From Pollutibacter soli (GTDB lineage Bacteria; Bacteroidota; Bacteroidia; Chitinophagales; Chitinophagaceae): 64,000 nucleotides of DNA. The stretch covers positions 744,001 through 808,000 of the forward strand of contig JARJHS010000002.1 of the NCBI GenBank assembly GCA_029269725.1, written 5' to 3'. A program made the translations under genes and the position numbers. This document shows positions 1 through 64,000 of this stretch, in pieces (within the stretch, counting starts at the first letter, position 1; each line of letters begins with the position of its first letter). The notes under the pieces were generated by a model. That model searched no databases. It was not told the DNA's origin and worked only from the letters and a program-made list of their open reading frames with translations.

Positions 1-5
1 AAGAA

Positions 6-212
6 TTACCAGTTTTTCTTAGCAACCCCTGCTTCAATTGCAGCCAGGGCCTTTGCTTCGCTCAGCAGCGCTGTCAGTTTATTACCTTTTCCATCGTTAC
101 CCTGTGCAATATAACCGCCTTTTGCCGTGCGACTTACCACAGCATCCAGGATGGGCACATTCTTTTCTTTGGTTTTAACATTATAAGCTGTAAGCATGTT
201 TGAATTTGACAT
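6..212 (-). CDS. Small conserved-looking hypothetical protein, 68 aa
   Basis: I do not recognise a named family. The product is 68 aa, basic and soluble, with no signal peptide or membrane segment. It is rich in Ala, Lys and Gly and ends in Lys-Lys-Asn-Trp. The central stretch AKGGYIAQGNDGKGNK is glycine-rich and could be a loop. The gene starts 27 bp after the gyrB stop on the same strand, so it is probably co-transcribed with gyrB. The ATG at 212 is the only good start. Confidence that it is a gene rests on its position and clean composition rather than on homology. Confidence 0.6.
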   Translation of the reverse strand: MSNSNMLTAYNVKTKEKNVPILDAVVSRTAKGGYIAQGNDGKGNKLTALLSEAKALAAIEAGVAKKNW

Positions 213-239
213 GATGTTTGAATTTATCAGTTATTTTAT

Positions 240-2366
<2,127 letters not shown>

Positions 2367-2391
2367 TTACAAGAGCTCAAACATCAAAAGA

Positions 2392-2407
2392 ATGTACATT
2401 TGTACAT
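2392..2407 (+). promoter_or_regulatory. Palindromic operator overlapping the -7 box of the araC-type gene
   Basis: ATGTACATTTGTACAT is a near-perfect palindrome (ATGTACA-TT-TGTACAT). It contains TACATTTG (2395-2402), a TAnnTTTG -7 box. It ends 3 bp before the start codon at 2411, so the transcript would be almost leaderless. A bound dimer would block the promoter, which suggests autoregulation by the AraC-type product or control by another dimeric regulator. No convincing -33 element was seen. Confidence 0.45.
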
Positions 2408-2410
2408 CGT

Positions 2411-3355
2411 ATGTCCGAATCCACTGATATCATAAGTCAGGCATTGAATCAACCCGTGATGGTGGATGAATTTGTGCTTCTTTCAAAGAAGGAAAAACAG
2501 ATTCCAGGCACCTGGCAATACCAGATTCGCAGATATCAGAAATTATCACACTGGGTGGTAGAAGACACGGGTGAGCTTACTTATAATTACAATACGGGGT
2601 CGCAAAACGGGCGATATCTCGAACTTCGTTTTTGCATTGCCGGCATGAGCTGGTGTTACGAAAATGATGCATCATGTGAAGCCTGCCGGAAGGGAACCGA
2701 TAAACGCTGTGAAATGCGATTACCCGTGCTCGATGTGGTGAGTTTCCGATTCGAGCCGGAACACCTGGCCCACCTGGTAAAAGGCCAGAGAAAAAAAACA
2801 CCGACGCTTGAATTGCTGAATTTCAGAAATACACAGTCTTTTACGAGATCTATTCCAATTGGAAATAAGATCAGGCAGACCCTGGAGACCTTTCTGGGTC
2901 ATAATTATACTGATACTTTCGAAAATATTTATGTCAATGCGCAAACGCAGATCCTGCTCTTGTATGCATTGGAGGGAATACTTGATGATGAACCTCAGGA
3001 AGAAGAAGTACCCGCCTGTAAATTCCTGGCCAATCATCACGACAGGGATAAGATCATGCTGGCAAGAGAAATTCTTCTCGAGCATATCGGTGATCCGATT
3101 ACCATTAAAGAACTCAGTCGGAAGGTAGGTATTAATGAATGTTACCTGAAGAAAGGATTTAAGGTAATGTTTGGCTCAACCATTTTTGACTTTTACCAGG
3201 ATCAGCGCATGGAACATGCCCGTTTTCTGTTGTATGAAAAAGGCAAAAATGTATCTGAAGTATCTGCTCTCCTGGGATATTCCTCCATCTCCCACTTCTC
3301 CACGGCTTTTAAAAAACATACAGGGTTGAAGCCTTGTGAACTTCTGATACGTTAA
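2411..3355 (+). CDS. AraC-family transcriptional regulator
   Basis: A 314-aa cytoplasmic DNA-binding protein. The C-terminal region, about residues 220-314, is a typical AraC double helix-turn-helix. It has the pattern ITIKELSRKVGINECYLKKG for the first helix-turn-helix and VSEVSALLGYSSISHFSTAF for the second, with the usual KKHTGLKP ending. The N-terminal 200 residues do not match a sensor domain I can name. They include a cysteine cluster, SCEACRKGTDKRC near residues 93-105, which could bind a metal or sense redox state. The gene is divergent from gyrB, and its start lies 3 bp after a palindrome overlapping the promoter. The stop codon lies within the first unit of a heptad repeat array (3351-3388). 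The inducer and targets cannot be read from sequence. Confidence 0.9.
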   Translation: MSESTDIISQALNQPVMVDEFVLLSKKEKQIPGTWQYQIRRYQKLSHWVVEDTGELTYNYNTGSQNGRYLELRFCIAGMSWCYENDASCEACRKGTDKRCEMRLPVLDVVSFRFEPEHLAHLVKGQRKKTPTLELLNFRNTQSFTRSIPIGNKIRQTLETFLGHNYTDTFENIYVNAQTQILLLYALEGILDDEPQEEEVPACKFLANHHDRDKIMLAREILLEHIGDPITIKELSRKVGINECYLKKGFKVMFGSTIFDFYQDQRMEHARFLLYEKGKNVSEVSALLGYSSISHFSTAFKKHTGLKPCELLIR

Positions 3356-3388
3356 AGGTAAAAGGTTGAATGTATAACGTTGAACGCC
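3351..3388 (+). repeat. Heptad tandem array 1, overlapping the araC-type stop codon
   Basis: Units read in a 7-bp phase: gttaaag, gtaaaag, gttgaat, gtataac, gttgaac, then gcc. The stop codon of the AraC-type gene lies in the first unit. Read in reverse complement the motif matches array 2 (3522-3556): GTATAACGTTGAACG here against GTATAACGTAAAACG there. The two look like an inverted pair around a core of about 130 bp. Confidence 0.7.
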
Positions 3389-3521
3389 AGCCTAAAACAA
3401 GATAATTTTCCTGCTTTTTTGGGCATTGGGGTGGACGAAGATCCCGATCACAAAGTATTTGCCTGGCTCACATCAAGTTAAATCTTCCGGATTTGTAGAA
3501 TTCAATCATCTGCAGGGTCCA

Positions 3522-3556
3522 ACGTTGTACGTTTTACGTTATACGTTTAACGTAGT
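3522..3556 (+). repeat. Heptad tandem array 2 (ACGTTNN units)
   Basis: Five exact-phase 7-mers: acgttgt, acgtttt, acgttat, acgttta, acgtagt. Every unit begins ACGT. It is the inverted partner of array 1. It is followed by a small hairpin (GGAGCT...AGCTCC, 3572-3587) and a shorter 7-bp series (ccatccc-taatccc-taaaccc, about 3587-3614). Confidence 0.7.
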
Positions 3557-4361
3557 ACCTAAATGTGAAGAGGAGCTATAAAGCTCCCCTCCATCCCTAA
3601 TCCCTAAACCCTGGAAATAGTTCAATATGTTATACCTTCCGGACAGGTTTGAAAACTGTCTTCAGAGCCATTATTAATTCGTTGTTCGTGCTTTGTAGAT
3701 CGAAATTCTATAGATGCTGGATCCTGTGTCTCACCATAAAAATCCTGTTCAGATTTTCCTGGCGACTGATTTGTGCCAGTTCCTTCTTGCCAAAAACCTG
3801 CTTCGTTGATTGAGATTTTCCGAAAAATGCCGCGCCGGGAATGGCTGCTATCAGCTTGGAAATAAATGAAACGGTTGAATTTCTCATAATTGGAAGTATT
3901 GGATTGTTCTCAAATGGTTACAGGATTTCAGTTTTATTTTTCACAAACTATGCCAAACCGTCGTTTCTGTGGATAACTCCTAATCATATTTCATCACGTC
4001 GGAATATCAGCAATAACGGCTCCGGGTAAGGGTTAGTATAAAAATTTTGTTAATCGGTATGGCTAAATTACTACTTCAGATTTTGGGTCATAATGTCAGT
4101 AGCAATAATGAATTGTCAATTAAATTTTTACATATGCTATTGCTCAATATTGACAGTCTAAAATTGTGAAATAGTATATTTTTCCGGTTCTGGTTATTTC
4201 CCTTAAAAATATCATCTGGCATTTTTCAGGTCGACTGCAGATTTTCTGTTGTGTTTTTGTGAGGATTTTTCCGGCGATTTGATTTTATCTGCCTTTCAGG
4301 AACGACTTCGATTACTCCCGGCCGTGGCCACTGTAAAACAGTTTTGCCTTCTGAATTTGCG
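3557..4361. other. Long intergenic region before ileS, largely without genes
   Basis: Between the AraC-type gene and ileS there is about 1 kb without a convincing gene. After the repeat arrays it holds a short minus-strand ORF (3708-3887, listed separately with low confidence). The rest is AT-rich DNA from about 4030 to 4320 in which I see no ORF, tRNA or clear RNA structure. A 62-codon plus-strand ORF at 3841 looks random. Confidence 0.5.
3708..3887 (-). CDS. Possible small basic protein, 59 aa
   Basis: An ATG-initiated minus-strand ORF of 59 codons lies in the otherwise empty region before ileS. The N terminus is mildly hydrophobic (FISKLIAAIPGAAFFGKS) and the C-terminal half is basic and hydrophilic (KKELAQISRQENLNRI). 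I recognise no family and see no ribosome binding site or clear -7 box upstream. Bacteroidota do not rely on Shine-Dalgarno, so that absence is not decisive. It may be a small gene or chance. Confidence 0.3.
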   Translation of the reverse strand: MRNSTVSFISKLIAAIPGAAFFGKSQSTKQVFGKKELAQISRQENLNRIFMVRHRIQHL

Positions 4362-4369
4362 TAACTTCG
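4362..4369 (+). promoter_or_regulatory. Probable -7 box for ileS
   Basis: TAACTTCG is one base from the TAnnTTTG consensus and lies 19 bp before the ileS ATG. A TTTG at 4343-4346 is a possible -33 element, but the spacing of 15 nt is short. No T-box-like leader fits in the remaining short leader. Confidence 0.4.
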
Positions 4370-4387
4370 CCCACTTTATTAAAAATT

Positions 4388-7300
4388 ATGCAGGCCAGAT
4401 ATCATGAGTTTCAGCAACTGAATCTCCCTGAACTAGAAAAGGAGATCCTGCAAAGCTGGGAAAAGGACAAAGCATTCGAAAAAAGTGTGACCAACAGGGA
4501 AGGAGCTAAGCCGTTTATTTTTTATGAAGGGCCCCCAAGTGCCAATGGACTGCCCGGCATCCACCATGTTATCAGCCGTACGCTGAAAGACCTGGTTTGC
4601 CGGTATAAATCGATGAAAGGTTTCCAGGTGCAACGCAAAGGTGGCTGGGATACCCATGGATTGCCCATCGAGCTCGGAGTTGAAAAGGAATTGGGCATTA
4701 CCAAAGAAGATATCGGAAAGAAAATTTCTGTTGAAGAGTATAATCAAAAATGCCGCGAGGCTGTATTAAGGTATAAAGATCTCTGGGATGACCTCACCCG
4801 CAAAATGGGTTATTGGGTCGATCTTGATAATCCCTATATCACTTTTGAAAACAGTTATATAGAAACACTCTGGTGGTGTCTGAAAGAATTATATAAAAAA
4901 GGATACCTGTACGAAAGTGTGAGTATTCAGCCTTATTCACCTGCTGCAGGCACAGGTTTAAGCTCGCATGAATTAAACCAGCCTGGTACTTATAAAGATG
5001 TAAAAGACACCAGCGCCACCGTTTTGTTCCACGTTCCATTGAGTGCAGGAGAAAGGGGGTCAGAAGCGAATGCATCACATTCATCTTTAAAAAAACTGAC
5101 GGATGCTGTAGCTCCAGGTGCAGATTCGGAGCCGACGGGTAAATTATATATCATGGCCTGGACGACCACGCCATGGACGCTTCCCTCCAACCTGGGTCTC
5201 GCGGTCGGTCCCAATGTGGAATATTCACTTGTAAAAACGTTCAATCCGTATACAGGTCTGCCTTCTTCAGTGATAATTGCGACAGCGCTAATACCGAAGT
5301 ATTTTAAAGAAGAAGGTAAAGACATTTCTTTTGCTGATCATAAGGAAGGTGATAAGTTTTTACCCTGGAAGGTGATCACTACATTCAAAGGAGCTGAGTT
5401 AGATGGATTAAAATACAACCAGCTTTTACCTTTCGAAGCAAACTCGCTTGATCGTGTACGCGAAATAACACCTGAAGCAGATCCATTTAAAGTCATTTTG
5501 GGTGATTTTGTTACTACAGAAGATGGAACAGGCATCGTACATATGGCCCCTGCTTTCGGCGCTGATGACTTTAAAGCCGGTAAAAAGAATAATCTCGGAA
5601 TACTGACACTCGTAGATCGTGAAGGAAAATTTGTTCCCGGTGTGGGCGAATTCAGTGGCCGCTTTGTAAAAAATTATAAAAGCGAAGCTGACTATGTTGA
5701 TGTGAATGTCGATATCTGTGTTTTGCTGAAAAAAGAAAGCAAGGCATTTAAGATTGAAAAATATGAGCACGCGTATCCGCATTGCTGGCGTACAGACAAA
5801 CCAATCCTATACTATCCTCTCGATGCTTGGTTCATACGTACGACTGCTTTGAAGGACAGGATGGTTGAACTCAACAAAACCATCAACTGGAAGCCTAAAT
5901 CTACCGGAGAAGGACGTTTCGGAAACTGGCTCGAAAACATGGTCGACTGGAACCTCAGTCGCAGTCGTTTCTGGGGTACACCGTTACCGATCTGGAGAAC
6001 GGAGGATGGTGAAGAAGAAAAATGCATCGGATCTATTGAAGAACTGAACAGTGAAATAAAAAAAGCAAGTACTGCATTGCGTGGTGAAACCAATAAACAT
6101 TACCTGCATGAAGGTTTGCTTGATCTGCATAAACCTTATGTTGACGATATCATTCTGGTGAGCGAGTCGGGGAAACCGATGAAGCGTGTTCCGGACCTGA
6201 TCGATGTCTGGTTTGACAGCGGTGCAATGCCCTATGCGCAATGGCATTTCCCATTTGAGAACAGGGATATGGTTGATCCTGAAAAAGGAGAAGCGCGCGC
6301 ATTTCCGGCCGATTTCATCGCTGAAGGTGTTGACCAGACCCGCGGCTGGTTTTACACTTTGCATGTACTCGGCGTAATGCTTTTTGATAGCGTTGCTTAC
6401 AAGTCCGTTGTCTCCAATGGTCTTGTGCTCGATAAAGACGGCAACAAAATGAGTAAGCGCCTGGGTAATGTTGTTGATCCGTTTAAAACCATTGGTCAGT
6501 TTGGCGCAGATGCTACACGTTGGTACCTCGTAACGAATGCATCACCATGGGAGAACATGAAGTTTGATGTTGAAGGTATCCGTGAGGTACAGCGTAAATT
6601 TTTCGGAACACTTTATAATACCTATCAATTCTTCGCACTGTATGCAAACGTGGACGGGTTTGCATTTAAAGAAGCATATATTCCCGTAAAAGACCGCCCT
6701 GAAATAGATCGTTGGATATTATCGAGTCTGAATTCTCTGATCAGGAAAGTAACTCTACACCTTAATGATTATGAGCCGACACTGGCAGGAAGAGCCATCG
6801 AATATTTTACAGATGAATTGCTGAGCAACTGGTATGTGAGACTTTGCAGAAGAAGATTCTGGAAAGGTGAATATGAAAAAGACAAGATTGCAGCATATCA
6901 AACGCTTTATGAGTGTCTTGAAACTTTGATGCGATTGATGGCTCCGGTTTCTCCATTCTTCTCCGATTATATCTATCGTATTCTAGATAAAGTCACGGGA
7001 AGGCTGGGTGTTGCGTCAGTACATTATACTGATTTCCCGGTTGAAAATCCTGAAGTAATTGATCTTGCTCTCGAAGAAAGAATGCAGATGGCGCAGGATA
7101 TATCTTCGCTTATACTTTCCATTAGAAAAAAAGTGAATATACGTGTACGTCAGCCTCTGCAGAAGGCGCTTGTACCGGTGAATGGAAAAGATATGGAAGA
7201 GCAGATAAGAAAAGTTGAAGATCTTATCAAAGCTGAAGTGAATGTTAAGGATTTGGAATATCTTTCAGGCAGTAATGATTTTATACACAAAAAGGTAAAA

Positions 7301-7810
7301 CCCAATTTTGTTGCTCTTGGCAAGAAGATGGGCTCGAAGATGAAAGCGGTTGCTGCTGCGATTGGCGGGTTTACCCAGGATGATATAAAAAAACTTGAAC
7401 TTACTGGTGAGATCGAACTGATGATTGAGGGTACGCCTATTATCATCAGGGTAGATGAAGTAGATATCCAAAGCGAGGATGTTCCGGGATGGATGGTCGC
7501 TTCAAAAAATGCATTGACAGTGGCACTGGATATTCAGGTGAGTCCGGAATTAGAGAAGGAAGGGAATGCGAGGGAGCTGGTCAACAGGATACAGAAAATC
7601 CGGAAGGACCAGGGTTACGAGCTCACTGACCGGATAGATGTGAAGCTGGCAGGGAACGAAAAACTGATTCCGGCCATTACACAATTTAATAATTATATTT
7701 GCGCCGAAATTTTAGCAGATACACTGGAATTGGTGCCTGAAATTGCAGATGGAACTGCGATTGAAGTCAATGACATTCAGCTCAAAGTGTTAGTTTCAAA
7801 AAAAGGGTAA
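4388..7810 (+). CDS. ileS: Isoleucyl-tRNA synthetase
   Basis: Charges tRNA-Ile in the cytosol. The 1140-aa product is a class I synthetase. The HIGH-type signature GPPSANGLPGIHH lies near residues 48-60 and the KMSKS signature appears as KMSKR near residue 687. Between them is the editing (CP1) domain with TTPWTLPSN, typical of IleS. The catalytic-domain motif FIAEGVDQTRGWFYT precedes KMSKR. A long C-terminal anticodon-binding region follows. At about 1140 aa, with this motif style, it resembles the longer IleS type common in Bacteroidota and eukaryotes rather than the roughly 940-aa E. coli type; such enzymes are often less sensitive to mupirocin (family knowledge, not shown here). The DksA-like gene follows after only 6 bp, suggesting an operon. 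Confidence 0.97.
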   Translation: MQARYHEFQQLNLPELEKEILQSWEKDKAFEKSVTNREGAKPFIFYEGPPSANGLPGIHHVISRTLKDLVCRYKSMKGFQVQRKGGWDTHGLPIELGVEKELGITKEDIGKKISVEEYNQKCREAVLRYKDLWDDLTRKMGYWVDLDNPYITFENSYIETLWWCLKELYKKGYLYESVSIQPYSPAAGTGLSSHELNQPGTYKDVKDTSATVLFHVPLSAGERGSEANASHSSLKKLTDAVAPGADSEPTGKLYIMAWTTTPWTLPSNLGLAVGPNVEYSLVKTFNPYTGLPSSVIIATALIPKYFKEEGKDISFADHKEGDKFLPWKVITTFKGAELDGLKYNQLLPFEANSLDRVREITPEADPFKVILGDFVTTEDGTGIVHMAPAFGADDFKAGKKNNLGILTLVDREGKFVPGVGEFSGRFVKNYKSEADYVDVNVDICVLLKKESKAFKIEKYEHAYPHCWRTDKPILYYPLDAWFIRTTALKDRMVELNKTINWKPKSTGEGRFGNWLENMVDWNLSRSRFWGTPLPIWRTEDGEEEKCIGSIEELNSEIKKASTALRGETNKHYLHEGLLDLHKPYVDDIILVSESGKPMKRVPDLIDVWFDSGAMPYAQWHFPFENRDMVDPEKGEARAFPADFIAEGVDQTRGWFYTLHVLGVMLFDSVAYKSVVSNGLVLDKDGNKMSKRLGNVVDPFKTIGQFGADATRWYLVTNASPWENMKFDVEGIREVQRKFFGTLYNTYQFFALYANVDGFAFKEAYIPVKDRPEIDRWILSSLNSLIRKVTLHLNDYEPTLAGRAIEYFTDELLSNWYVRLCRRRFWKGEYEKDKIAAYQTLYECLETLMRLMAPVSPFFSDYIYRILDKVTGRLGVASVHYTDFPVENPEVIDLALEERMQMAQDISSLILSIRKKVNIRVRQPLQKALVPVNGKDMEEQIRKVEDLIKAEVNVKDLEYLSGSNDFIHKKVKPNFVALGKKMGSKMKAVAAAIGGFTQDDIKKLELTGEIELMIEGTPIIIRVDEVDIQSEDVPGWMVASKNALTVALDIQVSPELEKEGNARELVNRIQKIRKDQGYELTDRIDVKLAGNEKLIPAITQFNNYICAEILADTLELVPEIADGTAIEVNDIQLKVLVSKKG

Positions 7811-7816
7811 TCATTT

Positions 7817-8731
7817 ATGGCAACAAAGAAAAAGGCTGCACCTAAAGCGGCAAAACCAGCCAAAAAAGCGGCAAAACCAGCACCCAAAAAAGCGCCGGTT
7901 CAGAAAAAGGCTGCACCAAAAGCGGCAAAACCAGCAGCGAAACCTGCTCCCAAGCCCCCTGCTAAAAAATCAGTTGCAAAGCCTGCTGCCAAACCTGTTG
8001 CCAAAGCGCCGGTAAAACATGCACCTGCGCACAAAGACGAAAAACATCATGCGAAACCGTTAGCACATCATAAGGATGAAAAAGCTGCGGTAAAACATGC
8101 TGCTCCGGTTAAAAAAGCGCCAGAGCCTGTAAAGTCTCAGCCGAAAAAACCTGAGCCGCATGTTGAAGAATCCAAACCTGTCAATAAACTCGCAGAGATC
8201 AGGAAGGTCATAAAAACCCAGGAAGTAAAAAAGCCTGCTAAGCCAGTGGTTATGCCTAAGATCAATGCAACAACATCACGTAAATACGAACCCGAATTTA
8301 CCAGATCGGTTTTAGACCAGCCGACGGTTGAAAATACTGGACCAACTATGAGATACAGCGATGCAGAACTTGCGGAATTCAGAGAGTTAATCGCCCGAAA
8401 ACTTGATGCAGCAAAAAAGGAACTTTCTTACCTGCACGGTCTGATCACCCGCAAGGATGAGATGAGCGGCGACGAAACTGACAACCGTTATATGACTATG
8501 GAAGACGGAAGTCTGAGCATGGAGCGTGAGCAGTTGAGCCAGATGGCCAGCAGGCAAATCGACTTTATAGATAAACTCGAAAAAGCCCTTATCCGGATTG
8601 AAAATAAAACATATGGCATTTGCCGTGTTACCGGAAAACTCATTGACAAAGCACGTCTCAGAGCAGTACCACATGCTACACTGAGTATCGAGGCTAAGAT
8701 GGGAATGTCGAGGAACCCGAATATTCAGTAA
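7817..8731 (+). CDS. DksA/TraR-family protein with a long Lys/Ala/Pro-rich N-terminal tail
   Basis: 304 aa in two parts. Residues 1 to about 120 are extremely rich in Lys, Ala and Pro, built from repeats of PKAAKPAKKA type, and resemble a histone H1-like or AlgP-like tail able to bind nucleic acid. A less biased linker follows, and residues about 180-304 are a DksA/TraR-like coiled-coil plus C-terminal finger. In the finger (YGICRVTGKLIDKARLRAVP, then HATLS) three of the four zinc cysteines are missing, so a zinc-free fold is likely; this degenerate form is common in Bacteroidota as I recall. DksA proteins act on RNA polymerase, and the tail could tether this one to DNA or RNA. It is coupled to ileS (6-bp gap). 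The lspA gene I would expect next in many Bacteroidota is absent, and a heptad array begins 1 bp after the stop. Confidence 0.85.
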   Translation: MATKKKAAPKAAKPAKKAAKPAPKKAPVQKKAAPKAAKPAAKPAPKPPAKKSVAKPAAKPVAKAPVKHAPAHKDEKHHAKPLAHHKDEKAAVKHAAPVKKAPEPVKSQPKKPEPHVEESKPVNKLAEIRKVIKTQEVKKPAKPVVMPKINATTSRKYEPEFTRSVLDQPTVENTGPTMRYSDAELAEFRELIARKLDAAKKELSYLHGLITRKDEMSGDETDNRYMTMEDGSLSMEREQLSQMASRQIDFIDKLEKALIRIENKTYGICRVTGKLIDKARLRAVPHATLSIEAKMGMSRNPNIQ

Positions 8732-8732
8732 G

Positions 8733-8767
8733 GTTTAACGTAGTACGTAAAACGTTAAACGTCGGCC
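8733..8767 (+). repeat. Heptad tandem array 3
   Basis: Units in exact 7-bp phase: gtttaac, gtagtac, gtaaaac, gttaaac, gtcggcc. It starts one base after the DksA-like stop. The reverse complement of array 4 (8948-8982) matches it over ACGTNAAACGTTAAACGT, so the two form an inverted pair around a core of about 180 bp. Confidence 0.75.
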
Positions 8768-8947
8768 TATGCGGATTTGATCTTTCCAGTATCTCTGGTA
8801 GAGGAGATAAGTCTGTTTGGTAAAAGAATATTAAAGGGAATTTGGAATCCTTCGTTTTAGAGGATCCAAACGGTGTATTGATGTTTGTCCCTTTTTGCAA
8901 CAATTAAATTCTTTTATTTAGTCGGAATCGTTCCAAATCAGGTTCTG

Positions 8948-8982
8948 ACGTTCCACGTTCTACGTTTAACGTTTCACGTCAC
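8948..8982 (-). repeat. Heptad tandem array 4, overlapping the ABC transporter stop codon
   Basis: Units: acgttcc, acgttct, acgttta, acgtttc, acgtcac. The last unit contains the stop codon (TGA, complement of 8979-8981) of the ABC exporter gene. It is the inverted partner of array 3. The core between the two holds no ORF and no clear terminator. Confidence 0.75.
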
Positions 8983-10796
8983 TTCACCTCCTGCATCTGC
9001 ACCAAACGTGTATAAAATCCATTCATAGCAATCAACTCTTCATGCTTTCCCCTTTCGACGATTTCTCCTTTTTGTAAAACAATGATTTCATCGGCGTGCC
9101 TTACTGTTGAAAGACGATGAGCAATAACGATGCTGGTTCTGTCTTTCATCAAATGATTGATAGCATCCTGAACAAGTTTTTCACTTTCGGTATCCAATGA
9201 AGATGTTGCTTCGTCAAGAATCAGAATGGGTGGGTTTTTTAAAACGGCACGGGCGATGGTAAGGCGTTGCTTCTCACCACCGCTGAGTCTGCCTCCGCGG
9301 TCACCGACATTGAATTGGTAGCCACCTTCTTTCTGTGTTATAAAATGATGCGCATTGGCCACTTTTGCTGCCTGTTCAATTTCTTCAGGTGTTGCTTTTT
9401 CGTTTCCCAGTGCGATATTCGAAGCAATACTTTCGTTGAATAAGATGGGCTCCTGAGTTACGATCCCCATCAGGTTACGGAGATCCTTAACCGCATATTT
9501 CCTGATGTCATTTCCATCGAGTAAAACCGCTCCTCCACTTACATCGTGAAACCGTGGTACAAGATCCGCAAGTGTTGACTTACCACTTCCGGAAGATCCC
9601 ACCAGTGCGAGTGTTTTTCCTTTTTTGACCGTAAGATTAATATTCTTCAACACCGGTGTATCGCCATAACTGAAGTTTACATTTACCATCTCGATACAAT
9701 TTTCAAACCTCCTGATTTCAATCGGATGTTCAGGATCCCTGATGGTTTCTTTTTGAGTGATGAGCTCTTCGATGCGTTCCACGCTGGCAGCACCCTTCCG
9801 GATATTGTAAGATGCTGTAGTTAAAGACTTCAGTGGATTAATGATCTGTGTGAATATCGCGATGTAGGCAAGAAAATCAGGACCGTTCAGAAAATTTTCA
9901 TTCAGTACCAGGCGCCCGCCATAAAACAGAACGCAACAAACAGCGAGTAATCCTAATGTTTCGGACACCGGTGAAGCAAGATCTCTTCTCCTGTTTGCCT
10001 GGTTTTTTATGGTAAAGAGTTCATGATTTTCTCTCTTGAATTTTCTCAATTGCTGACCTTCCGCATTAAAGGCTTTTACAACGCGGATACCTCCCAGCGT
10101 CTCTTCAATGGTACTTAATATATCACCTAATTTTTCCTGCACTCTTCCTGAAACACGTTTTAATGAACGACCAATTCTGCCTATAATCAGACCTGAGACA
10201 GGAAGAAATATCAGGAGAAAAAGGGAAAGCTGAGGACTGAGACTGACCATTGCAGTGAGGTACAAAATGATGATTACCGGCTCACGGAAAAATGATTCCA
10301 GGAAGCTGATCGTGGAATATTCAACATCCTGCAAATCGTTGGTGAGCTTACTCATGATGTCACCTTTACGTTGCTCATTGAAAAAGCCTACTGGCAGCTG
10401 AAGTATCTTGTTATACATATCATCCCGCATATCATTTATGATGCGGTTGCGGATCGGCGTTAGTACATACATTGACAGATACAGAAACAGATTTTTCAAC
10501 AGGATAGCCGCCAGTACAATAAGGCAGAGAAATCCAAGGGCTTTTATTTTGCCTGTGTCGGTGGATGTTAGTCTTGTAAGTAAAGCATAAAAATCATCGG
10601 TAATTGTTCCCAGCCTGAATTTCGATGTCATGATCTTATTATCCTGCTGAACTCCGAATATAAGCGCCAGGAACGGCGCAAGCAAGGTTAGCGAAATCAG
10701 AGAAAAAAAAGCTGATAACAGGTTGAGTGTGAAATAGAGACCTACCAGCTTTGGATATTTGCTGACATAACGGAAAATTGTACGCAGGCTTTTCAT
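8979..10796 (-). CDS. ABC exporter, ATP-binding and membrane domains fused (MsbA-like)
   Basis: 605 aa, a half-transporter that should act as a homodimer in the inner membrane. The N-terminal 330 residues form the six-helix exporter domain (YVLTPIRNRIINDMRDD is the typical coupling-helix region). The ATPase domain has Walker A GSSGSGKST near residue 399, signature LSGGEKQR near residue 504, Walker B ILILDEATSSLD near residue 520 and the H-loop in IVIAHRLST. Length and layout match MsbA and related lipid or drug exporters. Lipid A export is plausible but not provable from sequence. It is divergent from rbfA. The stop codon lies inside heptad array 4. Confidence 0.93.
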   Translation of the reverse strand: MKSLRTIFRYVSKYPKLVGLYFTLNLLSAFFSLISLTLLAPFLALIFGVQQDNKIMTSKFRLGTITDDFYALLTRLTSTDTGKIKALGFLCLIVLAAILLKNLFLYLSMYVLTPIRNRIINDMRDDMYNKILQLPVGFFNEQRKGDIMSKLTNDLQDVEYSTISFLESFFREPVIIILYLTAMVSLSPQLSLFLLIFLPVSGLIIGRIGRSLKRVSGRVQEKLGDILSTIEETLGGIRVVKAFNAEGQQLRKFKRENHELFTIKNQANRRRDLASPVSETLGLLAVCCVLFYGGRLVLNENFLNGPDFLAYIAIFTQIINPLKSLTTASYNIRKGAASVERIEELITQKETIRDPEHPIEIRRFENCIEMVNVNFSYGDTPVLKNINLTVKKGKTLALVGSSGSGKSTLADLVPRFHDVSGGAVLLDGNDIRKYAVKDLRNLMGIVTQEPILFNESIASNIALGNEKATPEEIEQAAKVANAHHFITQKEGGYQFNVGDRGGRLSGGEKQRLTIARAVLKNPPILILDEATSSLDTESEKLVQDAINHLMKDRTSIVIAHRLSTVRHADEIIVLQKGEIVERGKHEELIAMNGFYTRLVQMQEVK

Positions 10797-10864
10797 ACAG
10801 CTTTGCTTAAATAGACAAATAGGCCAAAAGTAGTTATTTTTACAGCCAACAAACGTTTGTGGTT

Positions 10865-11227
10865 ATGCAGGAGGGTAAAAGACAAAAACAGGTTGCCGGA
10901 GTAATTTTACATGAGTTGAATGATATCTTTCAGCGCAATGGTTTGAATATGCTGAACGGAGGAATGGTTTCCATTGCCGATGTTAAGGTTACACCGGACC
11001 TTCTGGAAGCCAGGATCTACCTGAGTTTTTTCCAGGTGGAAGATAAACAGGCAGCTCTCAAACATATCGAAGAGAAAACCGGTTTTCTCAAGAAAGAACT
11101 GGGTAGCAGGGTGAAGCATCAGCTAAGAAGAATTCCCGAGATGAAATTCTTCAATGATGATACGCTGGATCATGTATTCAGGATGGAAGAGATTTTTAAG
11201 CAGATCAATGCAGATAAAAAGCCCTGA
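10865..11227 (+). CDS. rbfA: Ribosome-binding factor A
   Basis: About 120 aa, matching the KH-fold RbfA that assists late 30S maturation and binds near the 16S 5' helix. Visible family features are the N-terminal RQKQVAGVILHELNDIF helix, the VTPDLLEARIYLSFF strand and the C-terminal RIPEMKFFNDDTLDH segment (usual form P.l.F..D). A GTG at 10859 is in frame, but the ATG at 10865 gives the typical start (MQEGKRQKQ). The LolC/E-like gene starts 8 bp after the stop, so they form an operon, an arrangement I recall from other Bacteroidota. Confidence 0.93.
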   Translation: MQEGKRQKQVAGVILHELNDIFQRNGLNMLNGGMVSIADVKVTPDLLEARIYLSFFQVEDKQAALKHIEEKTGFLKKELGSRVKHQLRRIPEMKFFNDDTLDHVFRMEEIFKQINADKKP

Positions 11228-11235
11228 AATTTCTG

Positions 11236-12453
11236 ATGTATTTCAGTTTCGCCTGGCGTTATTTCAAAGCAAAAAAATCTACCAATGCTATAAATATCAT
11301 AGCCTGGGTTAGTGTCATTGCAATTATTGTCGGTACTGCTTCATTAATTATCATTCTAAGTGCATTTAATGGTTTTGAGAGCCTGGTGAAATCACTTTAT
11401 TCTTCATTTTATCCTGATATCAGGATCAGTGCTGTAAAAGGGAAAACCATTCAACTTAATGCGGAACAAAGACAAAAGCTCGCCCATTGGCCTGGTGTAA
11501 GAGCCGCAAGTCTCACTGCGGAAGAAAATGCGCTGCTCACTAACGGCGATATACATACGATTATACAGATTAAAGGTGTAGACTCCGGTTACACAAACTT
11601 GTCTGGCATACCGGAGAAAATGGTACGGGGAACATTCGCACTCGGAAATGAAGAGGCTCCAAAACTTGTTTTAGGTGTGGGGATTGAAAATGCCATTGGC
11701 ATTGTTTCCGATAGAACGATCACTCCTCTTACCGTTTATCTCCCGAAGAAAGATGCGGGTTCAGGCGACCCGATGGCCTCATTGAGCCAGGGCCAGGTGT
11801 CGCCTGCAGGAAGTTTTGCCATTCAATCTGAATTCGACAACAAATACGTAATCACCAATCTTGATTTTTTAAAGACATACCTGAATTACAAACCAGATGA
11901 GTTTACCTCGATGGAACTTTCATTAAGTGATATCAGGAAAGAAAATCAGGTTGTTTCGGAGATCAGTTCATATCTGGGCAAAAACTTTCTTGTACAGAAC
12001 AGGTATGAGCAGAATAGAAATTTGTATTCAACCATCACTCTTGAAAAGTGGGCGATCTATGCCATTTTCTCCCTCATACTTTTAGTCGCTGCATTCAATA
12101 TGATCGGGGCACTTAGTATGCTTGTGCTCGAAAAGAAGAAAGATATCCAGGTATTGCAGGCGATGGGCGCAGAGCGAAGCCTGATCAGGAAAATATTTCT
12201 CAGCGAAGGATTATTACTCGCAATGATCGGTGCGGGCGGAGGTTTGATCATCGCATTTCTTTTATATTATCTGCAAACAAATTACAAACTCGTGCCGTTG
12301 CAGGGTCAATCCTTTCTGATCGATTATTATCCCGTAAAACTTGTTTTCACCGATATCCTCCTTGTGGTGATCACTGTATTTGTGATCGGTTTGCTGGCTT
12401 CATGGGTACCTGCAGCGAGGGCAGCCAGGCAGCCGTTTGAGCTGAGAAATTAG
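11236..12453 (+). CDS. FtsX-like ABC permease of the LolC/LolE type
   Basis: 405-aa inner membrane protein with the MacB/FtsX layout. There is one membrane helix at about residues 22-45 (IIAWVSVIAIIVGTASLIII), a long periplasmic domain to about residue 270, and three C-terminal helices ending with the GLLASWVPAARAAR signature. The segment VLEKKKDIQVLQAMGA is the cytoplasmic loop typical of LolC/E and FtsX permeases. It would work with a separate LolD-like ATPase, not present here, to release lipoproteins to the outer-membrane pathway; a related export role cannot be excluded. It sits 8 bp after rbfA. The stop codon TAG is the first three bases of heptad array 5. Confidence 0.85.
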   Translation: MYFSFAWRYFKAKKSTNAINIIAWVSVIAIIVGTASLIIILSAFNGFESLVKSLYSSFYPDIRISAVKGKTIQLNAEQRQKLAHWPGVRAASLTAEENALLTNGDIHTIIQIKGVDSGYTNLSGIPEKMVRGTFALGNEEAPKLVLGVGIENAIGIVSDRTITPLTVYLPKKDAGSGDPMASLSQGQVSPAGSFAIQSEFDNKYVITNLDFLKTYLNYKPDEFTSMELSLSDIRKENQVVSEISSYLGKNFLVQNRYEQNRNLYSTITLEKWAIYAIFSLILLVAAFNMIGALSMLVLEKKKDIQVLQAMGAERSLIRKIFLSEGLLLAMIGAGGGLIIAFLLYYLQTNYKLVPLQGQSFLIDYYPVKLVFTDILLVVITVFVIGLLASWVPAARAARQPFELRN

Positions 12454-12506
12454 TGAGTAGTGAGTAGGGAGCAGCCAGTGTAAAGTTGAAAGTGTAAAGT
12501 TGAAGA
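12451..12506 (+). repeat. Heptad tandem array 5, starting at the LolC/E-like stop codon
   Basis: Units in 7-bp phase: tagtgag, tagtgag, tagggag, cagccag, tgtaaag, ttgaaag, tgtaaag, ttgaaga. The unit sequence drifts while the period stays 7. It is paired with array 6 (12625-12652) across an intergenic core that carries the terminator at 12563-12586. Confidence 0.75.
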
Positions 12507-12562
12507 GGAGATTGAAAGGAATGATTTGACAAATCAATCACCAATCATAGATCACGTAAATG

Positions 12563-12586
12563 AAAAACCTGGCTCAAAAAGCCAGG
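12563..12586 (-). terminator. Intrinsic terminator for the transketolase N-half gene
   Basis: Stem CCTGGCT / AGCCAGG with a 5-nt loop (12568-12586). On the minus strand it is followed by TTTTT (complement of 12563-12567). The orientation fits the minus-strand gene ending at 12655. Confidence 0.7.
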
Positions 12587-12624
12587 CCTTATAATAAAGC
12601 GTCCAGGTTTTTATTTGAATCTGG

Positions 12625-12652
12625 TTACTTCTTACTTCTCACTTCTTACCTG
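12625..12652 (-). repeat. Heptad tandem array 6
   Basis: Units: ttacttc, ttacttc, tcacttc, ttacctg. It ends 2 bp before the stop codon of the transketolase gene (12655-12657). It is pyrimidine-rich on the plus strand, where array 5 is purine-rich, so the pair is inverted. Confidence 0.7.
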
Positions 12653-12654
12653 AT

Positions 12655-13488
12655 CTAATAGTCGCCGAGTGTTTCCTTCAACTGGCTTAAAGCTGATTTC
12701 AGTTGTTCATCATTAGGTGCAACACCATGCCAGTTGTGATTATTTTCCATGAAATCAACACCTTTACCCATCACTGTGTGCATCATGATTCCAACTGGTT
12801 TTCCTTTTCCTGAGAGAGATTTTGCTTCATCAAGCGATGCCAGCAATTTATCCATATCATTTCCGTCAGTTTCGATCGTCTTCCAACCAAATGCTTCAAA
12901 TTTCGCGCGGATATTTCCGAGCGACATTACTTCTTTTGTAGTACCATCAATCTGCTGACCGTTCCAATCCACCGTTGAAATGAGGTTGTCAACTTTATGG
13001 TGAGCTGCAAACATGGCCGCTTCCCAGTTCTGACCCTCATCCAGTTCTCCATCTCCGTGAAGAGAGTACACCAGGCGATCGTCATTATTGAGTTTTTTTG
13101 CGAGTGCGGCTCCGATGGCCACGCTCATACCCTGGCCGAGTGAACCTGATGCCACTCGAATGCCTGGGAGGTGTTCGTGGGTTGTAGGGTGACCCTGAAG
13201 CCTCGAATTTATTTTTCTGAAAGTTGCCAGTTCTGAAATATTAAAATAACCCGCTCTCGCAAGGGCAGAATAAAAAACCGGGGAAATATGCCCGTTGGAC
13301 AGAAAAAACAAATCCTCCCCGGCTCCATCCATCTGAAACTCGGGATTGTGTTTCATCACTTTAAAGTAAAGCGCTGTAAAAAAGTCAGCACAACCTAAAG
13401 AACCGCCGGGATGTCCGCTCTGACATCCGTGAACCATTCTTACGATATCTCTTCTGATTTGCGATGCTATCTCAGTTAATTCTGCCAT
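12655..13488 (-). CDS. Transketolase, N-terminal (thiamine diphosphate-binding) subunit
   Basis: 277 aa, matching only the N-terminal half of transketolase. It has the cofactor motif GDGELDEGQNWEA near residues 145-157, the SLGQGMSVAIGAALAKK segment before it, and conserved GHPGGSLGCADFFTALYF near the N terminus. In organisms with split transketolase this half pairs with a separate C-terminal subunit (pyrimidine-binding domain plus C domain) to transfer ketol groups in the pentose phosphate pathway. That partner is normally adjacent but is not here: the flanking genes are convergent (LolC/E-like) and divergent (WecA-like). Either the partner is elsewhere in the genome or this half has another partner. 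A terminator and heptad array 6 lie downstream, and TAGTTTTG at 13508-13515 is a good -7 box. Confidence 0.9.
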   Translation of the reverse strand: MAELTEIASQIRRDIVRMVHGCQSGHPGGSLGCADFFTALYFKVMKHNPEFQMDGAGEDLFFLSNGHISPVFYSALARAGYFNISELATFRKINSRLQGHPTTHEHLPGIRVASGSLGQGMSVAIGAALAKKLNNDDRLVYSLHGDGELDEGQNWEAAMFAAHHKVDNLISTVDWNGQQIDGTTKEVMSLGNIRAKFEAFGWKTIETDGNDMDKLLASLDEAKSLSGKGKPVGIMMHTVMGKGVDFMENNHNWHGVAPNDEQLKSALSQLKETLGDY

Positions 13489-13507
13489 TGTAAGCTGTAT
13501 TTCCGCG

Positions 13508-13515
13508 CAAAACTA
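13508..13515 (-). promoter_or_regulatory. -7 box for the transketolase N-half gene
   Basis: The complement of CAAAACTA reads TAGTTTTG, an exact TAnnTTTG match, 20 bp upstream of the ATG at 13488. A TTG complement at 13532-13534 is a possible -33 element (16-nt spacing). Confidence 0.5.
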
Positions 13516-13733
13516 GGGGTAAATTTTCATGCAATCACATTTCAATTTATCGTAATGAATCTCAGTTGCAATTATTTTGAGATAAAGTACCTGAAAAATA
13601 CTAACATCTGGAAAAAAGTCGTTATCTATGTGCAGAATTTACTCGGTGCTAAGCCTTTATATTGATTTTGTAAATTCCTCAAATAGACTGAATTTCTTTA
13701 TTCAATTTATTTTTGGTCCTAAATCGGGGTTTA

Positions 13734-14867
13734 ATGGACAAAATATTATTAGGCACTTCAATTGCCTTCATAATTACCTTTGCAGCTATTCCGGTTATTA
13801 TTCAGGTCGCAGATAAAAAAAAGCTTTTTGATCTGCCTGATGAAAGAAAGGTACACCTTTCACCTGTTCCGTCACTAGGCGGTCTTGGTATTTTTGCTGG
13901 TTTTATCCTGGCTTGTCTTTTCATCATACCACTTGATATAGCTTCTGAGTTTCAATACTTTTTCGCAGCAGCACTTGTAATTTTCTTCCTTGGTCTTAAG
14001 GACGATATTCTCGTTATATCTCCGATTAAAAAATTCATCGGCCAGCTCATTGCGGCTTTCCTGATTATTTACAAAGGCGGTGTACAGATAAAGAGTATGC
14101 ATGGGTTTCTGGGTATATACGAATTGCCGGATATCATGAGCCTTGCTCTTACTTATTTCACCGTTATCGTAATCATTAACTCGTTCAACCTGATTGATGG
14201 TGTTGATGGACTTGCAGGAAGTCTGGGTATAATGACTTCATTCGTTTTTGGTAGTTATTTCTATATCATTGACCAGGTTCCGTATGCTGCCATGGCATTT
14301 ATTCTTGGGGGCTCATTACTTGGATTCCTGATTTTCAATCATTCACCTGCACGCATTTTTATGGGCGATACCGGATCACTGCTTGTCGGCCTTTTAAATG
14401 CGATCATGGTAATCAGGTTTATCAATGTCGCAGATCGTCCTGGCAGTGCTTTCCCGATGACAGCGTCACCGGCAATTGGTATTGCCATACTGATGGTTCC
14501 TTTATTCGACACTCTTCGGGTTTTTGCATTGAGAATATTCAACAGAAGATCACCATTCAGCCCTGATCGTAATCATATTCATCACCTCTTACTGGATAAA
14601 GGACTTTCTCACTCCGCGGTGACTTATACCTGCGTAGGAATCAATATTCTTTTCATTGCGTTTGCATTTTTTGCGCGCAGCTGGGGTGCAACCATAATTA
14701 TACTTACGATGGCAAGCGTTGCCGCTGTTGGTACCTTTGTTTTGTGGTACACAAACATGCGCATCAGCGTATACGCAAATGGGGATATCAAGAACAGGCC
14801 ATCCATCAACAGCCAGCGAATTCTTTCGTTCAGAAAGAAAGCGCTTGTTTCTCCGGAAGACAACTGA
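13734..14867 (+). CDS. Undecaprenyl-phosphate sugar-1-phosphate transferase (WecA/TagO/MraY-like)
   Basis: About 377 aa with some 10-11 predicted membrane helices. It moves a HexNAc-1-phosphate from UDP-sugar to undecaprenyl phosphate, the first membrane step for O-antigen, capsule or similar glycans. Family motifs are visible: GLKDDILV (Asp pair for Mg), NSFNLIDGVDGLAGSLG, FMGDTGSLLVG and the cytosolic HIHHLLLDKGLSH. The HIHH signature separates WecA/TagO-like enzymes from MraY. A TTG at 13713 extends the frame, but the ATG at 13734 (MDKILLGTS) is the natural start. No glycosyltransferase cluster surrounds it, so this is a stand-alone initiating enzyme. frr follows 86 bp later with its own promoter. 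Confidence 0.93.
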   Translation: MDKILLGTSIAFIITFAAIPVIIQVADKKKLFDLPDERKVHLSPVPSLGGLGIFAGFILACLFIIPLDIASEFQYFFAAALVIFFLGLKDDILVISPIKKFIGQLIAAFLIIYKGGVQIKSMHGFLGIYELPDIMSLALTYFTVIVIINSFNLIDGVDGLAGSLGIMTSFVFGSYFYIIDQVPYAAMAFILGGSLLGFLIFNHSPARIFMGDTGSLLVGLLNAIMVIRFINVADRPGSAFPMTASPAIGIAILMVPLFDTLRVFALRIFNRRSPFSPDRNHIHHLLLDKGLSHSAVTYTCVGINILFIAFAFFARSWGATIIILTMASVAAVGTFVLWYTNMRISVYANGDIKNRPSINSQRILSFRKKALVSPEDN

Positions 14868-14923
14868 GTCGTTTTCAATTAATCATTCTCGTTACGCAGC
14901 AATCAATTTTTGATTGCTTTTGT

Positions 14924-14931
14924 TAGCTTTG
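14924..14931 (+). promoter_or_regulatory. -7 box for frr
   Basis: TAGCTTTG is an exact TAnnTTTG match 22 bp upstream of the frr ATG at 14954. The -33 region is T-rich, but no TTTG has ideal spacing. Confidence 0.5.
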
Positions 14932-14953
14932 CATGGTTTAACAGCAACCAACT

Positions 14954-15517
14954 ATGTCGGAAGAATTACAGATGACAGTGGAACACACTGAAGAATCCAT
15001 GAACAAAGCCATTAACCACCTCGAAGCAGAATTGGTTAAAATCCGTGCTGGAAGAGCAACACCCCAGATGTTTGACGGTTTGGTAGTTGACTATTACGGA
15101 ACTCCAACACCGATCAACCAGGTGGGAAATATATCCGTAGCAGATGCACGCACATTAACTATACAACCCTGGGAAAAAAACATGCTCCAGCCCATCGAAA
15201 GATCTATTATTGCTGCGAATCTGGGCGTGACTCCTCAAAATGATGGAAGCATCATCAGGATATTTTTACCGCCATTGACGGAAGAAAGAAGAAAAGAAAT
15301 TGTGAAAAGGGTGAATGGTGAAGGCGAACACTCAAAAGTAGCGATACGGAATATCAGAAGGGAAGGGATCGAACATATAAAGAAAATGCAAAAGCAGGGT
15401 TTGAGCGAAGATCTGGCAAGTGACGCAGAAAAGGAGATCCAGACCATGACCGACAATTTCATTTTGAAAGTGGACAAACATCTTCAGCAGAAAGAGAAAG
15501 AGATCATGTCGGTGTGA
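14954..15517 (+). CDS. frr: Ribosome recycling factor
   Basis: 187 aa, standard length. RRF splits post-termination ribosomes together with EF-G. Visible family blocks are the N-terminal MNKAINHLEAELVKIRAGRA helix, the VDYYGTPTPINQVGNISV core, RTLTIQPWEKNML, and LTEERRKEIVKRVN followed by the long C-terminal helix pair ending with LQQKEKEIMSV. pyrH, the usual neighbour, is not adjacent; the upstream gene is the WecA-like transferase. A heptad array starts 6 bp after the stop. Confidence 0.97.
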   Translation: MSEELQMTVEHTEESMNKAINHLEAELVKIRAGRATPQMFDGLVVDYYGTPTPINQVGNISVADARTLTIQPWEKNMLQPIERSIIAANLGVTPQNDGSIIRIFLPPLTEERRKEIVKRVNGEGEHSKVAIRNIRREGIEHIKKMQKQGLSEDLASDAEKEIQTMTDNFILKVDKHLQQKEKEIMSV

Positions 15518-15522
15518 GGAAT

Positions 15523-15585
15523 GTAAGTAGAGAGTAGTAAGAAGTAAGAAAGAGTTTAGAGTTTAAAGTTTTAAGTGGTAAGTTG
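15523..15585 (+). repeat. Heptad tandem array 7
   Basis: Nine units in unbroken 7-bp phase: gtaagta, gagagta, gtaagaa, gtaagaa, agagttt, agagttt, aaagttt, taagtgg, taagttg. The unit changes gradually along the array. It leads directly into the 110-bp direct repeat at 15581-15780. Confidence 0.75.
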
Positions 15586-15780
15586 TACGTTAGCCTCAGC
15601 ATGAGCTAAATTTCTCTAACTCCGCGACAAGAGGTAACGTTCATGTTCCGGCAGGAACATCCTGTTTGTAGCCACCCGTAGGGCGGATGAAGTTATACGT
15701 TAGCCTCAGCATGAGCTAAATTTCTCTAACTCCGCGACAAGAGGTAAAGTTCATGTTCCGGCAGGAACATCCTGTTTGTA
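15581..15780 (+). repeat. Two near-identical 90-bp direct repeats, period 110 bp
   Basis: Copy 1 is 15581-15670 and copy 2 is 15691-15780, with 88 of 90 positions identical by my count (differences at G/A in position 5 and C/A in the ACGT/AAGT segment). They are separated by a 20-bp spacer (gccacccgtagggcggatga). Each copy contains the inverted repeat TGTTCC-GGCA-GGAACA followed by TCCTGTTTGTA, and an imperfect palindrome at CCTCAGCATGAGC. No long ORF spans both copies. It looks like a REP-type intergenic element in tandem. This fills the 325-bp gap between frr and the EamA gene. Confidence 0.85.
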
Positions 15781-15814
15781 TACGCGTGCAGGGTTGCAAA
15801 TAAAAAAATATGAA

Positions 15815-15844
15815 AAAGAACCTGGCAATTTGCCGGGTTCTTTT
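15815..15844. terminator. Bidirectional intrinsic terminator between frr and the EamA gene
   Basis: Long stem AAAAGAACC-t-GGCA / TGCC-g-GGTTCTTTT with a 3-nt loop. A-tract on the left and T-tract on the right allow termination of both frr (plus) and the EamA transporter (minus), whose stop codon at 15843-15845 overlaps the stem. Confidence 0.8.
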
Positions 15845-16712
15845 ATTTTCTGTTGGCCAGGAACACCCCTGCAAGAATGATCATCATACAAACAATCTGC
15901 AATGGGAAAATCACTTCACCATCGAGTACGCCCCAGCCCAATGCAATGAAAGGAATACCATAGGTCACCATCGAGGAAAAAACAGGTCCTGCCCTTTTAA
16001 TAAGGTTATAAAAAACCAATGTACCGATAGCGGTACCGATCACACCAAGTACAAGAGACGCGCCGGTTGATTTAATCCATGCGGGTGAAGTATTGATCTG
16101 CGAGAAAAATCCTGTAAAATAAAGTACACCTAATGCGGGAATAAGAAGAGAGGGGAGTGATATCGATGCAATATCAAGTGAGCGATATGATTTCAGGTAT
16201 TTGTTGATAAGGTTAACATTGGTTCCATACAAGATGGTAGCGATCAATACCAGCAGCGAAAACCCCAGGTAACCGAAGTTAATTTTTTCATCTCCGGAAG
16301 CAAGCAGAAAGCAGAGACCAGCAAAACCGACAACAACACCCAGCCACTTTTTTAATGGGATTGTCGCAGAGAAAAACATCACACCAATGATCAGTGTAAA
16401 CAAAGGTGTCAATGCATTTATTATGCCGGCGATTGCACTGTCGATCCTTGTTTCAGCTATACAAAATAAAAATGCCGGAAAAAATGTACCGAGAAAACCT
16501 GTAAGAATAATCAGCGGATATTTTGATGAGGGAATTCTTCTTAGTGCCGAAAAGGCGAAGGGAACCAGCACAATCGCGCCGGATGAAATCCTGATGGCAG
16601 CCACCTGGAATGCACTCAATCGTTGCAGGCCGGCTTTCATCAAAATAAATGAACTGCCCCAGATGATACAGATCAGCAAAAAAAGTAACCAGTTAATCCA
16701 TGAATTTTTCAA
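15843..16712 (-). CDS. EamA-family (drug/metabolite superfamily) inner membrane transporter
   Basis: 289 aa with about ten membrane helices, arranged as two EamA repeats. The first opens LLFLLICIIWGSSFILMKAG, where the WGSSF motif is typical of the family; the second begins around residue 148. Members export amino acids, nucleotide precursors or other small metabolites; substrate cannot be told from sequence. It stands alone between a terminator shared with frr and the divergent mscL gene. Confidence 0.88.
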   Translation of the reverse strand: MKNSWINWLLFLLICIIWGSSFILMKAGLQRLSAFQVAAIRISSGAIVLVPFAFSALRRIPSSKYPLIILTGFLGTFFPAFLFCIAETRIDSAIAGIINALTPLFTLIIGVMFFSATIPLKKWLGVVVGFAGLCFLLASGDEKINFGYLGFSLLVLIATILYGTNVNLINKYLKSYRSLDIASISLPSLLIPALGVLYFTGFFSQINTSPAWIKSTGASLVLGVIGTAIGTLVFYNLIKRAGPVFSSMVTYGIPFIALGWGVLDGEVIFPLQIVCMMIILAGVFLANRK

Positions 16713-16816
16713 TGATTCAATTTCTAAAAAAAAGCAAATTTAAATATAACTATAATCGAATACCCTTTTAGTTGTATCCGCGGTTAATTCTTAAACATTC
16801 GATTTAATTCTATGGG

Positions 16817-16843
16817 TTGAATTAAAGGAATCGCTTAAGTTTG
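16817..16843 (+). promoter_or_regulatory. Probable mscL promoter
   Basis: TTGA at 16817-16820 as -33 and TAAGTTTG at 16836-16843 (exact TAnnTTTG) as -7, spacing about 16 nt, 29 bp before the ATG at 16873. Confidence 0.5.
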
Positions 16844-16872
16844 ATAAATTATCGAAACTAAAATATGTTGCT

Positions 16873-17244
16873 ATGGGTTTCATGAAAGAATTTCGCGAAT
16901 TCGCCGTCAGAGGAAACGTAATGGATCTTGCTATCGGTGTGATTATTGGAGCTGCTTTCAATAAAATAGTGACTGCACTTGTTGAAAGTATTATCATGCC
17001 GATCATCGGTTTGTTAATCGGAGATACAAAGAAGTTTTCCGAATGGCAGATTGGCGTAATTAAAATCGGGGTTCTGATTCAGGCCGCACTGGATTTCATC
17101 ATAATTGCATTTGTATTATTTATGCTGGTAAAAGGTCTGAACAGACTTAAGGAGAAAAAAGCTGACGTGCCACCACCACCAGCACCGCCCACAAAAACTG
17201 AAGTTTTACTGGAAGAAATCCGCAATGAATTGCGGAAGAAATAA
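16873..17244 (+). CDS. mscL: Large-conductance mechanosensitive channel
   Basis: 123 aa. MscL forms a homopentameric inner membrane pore that opens under osmotic downshock. The N-terminal amphipathic helix and first membrane helix are clear (FREFAVRGNVMDLAIGVIIG, the strongly conserved GN.DLA..VIIG pattern). A short periplasmic loop (IGDTKKFSEWQIG) follows, then TM2 near residues 72-95 (LDFIIIAFVLFMLVKGLNRL). The C-terminal cytoplasmic helix TEVLLEEIRNELRKK is typical; a PPPPAPP linker precedes it. Length is close to the usual 130-150 aa. Confidence 0.96.
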   Translation: MGFMKEFREFAVRGNVMDLAIGVIIGAAFNKIVTALVESIIMPIIGLLIGDTKKFSEWQIGVIKIGVLIQAALDFIIIAFVLFMLVKGLNRLKEKKADVPPPPAPPTKTEVLLEEIRNELRKK

Positions 17245-17321
17245 TTGAACTATCAATATTGGTTCGGCGTTTTTTACGAGACGCTGTGCCTGTATTATTC
17301 ATAAACATTCAATATAAAAGA

Positions 17322-18236
17322 ATGAAGAAACTACTGTTATTGAGTTTACTTTTCACCACTCTCGAAATTATTGCTCAGGATCAAACGGTGAAGGATCTTG
17401 AAGCTACGGCCAAAAGAGATCTTGCTGATGATACTTCTCACAAAGAAGGATGGAAAGTTGGAGCGTTATTTAATCTTGGGCTTGCACAGGGAAACTCCAG
17501 TAACTGGGCGGCTGGTGCTGAGAAAAATTCCTTTGCTGTAAACAGCTATGTGAATCTGTTTGCGAATCTCAAACGAGGAAAAAATGTCTGGAAAAACAAT
17601 CTCGATTTGTTTTATGCGCAGATTACAACGGCATCTCAGGGCACGAGAAAAAATGACGACAGGATCGATCTTTTTTCAAAGTACACCTATAAGTTTAAGC
17701 CGAAATGGGGAGTTGGTATTGTCGGTAATCTTCGTACTCAATTCACTGATGGTTATGATTACAACAAGACTCCGAAAGAACGCACTTCATCTTTTTTTGC
17801 GCCGGCTTACATGACTCTTGCTCCGGGCATTGACTGGACACCGACTGATTATTTCAGTATTTTTCTTTCTCCCGCATCTGCCCGCTGGACATATGTTGGT
17901 ATCGATTCTCTTACGAAATTGTACAGCATCGATCCAGGTAAAAAGTGGAGGTCTGAATTCGGCGCTTTTATGTCGATCAACTTCAATAAAGAAATTATGA
18001 AGAACGTGATCTATAAGAGTCGTCTTGATTTGTATAGCAATTACCTCCATAATCCTCAGAATGTGGATCTTTTCTGGACAAATATTATTGCCCTAAAAGT
18101 CAATAAGTGGCTTACAGTTACGTATAATTTAGATATGATATATGACGATGATGTTCGTATCTTTGGAGATAATGGAACCTCTCCCGCCTTGCAGTTGAAA
18201 TCACTGTTGTCGGTAGGTTTCTCAGCACGACTTTGA
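17322..18236 (+). CDS. DUF3078-family secreted, likely outer-membrane beta-barrel protein
   Basis: About 304 aa from the ATG at 17322, which gives a clean signal peptide (MKKLLLLSLLFTTLEIIAQ). The in-frame start at 17259 would bury it. The mature protein has alternating strands with aromatic girdles (WKVGALFNLGLAQGNSSNWA, YTYKFKPKWGVGIVGNLRTQ). It matches what I recall of DUF3078, a Bacteroidota-only family of unknown function. It lies 77 bp after mscL and is followed by a strong terminator at 18260, so it may share the mscL transcript. No function is assigned. Confidence 0.8.
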   Translation: MKKLLLLSLLFTTLEIIAQDQTVKDLEATAKRDLADDTSHKEGWKVGALFNLGLAQGNSSNWAAGAEKNSFAVNSYVNLFANLKRGKNVWKNNLDLFYAQITTASQGTRKNDDRIDLFSKYTYKFKPKWGVGIVGNLRTQFTDGYDYNKTPKERTSSFFAPAYMTLAPGIDWTPTDYFSIFLSPASARWTYVGIDSLTKLYSIDPGKKWRSEFGAFMSINFNKEIMKNVIYKSRLDLYSNYLHNPQNVDLFWTNIIALKVNKWLTVTYNLDMIYDDDVRIFGDNGTSPALQLKSLLSVGFSARL

Positions 18237-18259
18237 TTACCTGATAATCTATATTTTTG

Positions 18260-18299
18260 CCGGGTTCCACTTTGTGTGAACCCGGTTCATTTTTAAAAC
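18260..18299 (+). terminator. Intrinsic terminator after the DUF3078 gene
   Basis: Stem CCGGGTTC-c-AC / GTG-t-GAACCCGG (18260-18285), then TTCATTTTT. It lies directly before the scpA start at 18308. Confidence 0.75.
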
Positions 18300-18307
18300 A
18301 AGGCCCA

Positions 18308-19093
18308 ATGAATACGTCAACATACCAGATAAAACTTCCGCAATTTGAAGGTCCCTTTGATCTCCTTTTATTTTTTATTGAAAGAGATGAACTGGATATA
18401 TATAATATTCCCATCACTAAAATCATCAAAGATTTTCTTGAGTTTCTTCATGGCTCGGAAGAGGCTAATATCGAGTTGAGCAGTGAGTTCATACTTTTCA
18501 TTTCGACATTGATGCGCATTAAAGCGAAGCTTTTATTGCCAAGAAAAGAACTGGATGAGCAGGGCAATGAAATAGATCCGCGCCAGGAACTGGTTGATAA
18601 AATTCTTGAGTACAAAAAATTCAAGGAAGCTTCTGCAAAACTTGCAGAAATGGAAGCAGAACGCATGTACATGGTGAAACGCGGTAACCTGCACCAGGAG
18701 CTGTCAGCACTGGGCGAAACAAACGCTGAAGGAACAGAGATCCAGACGATCACTTTGTTCAAACTCATGAAAGTGTTTGAACGTGTGATGCAGAAAGTGT
18801 ACGACAGGAATAATAAACCACAGCATGTGGTGTATCGTTACAACTACACGATGGAGGAAAGTCGCGAATACATGCTGCATCGTGCGAAAGAAGAAAAGAC
18901 CATGGCCTTTGAAAAAGTGTTTGAGATATGTGAAAACCGCATACACGCGATCTTTTTATTCCTCACCATTTTGGAACTCGCACAGCAACGCTATATGTCG
19001 ATTCTCACCGGCGAAGGACGCAACAATTTTATCATTGAGTACAATGAGAACAGGGAAGAGGATGCGCCTTTGACGGATCTGAATATTCAGTAA
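18308..19093 (+). CDS. scpA: Segregation and condensation protein A (kleisin of SMC)
   Basis: 261 aa from ATG 18308; an in-frame start at 18257 overlaps the terminator stem and is rejected. ScpA bridges the SMC heads with ScpB to compact and segregate chromosomes. The kleisin N terminus is clear: PQFEGPFDLLLFFIERDELD, then IYNIPITKIIKDFLEFLH. The C-terminal winged-helix region appears near residues 210-250. scpB is not adjacent, unlike in Firmicutes. The stop codon TAA forms the first three bases of heptad array 8. Confidence 0.92.
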   Translation: MNTSTYQIKLPQFEGPFDLLLFFIERDELDIYNIPITKIIKDFLEFLHGSEEANIELSSEFILFISTLMRIKAKLLLPRKELDEQGNEIDPRQELVDKILEYKKFKEASAKLAEMEAERMYMVKRGNLHQELSALGETNAEGTEIQTITLFKLMKVFERVMQKVYDRNNKPQHVVYRYNYTMEESREYMLHRAKEEKTMAFEKVFEICENRIHAIFLFLTILELAQQRYMSILTGEGRNNFIIEYNENREEDAPLTDLNIQ

Positions 19094-19167
19094 GCAGTGA
19101 GTAGTGAGTGGTAAGTAGGAGCCTGACTGCCGGCAGGCAGGTTTATAGTTATTGGTTTATAGTTGGT
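19091..19167 (+). repeat. Heptad tandem array 8a, starting at the scpA stop codon
   Basis: Eleven consecutive 7-mers from the stop codon: taagcag, tgagtag, tgagtgg, taagtag, gagcctg, actgccg, gcaggca, ggtttat, agttatt, ggtttat, agttggt. A GC-rich palindromic middle (CTGCCGGCAG) separates two unit types. The last part is the inverted partner of array 8b: 19 of 23 positions match TTTATAGTTATTGGTTTATA. Confidence 0.75.
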
Positions 19168-19229
19168 ACTAAGAGTCCGAAAATGCTGGAATACATTGTT
19201 CAGCCAGGCTGGGAGTCCGGCTGTTTACA

Positions 19230-19260
19230 CTATGAACTATGAACCATGAACTATGAACTA
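19230..19260 (-). repeat. Heptad tandem array 8b (CTATGAA units)
   Basis: ctatgaa, ctatgaa, ccatgaa, ctatgaa, cta. It ends 17 bp before the start of the 793-aa gene. Inverted with respect to 19140-19165. Confidence 0.8.
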
Positions 19261-19277
19261 TTTTGTAATTTAACAAG

Positions 19278-21659
19278 GTGGAAAACAAAATAGCCGAACT
19301 CAGAATTCTCATCCCTGATCCCGGGCTTTATCCATCGTCCAGCGGAATTGAATCAAAATTCTCCTTTGAACCCTATTATCGCCAGATCAAAAAAGAGTTC
19401 GAAAAAGGCAACAGTCCTTTTGAGTCCTTGTACAGATATATCCTTCAGGAGTTTGAAATTCACAGTGAATTACATGAACCCATAACCGATTTCCGGTTGC
19501 TGGAAAAACATGGGTTGTTATTCCAGATGGTCGTGTCTTCCTTATTTCCATTTTCTGCGGACAAGGATGTACAGTATTTTTCCCTGAGTACTCCTTATAA
19601 ATTTGAGATTCCTTTTTATTCAAAATCTTTCGCAGATTATTTCAGCCCGGATAATGATGGCCATGTGAAATTTCATCCGGAAAGACCATTCAGTCAGATA
19701 GAACAGGAGCATGTGTTGCTTGCCTACCGGATGATATTCAGGAAATTTTATCAGAAGGAAATCAGGGTTCCGGAACGAAAAACAAACCGATGGCTGGACA
19801 AATCGACCGGGCTGCATCGGTATAGTCGCCTGCATATCGACGAAAGTTTTGTCGACGTAAAATTGAAAGGAAAACTTCCTGAATTCCCTGAAGAATTTAT
19901 TGATCGTAGCACAAGTACTATATCAGATATCAACGGACTAAAGCAGAAATTGCCACTGCATATGTTCAGCTTCGAAGGATTTTTCCTGAGAAGAAGTATC
20001 GTTGATGTTACTGCGGAAGAATGTGTGACGCTGATAAAAAATGCATTAATTGAAATGCAGTCGAACCTGCCTGAACCCGGTTATGAAAAACTGATTTCAG
20101 CCGTTGAAACACTTATTGGATTGCGCGATGTAAAAATCAGTCTCAGCCCTTTCCTGAGTCTGAATGAACGATATATTTTCTTTCACGCCTACTCCGGAAG
20201 AAGCTGGTTGATTAACCATATCCCGGAAATGGATTATAAGGAAATGGTGTACAATCAACTCGCCATTCTCCTGAATAAAGAAAAGGGCCCGGTAATTTTT
20301 GGTAATCTTTTGCAACAGTCGCAGACACAAAATGATCCCCTACTTCGTTTTTTGAAAAAGACAATGGCGAACAGTTATCTCGTTGTGCCACTTTTTAGTA
20401 ACAGGGAGTTGATAGGTATGCTTGAAATTGCTGCCCCGGTTGCCAATGCTTTGCATGCGGAATTGCTGAAAAAGCTTGAGCCTGTATATGCATTTTTTGA
20501 AATGGCCTGCCGGAATTATCTCGACCGGTTCCGTAATGAAATTGAAACACTTGTCAAGGAACGATTTACTGCATTGCAACCTATCGTCGAATGGAAATTC
20601 CTGGAAGAAGCCTGGATCTATCTTCGTAAGAGGGATTATCATCAGCAGCCCGAGATGGGTACTGTGAGTTTTGATAAAGTGTACCCGGTTTTTGGAGCAA
20701 TTGATATCAGGAATTCCTCGACAGAAAGAAATTATTGGATGCGTAAGGATCTGCTCGATCAGTTGCATTTTCTTACAGCCACGATCAGCAGTTTCGATGA
20801 TTACATGCTGCCTGCAGTGAATGAATATATACAGTACATATCAAGAAAGAATCAAACTTTAACTGAACGGATAAACGAAAACCTGATTGCGGAAGATGAA
20901 TCGTTGATACAGGATTTCCTGGAGAAAGAGGTGAAAGTTTTCTTCCGGCATCTCTCTGCAAACGGAGGAAAAGAAGCGGATCCTGCGCGCTATTATCTCG
21001 CCGCAGCTGATCCGGAAAAAGGCCAGTTGTTTCAGCATCGCCGGAAGTTTGACGAAAGCCTGCATATCCTGAACAATAATATATCCAGGCATCTTGAAAC
21101 TGCAAGACACCAGATTCAACAATTCTATCCGCATTATTTTGAGAAGTTCAGAACTGATGGCGTCGAGTATAATATTTATATCGGCGAGTCATTTACTCCA
21201 ATGAAAGCATTTGACATGATATACCTGAAGAATATCAGGCTATGGCAGATGTCGACTATGGCAGAGATCGCGCGAATCACCTACAAACTTAATAAGGAAC
21301 TTCCGATTCCTTTGCAGACAACACAATTGATTTTGATCTACGGCCATCCTATTTGCATAAGTTTCAGAAAAGATGAAAGAAGATTTGATGTGGAAGGTTC
21401 AGATAGTATAAGGTTTGAAATTCTTAAGAAAAGACTTGATAAAGCGCGAATCAGGAAGACCGGTGAGCGACTTACACAACCGAATACAATAGCTGTTGTG
21501 TATACGCACGAAAAGGAAGCGGCTGAGTTTGATGAATATTTTAGTTTTCTGAAAAAGAAAAATTTACTTGAAGGAGAAAAAGAAATTCTTGAACTCGAGG
21601 ATGTTCAGGGCGTGAGTGGTATAAAAGCGATCCGCTTTTTTGTAAAGCTGGAAGATTAA
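19278..21659 (+). CDS. Large GAF-like cytoplasmic protein of unknown function, 793 aa
   Basis: GTG start at 19278; no in-frame ATG gives a better N terminus. No signal peptide or membrane helix. About residues 280-410 look like a GAF domain (YLVVPLFSNRELIGMLEIAA is a typical GAF strand-helix). The part after residue 465 contains VYPVFGAIDIRNSSTERN, faintly like the first metal-binding motif of class III nucleotidyl cyclases, but the second metal Asp and catalytic residues are not evident, so a cyclase is only a guess. The last 200 residues are alpha/beta and charged. I recall similar proteins in Chitinophagaceae without a function. It may be a ligand-sensing signalling protein. It is transcribed alone, with the lipoprotein gene convergent after it. 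Confidence 0.8.
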   Translation: MENKIAELRILIPDPGLYPSSSGIESKFSFEPYYRQIKKEFEKGNSPFESLYRYILQEFEIHSELHEPITDFRLLEKHGLLFQMVVSSLFPFSADKDVQYFSLSTPYKFEIPFYSKSFADYFSPDNDGHVKFHPERPFSQIEQEHVLLAYRMIFRKFYQKEIRVPERKTNRWLDKSTGLHRYSRLHIDESFVDVKLKGKLPEFPEEFIDRSTSTISDINGLKQKLPLHMFSFEGFFLRRSIVDVTAEECVTLIKNALIEMQSNLPEPGYEKLISAVETLIGLRDVKISLSPFLSLNERYIFFHAYSGRSWLINHIPEMDYKEMVYNQLAILLNKEKGPVIFGNLLQQSQTQNDPLLRFLKKTMANSYLVVPLFSNRELIGMLEIAAPVANALHAELLKKLEPVYAFFEMACRNYLDRFRNEIETLVKERFTALQPIVEWKFLEEAWIYLRKRDYHQQPEMGTVSFDKVYPVFGAIDIRNSSTERNYWMRKDLLDQLHFLTATISSFDDYMLPAVNEYIQYISRKNQTLTERINENLIAEDESLIQDFLEKEVKVFFRHLSANGGKEADPARYYLAAADPEKGQLFQHRRKFDESLHILNNNISRHLETARHQIQQFYPHYFEKFRTDGVEYNIYIGESFTPMKAFDMIYLKNIRLWQMSTMAEIARITYKLNKELPIPLQTTQLILIYGHPICISFRKDERRFDVEGSDSIRFEILKKRLDKARIRKTGERLTQPNTIAVVYTHEKEAAEFDEYFSFLKKKNLLEGEKEILELEDVQGVSGIKAIRFFVKLED

Positions 21660-21672
21660 AGAGTAAATCAGA

Positions 21673-22512
21673 TCAGGATTTTTTACGAAAGATGAGAATA
21701 TTCGCAATGCCGGTTTTGGCTTCATTGGAAATAAAAAGATCGGCTGCTGAATTGAAAGTTAGACCTTCAGGTTGTTTAAACTTTTTTCTGTTCAATGGAA
21801 TAAGCTCTTTGCAATTGCCTTGATGATCAGTAATCAGCAGTAAGCCGCTGGCTGATGCAACAAACCACCAGTCTCCGGTTTGCGGATGAATAGCAGCTGC
21901 GGAAATCTGGACCTGTTGATTATCCTTAAGTTCTTTTTTCTGTTCGCGGGTCAGTTGAATTGTAAGTGTTGAAGTGGAATCAAATTGTTCCGTCCCAAGA
22001 TCAAATGAAAATGCTTCCGGTGATACAGAGGGCGTCTTGCCGCAGATCTTACAAAAAATGTATATCCTGTTCAGCGAGCTATCATACAGCATTGCTTCAA
22101 ACTCATGTTTACCTTTTTGGTTGAATGGAAAGCCCTTGCTTTGAACGTTATCAGTAAATGCATCAGAAATTTTAAACAGGTGTCCATTGCTTTTAAGTGC
22201 GTACCAGTAAGGTCCAACCGAGAGCAGGTCCTCAAAATCAGCTCCTTTGTGAAAGCGACTGTCAATAAACTGCCTGGGACTATCGGGCTTAAAACGGTAC
22301 AGCACTCCTTCCTCGTCATTCAATGAAACAATCGTACCCGAACCTTCGTCGTAAACTATTCCGGAGATTTCGTCCAGCTCTTCAGGAAGGCTTATCTTCT
22401 CAGACTTCGAAAGATCATAACCATCAGGGCTTTTGATGGATTTGTCGTTTTTTTCAGCAAATCGGCATGAAAAAAGAAAACAAAAAACCACAATCCATTT
22501 CGAAATTTGCAT
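21673..22512 (-). CDS. SdiA-regulated-type beta-propeller lipoprotein
   Basis: 279 aa. The N terminus is a lipoprotein signal: WIVVFCFLFSC with the lipobox Cys near residue 16. The mature protein matches the SdiA-regulated family by pattern: SLPEELDEISGIVYDEGSGTI, then EDLLSVGPYWYALKSNGHLF, then the distinctive CKICGK and FKQPEGLTFNSAADLFISNE. Such proteins fold as beta-propellers and are often found at the cell surface in Bacteroidota; function is unknown. It is convergent with the 793-aa gene (13-bp gap) and divergent from the HD-PycTM gene (52-bp gap). Confidence 0.75.
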   Translation of the reverse strand: MQISKWIVVFCFLFSCRFAEKNDKSIKSPDGYDLSKSEKISLPEELDEISGIVYDEGSGTIVSLNDEEGVLYRFKPDSPRQFIDSRFHKGADFEDLLSVGPYWYALKSNGHLFKISDAFTDNVQSKGFPFNQKGKHEFEAMLYDSSLNRIYIFCKICGKTPSVSPEAFSFDLGTEQFDSTSTLTIQLTREQKKELKDNQQVQISAAAIHPQTGDWWFVASASGLLLITDHQGNCKELIPLNRKKFKQPEGLTFNSAADLFISNEAKTGIANILIFRKKS

Positions 22513-22564
22513 ATTTTAAAAGTACAGATTAATTATTGTAATTTAATTTCTACATCACTGGTCC

Positions 22565-23803
22565 ATGGATAATCTAATTGAACTTTCAGAACAGACTGTC
22601 AGCAGTTTATTTAATTCCATGGGAACGCAGACGCTGTTGTATCATAATCTTGCGCATACACGTGAAGTTGTGGAAGCAGTAAGGAGAATGAGTGAACATT
22701 ATAAAGTTCCTGACGAAGATCATCAGGCATTGATGATCGCTGCCTGGTGGCATGATGTGGGCTACCTGTCCGGGCTACCTGAAAATCATGAAACGAGAAG
22801 TGCGGAACGGGCCGTAGTATTTCTCGAAAAACACAATGCATCTGAAGCTCTCCTTACTAAGGTCGAGAAATGCATCATGGCCACGCGTATGCCGCAAAAA
22901 CCTGGATCTTTAATAGAAGAAATCATATGCGATGCAGATCTTTTTCACCTGGGCCGACCGGAATTTATGGAAAGCACAAAAATGCTTCGTAAAGAAATTG
23001 AACGCATTTCCGGTAAAGATTTGAAAGGGTCAGAATGGCGAAACTCAACCATACATTTTTTAAGAGAGCATCATTATTTCACCGATTACGCTCTCGAAAA
23101 ACTGGAACCGGTCAAAACTGAAAATCTGCAGTTACTGGTTAAAAGGCAGGAAGATAAATTAAATGAAAAGGAAAACAAAAAGCATAAAAAATCCGGCAAG
23201 ACATCTGCACCCGAAGATCCTGAGCTTAAGTCGGATGGAATATTACAACAACAACCTGTAAAGTTTGATAAACCCAAGCGTGGTATCGAGACGATGTTCA
23301 GGCTGATGTCCAGGAATCATATGGATCTGAGCGGCATGGCAGATAGCAAAGCAAACATTATGATCTCTGTCAACTCCATCATCATTTCTGTAGTACTAAC
23401 GGTGATGTTCAGGCGACTGGAAGATATGCCGTACTATATCATACCTACTTTGATCCTGCTTGCAGTCAATGTGTCGACTATCATTTTTGCTGTTTTAGCT
23501 ACAAGACCCAATCTCACGAAGGGATATTTTACCAGAGAAGATATTCTGACGAAAAAGGCCAACCTTCTGTTTTTCGGAAATTTCCATAAAATGAAACTTG
23601 CCGATTACGACTGGGGAATCAAGCAAATGATGAACGATAAGGAATATCTCTATACATCCATAACCAAGGACATCTATTTTCTCGGTGTAGTGCTGGGAAA
23701 AAAATATCGTTTGCTAAGAATATCCTATAACATTTTCATGTTTGGATTGGTAGTTGCCATCATTGCATTTATTACGGCATTCATGATCGAACCGCAGGCC
23801 TGA
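22565..23803 (+). CDS. HD-domain phosphohydrolase fused to a Pycsar-type membrane effector (PycTM/DUF5706)
   Basis: 412 aa. Residues about 20-130 are an HD metal-dependent phosphohydrolase: YHNLAHTREVVEAVR supplies the first His, AAWWHDVGYLSG the HD pair, ICDADLFHLG the later Asp. Residues about 190-230 are a charged linker. Residues about 235-410 match the PycTM membrane effector domain: GMADSKANIMISVNSIIISV (TM1), YIIPTLILLAVNVSTIIFAVLA (TM2) and a final helix near 388-408. In Pycsar phage defence, a pyrimidine cyclase makes cCMP or cUMP that triggers the membrane effector (established family knowledge). No cyclase gene is adjacent. The HD domain might hydrolyse a nucleotide ligand and so limit the effector; this is inference. 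A housekeeping role is also possible because such fusions are common in Bacteroidota chromosomes. Confidence 0.82.
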   Translation: MDNLIELSEQTVSSLFNSMGTQTLLYHNLAHTREVVEAVRRMSEHYKVPDEDHQALMIAAWWHDVGYLSGLPENHETRSAERAVVFLEKHNASEALLTKVEKCIMATRMPQKPGSLIEEIICDADLFHLGRPEFMESTKMLRKEIERISGKDLKGSEWRNSTIHFLREHHYFTDYALEKLEPVKTENLQLLVKRQEDKLNEKENKKHKKSGKTSAPEDPELKSDGILQQQPVKFDKPKRGIETMFRLMSRNHMDLSGMADSKANIMISVNSIIISVVLTVMFRRLEDMPYYIIPTLILLAVNVSTIIFAVLATRPNLTKGYFTREDILTKKANLLFFGNFHKMKLADYDWGIKQMMNDKEYLYTSITKDIYFLGVVLGKKYRLLRISYNIFMFGLVVAIIAFITAFMIEPQA

Positions 23804-23809
23804 TCCGGG

Positions 23810-25735
23810 TTATAGTGTAGTTACAGCAACATGATCTCTCATCATTTCTCTTGCCTTGGATGCAATTCCTACAGCATCGTAGCCACATTCGTTATGAAGC
23901 TCTTTCAATGTGCCATGTTCCACGAGACGGTCAGGAATGCCCAGCATTTCAACCTGCGCACTATACTGATGAGCATTCATGAACTCAACTATTGCAGAGC
24001 CAAATCCACCTACGATGGTGCCATCTTCAACCGTGATTATCTTTGAGTACTTTGAGAAAACTTCGTGAAGTAATTCTTCATCCAGTGGTTTTACAAATCG
24101 CATATCGTAGTGTCCCGGATTAATTCCATCCGCTTTCAGATCGCGGATCGCAGCGGCAGCAAAATTCCCGGGATGGCCAAAACTCAATATTGCAAGTGTA
24201 TCGCCATCTTTTAATTTTCTTCCTTTTCCTACAGTAACTTCTTTCATCGGTGTGCGCCATTCAGGCATAACACCTTCGCCTCGTGGGTACCTGATAACAA
24301 ACGGATGTCTGTTTGAATCCAGTTGCGCAGTATACATCAGATCCCGGAGCTCAGCTTCGTTCATCGGGGCACTGATAATCATATTGGGAATGCAGCGCAT
24401 ATATGCAATATCGTATGCGCCGTGATGCGTCGGACCGTCGTCACCAACGAGGCCGGCCCGATCAAGGCAAAAGATGACAGGCAGATCCTGTATTGCAGCA
24501 TCATGCACCACCTGGTCAAATGCCCGCTGCATAAACGATGAATAAATATTACAGAATACACGCAAACCCTGAGTTGCCATACCCGTACTTAATGTAACAG
24601 CATGTTGCTCGCAAATACCAACGTCAATCGCCCTGTCAGGCATTTTTTCCATCATGAATTTCAAAGAAGAACCTGATGGCATTGCAGGCGTAATACCAAA
24701 TATTTTATCGTTCTTTTCTGCGAGTTCAATTATTGTATGTCCGAAGACATCCTGGTATTTCGGAGGTTGCGGTGTTTCAAATTTCTTTTTAAAAATCTCA
24801 CCGGTTACTTTATCAAACAAACCAGGCGCATGCCATTTAGTTTGATCTTTTTCAGCGAGTTCAAAACCTTTGCCCTTCACCGTTATGATGTGGAGGAGTT
24901 TTGGACCTGGAATATCTTTCAGATCATTCAATGTATCCACGAGCTTGGTGATATTATGCCCGTCAATGGGTCCGAAGTACCGGATCTTCATTGACTCAAA
25001 AAGGTTACTGCTTTTGTTTACAAAACCTTTTATACTGTGCTCGAGTTTACTGGCAATCTCCCTGGAAAATTTTTTACCGGGGAGTTTACCCAACGCTTTC
25101 CAGATATCATCCTTGATCTTATTGTACGTAGGCGATGTGGTAATATCAGTAAGGTATTCTTTCAGCGCGCCGACATTAGGATCGATGCTCATACAGTTAT
25201 CATTTAAGATAATCAGGAGGTCAGCATCAGATACTCCGGCATGGTTCATGGCTTCGAATGCCATGCCAGCCGTCATTGAGCCGTCTCCGATAACCGCGAT
25301 AGCCTTTTTATCCTTTTCACCCTTGTATTTGGCAGCGATGGCCATTCCCAGCGCCGCAGAAATTGAAGTGGAAGAGTGACCCACACCAAAAGTATCATAC
25401 TCACTCTCGCTGCGTTTTGGAAAACCACTGAGTCCTTTGTATTTGCGATTGGTAGAAAACTTATCTCTCCTGCCGGTGAGTATTTTATGACCATAAGCCT
25501 GGTGACCTACGTCCCAAACCAATTGATCATAAGGCGTATTGAAAACATAGTGAAGAGCAACGCTCAACTCAACAACACCAAGGCTGGCGCCAAAATGGCC
25601 TCCATGAACACTCACAACGTCAATAATATATTGCCTGAGCTCATCACTGAGTTGGTGCAACTGTTCACGGTCTAATTTCCTCAGATCAGCGGGGCTATTA
25701 ATCTGCTGAAGTAAGGGTCCGGCCTGAATTTCCAT
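23810..25735 (-). CDS. dxs: 1-deoxy-D-xylulose-5-phosphate synthase
   Basis: 641 aa, full length. Condenses pyruvate and glyceraldehyde 3-phosphate with thiamine diphosphate, the first step of the MEP isoprenoid pathway. Motifs: N-terminal GHFGASLGVVELSVALHYVF, the cofactor-binding GDGSMTAGMAFEAMNHAG with LIILNDNCMSI, then DGHN for the second substrate region, HHGAYDIAYMR in the pyrimidine domain and GICEQHAVTLS. It converges on the HD-PycTM gene with only 6 bp between stops. A TACATTTG -7 box lies 17 bp upstream of the ATG. Confidence 0.97.
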   Translation of the reverse strand: MEIQAGPLLQQINSPADLRKLDREQLHQLSDELRQYIIDVVSVHGGHFGASLGVVELSVALHYVFNTPYDQLVWDVGHQAYGHKILTGRRDKFSTNRKYKGLSGFPKRSESEYDTFGVGHSSTSISAALGMAIAAKYKGEKDKKAIAVIGDGSMTAGMAFEAMNHAGVSDADLLIILNDNCMSIDPNVGALKEYLTDITTSPTYNKIKDDIWKALGKLPGKKFSREIASKLEHSIKGFVNKSSNLFESMKIRYFGPIDGHNITKLVDTLNDLKDIPGPKLLHIITVKGKGFELAEKDQTKWHAPGLFDKVTGEIFKKKFETPQPPKYQDVFGHTIIELAEKNDKIFGITPAMPSGSSLKFMMEKMPDRAIDVGICEQHAVTLSTGMATQGLRVFCNIYSSFMQRAFDQVVHDAAIQDLPVIFCLDRAGLVGDDGPTHHGAYDIAYMRCIPNMIISAPMNEAELRDLMYTAQLDSNRHPFVIRYPRGEGVMPEWRTPMKEVTVGKGRKLKDGDTLAILSFGHPGNFAAAAIRDLKADGINPGHYDMRFVKPLDEELLHEVFSKYSKIITVEDGTIVGGFGSAIVEFMNAHQYSAQVEMLGIPDRLVEHGTLKELHNECGYDAVGIASKAREMMRDHVAVTTL

Positions 25736-25751
25736 ACGCTCGTTAAATAAA

Positions 25752-25759
25752 CAAATGTA
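25752..25759 (-). promoter_or_regulatory. -7 box for dxs
   Basis: The complement of CAAATGTA reads TACATTTG, exact TAnnTTTG, 17 bp upstream of the dxs ATG. It implies a leader of about 10 nt. No well-spaced -33 element. Confidence 0.45.
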
Positions 25760-26082
25760 AAATTAACAAAAACAGGTGATGCTTGAGAGACAACGCCAAT
25801 TTCTCGGTATTTATAACTGAAAATTGTGCAATTTGTTGCCTTTTGCCTGAATAAGATTTTTCTAACGACTTCTTAATCAGTAATCTAAATATATCATCTG
25901 GATAAATTTTCAGCTTATGTAACATTTTTCAGAAGATCGCACCCACATCCATATACACAGAAACGTTTATTCATTCAGGCTTGTGGATTTAGACCGGCAA
26001 CCCGACTATTTCGCCATTAATACAAAAGGCTTAACTTAAGGCAGGTAAAATATTAGATTTGACCGATGTACAAGCTTAAGCA
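25760..26082. other. Intergenic region between dxs and the LytS-like gene
   Basis: About 320 bp, AT-rich, divergent promoters expected on both sides. Apart from the dxs -7 box just to its left I see no ORF, repeat or convincing RNA structure. Confidence 0.4.
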
Positions 26083-27132
26083 ATGCCAGGATTCCTGAAC
26101 AGAATACCCAGTTACTGGATTTTTCAGGCAATAGGATGGGGGATGTTTATCATTGTAAACACCTTCTTCGCCATTACCTTCGACAGGTATAACACGGACT
26201 TTATCGGGAGGCTCATTACGTTTGTGGGAATAGGCCTGATTTTCTCCCATATCATGCGCGATGTGATCAAGCGTACCCGTATCCTTCAACGTTCGTTGAA
26301 CGAACAGGTGGTCGGATTCCTGTTGATCACGCTTTTTTTTGCCGCCGTAGTTGGTTTTCTTGATACACTTCTCACGAGCAGTTTTGATATTCTGATCGAA
26401 CAGGAAAAAGAACTGACCGCTACCGAAATGGTGATCAGTCATTCTTTTTATGCTTTCGTTTACCTGTTCATGTGGAACTGTATTTACTTTATTTATCATT
26501 ATATCGATAAATCAAGAAGTCAGCAGTTTGATACTTTAAAGCTGCAGGCGCTGGTGAAAGAGCTCGAATTAAAAACGATCAAATCACATATCAATCCGCA
26601 CTTCATTTTCAACGCTCTGAATAGTATTCGCGCATTGATTGATGAAAACCCTGCGAGAGCGCGTGATGCAATAACTGAGCTGAGCAATATTCTTCGCAGC
26701 AGTATGCAGTCGGAAAACCAGGAGACTGTTCCATTGGAAAGAGAGTTGAATATTGTAAAAGATTATCTCGCTCTCGAACATATCAGGTTTGAAGACAGGT
26801 TGAAGGTACAGTATGAAATTGATGAGGATACACTTAGTCAGCCTGTACCTCCGATGATGCTGCAGACGCTTGTGGAGAATGCCATCAAACATGGCATCAG
26901 CAAATATGAAAATGGGGGAATAGTAAAAATCATTTCTGATTTCCGTGGAAAGAATCATGAACTGATCGTGCAAAATACAGGAAAGCTGAATGGCGGAATG
27001 AATAAGAGTGGTTTTGGTTTACACAGTACAGCAAGCCGCCTCGGTTTACTGTTTGGTAATAATGCAAGGTTTGAGATCCACGATACCACCGATAACCTGG
27101 TCGAGGCGAAAGTGAGTATCCCCGTACAATAA
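26083..27132 (+). CDS. LytS/YehU-like sensor histidine kinase
   Basis: 349 aa inner membrane kinase. Four membrane helices lie in the first 145 residues (starting YWIFQAIGWGMFIIVNTFFA). The His_kinase domain follows: LKTIKSHINPHFIFNALNSI with the phospho-acceptor His near residue 173, the N-box MLQTLVENAIKHGISKY and the G-box SGFGLHSTASRLGLLFG. There is no recognised extracellular sensor, so the signal is probably sensed within the membrane. The LytTR response regulator begins 17 bp after the stop: a two-component pair. Confidence 0.92.
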   Translation: MPGFLNRIPSYWIFQAIGWGMFIIVNTFFAITFDRYNTDFIGRLITFVGIGLIFSHIMRDVIKRTRILQRSLNEQVVGFLLITLFFAAVVGFLDTLLTSSFDILIEQEKELTATEMVISHSFYAFVYLFMWNCIYFIYHYIDKSRSQQFDTLKLQALVKELELKTIKSHINPHFIFNALNSIRALIDENPARARDAITELSNILRSSMQSENQETVPLERELNIVKDYLALEHIRFEDRLKVQYEIDEDTLSQPVPPMMLQTLVENAIKHGISKYENGGIVKIISDFRGKNHELIVQNTGKLNGGMNKSGFGLHSTASRLGLLFGNNARFEIHDTTDNLVEAKVSIPVQ

Positions 27133-27149
27133 CAATTCAAGGTAATATC

Positions 27150-27893
27150 ATGAACATGGTCAAGAAAGCGGTTATCATCGACGATGAGCGACTGGCCCGC
27201 AATGAGCTGAAAAAACTGTTATCCGACTATCCGGAAATTGAAGTAGTTGCTGAAGCGGCAAATGCTTCTGAAGGAATACAACGAATTGATGAGTTTAATC
27301 CTGATCTTATTTTTCTTGATATACAGATGCCGGGAAAAACAGGATTTGAAATGCTTGCAGAACTGGAGCGTGCACCTCACGTTATTTTCACTACTGCTTA
27401 TGATGAATATGCTTTGAGAGCTTTCGAAGTAAATGCGCTCGACTATTTATTGAAGCCGGTTGAACCGAAACGTCTGTCTGATGCGATTCAGAAACTGGAG
27501 CATGTGGATGAAAAGGAAGGTGATGAAGATGAAGTACAACATGTTGCCCGGGGTCCGCTAGGTGAGTACGACCAGGTATTTGTAAAAGATGGGGAACGTT
27601 GCTGGTTTGTAAAACTTACTGATATAAGGTTATTTGAATCGGTTGGTAATTACGCCAAAGTATTTTTCGGCACCAACAAGCCATTAATTCTTAAATCACT
27701 TAATGCGCTGGAAGAACGCCTGGATGAAAAAATCTTTTTCCGTGCTAACAGAAAACATATTGTGAACCTTCGTATGATTGAAAAGGTAGAACCTTATTTT
27801 AATGGAGGTTTACTTCTCGAAATCAAAGGAGGTGAAAAGATCGAAGTGAGCAGGAGACAGGCGGTGAAGTTTAAGGAGATGATGAGTCTTTGA
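27150..27893 (+). CDS. LytTR-family response regulator
   Basis: 247 aa. N-terminal receiver domain: acidic pair in AVIIDDERLARNELKKLL, phospho-acceptor Asp near residue 57 in LIFLDIQMPGKTGFEM, and the T/K switch residues in VIFTTAYDEYALRAFEVNAL and DYLLKPVEP. A short acidic linker follows (DEKEGDEDEV), then the LytTR DNA-binding domain, about residues 145-247, with RCWFVKLTDIRLFESVGNYA and FFRANRKHIVNLRMIEKVEP. It works with the upstream kinase. Regulated genes are unknown. The stop codon TGA starts heptad array 9. Confidence 0.93.
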   Translation: MNMVKKAVIIDDERLARNELKKLLSDYPEIEVVAEAANASEGIQRIDEFNPDLIFLDIQMPGKTGFEMLAELERAPHVIFTTAYDEYALRAFEVNALDYLLKPVEPKRLSDAIQKLEHVDEKEGDEDEVQHVARGPLGEYDQVFVKDGERCWFVKLTDIRLFESVGNYAKVFFGTNKPLILKSLNALEERLDEKIFFRANRKHIVNLRMIEKVEPYFNGGLLLEIKGGEKIEVSRRQAVKFKEMMSL

Positions 27894-27925
27894 GGAAGTG
27901 AGAAATATGAAGTAAAAGGTAAGAA
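27891..27925 (+). repeat. Heptad tandem array 9, starting at the LytTR stop codon
   Basis: Units: tgaggaa, gtgagaa, atatgaa, gtaaaag, gtaagaa. Inverted partner is array 10 (28108-28149). The core between them carries the terminator at 28002-28037. Confidence 0.65.
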
Positions 27926-28001
27926 GTGCTGACGCACAAATCAGCTTGATAAAAAGCAGTTATTTGATTTTTTAGAAATGCTCAACTTTTACTGATAGAT
28001 G

Positions 28002-28037
28002 AAAAGAAGCCAGCGAAAAATCTCGCTGGCTTCTTTT
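28002..28037 (+). terminator. Intrinsic terminator after the LytS/LytTR operon
   Basis: Perfect stem of about 14 bp: AAAAGAAGCCAGCGA / TCGCTGGCTTCTTTT, loop AAAATC. A-tract and T-tract make it usable in both directions. Confidence 0.85.
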
Positions 28038-28107
28038 ATTATTCAGATGTCGGGCACCGTGTTTATGAATGTCTGCAATAGTCAGAAATGAAAACTGTTC
28101 TTGCAAC

Positions 28108-28149
28108 AGTTGACCTACCACTTAATACCTACAACTTATAACCTAATTA
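28108..28149 (-). repeat. Heptad tandem array 10
   Basis: Units: agttgac, ctaccac, ttaatac, ctacaac, ttataac, ctaatta. It is preceded by a small hairpin AACTGTT-CTTGC-AACAGTT (about 28093-28111). Confidence 0.65.
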
Positions 28150-28174
28150 AAAAGCCGGCGATATCCACGCCAGC
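28147..28174 (-). terminator. Terminator for the sugar isomerase-like gene
   Basis: Stem GCCGGCG / CGCCAGC with one mismatch (28154-28174). On the minus strand it is followed by TTTTTAATT. It fits the minus-strand gene ending at 28207. Confidence 0.55.
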
Positions 28175-28206
28175 CTCTTTTATGACAAGCAGTTTGTCGT
28201 CCTGCC

Positions 28207-29124
28207 TTAACCTAATAATTTATCAAGATAGAATTTACTTGTTGTTAAACTTGCAAATGCATCTGAAGGCATATCGTGCTCGACAAAAAATTGTTTTAAT
28301 CCTGCTTCTTTTGCAGCTGCGAAAATTGGTTTGAAATCAATCGTGCCCTGGCCGAGCGCACAGGGCTTGCCACTCGCGTCAATATCTTTTACATGCCAAA
28401 GAGGGAAACGACCTTTATGTTTTTTGAATAGTTCAACAGGATTCGCTCCTGCTTTCGATGCCCAGGCAAGATCCAGTTCAAACTTGAGAATATCCGGAGA
28501 GATCGAGAGAAATTCATCATAAGGTGTTACGCCATCCACTGATTTGAACTCTGCTTCATGATTGTGGAAACAAAGTGTAATGCCTGCTTTTTTTGCTGCT
28601 TCTCCTGATTTCCGCAATATCTCTTTCGATTGTTTTATCTCTTCTGCCGTTTTTACCGGTGTACTGGCGCATACAAGGTATGGAACTCCGGCTTCGGAAA
28701 GTTCTTTCACCAATACATCGGTATCGTCCTGCAAATTTTTTATTGGAGGAATTGTAATGGGATTACCATTTGCATCTACCGGTGGCTTTGCATTTGCCGG
28801 CATTTTGAAAGGCATTCCTGTTACATGATGCGATTTCCATGTCATGCCCATGGCTTTCAGCATAGCCGCAAATTCTTTCGCTGTTTTCCCATAATATCCA
28901 CCTTTACGGCTAAACGCAGATTCAATTTCTGTATATCCGAGATCTGCAATTTTCTTAAGCGTTCCTTCTACATCCTGGTCGATCGTGGTAAAAAATGTAA
29001 ACAGCTGAACACCATATTTATATTTTGTCGCTTTTGGTAATGCCTGCAATGAATTCAATCCCGGAAGCATTAAGCCACCAACAGTTGCAATACCAGCGTT
29101 GCGAATAAATTCTCTTCTAAACAT
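28207..29124 (-). CDS. Sugar phosphate isomerase/epimerase-like TIM-barrel protein with Tat-type signal
   Basis: 305 aa. The N terminus MFRREFIRNAGIATVGGLML is a twin-arginine-type signal, so the protein is exported folded. The rest matches the AP-endonuclease-2/xylose-isomerase-like barrel: YGVQLFTFFTTIDQDVEGTL, then CFHNHEAEF, then FELDLAWASKAGANPVELFK, PLWHVKDID and FFVEHDMPSDAF, which supply the usual His, Glu and Asp metal ligands. Periplasmic members of this family are common in Bacteroidota sugar-degradation loci; the substrate is unknown. It lies 11 bp after the PQQ-type dehydrogenase, so the two are co-transcribed. Confidence 0.85.
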   Translation of the reverse strand: MFRREFIRNAGIATVGGLMLPGLNSLQALPKATKYKYGVQLFTFFTTIDQDVEGTLKKIADLGYTEIESAFSRKGGYYGKTAKEFAAMLKAMGMTWKSHHVTGMPFKMPANAKPPVDANGNPITIPPIKNLQDDTDVLVKELSEAGVPYLVCASTPVKTAEEIKQSKEILRKSGEAAKKAGITLCFHNHEAEFKSVDGVTPYDEFLSISPDILKFELDLAWASKAGANPVELFKKHKGRFPLWHVKDIDASGKPCALGQGTIDFKPIFAAAKEAGLKQFFVEHDMPSDAFASLTTSKFYLDKLLG

Positions 29125-29135
29125 ATAACCTGTAA

Positions 29136-31916
29136 TTAATTTTTTGTGACCATAGCCACGGTTTTCGACTGCTTGAATTCAATTGATGAAACCTGCATCA
29201 GGTATTGACCCTGAACTGCTTTATCATTTCTGAAAACAAAATAGAGATCATGTTTTCCAGTTGTCGCAGGAATGTCTACAGTTTTTGATTCGCGTTTTTC
29301 CTGTACAGCCACAGGCGAAGATGTTGCGAGCAACTGCCCTGTTGGCGAACCGAGTCTTACTTCAATGATACCACCAGCTGCGTTGATCCTTGGAGCAGCT
29401 GACACCGCAATAACCAGCTGACCAATATTAGTAAGGTCGATATCCCGGTAACCGATATAGGCAGAATCGCCCTGCATATAAGTTGCCCGGAACAATGTTG
29501 TTTGCAGACTCACACCTTTTTTAAATTCTGCTTTTTCTGGATCAAGAGTCGGGAAACGAAGTATGTGAACCTCTTCACCAATGATAGCAGGTGTTGTTCC
29601 TTTGCCGCGATCGCGGTATGCCGCACGCACTACAAATGTTCCTTTGTCTTTTGCGCCATCCGGATATACGACAGGATAATTTCCTTTTGTTGGCAGTGAT
29701 GTGAAGGTTTTCTTTTCAGCCAGGCTGAGAATATATTCAACTATATACTTCGCATCATTTTTTGACAAGCTGGGGTGCGCGCTCATTGCATGATCACCCC
29801 AAACACCAACACCACCATTGATGACTTTGGATGCCAGTTTGTCTGCCATTTCAGGTTTGCCTTTGTATTTCTGAGCAATCTGTTGATAGGATGGCCCGAT
29901 AGATTTTTTGTCCATCGTGTGACAAGCTTTACAATCATTTTGTGTGATCAGTATTTGTCCTGTTGAAGTGAAGGCCTGAACATCGGCATTGCGATGCGTT
30001 TGTGAGGATTCAATGAGATCATAACCGATCGGTAAATAATCAATAGTCACTGCAACCTGTGATGGTTTAATCTGGCCACCAGCAAGTGAACCATCTTCTT
30101 TATCTTTTACCTGTACCTGGTATTTGATGGTATCTTTTGGAAAATAGAAAGTCTCGTTTCCATTGATAATTTTGAATTTAACATCAGGTTCTTCGTTACC
30201 CGCAAGTACCGTGATGGTTTCTGACGCAGAGCCACCATTTGGATCTGTAGCAGTAAGTGTCACTTTGTAATTTCCTGGTTTGTCAAGAGTAACTGACGGT
30301 TTTTTCTGGGCGAAAGTTTTCGAGTAGCCGGTACCGGTAATTTTCCAGGAATAGTTCAGTGAATCACCGTCTGCATCTGTTGACTGATCGGGACTGAGCT
30401 GCAATTTCATTGGCACAGCTCCTTTTGTTTTTACTGCAGAAATCTTTGCAACTGGATTTCTGTTACCAGCCTGGTAACTGATTTTCACCAATCGCGCATT
30501 ATCGTTTCCGCGGAACCATGCAGTTCCATATTCAAGTACATAGAGGTCACCATCCGGAGAAAAACTCATATCAATGGCGCTGCTGAAGTTCTCGTTTGGA
30601 AGAAATCTTTCCATCGATTTATAATCACCATTCTCATCAAAACTTACAGCCATTATCCAACCGCGCATGAATTCTACGATCAGCCATTTGTTTTCATAAT
30701 AAGAAGGGAAGGGTCTTACAGCATCAGGAAAATCTGAGCGATGATATACCGGGCCGCCAGTAGCGCTTCTACCTGAGCTTCCGACCAGTGGAAATTTTTC
30801 TGACATTCCATAGGGATACCAGATGAATGCCTTTTGAGCTGGTGGCAATTCTCTGAGTCCCGTGTTGTTTCTTGAATCATTTACCGGCTTCGCAGGATCA
30901 AATGGTGCACCTGTTTTTTTTGTCGCATAGTCGTAGTCGTTATAAGGAAGATTATCACCCTGGAAATAAGGCCAGCCGAAATTTCCTGCTTTTTTTGCCT
31001 GATTGAATTCATCATATCCACGAGGGCCCAGTTCTGTATCGTTTGATGCATCAGGTCCAACTTCTCCCCAATACAGGTAACCTGTTTTTGAATCGATGCT
31101 TGGGCGCCATGGATTACGATGCCCCATGGTATAGATTTCAGGTTTTGTTTTATCAGTGCCCTTAGGGAAAAGATTTCCTTCCGGGATGGTATAAGTTCCA
31201 TCGTTTTCCGGATGAATGCGAAGGATCTTTCCTCGCAAGTCGTTGGTGTTTCCCGCAGTACGCTGATCATCTGAGTTTTCCATTTCAGGCATTTCATTCA
31301 GATTGCTTGTACCTGATTGTGGGTTTACAGTATTGTTGCCAATAGTCAGATACAAATTACCCTGGGGATCCCATGCCATTCCACCACCTGTATGACAACA
31401 TTCTTCACGCTGTGTGGGTACTTCCAGCATCACTTTTTTTGATGACTCAACAAGTTTATCATTAACGAGTTCCCATCTCGCCAGTACGTGTTTCTTATCA
31501 TCAGGATCTGCATAGTACATATAGATCCAATTATTGTCTTTGTATTTCGGATGAGCAATAACACCCATCAGACCTTCTTCTGCTTCACGCTTTTGTCCTT
31601 TCCTGTTGGTGTATTGCGTGTTTACTGCGAGAGTGGTGACCAGCTTAACAGTATCCGATTTAGGGTCATACATTTTTACTCCGCCTTTTCTTTCAACGAT
31701 AAGCACTTTACTGCCGGGGAGATAAGTCATCGCCATTGGCTCGTTGAATTTTTCAGCAAGAATAGTTTTTGTGAAACGGTTGTCATCAGGCTTCACATCT
31801 TCTGCCGGATCCTTTTGGAGAGTAAATCCGAACCATGTTAAAGGGAGGGCAATGGCAAGCATCACAAATGCAATAAACCCGGATTTCCGGATCATCACGA
31901 CACGAGAAGAAGTCAT
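29136..31916 (-). CDS. Secreted PQQ-type sugar dehydrogenase fused to PKD, cytochrome c and carbohydrate-binding domains
   Basis: 926 aa, signal-anchor near residues 10-30 (SGFIAFVMLAIALPLTWFGF). Layout: six-bladed glucose/sorbosone dehydrogenase propeller at about 45-480 (NEPMAMTYLPGSKVLIVERK, then GGGMAWDPQGNLYLTIGNN and MGHRNPWRPSIDSKTGYLYW); PKD domain at about 490-575; class I cytochrome c at about 650-725 with the haem motif CKACH near residue 662; and a C-terminal CBM6-like beta-sandwich at about 790-920. This predicts a surface or periplasmic quinoprotein that oxidises a sugar and passes electrons to its own haem. An in-frame ATG at 31895 (MIRKSGF) is an alternative start. It forms an operon with the isomerase-like gene. 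Confidence 0.87.
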   Translation of the reverse strand: MTSSRVVMIRKSGFIAFVMLAIALPLTWFGFTLQKDPAEDVKPDDNRFTKTILAEKFNEPMAMTYLPGSKVLIVERKGGVKMYDPKSDTVKLVTTLAVNTQYTNRKGQKREAEEGLMGVIAHPKYKDNNWIYMYYADPDDKKHVLARWELVNDKLVESSKKVMLEVPTQREECCHTGGGMAWDPQGNLYLTIGNNTVNPQSGTSNLNEMPEMENSDDQRTAGNTNDLRGKILRIHPENDGTYTIPEGNLFPKGTDKTKPEIYTMGHRNPWRPSIDSKTGYLYWGEVGPDASNDTELGPRGYDEFNQAKKAGNFGWPYFQGDNLPYNDYDYATKKTGAPFDPAKPVNDSRNNTGLRELPPAQKAFIWYPYGMSEKFPLVGSSGRSATGGPVYHRSDFPDAVRPFPSYYENKWLIVEFMRGWIMAVSFDENGDYKSMERFLPNENFSSAIDMSFSPDGDLYVLEYGTAWFRGNDNARLVKISYQAGNRNPVAKISAVKTKGAVPMKLQLSPDQSTDADGDSLNYSWKITGTGYSKTFAQKKPSVTLDKPGNYKVTLTATDPNGGSASETITVLAGNEEPDVKFKIINGNETFYFPKDTIKYQVQVKDKEDGSLAGGQIKPSQVAVTIDYLPIGYDLIESSQTHRNADVQAFTSTGQILITQNDCKACHTMDKKSIGPSYQQIAQKYKGKPEMADKLASKVINGGVGVWGDHAMSAHPSLSKNDAKYIVEYILSLAEKKTFTSLPTKGNYPVVYPDGAKDKGTFVVRAAYRDRGKGTTPAIIGEEVHILRFPTLDPEKAEFKKGVSLQTTLFRATYMQGDSAYIGYRDIDLTNIGQLVIAVSAAPRINAAGGIIEVRLGSPTGQLLATSSPVAVQEKRESKTVDIPATTGKHDLYFVFRNDKAVQGQYLMQVSSIEFKQSKTVAMVTKN

Positions 31917-32020
31917 ACGGTTAATCGTTTTGTTAAATCTAGTTTGTTTAAAAAGACCGGGAAAAATGAATCGACCAATCCCGGATGGATTGAGACGAAA
32001 GCTGATAAAATTAAGCGAGT

Positions 32021-33328
32021 TCAGTCGATTTTATTCGCCGCTTTGGCCATTTCTGCCTGAATTTTCTCGTTGGACAGATTTCCCAAACTCCCCGCATGCG
32101 TATGGTTCAAAGGTTGACTGGCATCAAATTGAAACTCGCCTTTATTGATTGTATTGCCTACTTCCAGGTAGGCCTGCCTGAACGGGATATTTTTATTTAC
32201 CAGCTCATTTACTGCTTCGACGCTAAATATGTACTTATATTTTTCTTCCTGTAATATATTCTCCCTGAAGCTGATCTGAGAAAGCATGAGGATCATCAAT
32301 TGTATACAGGACTTCAGTTCTTCAATTGCGGGGAATAGAATTTCCTTTGTCAGCTGCATATCACGGTGATACCCGGAAGGCAGATTATTGATGAGCAGGG
32401 TGAGTTCATTGGGAATGGACTGGATCCGGTTGCATTTGGCACGTATGAGTTCAAATACGTCAGGATTTTTTTTATGAGGCATGATGCTGCTGCCGGTCGT
32501 CAGTTGTTCAGGAAAACTAATGAACCCGAAATTCTGACTGAGATAAAGACAGGAGTCCATGGACAGCCTGCTCAATGTTGCGGCTATCGAGGCCATGGCC
32601 ATAGATAATAGTTTCTCTGTTTTGCCACGGCTCATCTGGGCATATACTGAATTCCAATTGAGTGTAGAGAAGCCTAGAATTTCGGTGGTACGTTCACGGT
32701 GGAGTGGGAAAGAGGAGCCATATCCTGCGCCGCTACCCAATGGATTTTTGTCAGCAACTGCCCATGCTGCAGCCAGCATTTCCATGTCGTCAACCAGACT
32801 TTCAGCGTAAGCACCCAGCCATAGGCCTGCTGATGATGGCATCGCTATTTGCAGATGAGTATATCCGGGAATGAGAATGTGTTTGAATTTGTTGCTTTGC
32901 TGAATAAGCAAATCAAACAAACCCAATGTTCCGGATTTAAGATTTTTGATCTCTGAACGCAAATAGAGTTTGATGTCGACAGCCACCTGGTCGTTCCTGC
33001 TCCTGCCACTGTGAATCATCTTTCCAATTTCGCCTATACGTTGTGTTAAGGTAAATTCTACCTGTGAATGGATATCTTCAACTCCTTCGTCAATGCTGAA
33101 CGATCCGCCTTTTATTTCAGAGAGAATATTATTCAATTCGGCCACCGCTTTTGTAGCATCTTCTTTTGGCATCAGGCCTGTTTCTCCCAGCATGGTAACA
33201 TGAGCGATAGAACCCAGTACATCAAAAGGCGCAAGCACGATATCAAATTCTTTGTCCCTGCCAACAGTAAAGTCTTCGATGAGTGCAGCTGTTTCTGTAT
33301 TTTCTTTGTTCCAGAGTTTCATTGACAC
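32021..33328 (-). CDS. argH: Argininosuccinate lyase
   Basis: 435 aa. Splits argininosuccinate to arginine and fumarate, the last step of arginine synthesis. The superfamily signature GSSIMPHKKNPDVFELIRA is present near residue 275. Other blocks are VEDIHSQVEFTLTQRIGEIG and MIHSGRSRNDQVAVDIKLYL near residues 83-100 and PGYTHLQIAMPSS. Slightly shorter than the usual 450-470 aa. It is the last gene of the minus-strand arginine operon and starts 5 bp after the M20 gene. Confidence 0.96.
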   Translation of the reverse strand: MSMKLWNKENTETAALIEDFTVGRDKEFDIVLAPFDVLGSIAHVTMLGETGLMPKEDATKAVAELNNILSEIKGGSFSIDEGVEDIHSQVEFTLTQRIGEIGKMIHSGRSRNDQVAVDIKLYLRSEIKNLKSGTLGLFDLLIQQSNKFKHILIPGYTHLQIAMPSSAGLWLGAYAESLVDDMEMLAAAWAVADKNPLGSGAGYGSSFPLHRERTTEILGFSTLNWNSVYAQMSRGKTEKLLSMAMASIAATLSRLSMDSCLYLSQNFGFISFPEQLTTGSSIMPHKKNPDVFELIRAKCNRIQSIPNELTLLINNLPSGYHRDMQLTKEILFPAIEELKSCIQLMILMLSQISFRENILQEEKYKYIFSVEAVNELVNKNIPFRQAYLEVGNTINKGEFQFDASQPLNHTHAGSLGNLSNEKIQAEMAKAANKID

Positions 33329-33333
33329 CGGTT

Positions 33334-34428
33334 TTAATTCATCAGTTTTGATAAGAGCCGAATATACAAGTCAATTCCTTCTTCAATTTCTGTTAGAAAA
33401 ATAAACTCATCCGCTGTATGACTTCTTGCAGAATCACCTGGCCCCATTTTGAGCGCAGGAAAATCCATAAGGGCTTTATCCGATGTAGTAGGAGACCCAT
33501 AATAACTTCTTCCTAATTCGATTCCCGCTTTTACCAACGGATGTTCAAGTGCAATGGCCGTTGATTTTAGTCGTGTACTTCGAGGCTGGATTTCTGATTG
33601 CAGATTTTTCGTTAATGTATTCAGAATCTCATCAAAAGAATACAATTCGTTAACGCGTGTGTCGATTACAAATCTGCATGTTGACGGTACTACATTGTGT
33701 GCTTTGTTCTCTGTCTCAATAACCGTTACGCTCATCTTTACCTTATCAAGCAATGGAGAGACTTTCGAAAACTGATATCCATTAATCCATTCAATGTCTT
33801 TTAATGCAATACTGATGGCATTGATACCCTCATTGCGTGCCGCGTGTCCGGCTTTACCATGTGCGATAGCATCTATCACCAGCAATCCTCTTTCCGCTAC
33901 AGCCATCTGCATCAAAGTAGGTTCGCCCACAATCGCAGCATCAATTTGTTTTCCTTCCAGTTTTTCGAGGAAAAAAGGTTTCTGCAACAGTGCTTCAACG
34001 CCATTGCTTCCGGAAATTTCTTCTTCTGCAGTGGCTGCTAAAATCAGGTTATATTTCAGGTCAGGCCTGTCATAAAAATGTACAAAGCTGGCTATAAGCG
34101 ACACCAATGGGCCACCGGCATCGTTACTGCCGAGACCAAATAATTTTCCATCCTTTTCAATTGGCGTGAAAGGGTCAAGCGTATAACCTTTTGCTGGCTT
34201 TACCGTATCGTGATGTGAGTTTAAAAGTATAGTTGGTTTTGCAGGATCGAAATATTTATTGAAGGCATACACATTGTTGTCAGTGCGCGCATGTTCAATT
34301 CTCTGTAATGCAAGAAAACGCGTTATAACGCCTGCTGTCTGATCTTCTTCGCGGCTGAAGGATGGTGTTGATATCAACTCTTTAAGCAATCCTTTCGCAC
34401 TTTCATATAAACTCACCGATAATGCCAT
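33334..34428 (-). CDS. M20-family deacylase, N-acyl-ornithine/citrulline deacylase (ArgE-like)
   Basis: 364 aa cytosolic di-zinc hydrolase. Zinc and catalytic motifs of M20: LLNSHHDTVKPAKGY (His and Asp), LGSNDAGGPLVSLIA, then TAEEEISGSNG (general base Glu), and AIVGEPT. Its place between argB and argH shows that it removes the acyl group from the intermediate before or after carbamoylation. In Bacteroidota, where ArgF' acts on an acylated ornithine, the natural substrate is N-acyl-citrulline (pathway knowledge). Given Val90 in the neighbouring ArgF', the acyl group may be succinyl. It is 8 bp from argB and 5 bp from argH. Confidence 0.88.
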   Translation of the reverse strand: MALSVSLYESAKGLLKELISTPSFSREEDQTAGVITRFLALQRIEHARTDNNVYAFNKYFDPAKPTILLNSHHDTVKPAKGYTLDPFTPIEKDGKLFGLGSNDAGGPLVSLIASFVHFYDRPDLKYNLILAATAEEEISGSNGVEALLQKPFFLEKLEGKQIDAAIVGEPTLMQMAVAERGLLVIDAIAHGKAGHAARNEGINAISIALKDIEWINGYQFSKVSPLLDKVKMSVTVIETENKAHNVVPSTCRFVIDTRVNELYSFDEILNTLTKNLQSEIQPRSTRLKSTAIALEHPLVKAGIELGRSYYGSPTTSDKALMDFPALKMGPGDSARSHTADEFIFLTEIEEGIDLYIRLLSKLMN

Positions 34429-34436
34429 ACTGATAT

Positions 34437-35225
34437 TTAATTTCCTGCCGTGATTTTTGTTCCTGCTTTACCGGAAACAAGTTCATGCAGTTTTTCAGCA
34501 GGTCCGATAATTACCTCATGTACACCCTGGTCCAACGCTTTAAATGCGTTATCCAGTTTAGGTATCATGCCTGCAAAAATTTTATTTTCTGATTTCAGTT
34601 CGCGGTAGTATACGGGATTAATCGCAGGTATCCTGGAAGATTCGTCAGCTACATCCAGCAATACACCTGCTTTTTCAAAGGAATAAATCAGGCTGACTTT
34701 ATAATTTTTACTCATCGAACGTGCAATCTCTGATGCTATTGTATCAGCATTGGTATTCAGCAGTTGTCCTTTTCCGTTATGCGATATAGGGGCAATTACT
34801 AGATTCAGATTCTGTTCCAGTAGACTGCTAAGTGCATCAACATTAATTTCATCGATATCGCCGGCATAGCCATAATCGATATTTGTATTTTCCCGCTTGT
34901 GTGCGAGAATAATATTTGCATCAGGTCCGCAAAGACCGATGGATGAAACCTGCATACCTTGTAATTGTGCAACGATATTTTTATTGATATAACCGGCATA
35001 TACCATCGTCACCACTTTTAAAGTCTCAACATCTGTAATTCTTCGGCCATCCACCATTTGCTGAGGAATGGCGAGTGCTTCAGCAATTCTTGTGGCGAGT
35101 TTGCCACCGCCATGTACCAGGATCTTCTTTGCTTTCAAGGAAGCGAATGATTGCAAAAAATGCGAAAGCTTTGCTTCATCATCTATGATATTTCCTCCCA
35201 CTTTTACAATATAGAGTTCCTGCAT
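34437..35225 (-). CDS. argB: Acetylglutamate (N-acylglutamate) kinase
   Basis: 262 aa, amino-acid kinase family. Phosphorylates N-acylglutamate in the second step of arginine synthesis. Motifs: VKVGGNIIDDE at the N terminus, LVHGGGKLATRIAE near residue 37, GLCGPDANIILAHKR and GMIPKLDNAFKALDQGV near residue 215, which carries the ATP-binding Lys. The N-terminal helix seen in arginine-feedback-inhibited hexameric kinases is absent, so this form may not be feedback-inhibited (inference). It is 5 bp downstream of argF' and 8 bp upstream of the M20 gene. Confidence 0.95.
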   Translation of the reverse strand: MQELYIVKVGGNIIDDEAKLSHFLQSFASLKAKKILVHGGGKLATRIAEALAIPQQMVDGRRITDVETLKVVTMVYAGYINKNIVAQLQGMQVSSIGLCGPDANIILAHKRENTNIDYGYAGDIDEINVDALSSLLEQNLNLVIAPISHNGKGQLLNTNADTIASEIARSMSKNYKVSLIYSFEKAGVLLDVADESSRIPAINPVYYRELKSENKIFAGMIPKLDNAFKALDQGVHEVIIGPAEKLHELVSGKAGTKITAGN

Positions 35226-35230
35226 TCCGG

Positions 35231-36202
35231 TTACCTGATTGATTTTAGCATTTCTGACAAAACTGCCTGTGCTGCCCAGACGCGATTACCTGCTTCCTGT
35301 GTTACAATACTGTTCGGTCCGTCTAGTACTTCGTCACTGAGTTCGACATTGCGACGAACGGGAAGACAATGCATCACTTTCGCATTATTTGTCACAGACA
35401 ATTTTTCCTGTGTCAACATCCAGCCTGGATCATTTGTATAAATTTTTCCGTAATCAGCATACGTACTCCAGTTTTTTACATAAACAAAATCAGCATCTTT
35501 CAATGCTGCATCCTGCTCATGAATGATTGTTGCGCCTTTGGTGAATTTTTCATCCAGTTCATAGTCCTCGGGATGCGTGATCACAAAATCTGCTTCGCCC
35601 CATGCATTGATCCATTGCGAAAAACTATTTGCAACACATTGCGGCAAAGCTTTTACATGCGGCGCCCAGCTCAATACTATCTTCGGTTTCTTTTTTCCCG
35701 GTAACGGATTTGCGTTCAGGCTTTCTTTTATTGTGATTACATCGGTCAGACTCTGCAATGGATGCAGTGTTGCACTTTCAAGACTCAGAACCGGAATTCC
35801 CGCATATTTAATAAACTGGTTAATGTACAATTCACTGTAATCATCTGCTTTATTCTGAAGCGAAGGGAATGTACGAATAGCAAGTATATCAAAGTACTTT
35901 CCGAAAATCGGTGCAGCATCTTTTACATGCTCCACCTTGTTTCCGCTCATGATGGCTTCATCTTCAAATTCCAGTGCCCATCCTTCCTGTCCAACATTAA
36001 ACACAATCGACTCCATTCCCAACTGTTGCGCTGCCACCTGTGTACTCAATCGTGTACGCATACTCGGATTCAGAAACAGGCAGCCTATCCTTTTGTGTTT
36101 TCCGACAGCCTGGTCTTTCCAGGGTTCCTTTTTAAAATCAAGTGCCTTGCCGACCAGTGCATTGATATCGGCAACATCATCAACAGAAATAAATTTTCTC
36201 AT
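35231..36202 (-). CDS. argF': N-acyl-L-ornithine carbamoyltransferase (probably N-succinylornithine type)
   Basis: 323 aa. Member of the carbamoyltransferase family: NPSMRTRLSTQVAAQ carries the carbamoyl-phosphate site (variant of STRTR), HPLQSLTDVITI and MHCLPVRRNVELSDEVLDGP the second-substrate region. It resembles the AOTCase/SOTCase branch rather than ordinary OTCase. In that branch the residue in the sequence SGNKVEH (Val90 here) is Glu92 in acetylornithine enzymes and Pro90 in the Bacteroides succinylornithine enzyme; replacing Glu92 with Pro, Ser, Ala or Val is reported to switch specificity to succinyl (recalled). Val90 therefore suggests the succinyl substrate. It is coupled to argD (9 bp) and argB (5 bp). 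Confidence 0.9.
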   Translation of the reverse strand: MRKFISVDDVADINALVGKALDFKKEPWKDQAVGKHKRIGCLFLNPSMRTRLSTQVAAQQLGMESIVFNVGQEGWALEFEDEAIMSGNKVEHVKDAAPIFGKYFDILAIRTFPSLQNKADDYSELYINQFIKYAGIPVLSLESATLHPLQSLTDVITIKESLNANPLPGKKKPKIVLSWAPHVKALPQCVANSFSQWINAWGEADFVITHPEDYELDEKFTKGATIIHEQDAALKDADFVYVKNWSTYADYGKIYTNDPGWMLTQEKLSVTNNAKVMHCLPVRRNVELSDEVLDGPNSIVTQEAGNRVWAAQAVLSEMLKSIR

Positions 36203-36211
36203 GTGTATTGA

Positions 36212-37360
36212 CTAGTGCGTTGGTTGCGGTATAGATAACTCCTGCTGTACAGCTTCAAAAAACCTGTTGATCTCTTTATCGCCAATTGCCATTGAGGGCA
36301 GCAGGCGGATCACATTGGGTTTGGCTTCCCCTGTAAATATCCGTTCGCGGAATAACAGATTTTTTTTGAGTGATGCATTTGATTCCGGGACATCAAAACC
36401 GATCATCAGGCCACGACCACGAACATTTTTCAATTCGGGAAATTCTTTCAAACGCTTCATAATTTCAACACCTCTTTTTTCCGAATTACTCACCAGATTT
36501 TCCGACTGAATCACTTCAAGTACGGCAATCGCAGCTGCACAGGCCAGGTGATTTCCACCGAACGTTGTTCCCAGCATAAAATGTTTTGATTTGATGTGCG
36601 GCGCGATAATAATACCCGCAACAGGAAAACCATTGCCCATGCCTTTCGCCATGGAATAAATATCGGCATTCACCCCGGCAAAATCATGACTAAAGAATTT
36701 CCCGCTTCGTCCATAACCACACTGCACACTATCGGCGATGTACACACTTCCATATTGATCACAAAGTCTGCGAATATGTTGAAGGAAGTCAATGCTTGCT
36801 ACATTGATGCCGCCAACGCCCTGGATGCCCTCAATAATAACAGCTGCAATTTTATCACCCTGTTCTTTGAAACATGCTTCGAGTGCTTCGCTGTCATTAA
36901 AAGGGAGAAAGATGATATTGTCGGTCTGATTGACCGGTGCCCATAATGAGGGATTATCAGTCGCAGCCACCGCAAGTGATGTTCTCCCGTGAAATGCTTT
37001 TTTAAATGCTATCACTTTTTTTCTCCCTGTATGAAAAGAAGCCAGCTTTAAAGCATTTTCATTCGCTTCCGCTCCGGAATTGATCAGGAATAACTGGTAA
37101 TCTTTTTTACCCGAAACCTCTCCCAGCAAATTCGCCAGTTCTTCCTGTAATGGAATATGAATAGAATTACTATAAAACCCAACCTTATTCAACTGGTCCG
37201 TTATACGCTTCACATAATGCGGATGCGTATGACCAATACTTATCACCGCATGACCACCATACAGATCCAGGTATTCATTGTCATTTTCATCCCATACCCA
37301 TGAGCCTTTGGCTTTTGTTATGGTGATGTTGTTGAGGGGGTAAACGTCGAAGAGATTCAT
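36212..37360 (-). CDS. argD: N-acylornithine aminotransferase
   Basis: 382 aa, class III PLP aminotransferase. Converts N-acylglutamate semialdehyde to N-acylornithine. Motifs: INSGAEANENALKLASFHTG for phosphate binding, the Asp in VYIADSVQCGYGRSGKFF, and the Schiff-base Lys in YSMAKGMGNGFPVAGIII. The N terminus NNITITKAKGSWVWDENDNE is typical of ArgD. It is the first gene after the four-helix insert in the arginine operon, with heptad array 11 beginning 24 bp upstream of its ATG. Confidence 0.95.
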   Translation of the reverse strand: MNLFDVYPLNNITITKAKGSWVWDENDNEYLDLYGGHAVISIGHTHPHYVKRITDQLNKVGFYSNSIHIPLQEELANLLGEVSGKKDYQLFLINSGAEANENALKLASFHTGRKKVIAFKKAFHGRTSLAVAATDNPSLWAPVNQTDNIIFLPFNDSEALEACFKEQGDKIAAVIIEGIQGVGGINVASIDFLQHIRRLCDQYGSVYIADSVQCGYGRSGKFFSHDFAGVNADIYSMAKGMGNGFPVAGIIIAPHIKSKHFMLGTTFGGNHLACAAAIAVLEVIQSENLVSNSEKRGVEIMKRLKEFPELKNVRGRGLMIGFDVPESNASLKKNLLFRERIFTGEAKPNVIRLLPSMAIGDKEINRFFEAVQQELSIPQPTH

Positions 37361-37383
37361 TGTGCAATGTTTTTGGATTTAAC

Positions 37384-37411
37384 ATTAAACGTGGAACGTT
37401 GAACGCAGGCC
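37384..37411 (-). repeat. Heptad tandem array 11, left flank of the four-helix gene
   Basis: Units: attaaac, gtggaac, gttgaac, gcaggcc. Reverse-complemented, positions 37381-37407 match 37861-37887 at about 23 of 27 bases, including 13 identical (TGCGTTCAACGTT). It forms an inverted pair with array 12 around the gene at 37429-37788. Confidence 0.8.
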
Positions 37412-37428
37412 GTTCCTGTTCAGTATTC

Positions 37429-37788
37429 TTATTCGAATTCGGAAAGTCTTTTAAGAAATCTAATCAGCATCGCTTTAATCCGGTTAATGTCATTATTGAG
37501 TTCACTAAACTGTATTCCATTTATGTAGGAAAGGTCTTTTGACAACAAAACGTAATATTCGCATTCATGGGCAGAACCAAGGCTTATCCTTAGAAAATTT
37601 GAAAAATCTTTAATTGACTTTTTCCCCGTTCCCTCGGCAATGTTCGCTGGGATCGAAAAGGCAGCCTTTCGAATTTGCCTGGTAAGAGCAAATAGTTCTT
37701 CTTTGGGATACGCCTTAGTTACTTCATATACATCCAAAACGAATTGATGCGATTTTTTCCACACCTCCAGCCTCATGTAACTTTGCAT
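37429..37788 (-). CDS. Four-helix bundle protein (23S rRNA intervening-sequence / Avd-like family)
   Basis: 119 aa. Pattern is that of the S23/IVP four-helix bundle family: LEVWKKSHQFVLDVYEVTKA for helix 1, FALTRQIRKAAFSIPANIAEG for the conserved helix 2 and turn, then SNFLRISLGSAHECEYYVLL. These proteins are found inside rRNA intervening sequences, alone in Bacteroidota genomes, and as the Avd subunit of diversity-generating retroelements (family knowledge). Here the gene interrupts the arginine operon between argC and argD. It runs in the operon direction and is bracketed by inverted heptad arrays 11 and 12. No reverse transcriptase or template repeat is nearby. It may be cargo of a small mobile unit; cellular function is unknown. 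Confidence 0.88.
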   Translation of the reverse strand: MQSYMRLEVWKKSHQFVLDVYEVTKAYPKEELFALTRQIRKAAFSIPANIAEGTGKKSIKDFSNFLRISLGSAHECEYYVLLSKDLSYINGIQFSELNNDINRIKAMLIRFLKRLSEFE

Positions 37789-37856
37789 ACTCGCTCGAAA
37801 TTGGTATGCAATTAAAAAAAACTTTACGTGTTAGCCGGTAACAAGCATTTAATCAG

Positions 37857-37891
37857 GTTTTGCGTTCAACGTTTAACGTTTTACGTTCAAC
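37857..37891 (-). repeat. Heptad tandem array 12, right flank of the four-helix gene
   Basis: Units: gttttgc, gttcaac, gtttaac, gttttac, gttcaac. It ends 1 bp before the argC stop codon (37893-37895). Inverted partner of array 11. Confidence 0.8.
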
Positions 37892-37892
37892 C

Positions 37893-38873
37893 TCAAAATG
37901 CTGCCGCCTTCAGTTTAAGCCCCGCACACTCATCAAACCCAAACATCAGATTCATATTCTGCACTGCTTGTCCGGAGGCGCCTTTCAAAAGGTTGTCGAT
38001 GATAGAATGCACCACCAGTTTGCTTCCCACTTTTTCCAGTTGAATAATACACTTATTGGTGTTGATCACCTGTTTCAGAAATATAGGTTCGGATCCTAAG
38101 ATGGTGAATGGATGTCCTTCGTAAAAATTTTCGTAGAGCTCGTTCATCGTCGATTCTTTTTCTTCACAATGGATCTGCGAGCTGATGAAAATGCCACGCG
38201 TGAAATCGCCGCGCCAGGGAATGAAATTCAAAATCATATTGTGTCCGGGACGCAGCTGACGAAGTGATTCACCAATTTCACGAAGGTGTTGATGGTTCAG
38301 TGTTTTGTATGCCTGCACATTATTCGCACGCCAGCTGAAATGAGATGTCTGTGAAAGACCCTGCCCCGCACCAGTTGACCCAGTTATGCCGGTAGTATGT
38401 ATTTCATCCAGCAAACCATTTTTTGCAAGTGGAAGCAAGCCAAGCTGAATTGCTGTTGCAAAACAACCCGGGTTGGCAATATTTTTTGCTTTGCGGATAT
38501 TGTCGCGATTAAGCTCAGGAAGACCGTAAATAAAATGACGATCGCCAAAAGATGAACTGTCTTCCAAACGAAAATCCTGCGACAAATCAATAATACTTAC
38601 GGCAGGATCGATGGTATTGTTCTCAAGAAATTTTCTTGCTTCGCCATGACCAAGACAAAGAAACAATACATCAGCTTCACCAAGTTTACCTGTAAATTTC
38701 AAATTGGTATCTCCCAGCAGGTCCTGGTGAACATGATGAAGATAATTTCCTTCATTGCTCTTACTATGTACAAAAGACAGCTCAGCTTCAGGATGATTAA
38801 GTAAAAGACGGATTAGTTCTCCTCCTGTGTACCCAGCACCTCCAATAATCCCTGCTTTTATTTTACCGGCCAT
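37893..38873 (-). CDS. argC: N-acyl-gamma-glutamyl-phosphate reductase
   Basis: 326 aa. NADPH-dependent reduction of acylglutamyl phosphate to the semialdehyde. N-terminal dinucleotide motif AGIIGGAGYTGGELIRLLLNH; catalytic Cys near residue 137 in ANPGCFATAIQLGLLPLAKN; later TGITGSTGAGQGLSQTSHFSW and HQHLREI typical of ArgC. Normal length (320-350 aa). It is third in the arginine operon after argG; the four-helix gene follows. The stop sits one base from heptad array 12. Confidence 0.95.
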   Translation of the reverse strand: MAGKIKAGIIGGAGYTGGELIRLLLNHPEAELSFVHSKSNEGNYLHHVHQDLLGDTNLKFTGKLGEADVLFLCLGHGEARKFLENNTIDPAVSIIDLSQDFRLEDSSSFGDRHFIYGLPELNRDNIRKAKNIANPGCFATAIQLGLLPLAKNGLLDEIHTTGITGSTGAGQGLSQTSHFSWRANNVQAYKTLNHQHLREIGESLRQLRPGHNMILNFIPWRGDFTRGIFISSQIHCEEKESTMNELYENFYEGHPFTILGSEPIFLKQVINTNKCIIQLEKVGSKLVVHSIIDNLLKGASGQAVQNMNLMFGFDECAGLKLKAAAF

Positions 38874-38909
38874 TTATTTGAGTTTTATTTTAATTCAGTG
38901 TGTTTCTTA

Positions 38910-38951
38910 GGCAATAGGCAATAGTAAGAAGGCAATAGGAACAGCCAGTTA
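38910..38951 (-). repeat. Heptad tandem array 13 (GGCAATA units)
   Basis: Units: ggcaata, ggcaata, gtaagaa, ggcaata, ggaacag, ccagtta, continuing loosely into ttagttt. It lies 36 bp upstream of argC, in the 160-bp gap after argG. The purine-rich strand faces array 14, so the pair is inverted. Confidence 0.7.
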
Positions 38952-39032
38952 TTAGTTTATAGTTCCAACCTGTTTAAAATGCTCACTCTTGAATATCTAA
39001 TTAAACCACAAACATTGTTTGCATCGACCCCT

Positions 39033-40268
39033 TCAACGGTTTTGCCAGGCTGTTTCTTCTGCCTCCTGCCTCCTGCCTTCTGTCTCATTCACCTGGTTCC
39101 ATATCCCCGTCTGGTTGCCAAAAATACGACTGAAGCCACGAACATCATTTCCGGTAAAGCCCGAATTCATTTCGCCGTACTTTCCAAACCTGCTGCTCAT
39201 CAGATCATGCACTGATTCAATTCCGTTTACCTGGAAATAGTAAGGATGTAACTGCACAAACGCTTTTCCGGTTACGGTTGACTGTGAGTGTTCGAGGAAA
39301 GCCTCAATATCACGCATCACAGGATCGAGGATCTGGCCTTCATGCAGCCAGTTACCATAGAACTGAGCAAGCGTATCTTTCCATTGCAACTGCCATTTGG
39401 TAAGCACATGTTTTTCCAATGCATGATGCGCTTTCAGAATAATCATCGGTGCCGCTGCTTCAAAACCCACACGTCCTTTAATACCGATGATGGTATCGCC
39501 GACATGAATATCTCTCCCCACACCATACGGTCCGGCAATGGTTTGCAGATACTGTATGGCGGAAGATGGATGATCAAATTTTTTGTCGTTCACTGAAACT
39601 AGTTCACCTTTTTCAAAACCCAGTGCTACCTCTTCTGTGCCAGTTGCGGTTACCTGTGTAGGCCATGCCGATTCCGGCAACATCCCCCTGGATGAAAGTG
39701 TTTCCTTACCACCCACACTGGTACCCCAGAGGCCTTTATTAACAGAGTACAGAGCTTTGTCAAAATTCATTGAAACGCCTTTGCCTTTCAGGTACGCAAT
39801 TTCTTCTTCGCGGCTCAGTTTAAGATCGCGGATCGGGGTGATGATCTCAACACCCGGAATCATGATATGAAAAACCATATCAAAACGAACCTGGTCGTTA
39901 CCCGCCCCGGTACTTCCATGTGCAACCGCATCTGCATTCAGCTTTTGTACATGCTCTGCGATATGCAGTGCCTGGCTAAGTCTTTCTGCACTTACGCTTA
40001 AAGGATAGGTATTGTTTTTAAGTACGTTCCCGTAGATCAGAAAACGGATAATGCGATCGTAATAAGATTTTACTGCATCGACAGTAGTGTGTGTGTTTAC
40101 TCCAAGTGCGTATGCATGCTTCTCAATCTGCTTCAATTCCTCATCGCTGAAACCGCCGGTATTCACGATGATACTATGCACTTCATATCCTTTGTCTTCG
40201 GTGAGGTATTTGACACAGTATGAAGTATCAAGACCTCCGCTGAATCCGAGAACTACTTTTTTTGCCAT
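39033..40268 (-). CDS. argG: Argininosuccinate synthase
   Basis: 411 aa. ATP-dependent ligation of citrulline and aspartate. The PP-loop motif LGFSGGLDTSYCVKYLTED is at the N terminus; GSTGAGNDQVRFDMVFHI lies near residue 117. Homologues in Bacteroidota are mostly near 395-400 aa. Here the last 14 or so residues (ETEGRRQEAEETAWQ...) are encoded by heptad array 14 and do not look like ArgG, so the repeat appears to have displaced the original stop and extended the protein. It is second in the operon, 13 bp after the GNAT gene. Confidence 0.95.
   Translation of the reverse strand: MAKKVVLGFSGGLDTSYCVKYLTEDKGYEVHSIIVNTGGFSDEELKQIEKHAYALGVNTHTTVDAVKSYYDRIIRFLIYGNVLKNNTYPLSVSAERLSQALHIAEHVQKLNADAVAHGSTGAGNDQVRFDMVFHIMIPGVEIITPIRDLKLSREEEIAYLKGKGVSMNFDKALYSVNKGLWGTSVGGKETLSSRGMLPESAWPTQVTATGTEEVALGFEKGELVSVNDKKFDHPSSAIQYLQTIAGPYGVGRDIHVGDTIIGIKGRVGFEAAAPMIILKAHHALEKHVLTKWQLQWKDTLAQFYGNWLHEGQILDPVMRDIEAFLEHSQSTVTGKAFVQLHPYYFQVNGIESVHDLMSSRFGKYGEMNSGFTGNDVRGFSRIFGNQTGIWNQVNETEGRRQEAEETAWQNR
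39056..39090 (-). repeat. Heptad tandem array 14, inside the 3' end of argG
   Basis: Units: cttctgc, ctcctgc, ctcctgc, cttctgt, ctcattc. The array is translated as the ArgG C-terminal tail before the stop at 39033. Because 7 is not a multiple of 3 the encoded peptide is not repetitive in an obvious way. Confidence 0.8.
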
Positions 40269-40281
40269 CCTTTATTTAAAT

Positions 40282-40989
40282 CTATAAGTTGAATAAATGA
40301 CTCATGAACGCTCTCACCATATTCTTCGAACCATTTTCCCTTTTGAGGAAAGGTCTCAGGAATTTCCATTGTTTAAAATTCATCAGGCGCTCGAGCACTT
40401 TCGATTTTTTATCGAAGAACTCTTTCGTTTCCGCAGGCTCATAGTGATCTTTTGGGTCGAACAGCATCGCCGTACACATACAGTTTTTGCGATCCTTGCT
40501 CATCAGGATCTCATAGTTCACGCAGCTTTTGCAGCCGGCCCAGAATGCCTCATCCTGTGTAAGCTCGGAATAGGTAACAGGTTCGTAACCGAGCTCTGAA
40601 TTGATCTTCATTACGGCAAGGCCGGTGGTAAGACCAAAAATTTTCGCTTCCGGATATTTTTCCCGGCTGAGCTGGAAAATGCGTTTCTTGATTGCCTTGG
40701 CAAGTCCGCCTTTTCTGAACTTTGGTGAAACAATCAGTCCTGAATTCGCCACATATTCACCGTGGCTCCAGGTTTCGATATAACAAAATCCTGCCCACTC
40801 GCCCTGCTCGGTCAACGCAATTACTGCTTTGCCTTCCTGCATTTTGTCGCGGATATAGTCGGGACTACGTCGGGCAATACCTGTTCCTCTGGCCTTGGCA
40901 GACTCTGCCATTTCCTCTACAATCGTTTCCGCAAAATGAAAATGGGATTCATCTGCGATATATAAATTGAATTTTTGTTGCTGGTCCAT
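40282..40989 (-). CDS. GNAT-family acyltransferase heading the arginine operon
   Basis: 235 aa. The acyl-CoA-binding loop is visible as VSPKFRKGGLAKAIKKRIF near residues 88-106 (R-x-G-G-x-A form). A cysteine-containing block CKSCVNYEILMSKDRKNC follows near residues 152-169 and is unusual for simple GNATs. The window operon has every arginine enzyme except a glutamate N-acyltransferase (ArgA) or ArgJ. As first gene of the operon, 13 bp before argG, this GNAT is a good candidate for that missing first step, possibly using succinyl-CoA. This is inferred from context; the sequence alone only shows a GNAT fold. Confidence 0.8.
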   Translation of the reverse strand: MDQQQKFNLYIADESHFHFAETIVEEMAESAKARGTGIARRSPDYIRDKMQEGKAVIALTEQGEWAGFCYIETWSHGEYVANSGLIVSPKFRKGGLAKAIKKRIFQLSREKYPEAKIFGLTTGLAVMKINSELGYEPVTYSELTQDEAFWAGCKSCVNYEILMSKDRKNCMCTAMLFDPKDHYEPAETKEFFDKKSKVLERLMNFKQWKFLRPFLKRENGSKNMVRAFMSHLFNL

Positions 40990-41050
40990 TTTACTTGAAT
41001 TGAAGAAAATTCCATTCCCGGTGATTCCGGTGTTACGATGCCCTTCTCAG

Positions 41051-41195
41051 GGGAGTCATAGTCCCGCTGCATGAACGGATCCTATGTAAAAGGAGATCAA
41101 CGTCGCACCCAAAAGGGATTTGGGCGGAAAGACGGAACTGTTCCGGGAAGAACAGATAAAACCCAACGCTTCGTGGTCCCGTAGGTCGGGATCAT
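41051..41195 (-). promoter_or_regulatory. Hairpin-rich leader before the arginine operon, possible attenuator
   Basis: Between the GNAT start (40989) and the divergent peptidase lie several stem-loops: 41175-41193 (GTCCCG / CGGGAT), 41138-41155 (CTGTTC / GAACAG), 41108-41124 (CCCAAA / TTTGGG) and 41051-41065 (GGGA / TCCC). On the minus strand a 32-codon ORF runs from 41195 to 41097 and ends Trp-Val-Arg-Arg. An Arg-rich leader peptide with alternative hairpins would suit attenuation of an arginine operon. Alternatively it is a dispersed structured repeat. No known riboswitch consensus was recognised. Confidence 0.35.
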
Positions 41196-41383
41196 CTCTG
41201 CGAAACTATTTGTCAGGTTTTCAATCATTTCTGTCTGGATGTAAATGGCTCTAAAGATTTACGATGCAAAAAACGTATTTTTTTCAATAAGTTGGCCAAT
41301 TTTTTTTATTGTTTATAGTTAAACTTTTGATCTGCGATATAGTGGTAAGGGAGAGTTTCCATTATTTTGCCAAAAAATTGAAT

Positions 41384-42649
41384 ATGCGGTCTTTCCTGAT
41401 TTTGTTTTTGACTTTCGCTACAGTTTCGACATTTGCTCAGAAGCCCAACCAATGGATAAAAGAAAAGCAGGTGGCATCTGTCCTCAAAACCCTTTCTGCT
41501 GATGATATGCAGGGACGTCGCCCGGGCACACCAGCGATGGATAAAGCAGCTGCGTTTATAGCTTCAGCGTTCAAGAAGGCCGGGCTTCAACCTTTGAAAG
41601 GCAACAGCGATTTTCTCCAGCGTTTTAATATGATCAGTTCCGAGACCAGCGCGAGGTCACTGACAATCAATGGAAGAAAACTCGACAACAGCGAGTTTGT
41701 GGTTTTTGCCGGTGAAGAAAATATCAAATGGGAAACGGGCGCTGCTGAAATTAAATACATTAAAGCTGGTGAAAATTTCGGGCAAAAGGTTTTTGCTGAG
41801 TTCAACAGTTCAGGAAATGTTTTACTTATTGCTGATACTTCTTTCTCCCGCATTTTTAATCGTTTCAAAAGCTTTCGTTCTTCAAGATGGGGCGGTAACG
41901 TGATCGTTGCTCTTTCACAGGAAACGGTTTACCGATTCCAGGCAGAAGCAACATCAACTGTAAAGAAAATTGCTTACGCCAATGTTGCAGGTATGATCCC
42001 CGGGAAAAGTAAAGCTGATGAAGTAGTAATTTTTTCTGCACACTACGATCATCTCGGCATTGGAAAACCAGTAGAAAATGATTCCATCTTTAATGGGGCG
42101 AACGATGATGCTTCAGGAACAACGGCCGTTATTACGCTCGCATCTTATTTCAAAAAACTCGGGCCGCAGGAAAGAACATTGATTTTTGTTGCATTCACAG
42201 CGGAAGAATCCGGCGGATTCGGAGCGACATATTTCTCAAGACAAATGGATCCTGCGAAAACCATGGCGATGTTCAACATTGAAATGATTGGAACTGACAG
42301 CAAATGGGGAAAGAACAGCGCTTTCATCACGGGGTATGAAAAGTCTGATTTTGGACAATTATTGCAGGCAGATCTCGTTGGATCCAATTTTACTTTCCAT
42401 CCGGATCCGTATCCTGATCAGAATCTTTTTTACCGTTCGGACAATGCGACATTGGCGAGACTCGGAGTACCGGCACATACCATCTCTACCTCAAAAATGG
42501 ACAGTGAAAAATTTTATCATACAGTAAATGATGAATTTGAAACGCTGGATATGAAGAATATGACACAGATTATCCGTGCCATTGCTATCAGCAGTAAAGC
42601 CATTTGTTCAGGCAAGGCTACGCCAACCAGAGTGAGTTTGCCTGAGTAA
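41384..42649 (+). CDS. Secreted M28-family zinc aminopeptidase
   Basis: 421 aa from ATG 41384, which opens with a signal peptide (MRSFLILFLTFATVSTFAQ); the in-frame start at 41309 adds 25 residues upstream of it and is rejected. M28 zinc ligands and catalytic residues are visible: FSAHYDHLGIG (His), NGANDDASGTTAVI (Asp), FTAEESGGFGATYF (Glu-Glu), NIEMIGTDSKW (Asp), and KFYHTVNDEFETLD (His). The first 110 residues form the usual leading segment with MQGRRPGTPAMDKAAAFIA. It should cleave N-terminal residues from peptides in the periplasm or outside. Single-gene unit with a terminator at 42672. Confidence 0.92.
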   Translation: MRSFLILFLTFATVSTFAQKPNQWIKEKQVASVLKTLSADDMQGRRPGTPAMDKAAAFIASAFKKAGLQPLKGNSDFLQRFNMISSETSARSLTINGRKLDNSEFVVFAGEENIKWETGAAEIKYIKAGENFGQKVFAEFNSSGNVLLIADTSFSRIFNRFKSFRSSRWGGNVIVALSQETVYRFQAEATSTVKKIAYANVAGMIPGKSKADEVVIFSAHYDHLGIGKPVENDSIFNGANDDASGTTAVITLASYFKKLGPQERTLIFVAFTAEESGGFGATYFSRQMDPAKTMAMFNIEMIGTDSKWGKNSAFITGYEKSDFGQLLQADLVGSNFTFHPDPYPDQNLFYRSDNATLARLGVPAHTISTSKMDSEKFYHTVNDEFETLDMKNMTQIIRAIAISSKAICSGKATPTRVSLPE

Positions 42650-42671
42650 TAAAAATTGAAATAAACAGAAG

Positions 42672-42705
42672 AGCAGGAGTAATCAGGTCACTCCTGCTTT
42701 TTTTA
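42672..42705 (+). terminator. Intrinsic terminator after the M28 peptidase
   Basis: Stem AGCAGGAGT / ACTCCTGCT with a 9-nt loop, followed by seven T. It overlaps the 3' end of the convergent DUF502 gene by 3 bp. Confidence 0.85.
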
Positions 42706-43326
42706 TACCGGCACCGTTATATCTAACGATTGTTTTTTGCTGAGTGTTTTGTTTAAGCCAATACCAAGGTTGCTGATAGCATTTTTGAATGCTTTCATAT
42801 CACTCTCTTCAGAAAGCATTACGTCCGTATCGTCAACAGTAAAAATGTTACCTTCTTTTACATTACCCGCTGTGGGGATGAATACGATCAATTTACCATT
42901 GTCGGTATAATCCATAAGAAATCCGGGTTGTAGAAAATTGTCTTTTTTCAGCCACAATGCAGTTTTATAGGGCAATGTCTCTTCTCTCGCTTCCAGTTTT
43001 GACATGGCCATTTCCCTGTAAACCGAATATCCTGGAATATGCGTCATCATTTTTTTATCGACCCACTTACTTACTGATCTGAAAAATGAAATTTTTACCA
43101 GGTATCCACATAGCAAGCAAACTATAATAAGCCCGATGGTACTCACGATCGTGCCACCTGATATACCTGCAAATTTTGTCAGTCCGAAAAGTCCGGCAAT
43201 TTTGTTTGTAAAGCCTGTTAGAAACTGGAAGACTTTTGTCAGTAAAACAAACAGTACCAAGAGAGGCAAAAGGAAGATTATTCCTGCGATAAAAGTGTCG
43301 CGCAGCGTTACAAAAACTTTTTTCAT
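42703..43326 (-). CDS. DUF502-family membrane protein
   Basis: 207 aa. Two membrane helices: TFIAGIIFLLPLLVLFVLLT near residues 10-30 and GGTIVSTIGLIIVCLLCGYLV near residues 58-78. The rest is a soluble domain with the family pattern HIPGYSVYREMAMSKLEA and GFLMDYTDNGKLIVFIPTAGN followed by a VDDTDV segment. Family length and layout fit; function is unknown, though some bacterial members are linked to membrane stress. It lies 98 bp upstream of the next minus-strand gene. Confidence 0.85.
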   Translation of the reverse strand: MKKVFVTLRDTFIAGIIFLLPLLVLFVLLTKVFQFLTGFTNKIAGLFGLTKFAGISGGTIVSTIGLIIVCLLCGYLVKISFFRSVSKWVDKKMMTHIPGYSVYREMAMSKLEAREETLPYKTALWLKKDNFLQPGFLMDYTDNGKLIVFIPTAGNVKEGNIFTVDDTDVMLSEESDMKAFKNAISNLGIGLNKTLSKKQSLDITVPV

Positions 43327-43424
43327 AACAGATGAATTTTCTGAATTAATAAAACCTGGTTCAGGTTGTTTTCAAAAAAATCCGGATCAGAAATTACTTA
43401 ATAGAATCACAATCGAGTATTGAA

Positions 43425-44717
43425 TTATTGCAGTATCTGCTTTCCCGATTTGTTTTCAAACCATGCATATCTTACATCACCAGCTCCGTTAAAGCGATAT
43501 TGAACACCAACAATTCCGGTGGATTCGTTAGGGAAATTGAAAGAAGCTGCTTGTTTCCCGTTAACAAAAAATGTCATTTTCTTATTAACTGTTTCTACCC
43601 GGAGAGTAGTCCACTCATTCAGATCAGTTCCGAAGCCAGTGAGATCCGCTTCTTTGCTAACCAGCCCTTTTCCTGCTGCATAAAGGGAAAGATCACCCGC
43701 ACATGTTTTTGCAGAGAGCGGAATGATGATAATATCGTCTTTACATTGAATCAGTACCTGGATAAACTGACAGGCATTATTGCCATCATCAAAGCGGTTG
43801 CGCAAGGTCGTTTCAAAAACAAAATTATCATTCATCAGGTCACCCATATCGCCCTGGTGAAAGAAGCGGATCCTTGGTGGCACAGGTTGTAAAGTGAGAT
43901 TATATTTTTTTAATAATGCTGAATCAATCGATACACCCTCGCTTTTCTGTATCTCTTCTTTCTTAAAGTAGATAGGTATGCCTTCATTTTCCACCAAACC
44001 CAGCCATCCGTCAGAGGTGATCTGCAGGTCGTGCGATTTTACAATCACGCTGTCGATGATGAGCTTTGTATTGAAAAATCCAGGGTAATAATAGATCGCG
44101 GAATGTTTGGTGTTGTTTTTTGAAACAAGTGTTTTCCTTCGGATATCCCAGGTCTGTACAATATAAACGGAATCTGTTTTTGATGCGCTGGCGTCATACG
44201 TAAACACCACAGAATTCGGAACGCCTTTGGAAACTACCTTGTCAGCTTTGAATTGAAATTTTGAAGCATCGATCCTGTTTTCATTTTGTTTGCGCCCGGA
44301 AAAAATCAAAAAGCCCATCCCAAATATGAATAACAATATCATCAGCGCATAGGAAGGCCTGAAACCTTTCGATCGCTGATCCTGGGGCAGAGTTTCAGGT
44401 TTGATAATCGGTTCAGGTATTTCGATAGTTTCAGCTTGATAAGTCTGGCGGTTGAGAAAATCGCGCCAGTCATTTGCATCAAGAAAACGGGCGAGGGCAT
44501 TAAGGGTGGTTTGTGTGGGCGTGTGCGTAGACCGGATTTTTCCCCAGATTCTTTTTAAAGTGGTTATGCTGAGAAGTACTCCTGTTTTCTCTTCAATTTC
44601 CGAGCTCAGTTTTTCAAAATCATAGTTGGTCCATCCGGAACCCGGACCACGATGTAACCTGTCCTCTATATGCAGAAGGCAGTTTTTTAATGCTTCATCC
44701 TCCCTTTTGTCAGTCAT
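43425..44717 (-). CDS. Membrane-anchored protein with cytoplasmic HTH-like and periplasmic lectin-like domains
   Basis: 430 aa. Residues about 1-90 carry a DNA-binding-like domain widespread in Bacteroidota: FEKLSSEIEEKTGVLLSITT and LKRIWGKIRSTHTPTQTTLN, then ALARFLDANDWRDFLNRQ. One membrane helix lies near residues 122-140 (YALMILLFIFGMGFLIFSG). The remainder is predicted periplasmic; its last 150 residues have a concanavalin/LamG-like pattern (WTTLRVETVNKKMTFFVNGK). The topology resembles ToxR-type one-component regulators that sense outside and bind DNA inside. It is divergent from, and probably regulates, the secreted lectin-like gene at 44915. Regulation is inferred. Confidence 0.72.
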   Translation of the reverse strand: MTDKREDEALKNCLLHIEDRLHRGPGSGWTNYDFEKLSSEIEEKTGVLLSITTLKRIWGKIRSTHTPTQTTLNALARFLDANDWRDFLNRQTYQAETIEIPEPIIKPETLPQDQRSKGFRPSYALMILLFIFGMGFLIFSGRKQNENRIDASKFQFKADKVVSKGVPNSVVFTYDASASKTDSVYIVQTWDIRRKTLVSKNNTKHSAIYYYPGFFNTKLIIDSVIVKSHDLQITSDGWLGLVENEGIPIYFKKEEIQKSEGVSIDSALLKKYNLTLQPVPPRIRFFHQGDMGDLMNDNFVFETTLRNRFDDGNNACQFIQVLIQCKDDIIIIPLSAKTCAGDLSLYAAGKGLVSKEADLTGFGTDLNEWTTLRVETVNKKMTFFVNGKQAASFNFPNESTGIVGVQYRFNGAGDVRYAWFENKSGKQILQ

Positions 44718-44914
44718 TACAGATCATTTAAAAGCCTGGTTCAAACTTGTACAAACTTGGCAGGGGTTTGAACAGCTTTATCGTATCCGGAAAATCATCT
44801 TCATAAAGCTAATCAACAAAACAAAAAAGCAGCGCTAAAGCTGTGAAAAAAGGTTGTTTGGCCAATACAGACAGGCTCAGTTCTCAGCCAATTAAAAAAT
44901 TAAAAAAGAAGATT

Positions 44915-46081
44915 ATGAAAAAGATGATCGTTGTGCTTTGTTTTCTTCTGATCGCAGGTATCAGTTCCGGACAACCAAAAAAGACCGGAGTAAAATCCAC
45001 AGTCCCGATTCCGACCCGTTTGAATTTAAAAGCGGAAGCCTGGGACTTTGCGGAAGGAAGAGTCAGTTTTATCGAGCATCGCGGAGTAGCTGCTATCAGG
45101 ATGGATGAAAAATCCGGTGTCATGCTTTATAAAAATCTCAACTTTTCTGATGGTACGATAGAATTTGATGTGGAGGTTAATCAACCGCAGCCGTTTCCTT
45201 CGCTTTATTTCCGTTGGAAGGATAAAGATGAAACCGAGCATGTGTACCTGAGGACAGGAGTTGCGGGGAAAAGAAACGCATTTGATGCAGTGCAGTACGC
45301 GAGCATCATCAAGGGAGTTAACTTGTGGGATTTGCAGCATGAATTTCAAACCGCTGCAGAAATCAAAATAAAAGACTGGAACCACGTCAGGATGGTCATT
45401 TCAGGAAAGCAATTGCAGGTATATGTAAACAACAATACAGATCCGGTGTTGGAAGTGCCGTGCATGGAGGGAAATACCTCCGATGGCCGGATTGGGATCG
45501 GCACCGGTTTCCCGGGACAAGCTATTTTTGCAAATATCATTGTGACCCCTGGCGCAACGGAAGGTCTTTCACCGAAGCCAGGTGCAGATATTACCGCACA
45601 TGATACCCGGTATATCAGGAACTGGAAAGTTTCTATGCCGGACTCGCTCAATTACGGGAACGAACTGAATGCTTTCATGTTGCCCAAAACAGATTCCGGT
45701 TGGGATCAGGTACAAACAGAAAGGCGGGGATTGGTGAATTTGTCCAGGAAATTCGGATTCAGCAGTCAACGAAAATATGTCTGGCTTACAGCGAAAATCA
45801 GGTCAGAGTTTAACCAGGTACAAACCATGAAACTGGGTTTCAGCGATGAAGTCTGGGTTTTTGTGAACCAGCGACCTGTTTACACAGACAAAAACATCTA
45901 TTATCAGAATATGCGGAAAAGCCCGAATGGAAGGATTTCCATAGAAAACAGCAGTTTCCTCTTACCACTTCAAAAAGGGGACAATGATCTGATCATCGGC
46001 ATTTCCAATGATTTTTATGGCTGGGGAGTTATGGCGAGACTGGAGCATCTGGAAGGAATAGAAGTAGTCGATAACTGGTAG
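44915..46081 (+). CDS. Secreted lectin-like (LamG/concanavalin-type) protein
   Basis: 388 aa from ATG 44915 with a signal peptide (MKKMIVVLCFLLIAGISSG); the in-frame ATG at 44843 gives a non-signal extension and is rejected. Residues about 40-220 form a jelly-roll of the family-16/LamG type (FSDGTIEFDVEVNQPQPFPS, WNHVRMVISGKQLQVYVNNN). Residues about 240-385 look like a second beta-sandwich (KLGFSDEVWVFVNQRPVYTD, GDNDLIIGISNDFYGWG). No catalytic signature is seen, so binding of a glycan or surface polymer is more likely than hydrolysis. It is divergent from the membrane-anchored regulator with a similar lectin-like end, suggesting a joint sensing role. Confidence 0.75.
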   Translation: MKKMIVVLCFLLIAGISSGQPKKTGVKSTVPIPTRLNLKAEAWDFAEGRVSFIEHRGVAAIRMDEKSGVMLYKNLNFSDGTIEFDVEVNQPQPFPSLYFRWKDKDETEHVYLRTGVAGKRNAFDAVQYASIIKGVNLWDLQHEFQTAAEIKIKDWNHVRMVISGKQLQVYVNNNTDPVLEVPCMEGNTSDGRIGIGTGFPGQAIFANIIVTPGATEGLSPKPGADITAHDTRYIRNWKVSMPDSLNYGNELNAFMLPKTDSGWDQVQTERRGLVNLSRKFGFSSQRKYVWLTAKIRSEFNQVQTMKLGFSDEVWVFVNQRPVYTDKNIYYQNMRKSPNGRISIENSSFLLPLQKGDNDLIIGISNDFYGWGVMARLEHLEGIEVVDNW

Positions 46082-46131
46082 AATGCCGGCAATATGATCA
46101 GCCTGGAATCACAGGCCGGCAGCCTTCTATC

Positions 46132-46171
46132 AAAATCGTAGGGACGCCATCCATGGCGTCCCTACGATTTT
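46132..46171 (+). terminator. Perfect 19-bp hairpin, terminator and possible REP-like element
   Basis: AAAATCGTAGGGACGCCAT / ATGGCGTCCCTACGATTTT with only CC between the arms, then TTTGATTTTT-like tail. It is long enough to stop transcription from both sides. The core GTAGGGACGCCAT...GGCGTCCCTAC looks like a dispersed palindrome type I recall from other genomes; only one copy is in this window. Confidence 0.75.
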
Positions 46172-46221
46172 TGATTTTTATACCGCGACAATCTTCTTAA
46201 ACTTTCAACGCCGGATGTTTC

Positions 46222-46298
46222 CTATTGCTCTGCCTGCCGGCCGGCAGGCTATTGCCTTTTACTATTGCCCCTACCGTCTACTGTCTACTGTCTGCCCT
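46222..46298 (-). repeat. Heptad tandem array 15, running into the GGGP synthase gene
   Basis: Eleven 7-mers in unbroken phase: ctattgc, tctgcct, gccggcc, ggcaggc, tattgcc, ttttact, attgccc, ctaccgt, ctactgt, ctactgt, ctgccct. It includes the 18-bp palindrome GCCTGCCGGCCGGCAGGC. Positions 46271-46298 are translated as the last residues of the GGGP synthase. Confidence 0.8.
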
Positions 46299-47035
46299 GA
46301 ATGAATCGCATCGCTCATTTCCTTCATCAACGTGAGATCTTTTTCGATTGCGTTACCTACAACAATGATATCCGCGCCTGCTTTGCAATTAAGATATGCT
46401 TTTTCAGGAGTAGTGATCCCGCCGCCAACAACAATGGGAACTTCGACTCGCGCAGCTACTGCGGCAATCATATTTTCAGATACTGCACGTTTTGCACCGC
46501 TGCCAGAATCCATATAAATCAGTTTCATGCCCAGCATTTCCCCGGCCATGGCAGTACATACGGCGATTTCATTTTTATCCGCCGGCAGGGGATTGGCATT
46601 ACTGATATAGGATACCGTGGTAGGAGCGCCTCCATCGATAACCATATAACCGGTGGAAATGATTTCAAGTCCACTTTGTTTTACAAAAGGAGCAGAAATT
46701 ACATGCTGACCAATAAGCAATTCCGGGTTACGGCCGGAAATTAAAGAGAGATACAACAGTGCATCTGCATATCGGGAGATCTGAGAAGGACTGCCAGGAA
46801 ACAGAATTACCGGGAGATCACATTCTTTTTTAATCTGCTGAACAACTTCATCCAGGTGATTGGTAACAACCAGGCTTCCACCAACGAGCAGGTAATCAAC
46901 TTTGGCATCAACTGCCATTGAAGTTATCTCTTCGATCGACTCTTCATTTACTTTATCAGGATCAATGAGTACGGCGAAAGATTTCTGACCATTTTTTTTC
47001 CTGGCTGATATGGAAGAATAAGTCTTTAGGGACAT
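46271..47035 (-). CDS. Geranylgeranylglyceryl phosphate synthase family (PcrB-like)
   Basis: 254 aa from ATG 47035; the ORF start at 47068 is upstream of the likely one. TIM-barrel prenyltransferase family that joins a polyprenyl diphosphate to sn-glycerol-1-phosphate. Family motifs: FAVLIDPDKVNEESIEEI, YLLVGGSLVV, VILFPGSPSQIS, LYMD-type segment LIYMDSGSGAKRAV, PIVVGGGITTPEKAYLNCKA and GADIIVVGNAIEKD. Bacteroidota members include characterised GGGP synthases in Chitinophaga and Flavobacterium relatives as I recall. Its physiological role in bacteria is unclear. The final eight or so residues (GQTVDSRR) come from heptad array 15. Confidence 0.9.
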   Translation of the reverse strand: MSLKTYSSISARKKNGQKSFAVLIDPDKVNEESIEEITSMAVDAKVDYLLVGGSLVVTNHLDEVVQQIKKECDLPVILFPGSPSQISRYADALLYLSLISGRNPELLIGQHVISAPFVKQSGLEIISTGYMVIDGGAPTTVSYISNANPLPADKNEIAVCTAMAGEMLGMKLIYMDSGSGAKRAVSENMIAAVAARVEVPIVVGGGITTPEKAYLNCKAGADIIVVGNAIEKDLTLMKEMSDAIHSGQTVDSRR

Positions 47036-47211
47036 TCGATTTCGGTTACCGTTGTTGCAAAAATGCAAAAAGTTTTTCGATTTGAGTTACGTAAAACAAC
47101 GATTTCAGGTTCTTTAATCATGTGTTGATCTAATCCTGAATATATTCTTTTTTTTCTATAAACACCTATCACTCAGACTGGTTCAATTATTTAATCAAAC
47201 AAAACAGTCAG

Positions 47212-47943
47212 TTATAACCGAAGATAAATGGCCAGCTGAATAATGTTATTGTTAACATAAGTTTCACCCCTGCCTTCAACAAACTGATTCATGTATCCTG
47301 CTTCAAGATCAAGTTCTTTTCGCAGTCGCCATCCCGCAGCTGCATAAAAACGATTCTGATCAAAGAACTTATTGTTGATGTTATTTGCGTCAGTAACATT
47401 GAACATGATTTCATTCTGAATCGCAGTAAAAAATCCGCTACTGAAATTCTTTTTAAACGGAACCGGAATTACTGATCTGAAAAAATACCTGAATCTTGTT
47501 ACATACCTGTATCCGTCTTTTTCAATTTCATCGTTCACTTTTACGGCAATTGGTATAAATCTTTCTTCAAGTCTGAAACGATGGTTGATCGTCAACTTAT
47601 TGATATGTTGCGGAACAATAAGCTGTTGCCAGATCCGGTGTTCGCCAAGTGGTCCGCGTACATCATCGATATGCCTCCACGCTAAATTGTACGCATAGCC
47701 GAGAGTGGCAATTATGGAGTTATTCAAATGATAATTTAATCCCGGTCGTATAATGATCGTTTCCGTGTTCTTCCAATGGTCATCGGAACGAAGCTGAAAA
47801 TCAAAATGAGTACTGAATCGCTTGTTAATTTTATTCGTGTTCATCAACATAAACCATCCTGAAAATTTTGTTGATTGTCCTTTTACGGTGACAAACGCAC
47901 AAACTATTAATACCAGGAGCATCCATTTTTTTCCTGCGATCAT
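47212..47943 (-). CDS. DUF2490-family outer membrane protein
   Basis: 243 aa from ATG 47943, giving a signal peptide (MIAGKKWMLLVLIVCAFVTVKG); the in-frame start at 47979 is 12 residues upstream. The mature protein is a beta-barrel candidate with strands ending in aromatic residues. DUF2490 style is seen in WFMLMNTNKINKRFSTHFDF, IIRPGLNYHLNNSIIATLGY, WQQLIVPQHINKLTINHRFR and the C-terminal NNNIIQLAIYLRL. Function unknown. Single gene. Confidence 0.8.
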   Translation of the reverse strand: MIAGKKWMLLVLIVCAFVTVKGQSTKFSGWFMLMNTNKINKRFSTHFDFQLRSDDHWKNTETIIIRPGLNYHLNNSIIATLGYAYNLAWRHIDDVRGPLGEHRIWQQLIVPQHINKLTINHRFRLEERFIPIAVKVNDEIEKDGYRYVTRFRYFFRSVIPVPFKKNFSSGFFTAIQNEIMFNVTDANNINNKFFDQNRFYAAAGWRLRKELDLEAGYMNQFVEGRGETYVNNNIIQLAIYLRL

Positions 47944-48248
47944 GATCCCTTTATTCTGAGTAGTATTTAAAACCGACAAAAATAATCTTAAATTAATAGG
48001 TATCGTGAAGGACTGGCAACCTATTTGTTGTTATTGTTTTTTAATATCAATTCCAAAAAAAATTCTTCCTCAGTTGTGTAAAAACAATCTTTCCCCATTC
48101 TATAAGGGTTTTGGTCTGTTTTCCACATGCTGTGAGTAATTACAGGTTTGTTAAAACAATAAGGAAAAATATTTTCGTTCTCCCGCCAAAAAAAACCTGA
48201 GAGCAAGAAAACAATATTATTAATCCATATATAAACTTATTTTTTATC
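47944..48248. other. Intergenic region upstream of nrdJ
   Basis: About 305 bp, AT-rich, divergent promoters expected. I looked for a cobalamin riboswitch because nrdJ needs B12 and found no B12-box-like sequence. A 61-codon minus-strand ORF here (48021-48206) looks random. No repeat array. Confidence 0.4.
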
Positions 48249-51200
48249 ATGTCTGCCGTTAATACTACTACCCATGGAGCAGAAGGGTTAGGTTTCAAAC
48301 GTCAGTTTACTTCTGATGAAGTGAATGTTTTTGACCTGTTTGAATACGATTACCGTACTTCTGTTATCCGCAATCCAAGCGGAGAAATCGTGTTTGAAAT
48401 GAATAATGTGGAAGTGCCGAAGCAGTGGAGCCAGATAGCCACAGATATTCTTGCACAAAAATATTTCCGCAAAGCAGGTGTTCCGCAGCCGGATGGCAGT
48501 AAGGGCAGGGAAACGTCCGTGAAGCAGGTGGCGCATCGTATGGCCAATTGCTGGAGAGTATGGGGCGAGCGTTACGGCTATTTTGCTTCAGAAAAAGATG
48601 CACAGATCTTTTACGAAGAGCTGGTTTATTGCATCCTGAACCAGGCCTGCGTTCCTAATTCTCCACAATGGTTCAATACCGGTTTGCATGAAAGCTATGG
48701 CATCACCGGTAAGCCACAGGGTCACTATTATGTAGATCAGAAAGACGGCGAACTGAAAAAATCTACTTCGGCCTATGAACGTCCTCAGCCACACGCCTGT
48801 TTTATCCTGAGTGTGAGCGACGATCTCGTGAACGAAGGCGGTATCATGGACCTTTGGGTTCGTGAAGCGAGGATCTTCAAATATGGTTCTGGTGTGGGTA
48901 CTAACTTCTCCAGTGTTCGTGGCGAAGGTGAAAAACTGAGCGGTGGCGGCACTTCTTCAGGATTAATGAGCTTCCTCAAAATCGGTGACCGTGCTGCAGG
49001 TGCTATCAAAAGCGGGGGTACCACCCGCCGCGCTGCAAAAATGGTTTGCCTTGATCTCGACCATCCTGAAATTGAAAACTTCATCGACTGGAAAGTTGAA
49101 GAAGAGAAGAAAGTGGGTGCCCTGATCGCAGCAGGCTATCCAAGCGATTATGAAGGTGAAGCATACCGCACAGTAAGCGGACAGAACTCAAACAACTCTA
49201 TACGTATTCCAAATTCCTTTTTCGACAAACTGAAAAATGGTGAGGATTGGGAGCTGCGGGCAAGAATGGATGGGCATGTGATGAAGAAAATTCCAGCGAA
49301 AGCATTATGGGATAAGATTGCTTATGCTGCATGGCGTTGCGCTGACCCCGGAACACAATATGATTCCACCATTAATGAATGGCATACCAGTCCGAAAGGC
49401 GGACCTATCAGGGCATCAAACCCGTGTAGCGAGTACATGTTCCTGGATAACACAGCGTGTAACCTTGCATCGGTAAACCTTCGCAAGTTCTTCAATGAAG
49501 ACAATAACACTTTCGATGTAAAAGGATTTGAATATACTGTAAGGTTGTGGACAACCGTGCTGGAAATATCCGTATTGATGGCACAGTTCCCAAGTAAAGA
49601 AGTGGCACAGCTGAGTTATGATTATCGCACGCTCGGGCTCGGTTATGCCAACCTGGGAAGTATGCTGATGGTGAGCGGGATCCCTTACGACAGCGAGGAA
49701 GCACGTGGAATTGCCGGCGCAATCACCGCGATCATGACAGGAGTCTCTTATAAAACTTCAGCAGAAATCGCAAAAATTCTTGGTCCTTTCAACAGGTACG
49801 AAGAGAATAAAGAAGATATGCTGCGGGTAATGCGCAACCATCGCGCCGCTGCATATGATGCTGAAGATGCATATTCAGGATTGAGCATCAATCCACAGGG
49901 TATCAAAGCAAAATACTGCCCTGACTATTTGTTGAATGCAGCCTGCAAAGCATGGGACGATGCTGTTGTGATGGGAGAGAAATACGGTTATCGTAATGCA
50001 CAATCAACAGTAATTGCACCAACAGGTACCATCGGTTTGGTGATGGATTGCGATACTACCGGTGTTGAGCCTGACTTCGCATTGGTGAAATTCAAAAAAC
50101 TTTCTGGTGGTGGATATTTCAAGATCATCAACCAATCCGTACCACAGGCACTGAAAAACCTTGGTTATAATGAAAAAGAAAAAGATGCGATCATTAAATA
50201 TGCAGTGGGTTCTGCATCATTTGCAGGTGCTCCGCATGTCAATCATCAATCATTAAGCGAAAAAGGATTGATTGCAGATGAAATCAGGAAACTTGATGAG
50301 GCGGTTAAATCTGCTTTTGAAATCGGATTTGTTTTTAACGTATATACGCTGGGTGAAGAGTGTTTGAAACGTCTTGGTTTCAAGCCTGAGCAGTATTTCA
50401 ATTTTGATTTCAATATGCTCGAGGCATTGGGCTTCACTGGTGCACAGATCGATGCTGCCAATGACTATGTGTGTGGTACCATGACGGTTGAAGGTGCGCC
50501 ATTCCTTAAAGCTGAGCATTATCCGGTATTTGATTGTGCAAACAAATGCGGAAAGAAAGGGGAGCGTTATATCCATGCGCACGGTCATATCCGCATGATG
50601 GCAGCGGCACAGCCTTTCATCAGCGGTGCAATCTCTAAAACAATCAATCTTCCAAATGAAGCTTCTGTAGAAGAAATAGCTGATTGTTATATGCTGAGCT
50701 GGGAACTGGGACTGAAAGCATGTGCTTTGTATCGTGATGGCTCCAAACTGAGTCAACCCCTTAGCAATAAGAGCGATAAAAAAGTAAAAGAAGAGGAACC
50801 AGCGAAAGACGCAACTCCAAGTCCATTGATTGATGTAAGCAAACTTACAGTTGAAGAAATGCTTGAAGAGTTGCAGAAACGCATGCAGGCGTCTCCGGAT
50901 ACAAAACTGAAACGACAGCTGTCAAGAATAGTTGAAAGGAAAACGTTGCCGGCTAAACGCAGAGGTTTCACACAGAAAGCAAAGGTGAACGGCCAGGCGA
51001 TCTTTCTCAGAACAGGCGAGTATACTGATGGTACATTGGGAGAGATTTTTATCGACCTAGCAAAAGAAGGTTCAACACTCAGAAGCTTGCTGAACTGTTT
51101 TGCGATATCCGTTTCCGTTGGTTTGCAGTATGGTGTACCTCTCGAAGAGTTCGTAGAGAAATTCGTGTTCACCAAATTCGAACCTTCTGGAATGGTGGAT

Positions 51201-51596
51201 CACCCGAATATCAAGACAACTACTTCTCTTGTTGACTTTGTATTCCGTTGCCTGGCTTATGAATACCTCGGGCGTACTGACCTCGTGCATGTACTCGACA
51301 AACCGGAGGTGATGAATCTGGGGACTGATGATTGGGATGATGTGCCTGGCCTGGAATATGATAGTAAGAAACCAGCGCTCTCAGATGTGCGCGTGATTCC
51401 TTCGCCAACGGGAGGTGCGATTCAGACTAATTTAAAGCCACAGCGTGCAGCAGTAAAAGCTGAGAACAGCACGCAGGAATATATGAAGAGCATGCAGAGT
51501 GATGCGCCTTCATGCAATACCTGCGGACATATCACAGTAAGAAGCGGCACCTGTTATAAATGCATGAATTGCGGCAACAGTATGGGTTGCAGCTAG
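48249..51596 (+). CDS. nrdJ: Adenosylcobalamin-dependent ribonucleoside reductase (class II)
   Basis: 1115 aa. Reduces ribonucleotides using a B12-derived thiyl radical, oxygen-independent. Motifs: SPQWFNTGLHESYG and CFILSVSDDLVNEGGIMD near the N-terminal third, the GSGVGTNFSSVRGEG loop, the active-site NPCSEYMFLDNTACNLASVN near residue 390 with the Glu/Cys pair, and APTGTIGLVMDCDTTGVEPD. The C-terminal extension ends with CNTCGHITVRSGTCYKCMNC, a zinc-binding or redox-shuttle tail found in long NrdJ proteins. No class I nrdAB is in the window. A terminator lies at 51641. Dependence on B12 salvage or synthesis elsewhere is implied. Confidence 0.96.
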   Translation: MSAVNTTTHGAEGLGFKRQFTSDEVNVFDLFEYDYRTSVIRNPSGEIVFEMNNVEVPKQWSQIATDILAQKYFRKAGVPQPDGSKGRETSVKQVAHRMANCWRVWGERYGYFASEKDAQIFYEELVYCILNQACVPNSPQWFNTGLHESYGITGKPQGHYYVDQKDGELKKSTSAYERPQPHACFILSVSDDLVNEGGIMDLWVREARIFKYGSGVGTNFSSVRGEGEKLSGGGTSSGLMSFLKIGDRAAGAIKSGGTTRRAAKMVCLDLDHPEIENFIDWKVEEEKKVGALIAAGYPSDYEGEAYRTVSGQNSNNSIRIPNSFFDKLKNGEDWELRARMDGHVMKKIPAKALWDKIAYAAWRCADPGTQYDSTINEWHTSPKGGPIRASNPCSEYMFLDNTACNLASVNLRKFFNEDNNTFDVKGFEYTVRLWTTVLEISVLMAQFPSKEVAQLSYDYRTLGLGYANLGSMLMVSGIPYDSEEARGIAGAITAIMTGVSYKTSAEIAKILGPFNRYEENKEDMLRVMRNHRAAAYDAEDAYSGLSINPQGIKAKYCPDYLLNAACKAWDDAVVMGEKYGYRNAQSTVIAPTGTIGLVMDCDTTGVEPDFALVKFKKLSGGGYFKIINQSVPQALKNLGYNEKEKDAIIKYAVGSASFAGAPHVNHQSLSEKGLIADEIRKLDEAVKSAFEIGFVFNVYTLGEECLKRLGFKPEQYFNFDFNMLEALGFTGAQIDAANDYVCGTMTVEGAPFLKAEHYPVFDCANKCGKKGERYIHAHGHIRMMAAAQPFISGAISKTINLPNEASVEEIADCYMLSWELGLKACALYRDGSKLSQPLSNKSDKKVKEEEPAKDATPSPLIDVSKLTVEEMLEELQKRMQASPDTKLKRQLSRIVERKTLPAKRRGFTQKAKVNGQAIFLRTGEYTDGTLGEIFIDLAKEGSTLRSLLNCFAISVSVGLQYGVPLEEFVEKFVFTKFEPSGMVDHPNIKTTTSLVDFVFRCLAYEYLGRTDLVHVLDKPEVMNLGTDDWDDVPGLEYDSKKPALSDVRVIPSPTGGAIQTNLKPQRAAVKAENSTQEYMKSMQSDAPSCNTCGHITVRSGTCYKCMNCGNSMGCS

Positions 51597-51640
51597 AAGA
51601 TAATCAAAGTTCGGACGGTTGAAATACTTTGATGAACCAG

Positions 51641-51673
51641 GGTCATTCGCGAAAGCGGGTGACCTTTCTTTTT
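51641..51673 (+). terminator. Intrinsic terminator after nrdJ
   Basis: Stem GGTCA-t-TCGC / GCG-gg-TGACC with a GAAA tetraloop (51641-51664), then TTTCTTTTT. Confidence 0.8.
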
Positions 51674-51675
51674 AG

Positions 51676-51703
51676 GGCAGGAGGCAGGAGTGGGGAGGCA
51701 GGA
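51676..51703 (+). repeat. Heptad tandem array 16 (GGCAGGA units)
   Basis: Units: ggcagga, ggcagga, gtgggga, ggcagga. It follows directly after the nrdJ terminator. A weak pyrimidine-rich 7-bp series near 51807-51860 may be its inverted partner, but is too degenerate to be sure. Confidence 0.65.
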
Positions 51704-52117
51704 GGGCTAATGTTCAGCAGATCGTACCCGGCTTTATTCCGGAAAAAGTCCTGGTAATGAAATTTGGTGTTGAATGATAATCGGGAAAAAGACTAGGAAA
51801 TGCTTGTTCCTCTTATCCCGGACCTAGTTCTCTTACCTCGTACTGCCACCTAAATTACTATTCCGTACTTTCTCGAATAATCACATCCACTGATCCTGAT
51901 ACTGTTAGAAAATTGTTCCCTTAATTGTAGAGAATTGGCATCATTTTTTCTTAGCTACGTGTGCGCCTGGAGAAAAACATTTTGATTTCTTTTAGGAAGA
52001 GAAATCTTAGTGCTGACCAAATTAAAAACCGATTTGTTCGTTTCAGTCCTGGCTCGTTTTTTAATCCCGAAACCTAAAATTTTTAGATGACAGAAATCTA
52101 CGCGAAAACAAACCTTT
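51704..52117. other. Intergenic region between nrdJ and the small lipoprotein
   Basis: About 410 bp. Apart from the possible degenerate heptad series near 51807-51860 I see no gene, hairpin or RNA. A 61-codon minus-strand ORF (51955-52140) looks random. Confidence 0.4.
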
Positions 52118-52234
52118 ATGAAAAAAATCCTGGCTTTCATCGCGATCGTTGTATTTCTGACATCATGTAGCCGTTCAGTTACTCCATATGAGGCTGCAAA
52201 TAAGAATTACAAACGTTGCCAAAACATCCGATAA
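52118..52234 (+). CDS. Small lipoprotein, 38 aa
   Basis: ATG at 52118, stop at 52232-52234. The N terminus MKKILAFIAIVVFLTSC is a textbook lipoprotein signal with the lipobox LTSC, Cys17 being the acylation site. The mature part is only 22 residues (CSRSVTPYEAANKNYKRC...), basic, with a second Cys. Similar tiny SC-SRSVTP-type lipoproteins occur in Bacteroidota as I recall. It is too short for usual ORF calling. A long stem (52347-52400) downstream may be its terminator. Function unknown; the size recalls entericidin-like peptides. Confidence 0.65.
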   Translation: MKKILAFIAIVVFLTSCSRSVTPYEAANKNYKRCQNIR

Positions 52235-52346
52235 TTCCTGTTCTCATCAGCAGTATTCATTTCCCCGGATTTGAATGACATTATGTTGTGGACAAACATA
52301 ATATCCAAGTAATCTGATCTTAATATCCTTCTGAAACCATCCATCG

Positions 52347-52406
52347 CCGGAGCACAGCGCGACACTTTATACTCAGGATAAAATCAGCACAGTGCTCCGG
52401 TTTTTT
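52347..52406 (+). terminator. Possible terminator with a long loop
   Basis: CCGGAGCAC (52347-52355) pairs with GTGCTCCGG (52392-52400), loop about 36 nt, followed by TTTTTT. The arms are perfect, but the loop is longer than usual for an intrinsic terminator. Confidence 0.5.
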
Positions 52407-52487
52407 ATTTTACCTATTCGTTTTCATCGATCTGATTCATAGGGAATTGCTATCTTCATTTTTCCACGCACCGGAGAAATATTTTTA

Positions 52488-52970
52488 ATGGAATTGAAGG
52501 TCAGCTACAAAAAACCCGCAGTTATTCAGGCATTGAGATACCATTTCATCAGCAAGCCTGAAATCAAAACAATGGTCGTATTGGTAAATGTGTTCGCCCT
52601 GCTGACGGTAGGTCTATATGCATTTAAGATGATTACGCCATTGCCGTTCCTGATGAGTTCAGTGCTTTGGCTGGCGATGATGCTTGCATTCTGGGTATGG
52701 TTACCAGCTTTGATTTATCGACGCAGCAAAACTTTCAAGGATTCTTTTACAGTCACGATTGAAGAGAACCATATGTTTATTGATACTGATCGGGGACGTA
52801 AAACCTTCGCCTGGCGCGAGTTCAGTAATTTTTTCGAAACCCCGGGTTTCTTCCATCTCTATTTTGATCCGCGGAGTTTCTTTCTTCTACCCAAAGACGC
52901 CTTCGCTGATTCCGATCAAGTCCATCGCGCAAGGCAGATCATGAAAGCAGGAATTAAACGTAAAACGTAA
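52488..52970 (+). CDS. YcxB-like membrane protein
   Basis: 160 aa. Two membrane helices near residues 27-45 (TMVVLVNVFALLTVGLYAF) and 52-75 (LPFLMSSVLWLAMMLAFWVW), followed by a soluble domain of the YcxB type: FTVTIEENHMFIDTDRGRKT, then FAWREFSNFFETPGFFHLYF, FFLLPKDAFADSDQVHRARQ. The family is membrane-associated with unknown function. The last four residues (KRKT) and the stop codon are encoded by heptad array 17, so the original C terminus may have been altered. Confidence 0.8.
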   Translation: MELKVSYKKPAVIQALRYHFISKPEIKTMVVLVNVFALLTVGLYAFKMITPLPFLMSSVLWLAMMLAFWVWLPALIYRRSKTFKDSFTVTIEENHMFIDTDRGRKTFAWREFSNFFETPGFFHLYFDPRSFFLLPKDAFADSDQVHRARQIMKAGIKRKT

Positions 52971-52990
52971 AACGTAGAACGTAGAACGTA
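52956..52990 (+). repeat. Heptad tandem array 17, spanning the YcxB-like stop codon
   Basis: Units: aaacgta, aaacgta, aaacgta, gaacgta, gaacgta. The stop codon at 52968-52970 is inside. Reverse complement of array 18 aligns at about 21 of 25 positions, so the pair is inverted around a 73-bp core. Confidence 0.85.
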
Positions 52991-53063
52991 AGCTCTTCCT
53001 GGGCAATGCTGATGGTTAAGGACGATGGCAAACCGATGATCTGGTAAATTCGCGGGTTCCGGC

Positions 53064-53098
53064 GTTTAACGTTTGACGTTTAACGTTGAACGTAAAAA
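53064..53098 (-). repeat. Heptad tandem array 18
   Basis: Units: gtttaac, gtttgac, gtttaac, gttgaac, gtaaaaa. It ends 5 bp before the stop codon of the convergent GNAT gene. Inverted partner of array 17. Confidence 0.85.
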
Positions 53099-53103
53099 CG
53101 TCT

Positions 53104-53535
53104 TCAGATCAGTTTCTTTTCCATCACATAATGTGGTATAGTCACTTCCAGGAATTCGTTACCGTTGATGCGATAGCCGAGCTTCTCATAAAAACCGATG
53201 GCGGTTTTACGGGCATGCATGGACATATTTTTAAAGCCGCGGTCTCGTGCGATGTTTTCAGCAAAATTCATCATGGTAAAACCAATACCCTTACCCTGCT
53301 GACTGTTCTGAACAGCCATCTGGCGGAGTTTGCAGGTGGCCTGGTCGACCTTTGTAATAAGGCAACAGGCAAGTAATTTATCATCATCAAACGCTCCGAT
53401 CAGGATGTCTTCTTTTTCACGGTCAAGTTCATCATGAGTAAAAGAAAGGCCGAGCGGTTTGCGCAGAATTTCGAAGCGCAGATCCACCATTTTTTTGTAT
53501 TCCGGAGAGCCGTGATCGATGATTTTTAAAGCCAT
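53104..53535 (-). CDS. GNAT-family N-acetyltransferase
   Basis: 143 aa from ATG 53535 (MALKIIDHGSPEYKKMVDLR); the frame continues nine codons upstream to 53562 but that start lacks support. The acetyl-CoA loop is QNSQQGKGIGFTMMNFAEN (Q-x-x-G-x-G form) near residues 76-94, and YEKLGYRINGNEF is the usual C-terminal motif. The ELxxE-like start and TKVDQATCKLRQMAV strand resemble the ElaA-type subgroup. Substrate unknown. Convergent with the YcxB-like gene. Confidence 0.88.
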   Translation of the reverse strand: MALKIIDHGSPEYKKMVDLRFEILRKPLGLSFTHDELDREKEDILIGAFDDDKLLACCLITKVDQATCKLRQMAVQNSQQGKGIGFTMMNFAENIARDRGFKNMSMHARKTAIGFYEKLGYRINGNEFLEVTIPHYVMEKKLI

Positions 53536-53714
53536 AATAACAAGATAATTGAAATTTGGCACCTATATTAAAAATAAAAAAAAATTGCGTTTAACCGTTG
53601 GCAGGCAATAGGTTGAACGATTTTTTTAATACGCTGAAACCCTTGCCAGGCCTGCACATCCGCGGGCTGGTATCATCTTTATACTGATGTTTAGAACTCT
53701 CTGAAAGGCAAAAA

Positions 53715-53743
53715 TTGTTTTTATGTCAAAAACTCTATTTTTG
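53715..53743 (+). promoter_or_regulatory. acpP-fabF promoter, Bacteroidota type
   Basis: TTG at 53715-53717 (-33) and TATTTTTG at 53736-53743 (-7, exact TAnnTTTG), 18-nt spacing. Predicted start near 53749, leader about 22 nt to the acpP ATG at 53772. Confidence 0.7.
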
Positions 53744-53771
53744 CACCCAGTAATAACCAAATTTTACAAAC

Positions 53772-54008
53772 ATGTCAGACATTTCAACTAGGGTAAAAAA
53801 GATTATTGTTGATAAGTTAGGAGTGGACGAAGCGGAGGTTACTCCTGAAGCTTCTTTTACCAATGACCTCGGAGCAGACTCACTGGATACAGTAGAACTG
53901 ATCATGGAATTTGAGAAAGAATTCAACATTTCTATCCCTGATGAACAGGCTGAGACCATCACTACGGTCGGTCAGGCTGTTGCATACCTCGAGGAGCACG
54001 CGAAATAA
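53772..54008 (+). CDS. acpP: Acyl carrier protein
   Basis: 78 aa. Carries growing fatty acyl chains on phosphopantetheine. The attachment motif [12 protein letters not shown] is present, with Ser37 as the modified residue. The protein is acidic and all-helical ([40 protein letters not shown]). fabF follows after 32 bp and rnc after that, the widespread acpP-fabF-rnc order. Confidence 0.98.
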
Positions 54009-54040
54009 GCTTAAGTGCTTCCGGGCATACCTGGTTTAAT

Positions 54041-55294
54041 ATGAATTTAAAACGAGTTGTTGTTACAGGAATTGGCGCCATTACACCTGTGGGTAATACC
54101 GCACCGGAATATTGGAGTGGTTTAACCGGAGGTGTATCTGGCGCTGGTTTTATTACCCTATTTGATGCGTCGAAATTCAAAACCCGTTTTGCCTGCGAGG
54201 TTAAGAACTTTGATCCGGTAGCAGTATTTGATCGTAAAGAAGCACGCAAAATGGACCGGTTTACGCAACTGGCCCTCGTTGCTGCAGATGAAGCTGTAAA
54301 GGATGCTTCGATAGACAATGGCTCGGTTAACCCTGATCGTACGGGTGTCATTTTTTCCAGCGGAATTGGCGGACTGATCACTTTCCAGGAAGAAGTTATG
54401 AATTATGCAAGAGGGGATGGTACTCCCAGGTTTAATCCCTTCTTTATTCCAAAAATGATCCTGGATATTGCGGCAGGGCAAATCTCCATGCGGTATGGTT
54501 TCCGTGGGCCAAATTTCGCAGTGGTCAGTGCATGCGCTTCTTCAACACATGCCATTATTGAAGCATTTAATAACATCAGGTTAGGTAAGGCTGATGTTAT
54601 TGTGGCTGGTGGAAGCGAAGCGGTTATCTGTGATGCCGGCGTTGCAGGTTTCAACGCAATGAAAGCACTTAGTGAACGGAATGACGAACCTCAGACAGCT
54701 TCCAGACCATTCGACAAAGACCGTGATGGATTTGTAATGGGAGAAGGTGGTGGTGCTTTGATCCTGGAAGAACTGGAGCATGCCAAAAAAAGAGGCGCCA
54801 GAATCTATTGTGAAATCGGTGGTGGCGGAGCTACTGCAGATGCACATCACATCACTGCACCACACCCGGAAGGTTTAGGTGCACTCAGCGTTATGCGTGC
54901 GACTCTGGAAGATGCCGGAATGAAACCGGAAGACATTGACTATATTAATGTTCACGGTACTTCAACACCGCTGGGTGATATTGCTGAAACAAAAGCGATT
55001 ATGAGTGTGTTCGGTGAGCATGCCTATAAAATCAATATCAGTTCTACCAAATCGATGACAGGTCACCTGCTCGGTGCGGCGGGAGTTATTGAAGCTATCG
55101 CATGTGTATATGCAGTTGTAAACGACTTGATTCCGCCAACCATCAATCATTTCAACCAGGATCCTGAACTTGATCCCAAATTGAATTTTACTTTCTGGAA
55201 ACCACAACAAAAAACGGTTCGGGCCGCTTTAAGTAATACATTTGGTTTTGGGGGGCATAACGCCTCGGTGATCGTAAAAAAATTTGTTGACTGA
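54041..55294 (+). CDS. fabF: Beta-ketoacyl-ACP synthase II
   Basis: 417 aa. Condenses malonyl-ACP with acyl-ACP in fatty acid elongation. Catalytic Cys165 in VVSACASSTHAIIEAF, then the two His in NVHGTSTPLGDIAETKAI and KSMTGHLLGAAGVIEAIACV, and the gating region FGFGGHNASVI at the C terminus. Normal length. It is part of the acpP-fabF-rnc operon. Confidence 0.98.
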   Translation: MNLKRVVVTGIGAITPVGNTAPEYWSGLTGGVSGAGFITLFDASKFKTRFACEVKNFDPVAVFDRKEARKMDRFTQLALVAADEAVKDASIDNGSVNPDRTGVIFSSGIGGLITFQEEVMNYARGDGTPRFNPFFIPKMILDIAAGQISMRYGFRGPNFAVVSACASSTHAIIEAFNNIRLGKADVIVAGGSEAVICDAGVAGFNAMKALSERNDEPQTASRPFDKDRDGFVMGEGGGALILEELEHAKKRGARIYCEIGGGGATADAHHITAPHPEGLGALSVMRATLEDAGMKPEDIDYINVHGTSTPLGDIAETKAIMSVFGEHAYKINISSTKSMTGHLLGAAGVIEAIACVYAVVNDLIPPTINHFNQDPELDPKLNFTFWKPQQKTVRAALSNTFGFGGHNASVIVKKFVD

Positions 55295-55374
55295 ATTAGC
55301 GTTAACGGTGACTGATACTATTCTCTGCACCAATATCGTCCGTTTCTCTAAGTCAAACTTATAAATGCAAATCT

Positions 55375-56091
55375 GTGCATTTTTGGATTCAATATCTCAG
55401 GACAAAAAAAACTGACAGGGCCTATTACAAACAGCTTTGTAATATACTGGGTTTCGCTCCCGGGCATCTGAATTTATATACTACCGCACTTAGTCACCGT
55501 TCGGTGAAAGAAAGCGCCGATGAAAATAATGAGCGACTGGAATATCTCGGTGATGCAATACTGAGCGGAATCGTTGCTGATTATCTTTTCAAAAGATATC
55601 CCTATAAGGGCGAGGGATTTCTTACTGAGATGCGTTCAAAAATGGTGAACCGCCAGACCCTCAACGAGATCGCCGTTAAAATGGGTTTGAAAAAGGTGAC
55701 ACTTTTCAACAAGAGCGACAGTTCATTAAAGATCAGCCAGATATTTGGAAATACTTTAGAGGCTCTTGTAGGAGCAATCTATCTTGATAAAGGGTATGAT
55801 CGTACTAAACATTGGGTGTACGAAAGAATTGTCAATCCGCATTTGTTTATTGAGGATCTCGAAATGCTCGAGATCAATCATAAAAACAAACTCTACGGCT
55901 GGGCGAACAAAAATGGCAAGGCTCTGGAATTTGAAACTCTTGACGAGAAAATGGAAAACGGCCGTCGATTGTTCCGCATAGGCGCAGTGGTGGATGGGGA
56001 ACTTATAGCCGAAGGGAAAGCGTACAATAAAAAAGACGCAAGTCAGATTGCAGCACAGATAGCTGTCGAAAAACTCGGAATTTCCAGTTAG
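55375..56091 (+). CDS. rnc: Ribonuclease III
   Basis: 238 aa, double-strand-specific RNase for rRNA and mRNA processing. The catalytic signature NERLEYLGDAILSGIVADYL lies near residues 50-69, and the second acidic site is in FGNTLEALVGAIYLDKGY near residues 124-141. A dsRNA-binding domain follows (HKNKLYGWANKNGKALEFET ... AEGKAYNKKDASQIAAQIAV). The start is GTG at 55375; the ATG at 55365 is out of frame. It follows fabF by 80 bp in the usual order. Confidence 0.94.
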   Translation: MHFWIQYLRTKKTDRAYYKQLCNILGFAPGHLNLYTTALSHRSVKESADENNERLEYLGDAILSGIVADYLFKRYPYKGEGFLTEMRSKMVNRQTLNEIAVKMGLKKVTLFNKSDSSLKISQIFGNTLEALVGAIYLDKGYDRTKHWVYERIVNPHLFIEDLEMLEINHKNKLYGWANKNGKALEFETLDEKMENGRRLFRIGAVVDGELIAEGKAYNKKDASQIAAQIAVEKLGISS

Positions 56092-56247
56092 CCAGTCACT
56101 TATGTTTTTAAATCGGAGGATCTTTAAAATTCTCCGCCATCCTGCTTGCATTTTCCAACTTTTCTGACAAAATTTACATGATCCTTCTGCCGGTTTTCAG
56201 GCAAATATCCTCCACTTAAATTCATTTCCTGTTAAAGCATCCAACTC

Positions 56248-56269
56248 CTGTTGCTGATTTTTGCAACAG
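56248..56269 (+). other. Hairpin upstream of the T9SS cargo gene
   Basis: CTGTTGC / GCAACAG with an 8-nt loop (TGATTTTT). It may be the 3' end structure of rnc or part of the leader of the next gene. The right arm TTGCAACAGTTGA recurs at 28101-28113. Confidence 0.35.
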
Positions 56270-56327
56270 TTGAATTCGTACTCTTCTATCCGGAATCACC
56301 CTCCCTCTAAACACAACGTCCCGGAGT

Positions 56328-57353
56328 ATGAAAACTTTCTACTTTTTTGTTTTACTGGTATTTACTGCCCTGTCTGTACATGCTCAAAGCACACTGAATT
56401 CTGCAGCCAGCGGCAATTGGGCAGACCCTATGAGTTGGGATCAGCAAAGACTTCCGAATGAGGGAGATGTTATTGTAGTTCTTGCAGGACATAATATAAT
56501 TTTAGATCAGAACATCTCATTGAATAATGTTACCCTTCGCGTGATGGGTACGCTTGAAGTTGGTCCGCAAAAGAAACTGGAACTAGATGCAGGTTCGGTC
56601 ATCAATATTTTAACCGGGGGAGTGATTGTTTCAACCGATCAGAGTTCACTTTCATTTATCAGTCTCGGTAATGTGGTAAAGTATCGCGGAAGTAAAGTTT
56701 TTAATACAGGCTGGTCAAGTGGAGTTGTGAAAGGCATGGCTTATGCAACAACAACCAGCGGAGATATTGATGCAGCGGGGCAGGGTTTCATCCTCGGTAA
56801 ACTTCCCGCAGTATGGCAGGATTTCAATCTTGTAAGAACTCCTGAAAATTATATCCAGATGGTTTGGGTAACGAGCCACGAAACAGGCACGCTCACATTC
56901 GAGATCCAGAAAAGTTATGATGTGAACACCTGGTCAACGATCGGAACAATGAAGTCTGTTGGTAATATCAGCAGTCCACAGAACATCTATAGTTTCATCG
57001 ACAATCAGCCGGGATCAGGAATGGTTTATTACCGTGTAAAACACAGATATCCTGATGGCAAAATAGTTTTCTCTGCCGTTCGCCTGATCAAAATAGAGAA
57101 GACCGAAAATAGCTTTACAGTTTATCCTAATCCTGCGCATAATGAAGCAAAAGTGTTGCTTTCAAAAACCTCCGAAAAAGGTTCAAGTCTGTGCATATTC
57201 AGTATGAATGGTCAGGCTGTAAGAAAACTTTCTGTTCCAAAAGGTATTCAGCTGATTCCGGTTGATCTTTCAGGTCTTTCATCTGGAATGTATTTACTTC
57301 AGATGACCACACCTGGTGGTGAGCAACAACTCATGCGCCTTGTAAAAAATTAA
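56328..57353 (+). CDS. Secreted T9SS cargo protein with C-terminal sorting domain
   Basis: 341 aa. Signal peptide MKTFYFFVLLVFTALSVHAQ. Residues about 22-125 contain a beta-rich domain beginning SGNWADPMSWDQQRLPNEGD, resembling the N-terminal region of the large protein at 60603. Residues about 260-341 are a type A T9SS sorting domain: FTVYPNPAHNEAKVLLS, then LCIFSMNGQAVRKLSV and GLSSGMYLLQMTT, ending RLVKN. It should be exported by the type IX system and anchored or released at the surface. No enzyme motif is seen. Followed by a strong terminator. Confidence 0.88.
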   Translation: MKTFYFFVLLVFTALSVHAQSTLNSAASGNWADPMSWDQQRLPNEGDVIVVLAGHNIILDQNISLNNVTLRVMGTLEVGPQKKLELDAGSVINILTGGVIVSTDQSSLSFISLGNVVKYRGSKVFNTGWSSGVVKGMAYATTTSGDIDAAGQGFILGKLPAVWQDFNLVRTPENYIQMVWVTSHETGTLTFEIQKSYDVNTWSTIGTMKSVGNISSPQNIYSFIDNQPGSGMVYYRVKHRYPDGKIVFSAVRLIKIEKTENSFTVYPNPAHNEAKVLLSKTSEKGSSLCIFSMNGQAVRKLSVPKGIQLIPVDLSGLSSGMYLLQMTTPGGEQQLMRLVKN

Positions 57354-57371
57354 TCACCGGAAATTTCAAGT

Positions 57372-57412
57372 CCCGCCCCCTGCGCGTGCAGTCAAGGGCG
57401 GGCATTATTTTT
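57372..57412 (+). terminator. Intrinsic terminator after the T9SS cargo gene
   Basis: Stem CCCGCCC / GGGCGGG (57372-57402) with a 17-nt loop, followed by CATTATTTTT. Confidence 0.75.
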
Positions 57413-57523
57413 AGAAACAGGGAAGAGAATACAGAATACAGGAGGAAACAGAAAACAGAAACAGAAAACTGAAAACAGAATACTGGGAAAGACACAGAAA
57501 TGAAAACTGAAAGTAGAAAACCA
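57413..57523 (+). repeat. Heptad tandem array 19a (purine-rich)
   Basis: About 15 consecutive 7-mers: agaaaca, gggaaga, gaataca, gaataca, ggaggaa, acagaaa, acagaaa, cagaaaa, ctgaaaa, cagaata, ctgggaa, agacaca, gaaatga, aaactga, aagtaga. The longest array in the window. Units drift but the phase is kept. Confidence 0.7.
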
Positions 57524-57541
57524 GATCTTCAAACTTGTCGA

Positions 57542-57611
57542 ACAACTGACAACTGACAACTAACAACTAACAACTAACAACTCCTACTGACTACTTACCT
57601 CTTACTACTCA
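57542..57611 (-). repeat. Heptad tandem array 19b (ACAACTN units), overlapping the mce stop codon
   Basis: acaactg, acaactg, acaacta, acaacta, acaacta, acaactc, ctactga, ctactta, cctctta, ctactca. The stop codon of the convergent epimerase gene (57609-57611) is at its end. Opposite strand bias to array 19a, so the pair is inverted. Confidence 0.85.
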
Positions 57612-58010
57612 CAGTATCTCCTGGCAAATCTCCACCAACACACTTCCCGAAGATTTCGGATGAAGAAAACAAATCAATTTATTATCTGCACCTCGTTTCG
57701 GAGTTTCGTTGAGAAAAACAAAACCTTCTTTTTTCAGTCGCGAAATTTCTTCATGGATATCTTTTACTTCGAAAGCGATATGATGAATGCCTTCCCCTTT
57801 TTTCTCAATAAATTTTTCAATCACGCCACCAGAAGCAGTGTTTTCCAGCAACTCGATTTTACTTTCGCCGGTTTTAAAAAACGCAGTTCGAACATTTTCT
57901 CCCGCGACTTCTTCTTTTTTATAACAATTCGTATCCAGTAATTTTTCATAGAGTGGTATTGATGTATCAAGACTCTTAACCGCAATTCCGATATGTTCGA
58001 TCTTTACCAT
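57609..58010 (-). CDS. mce: Methylmalonyl-CoA epimerase
   Basis: 133 aa, vicinal oxygen chelate fold. Interconverts (R)- and (S)-methylmalonyl-CoA in propionate metabolism. N-terminal EHIGIAVKSLDTSIPLYEKL carries the first metal His; IHHIAFEVKDIHEEISRLKK the second; the C terminus has CFLHPKSSGSVLVEICQ with the metal Glu. Standard length. mutA/mutB are not in the window. Its stop codon coincides with heptad array 19b. Confidence 0.93.
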   Translation of the reverse strand: MVKIEHIGIAVKSLDTSIPLYEKLLDTNCYKKEEVAGENVRTAFFKTGESKIELLENTASGGVIEKFIEKKGEGIHHIAFEVKDIHEEISRLKKEGFVFLNETPKRGADNKLICFLHPKSSGSVLVEICQEIL

Positions 58011-58081
58011 AGCTTACCGTTTCAAATTCCGCCGAAATTACGGCTATTCAGCTTTAATGTATTTTTACTGATGAAATTCCA

Positions 58082-59329
58082 ATGAACAATTCAGATCCGA
58101 TATATCTCGATTATCATGCGACAACGCCCTGCGATCCTGCAGTGATTGAGGTGGTAGTGCCATTGCTGGGAATTGAATTTGGTAATGCTTCGAGCAGGCA
58201 ACATGTATACGGATTACGTGCCGCAGGTGAAGTAAACAAGGCAAGAGAAGAAATCGCAGGGTTTATCCATGCTGATCCGGAAGAAATTGTGTTTACTTCA
58301 GGATCAACAGAAAGTATCAACCTCGCCATAAAAGGTGTTGCTGAATTGTATATTGCAAAAGGTAAACACATCATCACCGCAAAAACAGAACATACAGCAG
58401 TACTGGATTGCTGCAAAAGGCTCGAAGAAAAAGGTTTTGAAATCACCTGTCTGCAGACTGATGACAGGGGGGCCATAACTGAACAACAGTTGCAAGCTGC
58501 AATAAGAAATGATACTATTCTCATCGCATTGATGTGGGCAAATAATGAAACCGGTGTAATACATCCGATTGAAAAATTTGCGGACATCGCCAACAGGCAT
58601 AATGTTGTTTTTTTTAGTGATGCGACACAGGCCTTGGGTAAGATTGAAATCGATGCCAAAAATTCGGGTGCGGGGTTGCTTTCTTTTTCTGCACATAAAA
58701 TTTATGGACCGAAGGGTGTTGGTGCATTATATATCCGCAGAAAAAATCCAAGAGTAAGACTATTACCACAGATTGACGGTGGAGGACAGGAAAAAGGCCT
58801 TAGGAGCGGAACGTTAAATGTTCCCGGTATCGCCGGATTTGGTAAAGCAGTAAATGTTTATAAGGGCAATCTGTCAACCGAGAGGAAGAATATATCAGAG
58901 CTGAGGGATCAATTGGAATCGGCATTACTTAAACTTCCTGAAGTTTATATCAATGGAGATAAAGTCAGTCGATTACCTACGGTTACGAACCTGTGTTTCA
59001 GATTTACTGATGGCAAATTACTGATGAACGAAATAAACAAAAAGCTCGCGGTTTCATCAGGCTCTGCCTGTTCATCCGCGAATCCAGAACCGTCTCACGT
59101 ACTATTGGCCATGGGGCTGGGTCTTCAATCTGCGGCAGCTTCCATAAGGTTCAGCCTGGGAAGATTTACCACCCGCAAAGACATCCTTTCGGCCATAGAA
59201 ATTGTTAAATCTGCAGTCGAAAAAGTGCGAACTGAACAGTATCCGTCATTCAAATCACTTTGTGAACAGGCTGTAAATGAGGTGGAATGGCATCATCCTT
59301 CAGTTCCCGCTAAGCTTTCGTTGAAGTAA
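58082..59329 (+). CDS. Cysteine desulfurase (IscS/NifS-like)
   Basis: 415 aa, class V PLP enzyme. Releases sulfur from cysteine for Fe-S clusters. N terminus IYLDYHATTPCDPAVIEVV is typical; the PLP Lys206 is in SFSAHKIYGPKGVGALYIRR; the catalytic Cys330 is in AVSSGSACSSANPEPSHVLL. The SSGSACSS loop type groups it with IscS-like (group I) enzymes. An IscA-type protein follows 76 bp later with its own promoter, indicating a Fe-S assembly pair. No iscU is adjacent. Confidence 0.93.
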   Translation: MNNSDPIYLDYHATTPCDPAVIEVVVPLLGIEFGNASSRQHVYGLRAAGEVNKAREEIAGFIHADPEEIVFTSGSTESINLAIKGVAELYIAKGKHIITAKTEHTAVLDCCKRLEEKGFEITCLQTDDRGAITEQQLQAAIRNDTILIALMWANNETGVIHPIEKFADIANRHNVVFFSDATQALGKIEIDAKNSGAGLLSFSAHKIYGPKGVGALYIRRKNPRVRLLPQIDGGGQEKGLRSGTLNVPGIAGFGKAVNVYKGNLSTERKNISELRDQLESALLKLPEVYINGDKVSRLPTVTNLCFRFTDGKLLMNEINKKLAVSSGSACSSANPEPSHVLLAMGLGLQSAAASIRFSLGRFTTRKDILSAIEIVKSAVEKVRTEQYPSFKSLCEQAVNEVEWHHPSVPAKLSLK

Positions 59330-59333
59330 GCAG

Positions 59334-59365
59334 CTTGCGATAGAATCCGGTATTTCGTAAATTTG
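59334..59365 (+). promoter_or_regulatory. Promoter of the IscA-type gene
   Basis: CTTG at 59334-59337 (-33), TAAATTTG at 59358-59365 (-7, exact TAnnTTTG), 20-nt spacing. Predicted start near 59371, leader about 35 nt. Confidence 0.65.
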
Positions 59366-59405
59366 CCTTTACCTTAATCAGTCGAAGGGTTTAAATATTT
59401 GAGCT

Positions 59406-59756
59406 ATGAATTTTACAGACAGTGGAATGGGCATCTTTATCAGCGACAAAGCCAAAGAGAAAGTGGATGTGTTGTTGAATGAAGAAGGAAAAGGACAGGA
59501 CTATTTTGTCCGTGTGAGTGTAGTGAGTGGTGGCTGCTCCGGGCTCAGTTATAAAATGGATTTTGACAATACAACAAAACCAACCGACCAGGTATTTTCT
59601 GATAAAGGGGTAAAAATTGTAACGGACATGAAGAGTATGCTCTATCTCTTCAATACAACACTTGATTATTCCGATGGCTTAAACGGTAAGGGTTTTCATT
59701 TTGTAAATCCCAATGCATCGCGTACTTGCGCATGCGGCGAAAGCTTTTCTGTTTAG
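59406..59756 (+). CDS. A-type Fe-S cluster assembly/carrier protein (IscA/HesB family)
   Basis: 116 aa. The three cluster-binding cysteines are in VSGGCSGLSYKMDFD near residue 44 and in SRTCACGESF at the C terminus (CxC). It accepts or delivers Fe-S clusters to apo-proteins. It is next to the cysteine desulfurase. Length is typical. Confidence 0.94.
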   Translation: MNFTDSGMGIFISDKAKEKVDVLLNEEGKGQDYFVRVSVVSGGCSGLSYKMDFDNTTKPTDQVFSDKGVKIVTDMKSMLYLFNTTLDYSDGLNGKGFHFVNPNASRTCACGESFSV

Positions 59757-59779
59757 TCTTTTTCAATATATCTTTTTTA

Positions 59780-59818
59780 AAAACTCCTGATCGCTTGTTG
59801 GATCAGGAGTTTTTTATT
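59780..59818 (+). terminator. Intrinsic terminator after the IscA-type gene
   Basis: Perfect 13-bp stem AAAACTCCTGATC / GATCAGGAGTTTT, 8-nt loop, then further T residues (TTATTT). Confidence 0.88.
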
Positions 59819-59891
59819 TATCTCAATATGGATGTCCTCAAGAAGTTTTTCTACTTCCAGGAATCGGTTTGATCTTTTTTAAATCTGTGTG

Positions 59892-60122
59892 TCAGATTAC
59901 TACATCTGACTCAATCGGTGGTGGCGGCGGCGGTGGGGGCGGAGGAGGTACATGATCATTTTCAACCGGAGCCGGAGGAGGTGGTGGAGGTATTGGAGCT
60001 TGAGGCGGCGGCGGAGGTGTTATGTGAATTTTTTCAGGTGGATTTGGTGGTTTAGGTACAACCTGGCTTACAGTAATTATTGCAAGTACAACCAGGCACG
60101 ATAATATAACTGCTCTTTTCAT
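59892..60122 (-). CDS. Secreted polyproline mini-protein, 76 aa
   Basis: N-terminal signal peptide (MKRAVILSCLVVLAIITVSQ). The mature part is nearly all proline runs (PPPPPQAPIPPPPPPAP, then a run of eleven Pro) separated by short acidic or histidine-bearing spacers, ending IESDVVI. Translation would need EF-P. I know no function. The polyproline helix could span the periplasm or bridge surface proteins. No partner gene is adjacent. The bias of the GGC/GGT complement codons follows the proline content. Confidence 0.7.
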   Translation of the reverse strand: MKRAVILSCLVVLAIITVSQVVPKPPNPPEKIHITPPPPPQAPIPPPPPPAPVENDHVPPPPPPPPPPPIESDVVI

Positions 60123-60540
60123 AAAGCGTTTTTCTTTGAGATACTAACATTGTACAATTCCATAAAATAATTTAGAAACAAATCAAGTAAAGCATATTTC
60201 ACATTACGGCCTGTTGTTTGTTGCGCAATTCATGGTGAGTATTGAATTATAAAGGAATTTTGATGCTAATGTCTTTATGGATGTGATAGTCAAAGCGTAA
60301 AAACCCTTGCATCTGGTTAGCCTGCACATCAGATTTAAACTTTTAGCGCCTTTTTCCACAGTTCTACACATCACACCACTTCAACAAACTACGATGAGCG
60401 AAAAACGCCGCCAGCCCTCACTTGATCAGCAGGCCCTAACTAAAGGTTTCAGTGGGAATTGTCACATGAACAGGGGCGTGCCCAAACTATGAACTATGAA
60501 CGAATAACCATCACCTAGTTCTTTTTCTCACCTCTTAATA
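60123..60540. other. Intergenic region between the polyproline gene and the large T9SS cargo gene
   Basis: About 420 bp. It contains a short CTATGAA-type repeat (actatga, actatga at 60486-60499), the smallest heptad array in the window. A 61-codon plus-strand ORF at 60307 looks random. No RNA structure was recognised. Confidence 0.4.
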
Positions 60541-60569
60541 AAAAAAAACCTTCCGGTAGAACCGGAAGG
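60541..60569 (-). terminator. Terminator for the large T9SS cargo gene
   Basis: Stem CCTTCCGGT / ACCGGAAGG with an AGA loop (60549-60569), followed on the minus strand by TTTTTTTT. Confidence 0.85.
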
Positions 60570-60602
60570 AGCGTTGATTGCAGTTGGTTTTGGTTACAAG
60601 GT

Positions 60603-62942
60603 TTAATACTTTATGAAGGACTGAACAATCAACTGATTATTATGGGAAACGGTTAAATAGTACTGGCCCGGACTAAGATCAGATAACTGTATTCTTTCTG
60701 TCTGCGACGTTATCACTATCCCTTTGCGAACAACCGATCCATTACCCCGGACAATATTGCAAATTGTTTTGCTGCTTAATGTGGGAAAAAATATAAAAAT
60801 TTCTTCCCGGGCAGGATTTGGAAACAATTTTATTTGTGTCGGGACCATAAATTTCACATTGGTAACGGCCGAATACGTCAAATGATCATCGGCTGACTTT
60901 ATTCCTATTCGGTAAAAATTATCGCCTGAAACCGGTGTACGATCAGTAAAACTGAAAGTCTTAGAACTTGTATCCGCCAGAAGTTGGATATGATGAATTT
61001 TTTTAAACCGGTTCCCCGTCTCGCTGCGTTCTACGATAAACTCTTTTACCTCACGAGGCTGATCCACTTCCCATGATAACTCGATTCCGGATTTTTCCAC
61101 TTTTGGCGACAGAACAATTCGTTGAAGCGGTAAACTATTCAACGCTGTCGCTGTGCCAATTGTCAGGTAGCTGAAATTATCAGCAGAATTATTTGCGGTA
61201 ATCATTCCGAACTGATCATTTCCGTTGATATCTGCATCTGTACCCGCAGAATTCCATTGATTGCCGGATCCAGTGTCGCCAAAATAAGCCACCCTTAATG
61301 CTTTCCGGTCATCAGCATTTTCTGCCACTTTGCTGTTTGCTCTCCAGCTTAAAGAAAGAAACATAGATTTTGAAGCTGAACCATGATCTTCTATCATCCA
61401 GTATTCCTGCGCGCTGATATGATGAAGCCCGAGAGTATTAACCGGTAAAAGAGTCGGGCATGTGGAAGGGAAATATTCAACTGTCTTTGCGCTGAAACCA
61501 TTTTGTGTTTTGGTAAAGCTTACAGGAGCAAACATGTAGCTTTTGCCAACCGGAGCAGTGAATTCACCGGTACCATCACTGATCCATTGTACGGGCCCAT
61601 CAACATAACTCTGCTCCCAACCCTGGTTTTGTTTTCCATACTGATTTTGAGGACTGGCTATTGACGCATTTTGTAAAATCATTTTTGCAGATGATGTACT
61701 GTAAACGATCCCGGAATTCAAAATAAGAGTCCCCGTTACTGTTAATGATTTTGAAAGTCGGAGATTTCCTCCTGTATTATCGACTTTCAGATTTTGAATA
61801 GTAGATGGAAAATTTGTTCCTGTATTCTGCGATGCAGAACCAGTAAAATATATTTCCGCTCCTGGCGAAATAATCACGTTAGCGGTCCGGATATTGGCTT
61901 CATTACCCGATTGTTGAATTCCTGTCGGCGCATCCAGTTCAAGCCTCGCTGCATCGGTCATTTCGAAACTCCCATTTCCTCCCATAAAGTTGGATTGCAT
62001 CGTCATCACAGCGCCATTCTGCATTTGAAAAGTGTTATTTGCGTTACCCAGTGAGAGGGAACGGCGAAGTATACAATGTGTATTTGGCGCAAGAGTGAAT
62101 TTCCGGAAGTTGTTATTCATGAAAATATTTCCTGCACCTGAAACTACCGTCGGATTTCCTGTCAAAACCAAACTTCGGTTATTCGATCCCGATGAAGTCG
62201 GATGTAATTGAAGCGTCCCATTAACTTCCAGGTTTTTGTCGACAATAATATCAGCGGTCAGTGATGAGGTAATGGTAGCTCCATTATTGACGATGAAATT
62301 TCCTCGGATATGCAAGGTGGAAACCCCATTGCCATTATATGATTTTGATCCGTTTCCTGCACTAAATACCAGGCTTCCAAAAGTATTTCCCGTTAAAGAA
62401 ACCGTATATCCTGCAGCGCCCGGTACATCAAATTCAAAAATACCTGACTCAGTTCCTTCATTACTTACCAATTGATTGATCAATGATGCATTTCCTCTTG
62501 ATGTGTGATGAATATACCGACCCTCATTCTGAATCCTGAACCCGTGGTCTACACGGATAGCGTCACCCGACGATGCGCCGGAAGAATTGATCAACACACC
62601 ACCTGCGCCGATGTCCAGAGCATTTCCATCGCCCGTGATTACAAGTCCGGGAGCAATAGTATTGGCTGTCGGTAACTCAAGTCGTACCGGGTTTCCACCC
62701 CCTGCCACAATATGCAAGGTGTTTACGGATACGGTTATATTTCCTGCAGGAAGTACAACCAGGTAATCGGATTGAATAAAACTGTGATCCAGCACAACAT
62801 CATCAGAAGTTGCCGGAACACCATCAGGCGACCAGTTAGATCCTGTGCTCCATTGACCGTCATTTCCTTCACCATCCCATTTTTTTTGCGCGGCCAGATC
62901 AATAGTGATCAGTAACAATAAAGTAAAAATTATCCCTCTCAT
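60603..62942 (-). CDS. Large secreted T9SS cargo protein, beta-rich
   Basis: 779 aa. Signal peptide MRGIIFTLLLLITIDLAAQ. N terminus continues WDGEGNDGQWSTGSNWSPDG-VPATSDDVVLD, a beta-domain start also seen in the 341-aa cargo protein at 56328. A long parallel-beta-like central region follows (GDGNALDIGAGGVLINSSGA, ADIIVDKNLEVNGTLQLHPT, LKVDNTGGNLRLSKSLTVTG) up to about residue 430. An Fn3-like segment at about 610-690 (GIELSWEVDQPREVKEFIVE) precedes the type A sorting domain (IKLFPNPAREEIFIFF ... DLSPGQYYLTVSHNNQ). A surface adhesin or structural protein is plausible; no catalytic motif is seen. Confidence 0.88.
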   Translation of the reverse strand: MRGIIFTLLLLITIDLAAQKKWDGEGNDGQWSTGSNWSPDGVPATSDDVVLDHSFIQSDYLVVLPAGNITVSVNTLHIVAGGGNPVRLELPTANTIAPGLVITGDGNALDIGAGGVLINSSGASSGDAIRVDHGFRIQNEGRYIHHTSRGNASLINQLVSNEGTESGIFEFDVPGAAGYTVSLTGNTFGSLVFSAGNGSKSYNGNGVSTLHIRGNFIVNNGATITSSLTADIIVDKNLEVNGTLQLHPTSSGSNNRSLVLTGNPTVVSGAGNIFMNNNFRKFTLAPNTHCILRRSLSLGNANNTFQMQNGAVMTMQSNFMGGNGSFEMTDAARLELDAPTGIQQSGNEANIRTANVIISPGAEIYFTGSASQNTGTNFPSTIQNLKVDNTGGNLRLSKSLTVTGTLILNSGIVYSTSSAKMILQNASIASPQNQYGKQNQGWEQSYVDGPVQWISDGTGEFTAPVGKSYMFAPVSFTKTQNGFSAKTVEYFPSTCPTLLPVNTLGLHHISAQEYWMIEDHGSASKSMFLSLSWRANSKVAENADDRKALRVAYFGDTGSGNQWNSAGTDADINGNDQFGMITANNSADNFSYLTIGTATALNSLPLQRIVLSPKVEKSGIELSWEVDQPREVKEFIVERSETGNRFKKIHHIQLLADTSSKTFSFTDRTPVSGDNFYRIGIKSADDHLTYSAVTNVKFMVPTQIKLFPNPAREEIFIFFPTLSSKTICNIVRGNGSVVRKGIVITSQTERIQLSDLSPGQYYLTVSHNNQLIVQSFIKY

Positions 62943-63070
62943 ACCAGATTCATTTTTTATGATTCACACTCCGGCAATTTAGTATCACGAAGAAGGGGTA
63001 AAGAAGTACTTAACACCATTTTTTGACGTTATTTTCCCGACTTCTTGTAATCTTGCAGAATCTGTTCGTT

Positions 63071-63790
63071 ATGTGGGCATTATGTAAAAAAGAGTTAAGA
63101 CAGTTTTTTAGTAATCTGACGGGTTATATGGCGATTCTGCTTTTTCTGTTGCTGAATGGCCTTTTTCTTTTTGTTTTTCCGGAAACAAACCTGTTCGACT
63201 ATGGGTACGCGACCATGGATAAATTTTTTGAACTCGCTCCCTGGGTGCTGCTTTTGCTGATACCTGCTATCACCATGCGGAGTTTCGCCGATGAGTTTAA
63301 AAGCGGAACTTTTGAAATACTTCAGACCCTTCCGCTGAGTCGGTTCCAGGTGATCTTTGGAAAGTATATTGCCGCACTGATCGTTGTTGTGATTGCTATC
63401 CTGCCGACATTTCTTTATGTGATCACCATCAATAAACTTTCAACAGGCGGCATCGACACCGGTGGAATTATGGGATCATATATCGGTCTTTTCTTTCTTG
63501 CGGCAGTGTTTACAGCGATTGGTGTTTTTTGCAGCAGCATTACTTCCAACCCGGTGGTTGCTTTTTTGCTGAGCGCGTTTTCCTGTTTTGTGATTTACTC
63601 AGCATTTTCAGCCATAAGTAATATACCAGCATTTCAATCCGGCCCTGGTTATTTCATCGAACTGTTAGGTATCGATTCACATTACCGCAGCATCAGCCGC
63701 GGTGTAATTGACAGCCGGGACATCGTATATTTTTTCAGCATGATTGTGTTATTCCTTTACCTGACATCCAAAAACCTATTGAAACGCTGA
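63071..63790 (+). CDS. gldF: Gliding motility ABC transporter permease GldF
   Basis: 239 aa from ATG 63071 (MWALCKKELRQFFSNLTGYM); the start at 63023 adds 16 unsupported residues. Six membrane helices in the ABC-2 permease pattern: TGYMAILLFLLLNGLFLFVF, APWVLLLLIPAITMRSFADE and KSGTFEILQTLPLSRFQVIF, then IAALIVVVIAILPTFLYVIT. It matches GldF, which with GldG and the ATPase GldA forms a transporter required for gliding in Flavobacterium (family knowledge). gldA is not in the window. gldG starts 3 bp after the stop. Confidence 0.92.
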   Translation: MWALCKKELRQFFSNLTGYMAILLFLLLNGLFLFVFPETNLFDYGYATMDKFFELAPWVLLLLIPAITMRSFADEFKSGTFEILQTLPLSRFQVIFGKYIAALIVVVIAILPTFLYVITINKLSTGGIDTGGIMGSYIGLFFLAAVFTAIGVFCSSITSNPVVAFLLSAFSCFVIYSAFSAISNIPAFQSGPGYFIELLGIDSHYRSISRGVIDSRDIVYFFSMIVLFLYLTSKNLLKR

Positions 63791-63793
63791 GTC

Positions 63794-64000
63794 ATGTTGA
63801 AACAATTGCTAAATAAAAAATGGGGATGGCTGATACTGGTAGTGATACTTGTTGTTGTCAATATTCTTTTGTCATTCTTTCATTTCCGTGTTGATCTTAC
63901 CGGGGAGAAAAGATATACCATTTCGAAACCGACAAATAACCTGATCAAAAATCTCGATGACGTTGTTGACATCACTGTTTTTCTTGACGGTGACATGCCC
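63794..64000 (+). CDS. gldG: Gliding motility protein GldG, N-terminal part (cut by the window end)
   Basis: ATG at 63794, 69 codons in view, still open at 64000. One membrane helix (WGWLILVVILVVVNILLSFF) and then FRVDLTGEKRYTISKPTNNL, the conserved GldG/ABC-auxiliary N terminus, followed by DDVVDITVFLDGDMP. It is the partner of GldF. Confidence 0.88.
   Translation, partial: MLKQLLNKKWGWLILVVILVVVNILLSFFHFRVDLTGEKRYTISKPTNNLIKNLDDVVDITVFLDGDMP

What the first reader, a model, noticed from the sequence alone, without database searches (positions are those of the whole stretch)
3351..60499. About twenty dispersed intergenic tandem arrays share an exact 7-bp period but not a unit sequence
Seen directly: arrays of 3-15 units at 3351, 3522, 8733, 8948, 12451, 12625, 15523, 19091, 19230, 27891, 28108, 37384, 37857, 38910, 39056, 46222, 51676, 52956, 53064, 57413, 57542 and 60486. 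Unit types include ACGTTTA, TAGTGAG, GTAAGAA, CTATGAA, GGCAATA, CTCCTGC, CTACTGT, GGCAGGA, CAGAAAA and ACAACTG. Within an array the unit drifts while the phase of 7 is kept, as in 15523-15585 and 46222-46298. Heptad STRR repeats are known from heterocystous cyanobacteria, but I do not know a described equivalent in Bacteroidota. A shared period without a shared sequence suggests a length-measuring mechanism (slippage, or a copying enzyme that steps 7 nt) rather than ordinary transposition of one element.
Basis: seen in the sequence. Interest (0 to 1): 0.85.

Follow-up and report, generated by a model that had tools for sequence, protein, structure and literature searches.

The report
Seven-letter-armed insertion elements between genes
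The seven-letter DNA repeats scattered between this bacterium's genes look like the paired, mirror-image ends of small inserted elements, some of which carry a gene for a ring-forming protein of unknown job, which would give a first lead on why seven-letter repeats are so common between bacterial genes.

Summary
In detail: in 1.264 Mb of this genome strong intergenic arrays number 86 at period 7 and 0-3 at each period from 4 to 20 that is not a multiple of 7. The arrays are arms of inserted modules. Each arm starts at a gene edge and reads inward, G-rich strand first, often ending in a short box. In relatives the same genes lie back to back.

The window shows a fuller form: arms 37377-37405 and 37863-37891 enclose a 23S_rRNA_IVP/S23 gene; relative G007 has 28 nt there. 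S23/IVP genes in genomes not chosen for arrays have heptad arrays close by (1.17 against 0.17 per kb, p=4e-9; 18 of 33 loci); paired arms match in inverted orientation and can form a stem. A published 23S rRNA intervening sequence has heptamers beside its S23 ORF.

Best reading: heptad arms are ends of S23/IVP elements, most copies here gene-less. Mobility, and S23 reading 7 nt, are inferred; gene-less cores are mostly unrelated. The abundance of prokaryotic heptamers was known and unexplained.

The parts
37361..37892 (.). Armed insert carrying an S23/IVP gene, between an aminotransferase gene (36212-37360) and argC (37893-38873)
   Evidence: Relative G007 has 28 nt between the aligned ends of the same two genes; gene names
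37377..37405 (+). Left heptad arm, AACGTWN class, reading inward
   Evidence: Lag-7 scan
37429..37788 (-). 23S_rRNA_IVP (S23) four-helix-bundle gene, 119 aa
   Evidence: PF05635 E=3.8e-38; nearest solved sequences 2gsc (XCC0516) and 2rld, 5 chains each
37863..37891 (-). Right heptad arm, AACGTWN class, inverted
   Evidence: left:right duplex energy -23.2 kcal/mol (L340)
8732..8978 (.). Gene-less module between convergent genes; 7-44 nt (stops included) in 5 of 5 relatives compared
8729..8762 (+). Left arm, AACGTWN, overlapping the stop codon of 7817-8731
8948..8979 (-). Right arm, AACGTWN, abutting the stop codon of 8979-10796
12454..12654 (.). Gene-less module between convergent genes; 2-13 nt (stops included) in 15 of 16 genus genomes compared
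12451..12474 (+). Left arm, TAGTGAG class, overlapping the stop codon
12625..12649 (-). Right arm, GTAAGAA class read inward, 5 nt from the gene
15518..15842 (.). Module between frr and a transporter-like gene; 3-20 nt (stops included) in 6 of 6 relatives compared
   Evidence: names
15526..15591 (+). Left arm whose units drift in phase from AGTAAGA to AAGTTGT
19094..19277 (.). Module between tandem genes with unlike arms
19088..19118 (+). Left arm, TAGTGAG class, overlapping the stop codon
19229..19261 (-). Right arm, AGTTCAT class, followed inward by the box AACAGCC
52971..53103 (.). Gene-less module between convergent genes
52956..52991 (+). Left arm, AACGTWN, runs into the end of ORF 52488-52970
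53063..53093 (-). Right arm, AACGTWN
3349..3384 (+). Left arm, AACGTWN-like, overlapping the stop codon of 2411-3355
3522..3553 (-). Likely partner arm, AACGTWN, taken as inverted
   Evidence: pairing with 3349-3384 is by eye
38908..38939 (+). Arm, GGCAATA class, followed by GGAACAGCC
39059..39086 (-). Array of GGCAGGA class (read on the minus strand) within the end of the argG ORF
46271..46293 (-). Arm, GACAGTA class, within the end of ORF 46271-47068
51676..51705 (+). Array, GGCAGGA class
57443..57483 (+). Array, AAACAGA class
57541..57582 (-). Right arm, AGTTGTT class read inward
28113..28145 (-). Right arm, TAAGTTG-like, in the gap 27894-28206 (the listed left partner at 27891 was not recovered)
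60485..60501 (-). Short array, AGTTCAT class read inward

Best explanation
The heptad arrays are the two inverted end-arms (usually about 3-6 heptads) of small insertion elements related to S23/IVP elements, the kind known from 23S rRNA genes as intervening sequences. The fuller form is arm - S23/IVP gene - inverted arm, 422-763 nt from arm to arm in the 17 two-armed cases examined. Most copies in the part of this genome examined are gene-less modules (69-478 nt in the 8 compared with relative G016) that have the same kind of arms, polarity and inner box but an unrelated core. Shown: the period; inward polarity; placement at gene edges; absence of the modules at the same sites in relatives; arms beside S23/IVP genes, also in other phyla; matching, stem-forming arms in most two-armed IVP cases. 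Inferred: that the elements move; that the S23/IVP protein, a homopentameric ring in a solved relative, recognises the arms about one heptad per subunit; that gene-less modules are acted on in trans; and that the arm stem lets RNase III cut the insert out of transcripts, as in rRNA intervening sequences.
For: (1) Window IVP gene 37429-37788 lies between two AACGTWN arms, where G007 has 28 nt. (2) Own-genome IVP locus L341: arms AGTTGTT/AGTTCAT plus box AACAGCC on both sides, overlapping both neighbours' ends; gene-less modules have the same units and box. (3) IVP loci not chosen for arrays, 33 usable of 36: 27 arrays within 350 nt (1.17/kb) against 12 farther (0.17/kb), p=4.4e-9; 18 of 33 loci have one or more, 6 on both sides. 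Controls with an array within 350 nt: LolCE-like gene loci 0 of 29 (mostly array-poor genomes), Y1 0 of 7, RT 0 of 5, Ku 1 of 3. (4) Array-poor genus relatives G002 and G011 (no lag-7 array at score 11 or more in 40 kb each) have arrays at their IVP genes L367 and L352. (5) 15 two-armed IVP loci: inverted similarity 0.824, direct 0.603, shuffled 0.620 +- 0.025; G-rich strand toward the ORF in 42 arms, away in 5. Duplex energy -34.3 against -14.9 +- 2.1 shuffled, 17 elements. (6) Insertion: 8 of 8 array gaps shared with G016 are 69-478 nt here and -7 to 41 nt there; tree. (7) A published rRNA intervening sequence with an S23 ORF, terminal inverted repeats and heptamer repeats.
Against: 15 of 33 IVP loci not chosen for arrays have no lag-7 array within 350 nt. 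Arrays of other periods also occur near IVP genes: over 58 loci 15 of period 8, 11 of period 9, 4 each of periods 6 and 10, against 59 of period 7, so 7 is not absolute. Three of 17 two-armed IVP cases pair poorly (L346 -16.8, L384 -10.1, L400 -8.8), L384 having both arrays in one direction. IVP is common in the phylum (61 of 80 genomes, G000 among them) and occurs in array-poor relatives, so its presence does not predict array number; G418 has arrays and no IVP match. Cores are mostly unique (71 of 94 without a match in 1.264 Mb, a fifth of the genome), unlike a normal copied element, and only 2 of 104 array gaps show even borderline IVP traces (E 0.02 and 0.046; reversed control 1). Of six IVP loci in G000, L342 and L344 have no scored arm. 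No target duplication was defined, and no transposase linked. In gene-less modules the 9 AACGT pairs are no more alike within a pair than between pairs (0.840 against 0.856).
Confidence: 0.65

Rival explanations
1. Replication slippage favours 7-nt units because about 7 nt of DNA contact the polymerase (hypothesis of Mrazek and colleagues as cited; their paper was not held). Arrays are neutral and sit where coding constraint is absent.
For: Heptamers are the commonest class in many genomes. AGT- and AAG-anchored arrays are homogenised (0.77 and 0.73 within, 0.34 and 0.40 shuffled) and some arrays show 14-nt higher-order repeats (L027 19784-19874).
Against: Does not predict inward polarity (G000 arrays within 40 nt of an edge: 70 against 10, p=3e-12), inner boxes, whole inserts at sites empty in relatives, arms at IVP genes, or AACGTWN arrays whose free positions lost array memory while the core stayed. 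Genus relatives, with the same genes, have 1 such array in 236 kb.
Confidence: 0.15
2. Break-end extension: a free 3' DNA end is extended in 7-nt steps, telomere-like, from each side of a break, and the two ends are joined, giving head-to-head arrays with G-rich strands inward.
For: Head-to-head polarity; AACGT arms of a pair vary independently (9 pairs); G000 is the only one of 9 genus genomes tested with a Ku gene.
Against: No RVT_1 match in G000. Ku was not found in array-rich G147 and G097 and was found in only 5 of 38 array-bearing genomes. Does not explain S23/IVP genes inside, or the boxes.
Confidence: 0.07
3. The arrays are regulatory sites for an RNA- or DNA-binding protein with a 7-nt footprint, kept by selection at gene edges, and not ends of mobile elements.
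For: In AACGTWN arrays the core is kept (after two in-phase ACGT the third unit is exact in 51 of 67) while spacers are near-random. Cold-shock proteins are reported to bind one per heptamer (passage).
Against: Polarity follows the gap edge and not transcription. One genome holds many unit classes. Arrays are absent from the same sites in relatives. AACGTT is not avoided in coding DNA.
Confidence: 0.1
4. Assembly or detection artefact.
For: None found.
Against: Other lags and shuffles give almost nothing; the same geometry is found in many independent assemblies.
Confidence: 0.01

Closest known systems
23S rRNA intervening sequences (IVS) with an S23/IVP ORF, e.g. the 428-nt element of Coxiella burnetii (PMC4990558: abstract, passages and Discussion read)
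   Same: Small element; S23/IVP-family ORF; terminal inverted repeats forming a stem; tandem heptamer repeats just before the ORF, variable in number between strains; sporadic distribution; no known function.
   Different: IVS sit in 23S or 16S rRNA genes. The elements here sit between protein genes, are numerous in one genome, mostly lack the ORF, and use many heptad units.
GGGAATC repeats of Xanthomonas and GGGGA(C/T)T repeats of Nostoc (PMC4692102: abstract opening, sections 10 and 16, passages read)
   Same: Period 7; intergenic; most often four units; convergent inverted pairs (70 and 75 cases in two strains); [quoted passage not shown] inward; close to ORFs.
   Different: One unit type per genome studied and a G-quadruplex reading proposed; the authors generally found no association with mobile elements; no mention of S23 or intervening sequences (term search). 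A solved S23/IVP structure is from Xanthomonas campestris.
TAACTGA repeats of Beggiatoaceae, Cyanobacteria and five Bacteroidetes (PMC4679880: abstract, sections 3, 10, 24 and passages read)
   Same: Intergenic heptamer arrays, mixed with other heptamers in some genomes, sporadic among lineages.
   Different: Mostly just upstream of start codons and in one orientation in the main genome studied; a translational role is proposed.
REP/BIME elements and RAYT transposases (PMC3733652: abstract only)
   Same: Short inverted intergenic elements, often downstream of genes.
   Different: Palindromes with a GTAG or CGTC tag, not heptad arms. Y1 transposase genes of G000 have no heptad array within 350 nt (0 of 4).

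Membership tests
23S rRNA intervening sequence (IVS) element | Insertion within a 23S (or 16S) rRNA gene | tested here: not met
   Window modules lie between protein genes; no Rfam match in the window at gathering scores
23S rRNA intervening sequence (IVS) element | ORF of the S23/IVP family | tested here: inconclusive
   Met at 37429-37788 and for 8 matches in G000; only 2 borderline traces in 104 array gaps
23S rRNA intervening sequence (IVS) element | Terminal inverted repeats able to form a stem | tested here: met
   Mean duplex energy -34.3 against -14.9 +- 2.1 for 17 IVP elements (3 of them pair poorly); -19.0 against -14.0 +- 1.6 (best of 300 shuffles -18.1) for 18 two-armed modules of G000
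23S rRNA intervening sequence (IVS) element | Excision from the transcript by RNase III | not testable with these tools
   Needs RNA
MITE (non-autonomous transposon copies) | Copies share sequence over their length | tested here: not met
   71 of 94 cores have no match in 1.264 Mb
MITE (non-autonomous transposon copies) | Terminal inverted repeats | tested here: met
   Arms inverted; class-concordant in 15 of 18 pairs, p=0.006
MITE (non-autonomous transposon copies) | Target-site duplication | tested here: inconclusive
   Empty sites seen, but relatives are too diverged to define the exact target
REP element moved by a RAYT | GTAG-tagged palindrome beside a Y1 transposase gene | tested here: not met
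   Arms are heptad arrays; 0 of 4 Y1 loci in G000 have arrays within 350 nt
Slippage-born simple sequence repeat | Units of one array more alike than units of different arrays | tested here: inconclusive
   Nearly absent in AACGTWN arrays (0.534 against 0.494 +- 0.019), strong in AGT- and AAG-anchored arrays

The most novel reading that the evidence does not exclude
S23/IVP four-helix-bundle rings are the heptad readers of a very large, unrecognised class of bacterial mobile elements. The ring's five subunits read about five heptads of an arm (observed median 4.6 units per array near IVP genes, 65 arrays), which sets the period at 7 whatever the unit sequence; each S23/IVP paralogue has its own heptad dialect; and gene-less copies and decayed arms make up much of the abundant, unexplained intergenic heptamer repeats of prokaryotes. 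The rRNA intervening sequences would be the few copies that landed in rRNA genes.
Probability: 0.3. Interest if true: 0.92.

Novelty: new variant of a known kind. Interest (0 to 1): 0.75.

Why it matters
[quoted passage not shown] S23/IVP proteins are widespread (61 of 80 genomes of this phylum), have solved structures and no known function (passage). Tying the two together gives each a partner and makes 'why seven?' testable with a small protein and short oligonucleotides. It also marks the expanded gaps of such genomes as inserted elements rather than slipped repeats.

Tried and rejected
Slippage as the whole story: rejected for the reasons given under the rivals. Reverse transcriptase: no RVT_1 match in G000. 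NHEJ/Ku: looked promising (only G000 among 18 genomes), then failed as a general rule (not in G147 or G097; 5 of 38). RAYT/Y1: found in 13 of 18 genomes with or without arrays, and no arrays beside the genes. A heptad vocabulary shared across phyla: only a weak excess (49 shared classes against 35.4 +- 5.6 expected, maximum of the null 55). Copied MITE: cores mostly unrelated. Array-bearing loci of other phyla as orthologous pairs: none found. Restriction-site avoidance of AACGTT: none. Polar growth of arrays: only a slight asymmetry. Rfam: no match. IVP remnants in gene-less cores: 2 borderline hits. Caveats on controls: at 5' edges array-less gaps of G000 also have an inward G>C skew (208 against 109), so the polarity test is clean only at 3' edges (110 against 119); in foreign loci, arrays without ACGT near edges are 23 against 12, p=0.09; gene calls are longest ORFs, so edge distances in foreign loci are biased toward zero; G000 3' edges were checked by homology. 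The class of 45 AACGTWN arrays has at least 3 units by definition. IVP loci set aside before the count: L377, L387, L393 and L374 (central ORF too long to be the IVP), L355 (repeats the window's own IVP locus), and L343 and L345 (broken copies).


Full report
WHAT WAS CHECKED. Tandem Repeats Finder and a lag-7 scan recover 20 of the 22 listed places; 27891 was not recovered, and of 46222 only the right part. The window is C12:744001-808000 of an unnamed 6.1-Mb genome, G000. A T9SS sorting domain in 60603-62942 fits Bacteroidota (that this domain is typical of the phylum is recalled); the species is not known to me. With 60 further 20-kb stretches of the same genome (1.264 Mb in all), strong intergenic arrays number 86 at lag 7, 44 at lag 14 and 0-3 at every other lag from 4 to 20. 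In the first 464 kb, Markov-shuffled gaps give 0.05 on average against 27.

ANATOMY. 150 arrays fall in 106 of 618 gaps. They hug gene edges: median 18 nt against 46 for uniform placement, and 36% within 5 nt against 7.7%; at 3' edges (96 arrays) the median is 7 nt, at 5' edges (54) 33 nt. They read inward from the edge: AAGTAGT in 12 arrays against 1 in reverse complement, AGTTCAT 11 against 0, AAAGTTG 14 against 3. Of arrays within 40 nt of an edge, 70 have G>C inward and 10 the reverse; farther in, 16 against 12. Array-less 3' edges show no such skew (110 against 119), but array-less 5' edges do (208 against 109), so the 3' edges are the clean test. Outside the AACGTWN class the arm often ends in the box AACAGCC: 60 intergenic boxes, 30 with an array on the outer side and 16 on the inner; reversed control 16, with 2 and 4. 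When both arms of a gap are scored (18 gaps) they are of one class in 15, p=0.006; the 9 AACGT pairs are no more alike than arms of other gaps.

INSERTION. Gene order is conserved among relatives. The pair 11236-12453 / 12655-13488 has 2-13 nt between its ends (stops included) in 15 of 16 genus genomes compared, and 201 nt here with arms at -3 and +5 nt; the exception, G015, has 1052 nt without arrays. The pairs around 8732-8978 and 15518-15842 have 7-44 nt (5 of 5) and 3-20 nt (6 of 6) in relatives. Against G016, 94 adjacent gene pairs are shared; all 8 with arrays in G000 have gaps of 69-478 nt here and -7 to 41 nt there, none with arrays; the 86 without arrays differ by a median of 24 nt (p=9e-5). 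For 22 of the 23 arrays whose gene has a relative in the DNA held, protein homology ends within 36 nt of the array. In a tree of three proteins G000 lies within the genus among compact genomes, with weak support for its exact place (0.36 and 0.81), so insertion is the simpler history but loss is not excluded.

TWO KINDS OF ARRAY. AACGTWN arrays found by motif alone (45, at least 3 units by definition) have 3-6 units in 44 cases. Their spacer letters are almost as unlike within an array as between arrays (0.534 against 0.494 +- 0.019, p=0.026), while after two in-phase ACGT the third unit is exact in 51 of 67. They are strings of separately varying sites, kept or made to a motif. AGT- and AAG-anchored arrays are homogenised (0.77 and 0.73 against 0.34 and 0.40). 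Cores are mostly unique: 71 of 94 without a match in 1.264 Mb.

OTHER GENOMES. Two genomes of another family, G147 and G097, have the same geometry with other units (AGGTTGC, AGGTGTC, GTAGACG); one gap of 112 nt has arms 5 and 9 nt from the two stops. A shared vocabulary of units across phyla was looked for and is weak.

THE S23/IVP LINK. ORF 37429-37788, between two AACGTWN arms, is a 23S_rRNA_IVP (S23) protein, PF05635, E=3.8e-38, and relative G007 has only 28 nt between the flanking genes. Of six own-genome loci found by protein search, L340 (the window) and L341 have arms on both sides; the broken copies in L343 and L345 also have arrays on both sides, in L343 the right one about 660 nt away; L342 and L344 have none scored. 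PF05635 was then found in 37 of 38 array-bearing genomes of other groups (miss: G418), in 54 of all 56 genomes searched (other miss: G007) and in 0 of 14 control genomes, and in 61 of 80 genomes of the phylum not chosen for arrays apart from G000 itself. Because IVP is so common, presence alone proves little; the position does. In 33 usable IVP loci of genomes not chosen for arrays (26 phylum, 7 order/genus; 3 of 36 set aside), arrays lie at 1.17 per kb within 350 nt of the gene and 0.17 per kb farther, p=4.4e-9; 18 loci have at least one, 6 on both sides, 15 none. In genomes chosen for arrays, 16 of 21. Controls: LolCE-like gene loci 0 of 29, Y1 0 of 7, RT 0 of 5, Ku 1 of 3. The G-rich strand points to the ORF in 42 arms and away in 5; left and right arms match in inverted orientation (0.824; direct 0.603; shuffled between loci 0.620 +- 0.025, maximum 0.704; 15 pairs); as RNA they pair at -34.3 kcal/mol on average against -14.9 +- 2.1 (17 elements, spans 422-763 nt; L346, L384 and L400 pair poorly). 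The 18 two-armed modules of G000 pair less well, -19.0 against -14.0 +- 1.6 with best of 300 shuffles -18.1. The two-armed cases from other phyla include Chloroflexota, Verrucomicrobiota and others by the record titles. Arrays of period 8 (15) and 9 (11) also occur near the 58 IVP loci, against 59 of period 7, and are unexplained.

WHAT IS KNOWN. Heptamers as the most abundant short repeats in intergenic regions of many prokaryotes, without a known function: PMC6344855 (passages). Inverted, G-inward heptad pairs in Xanthomonas: PMC4692102 (sections 10 and 16). Heptads in some Bacteroidetes: PMC4679880. rRNA intervening sequences: PMC4990558 reports a 428-nt element with an S23 ORF, terminal inverted repeats, RNase III excision, tandem GACAGAT heptamers varying in number between strains just before the S23 ORF, and a homopentameric ring of four-helix bundles for the Xanthomonas campestris S23 protein. 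The nearest solved sequences to the window's protein are that one, 2gsc, and 2rld, each with five chains. No paper joining intergenic heptads with S23/IVP genes turned up in the listings of searches of the open-licence library; most subscription papers are not held there.

HOW IT MOST LIKELY WORKS. An S23/IVP element has inverted heptad arms and, in its fuller form, the S23/IVP gene. It inserts where genes are not broken, which in compact genomes means at stop-codon junctions or upstream of starts. Whether by the S23/IVP protein in trans or by some unknown enzyme, gene-less modules with the same arms and boxes have accumulated in G000. The arms can form a stem in transcripts, which in rRNA intervening sequences is cut by RNase III. 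That the protein reads heptads, and that a five-subunit ring explains arms of about five heptads, is inference; so is mobility itself. The weakest point is that gene-less cores are mostly unrelated to each other and hold almost no trace of the gene, so the step from IVP elements to gene-less modules rests on shared arms, box, polarity and site.

VERDICT. Observation confirmed. The elements resemble IVS but fail its defining site (an rRNA gene), so they are reported as a new variant of a known kind.

Noticed in passing
window 15580-15790: A 110-bp unit present almost twice in tandem (97% matches), with a TGTTCCGGCAGGAACA hairpin and a GTAG-preceded imperfect palindrome; 20 further, mostly partial matches in the genome. 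Looks REP-like (label recalled, not tested).
   Followed up: partly
window about 60190-60437; L241:343-592; L026:13395-13621; L029:15505-15716; L255:10125-10243: A second intergenic repeat family of about 120-250 bp at 66-81% identity, partly overlapping heptad modules.
   Followed up: no
L333 (G000 C32:518875-519405): G000 has a Ku gene; in the 8 genus relatives and 9 other genomes tested none was found.
   Followed up: partly
window 39033-39086: The argG ORF runs into a heptad array: the four best argG models end at residue 392-395 of 411, about where the array begins.
   Followed up: no
L047 (G015), gap orthologous to window 12454-12654: G015 has 1052 nt here without heptad arrays while the 15 other relatives compared have 2-13 nt.
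   Followed up: no
L308-L317 (G147) and IVP loci: Arrays of period 8 (and 9) also occur: 7 of period 8 in 193 kb of G147 and several near IVP genes. The arms may not always be heptads.
   Followed up: no
G147, G097, G231, G408, G103, G217, G290, G365: The reversed control pattern (TGCAANN repeated) happened to reveal other heptad-bearing genomes of the order; confirmed.
   Followed up: partly
L122 (Anaerolineae MAG), around 2-718: Heptad arrays beside three similar stretches of the form TATTTWCATAGCAG, possibly a different inner box in Chloroflexota.
   Followed up: no
window 4388-8731: Isoleucyl-tRNA synthetase gene followed by a DksA-like gene that stays below the family cut-off; the 1032-nt gap before the first holds two arms.
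   Followed up: no
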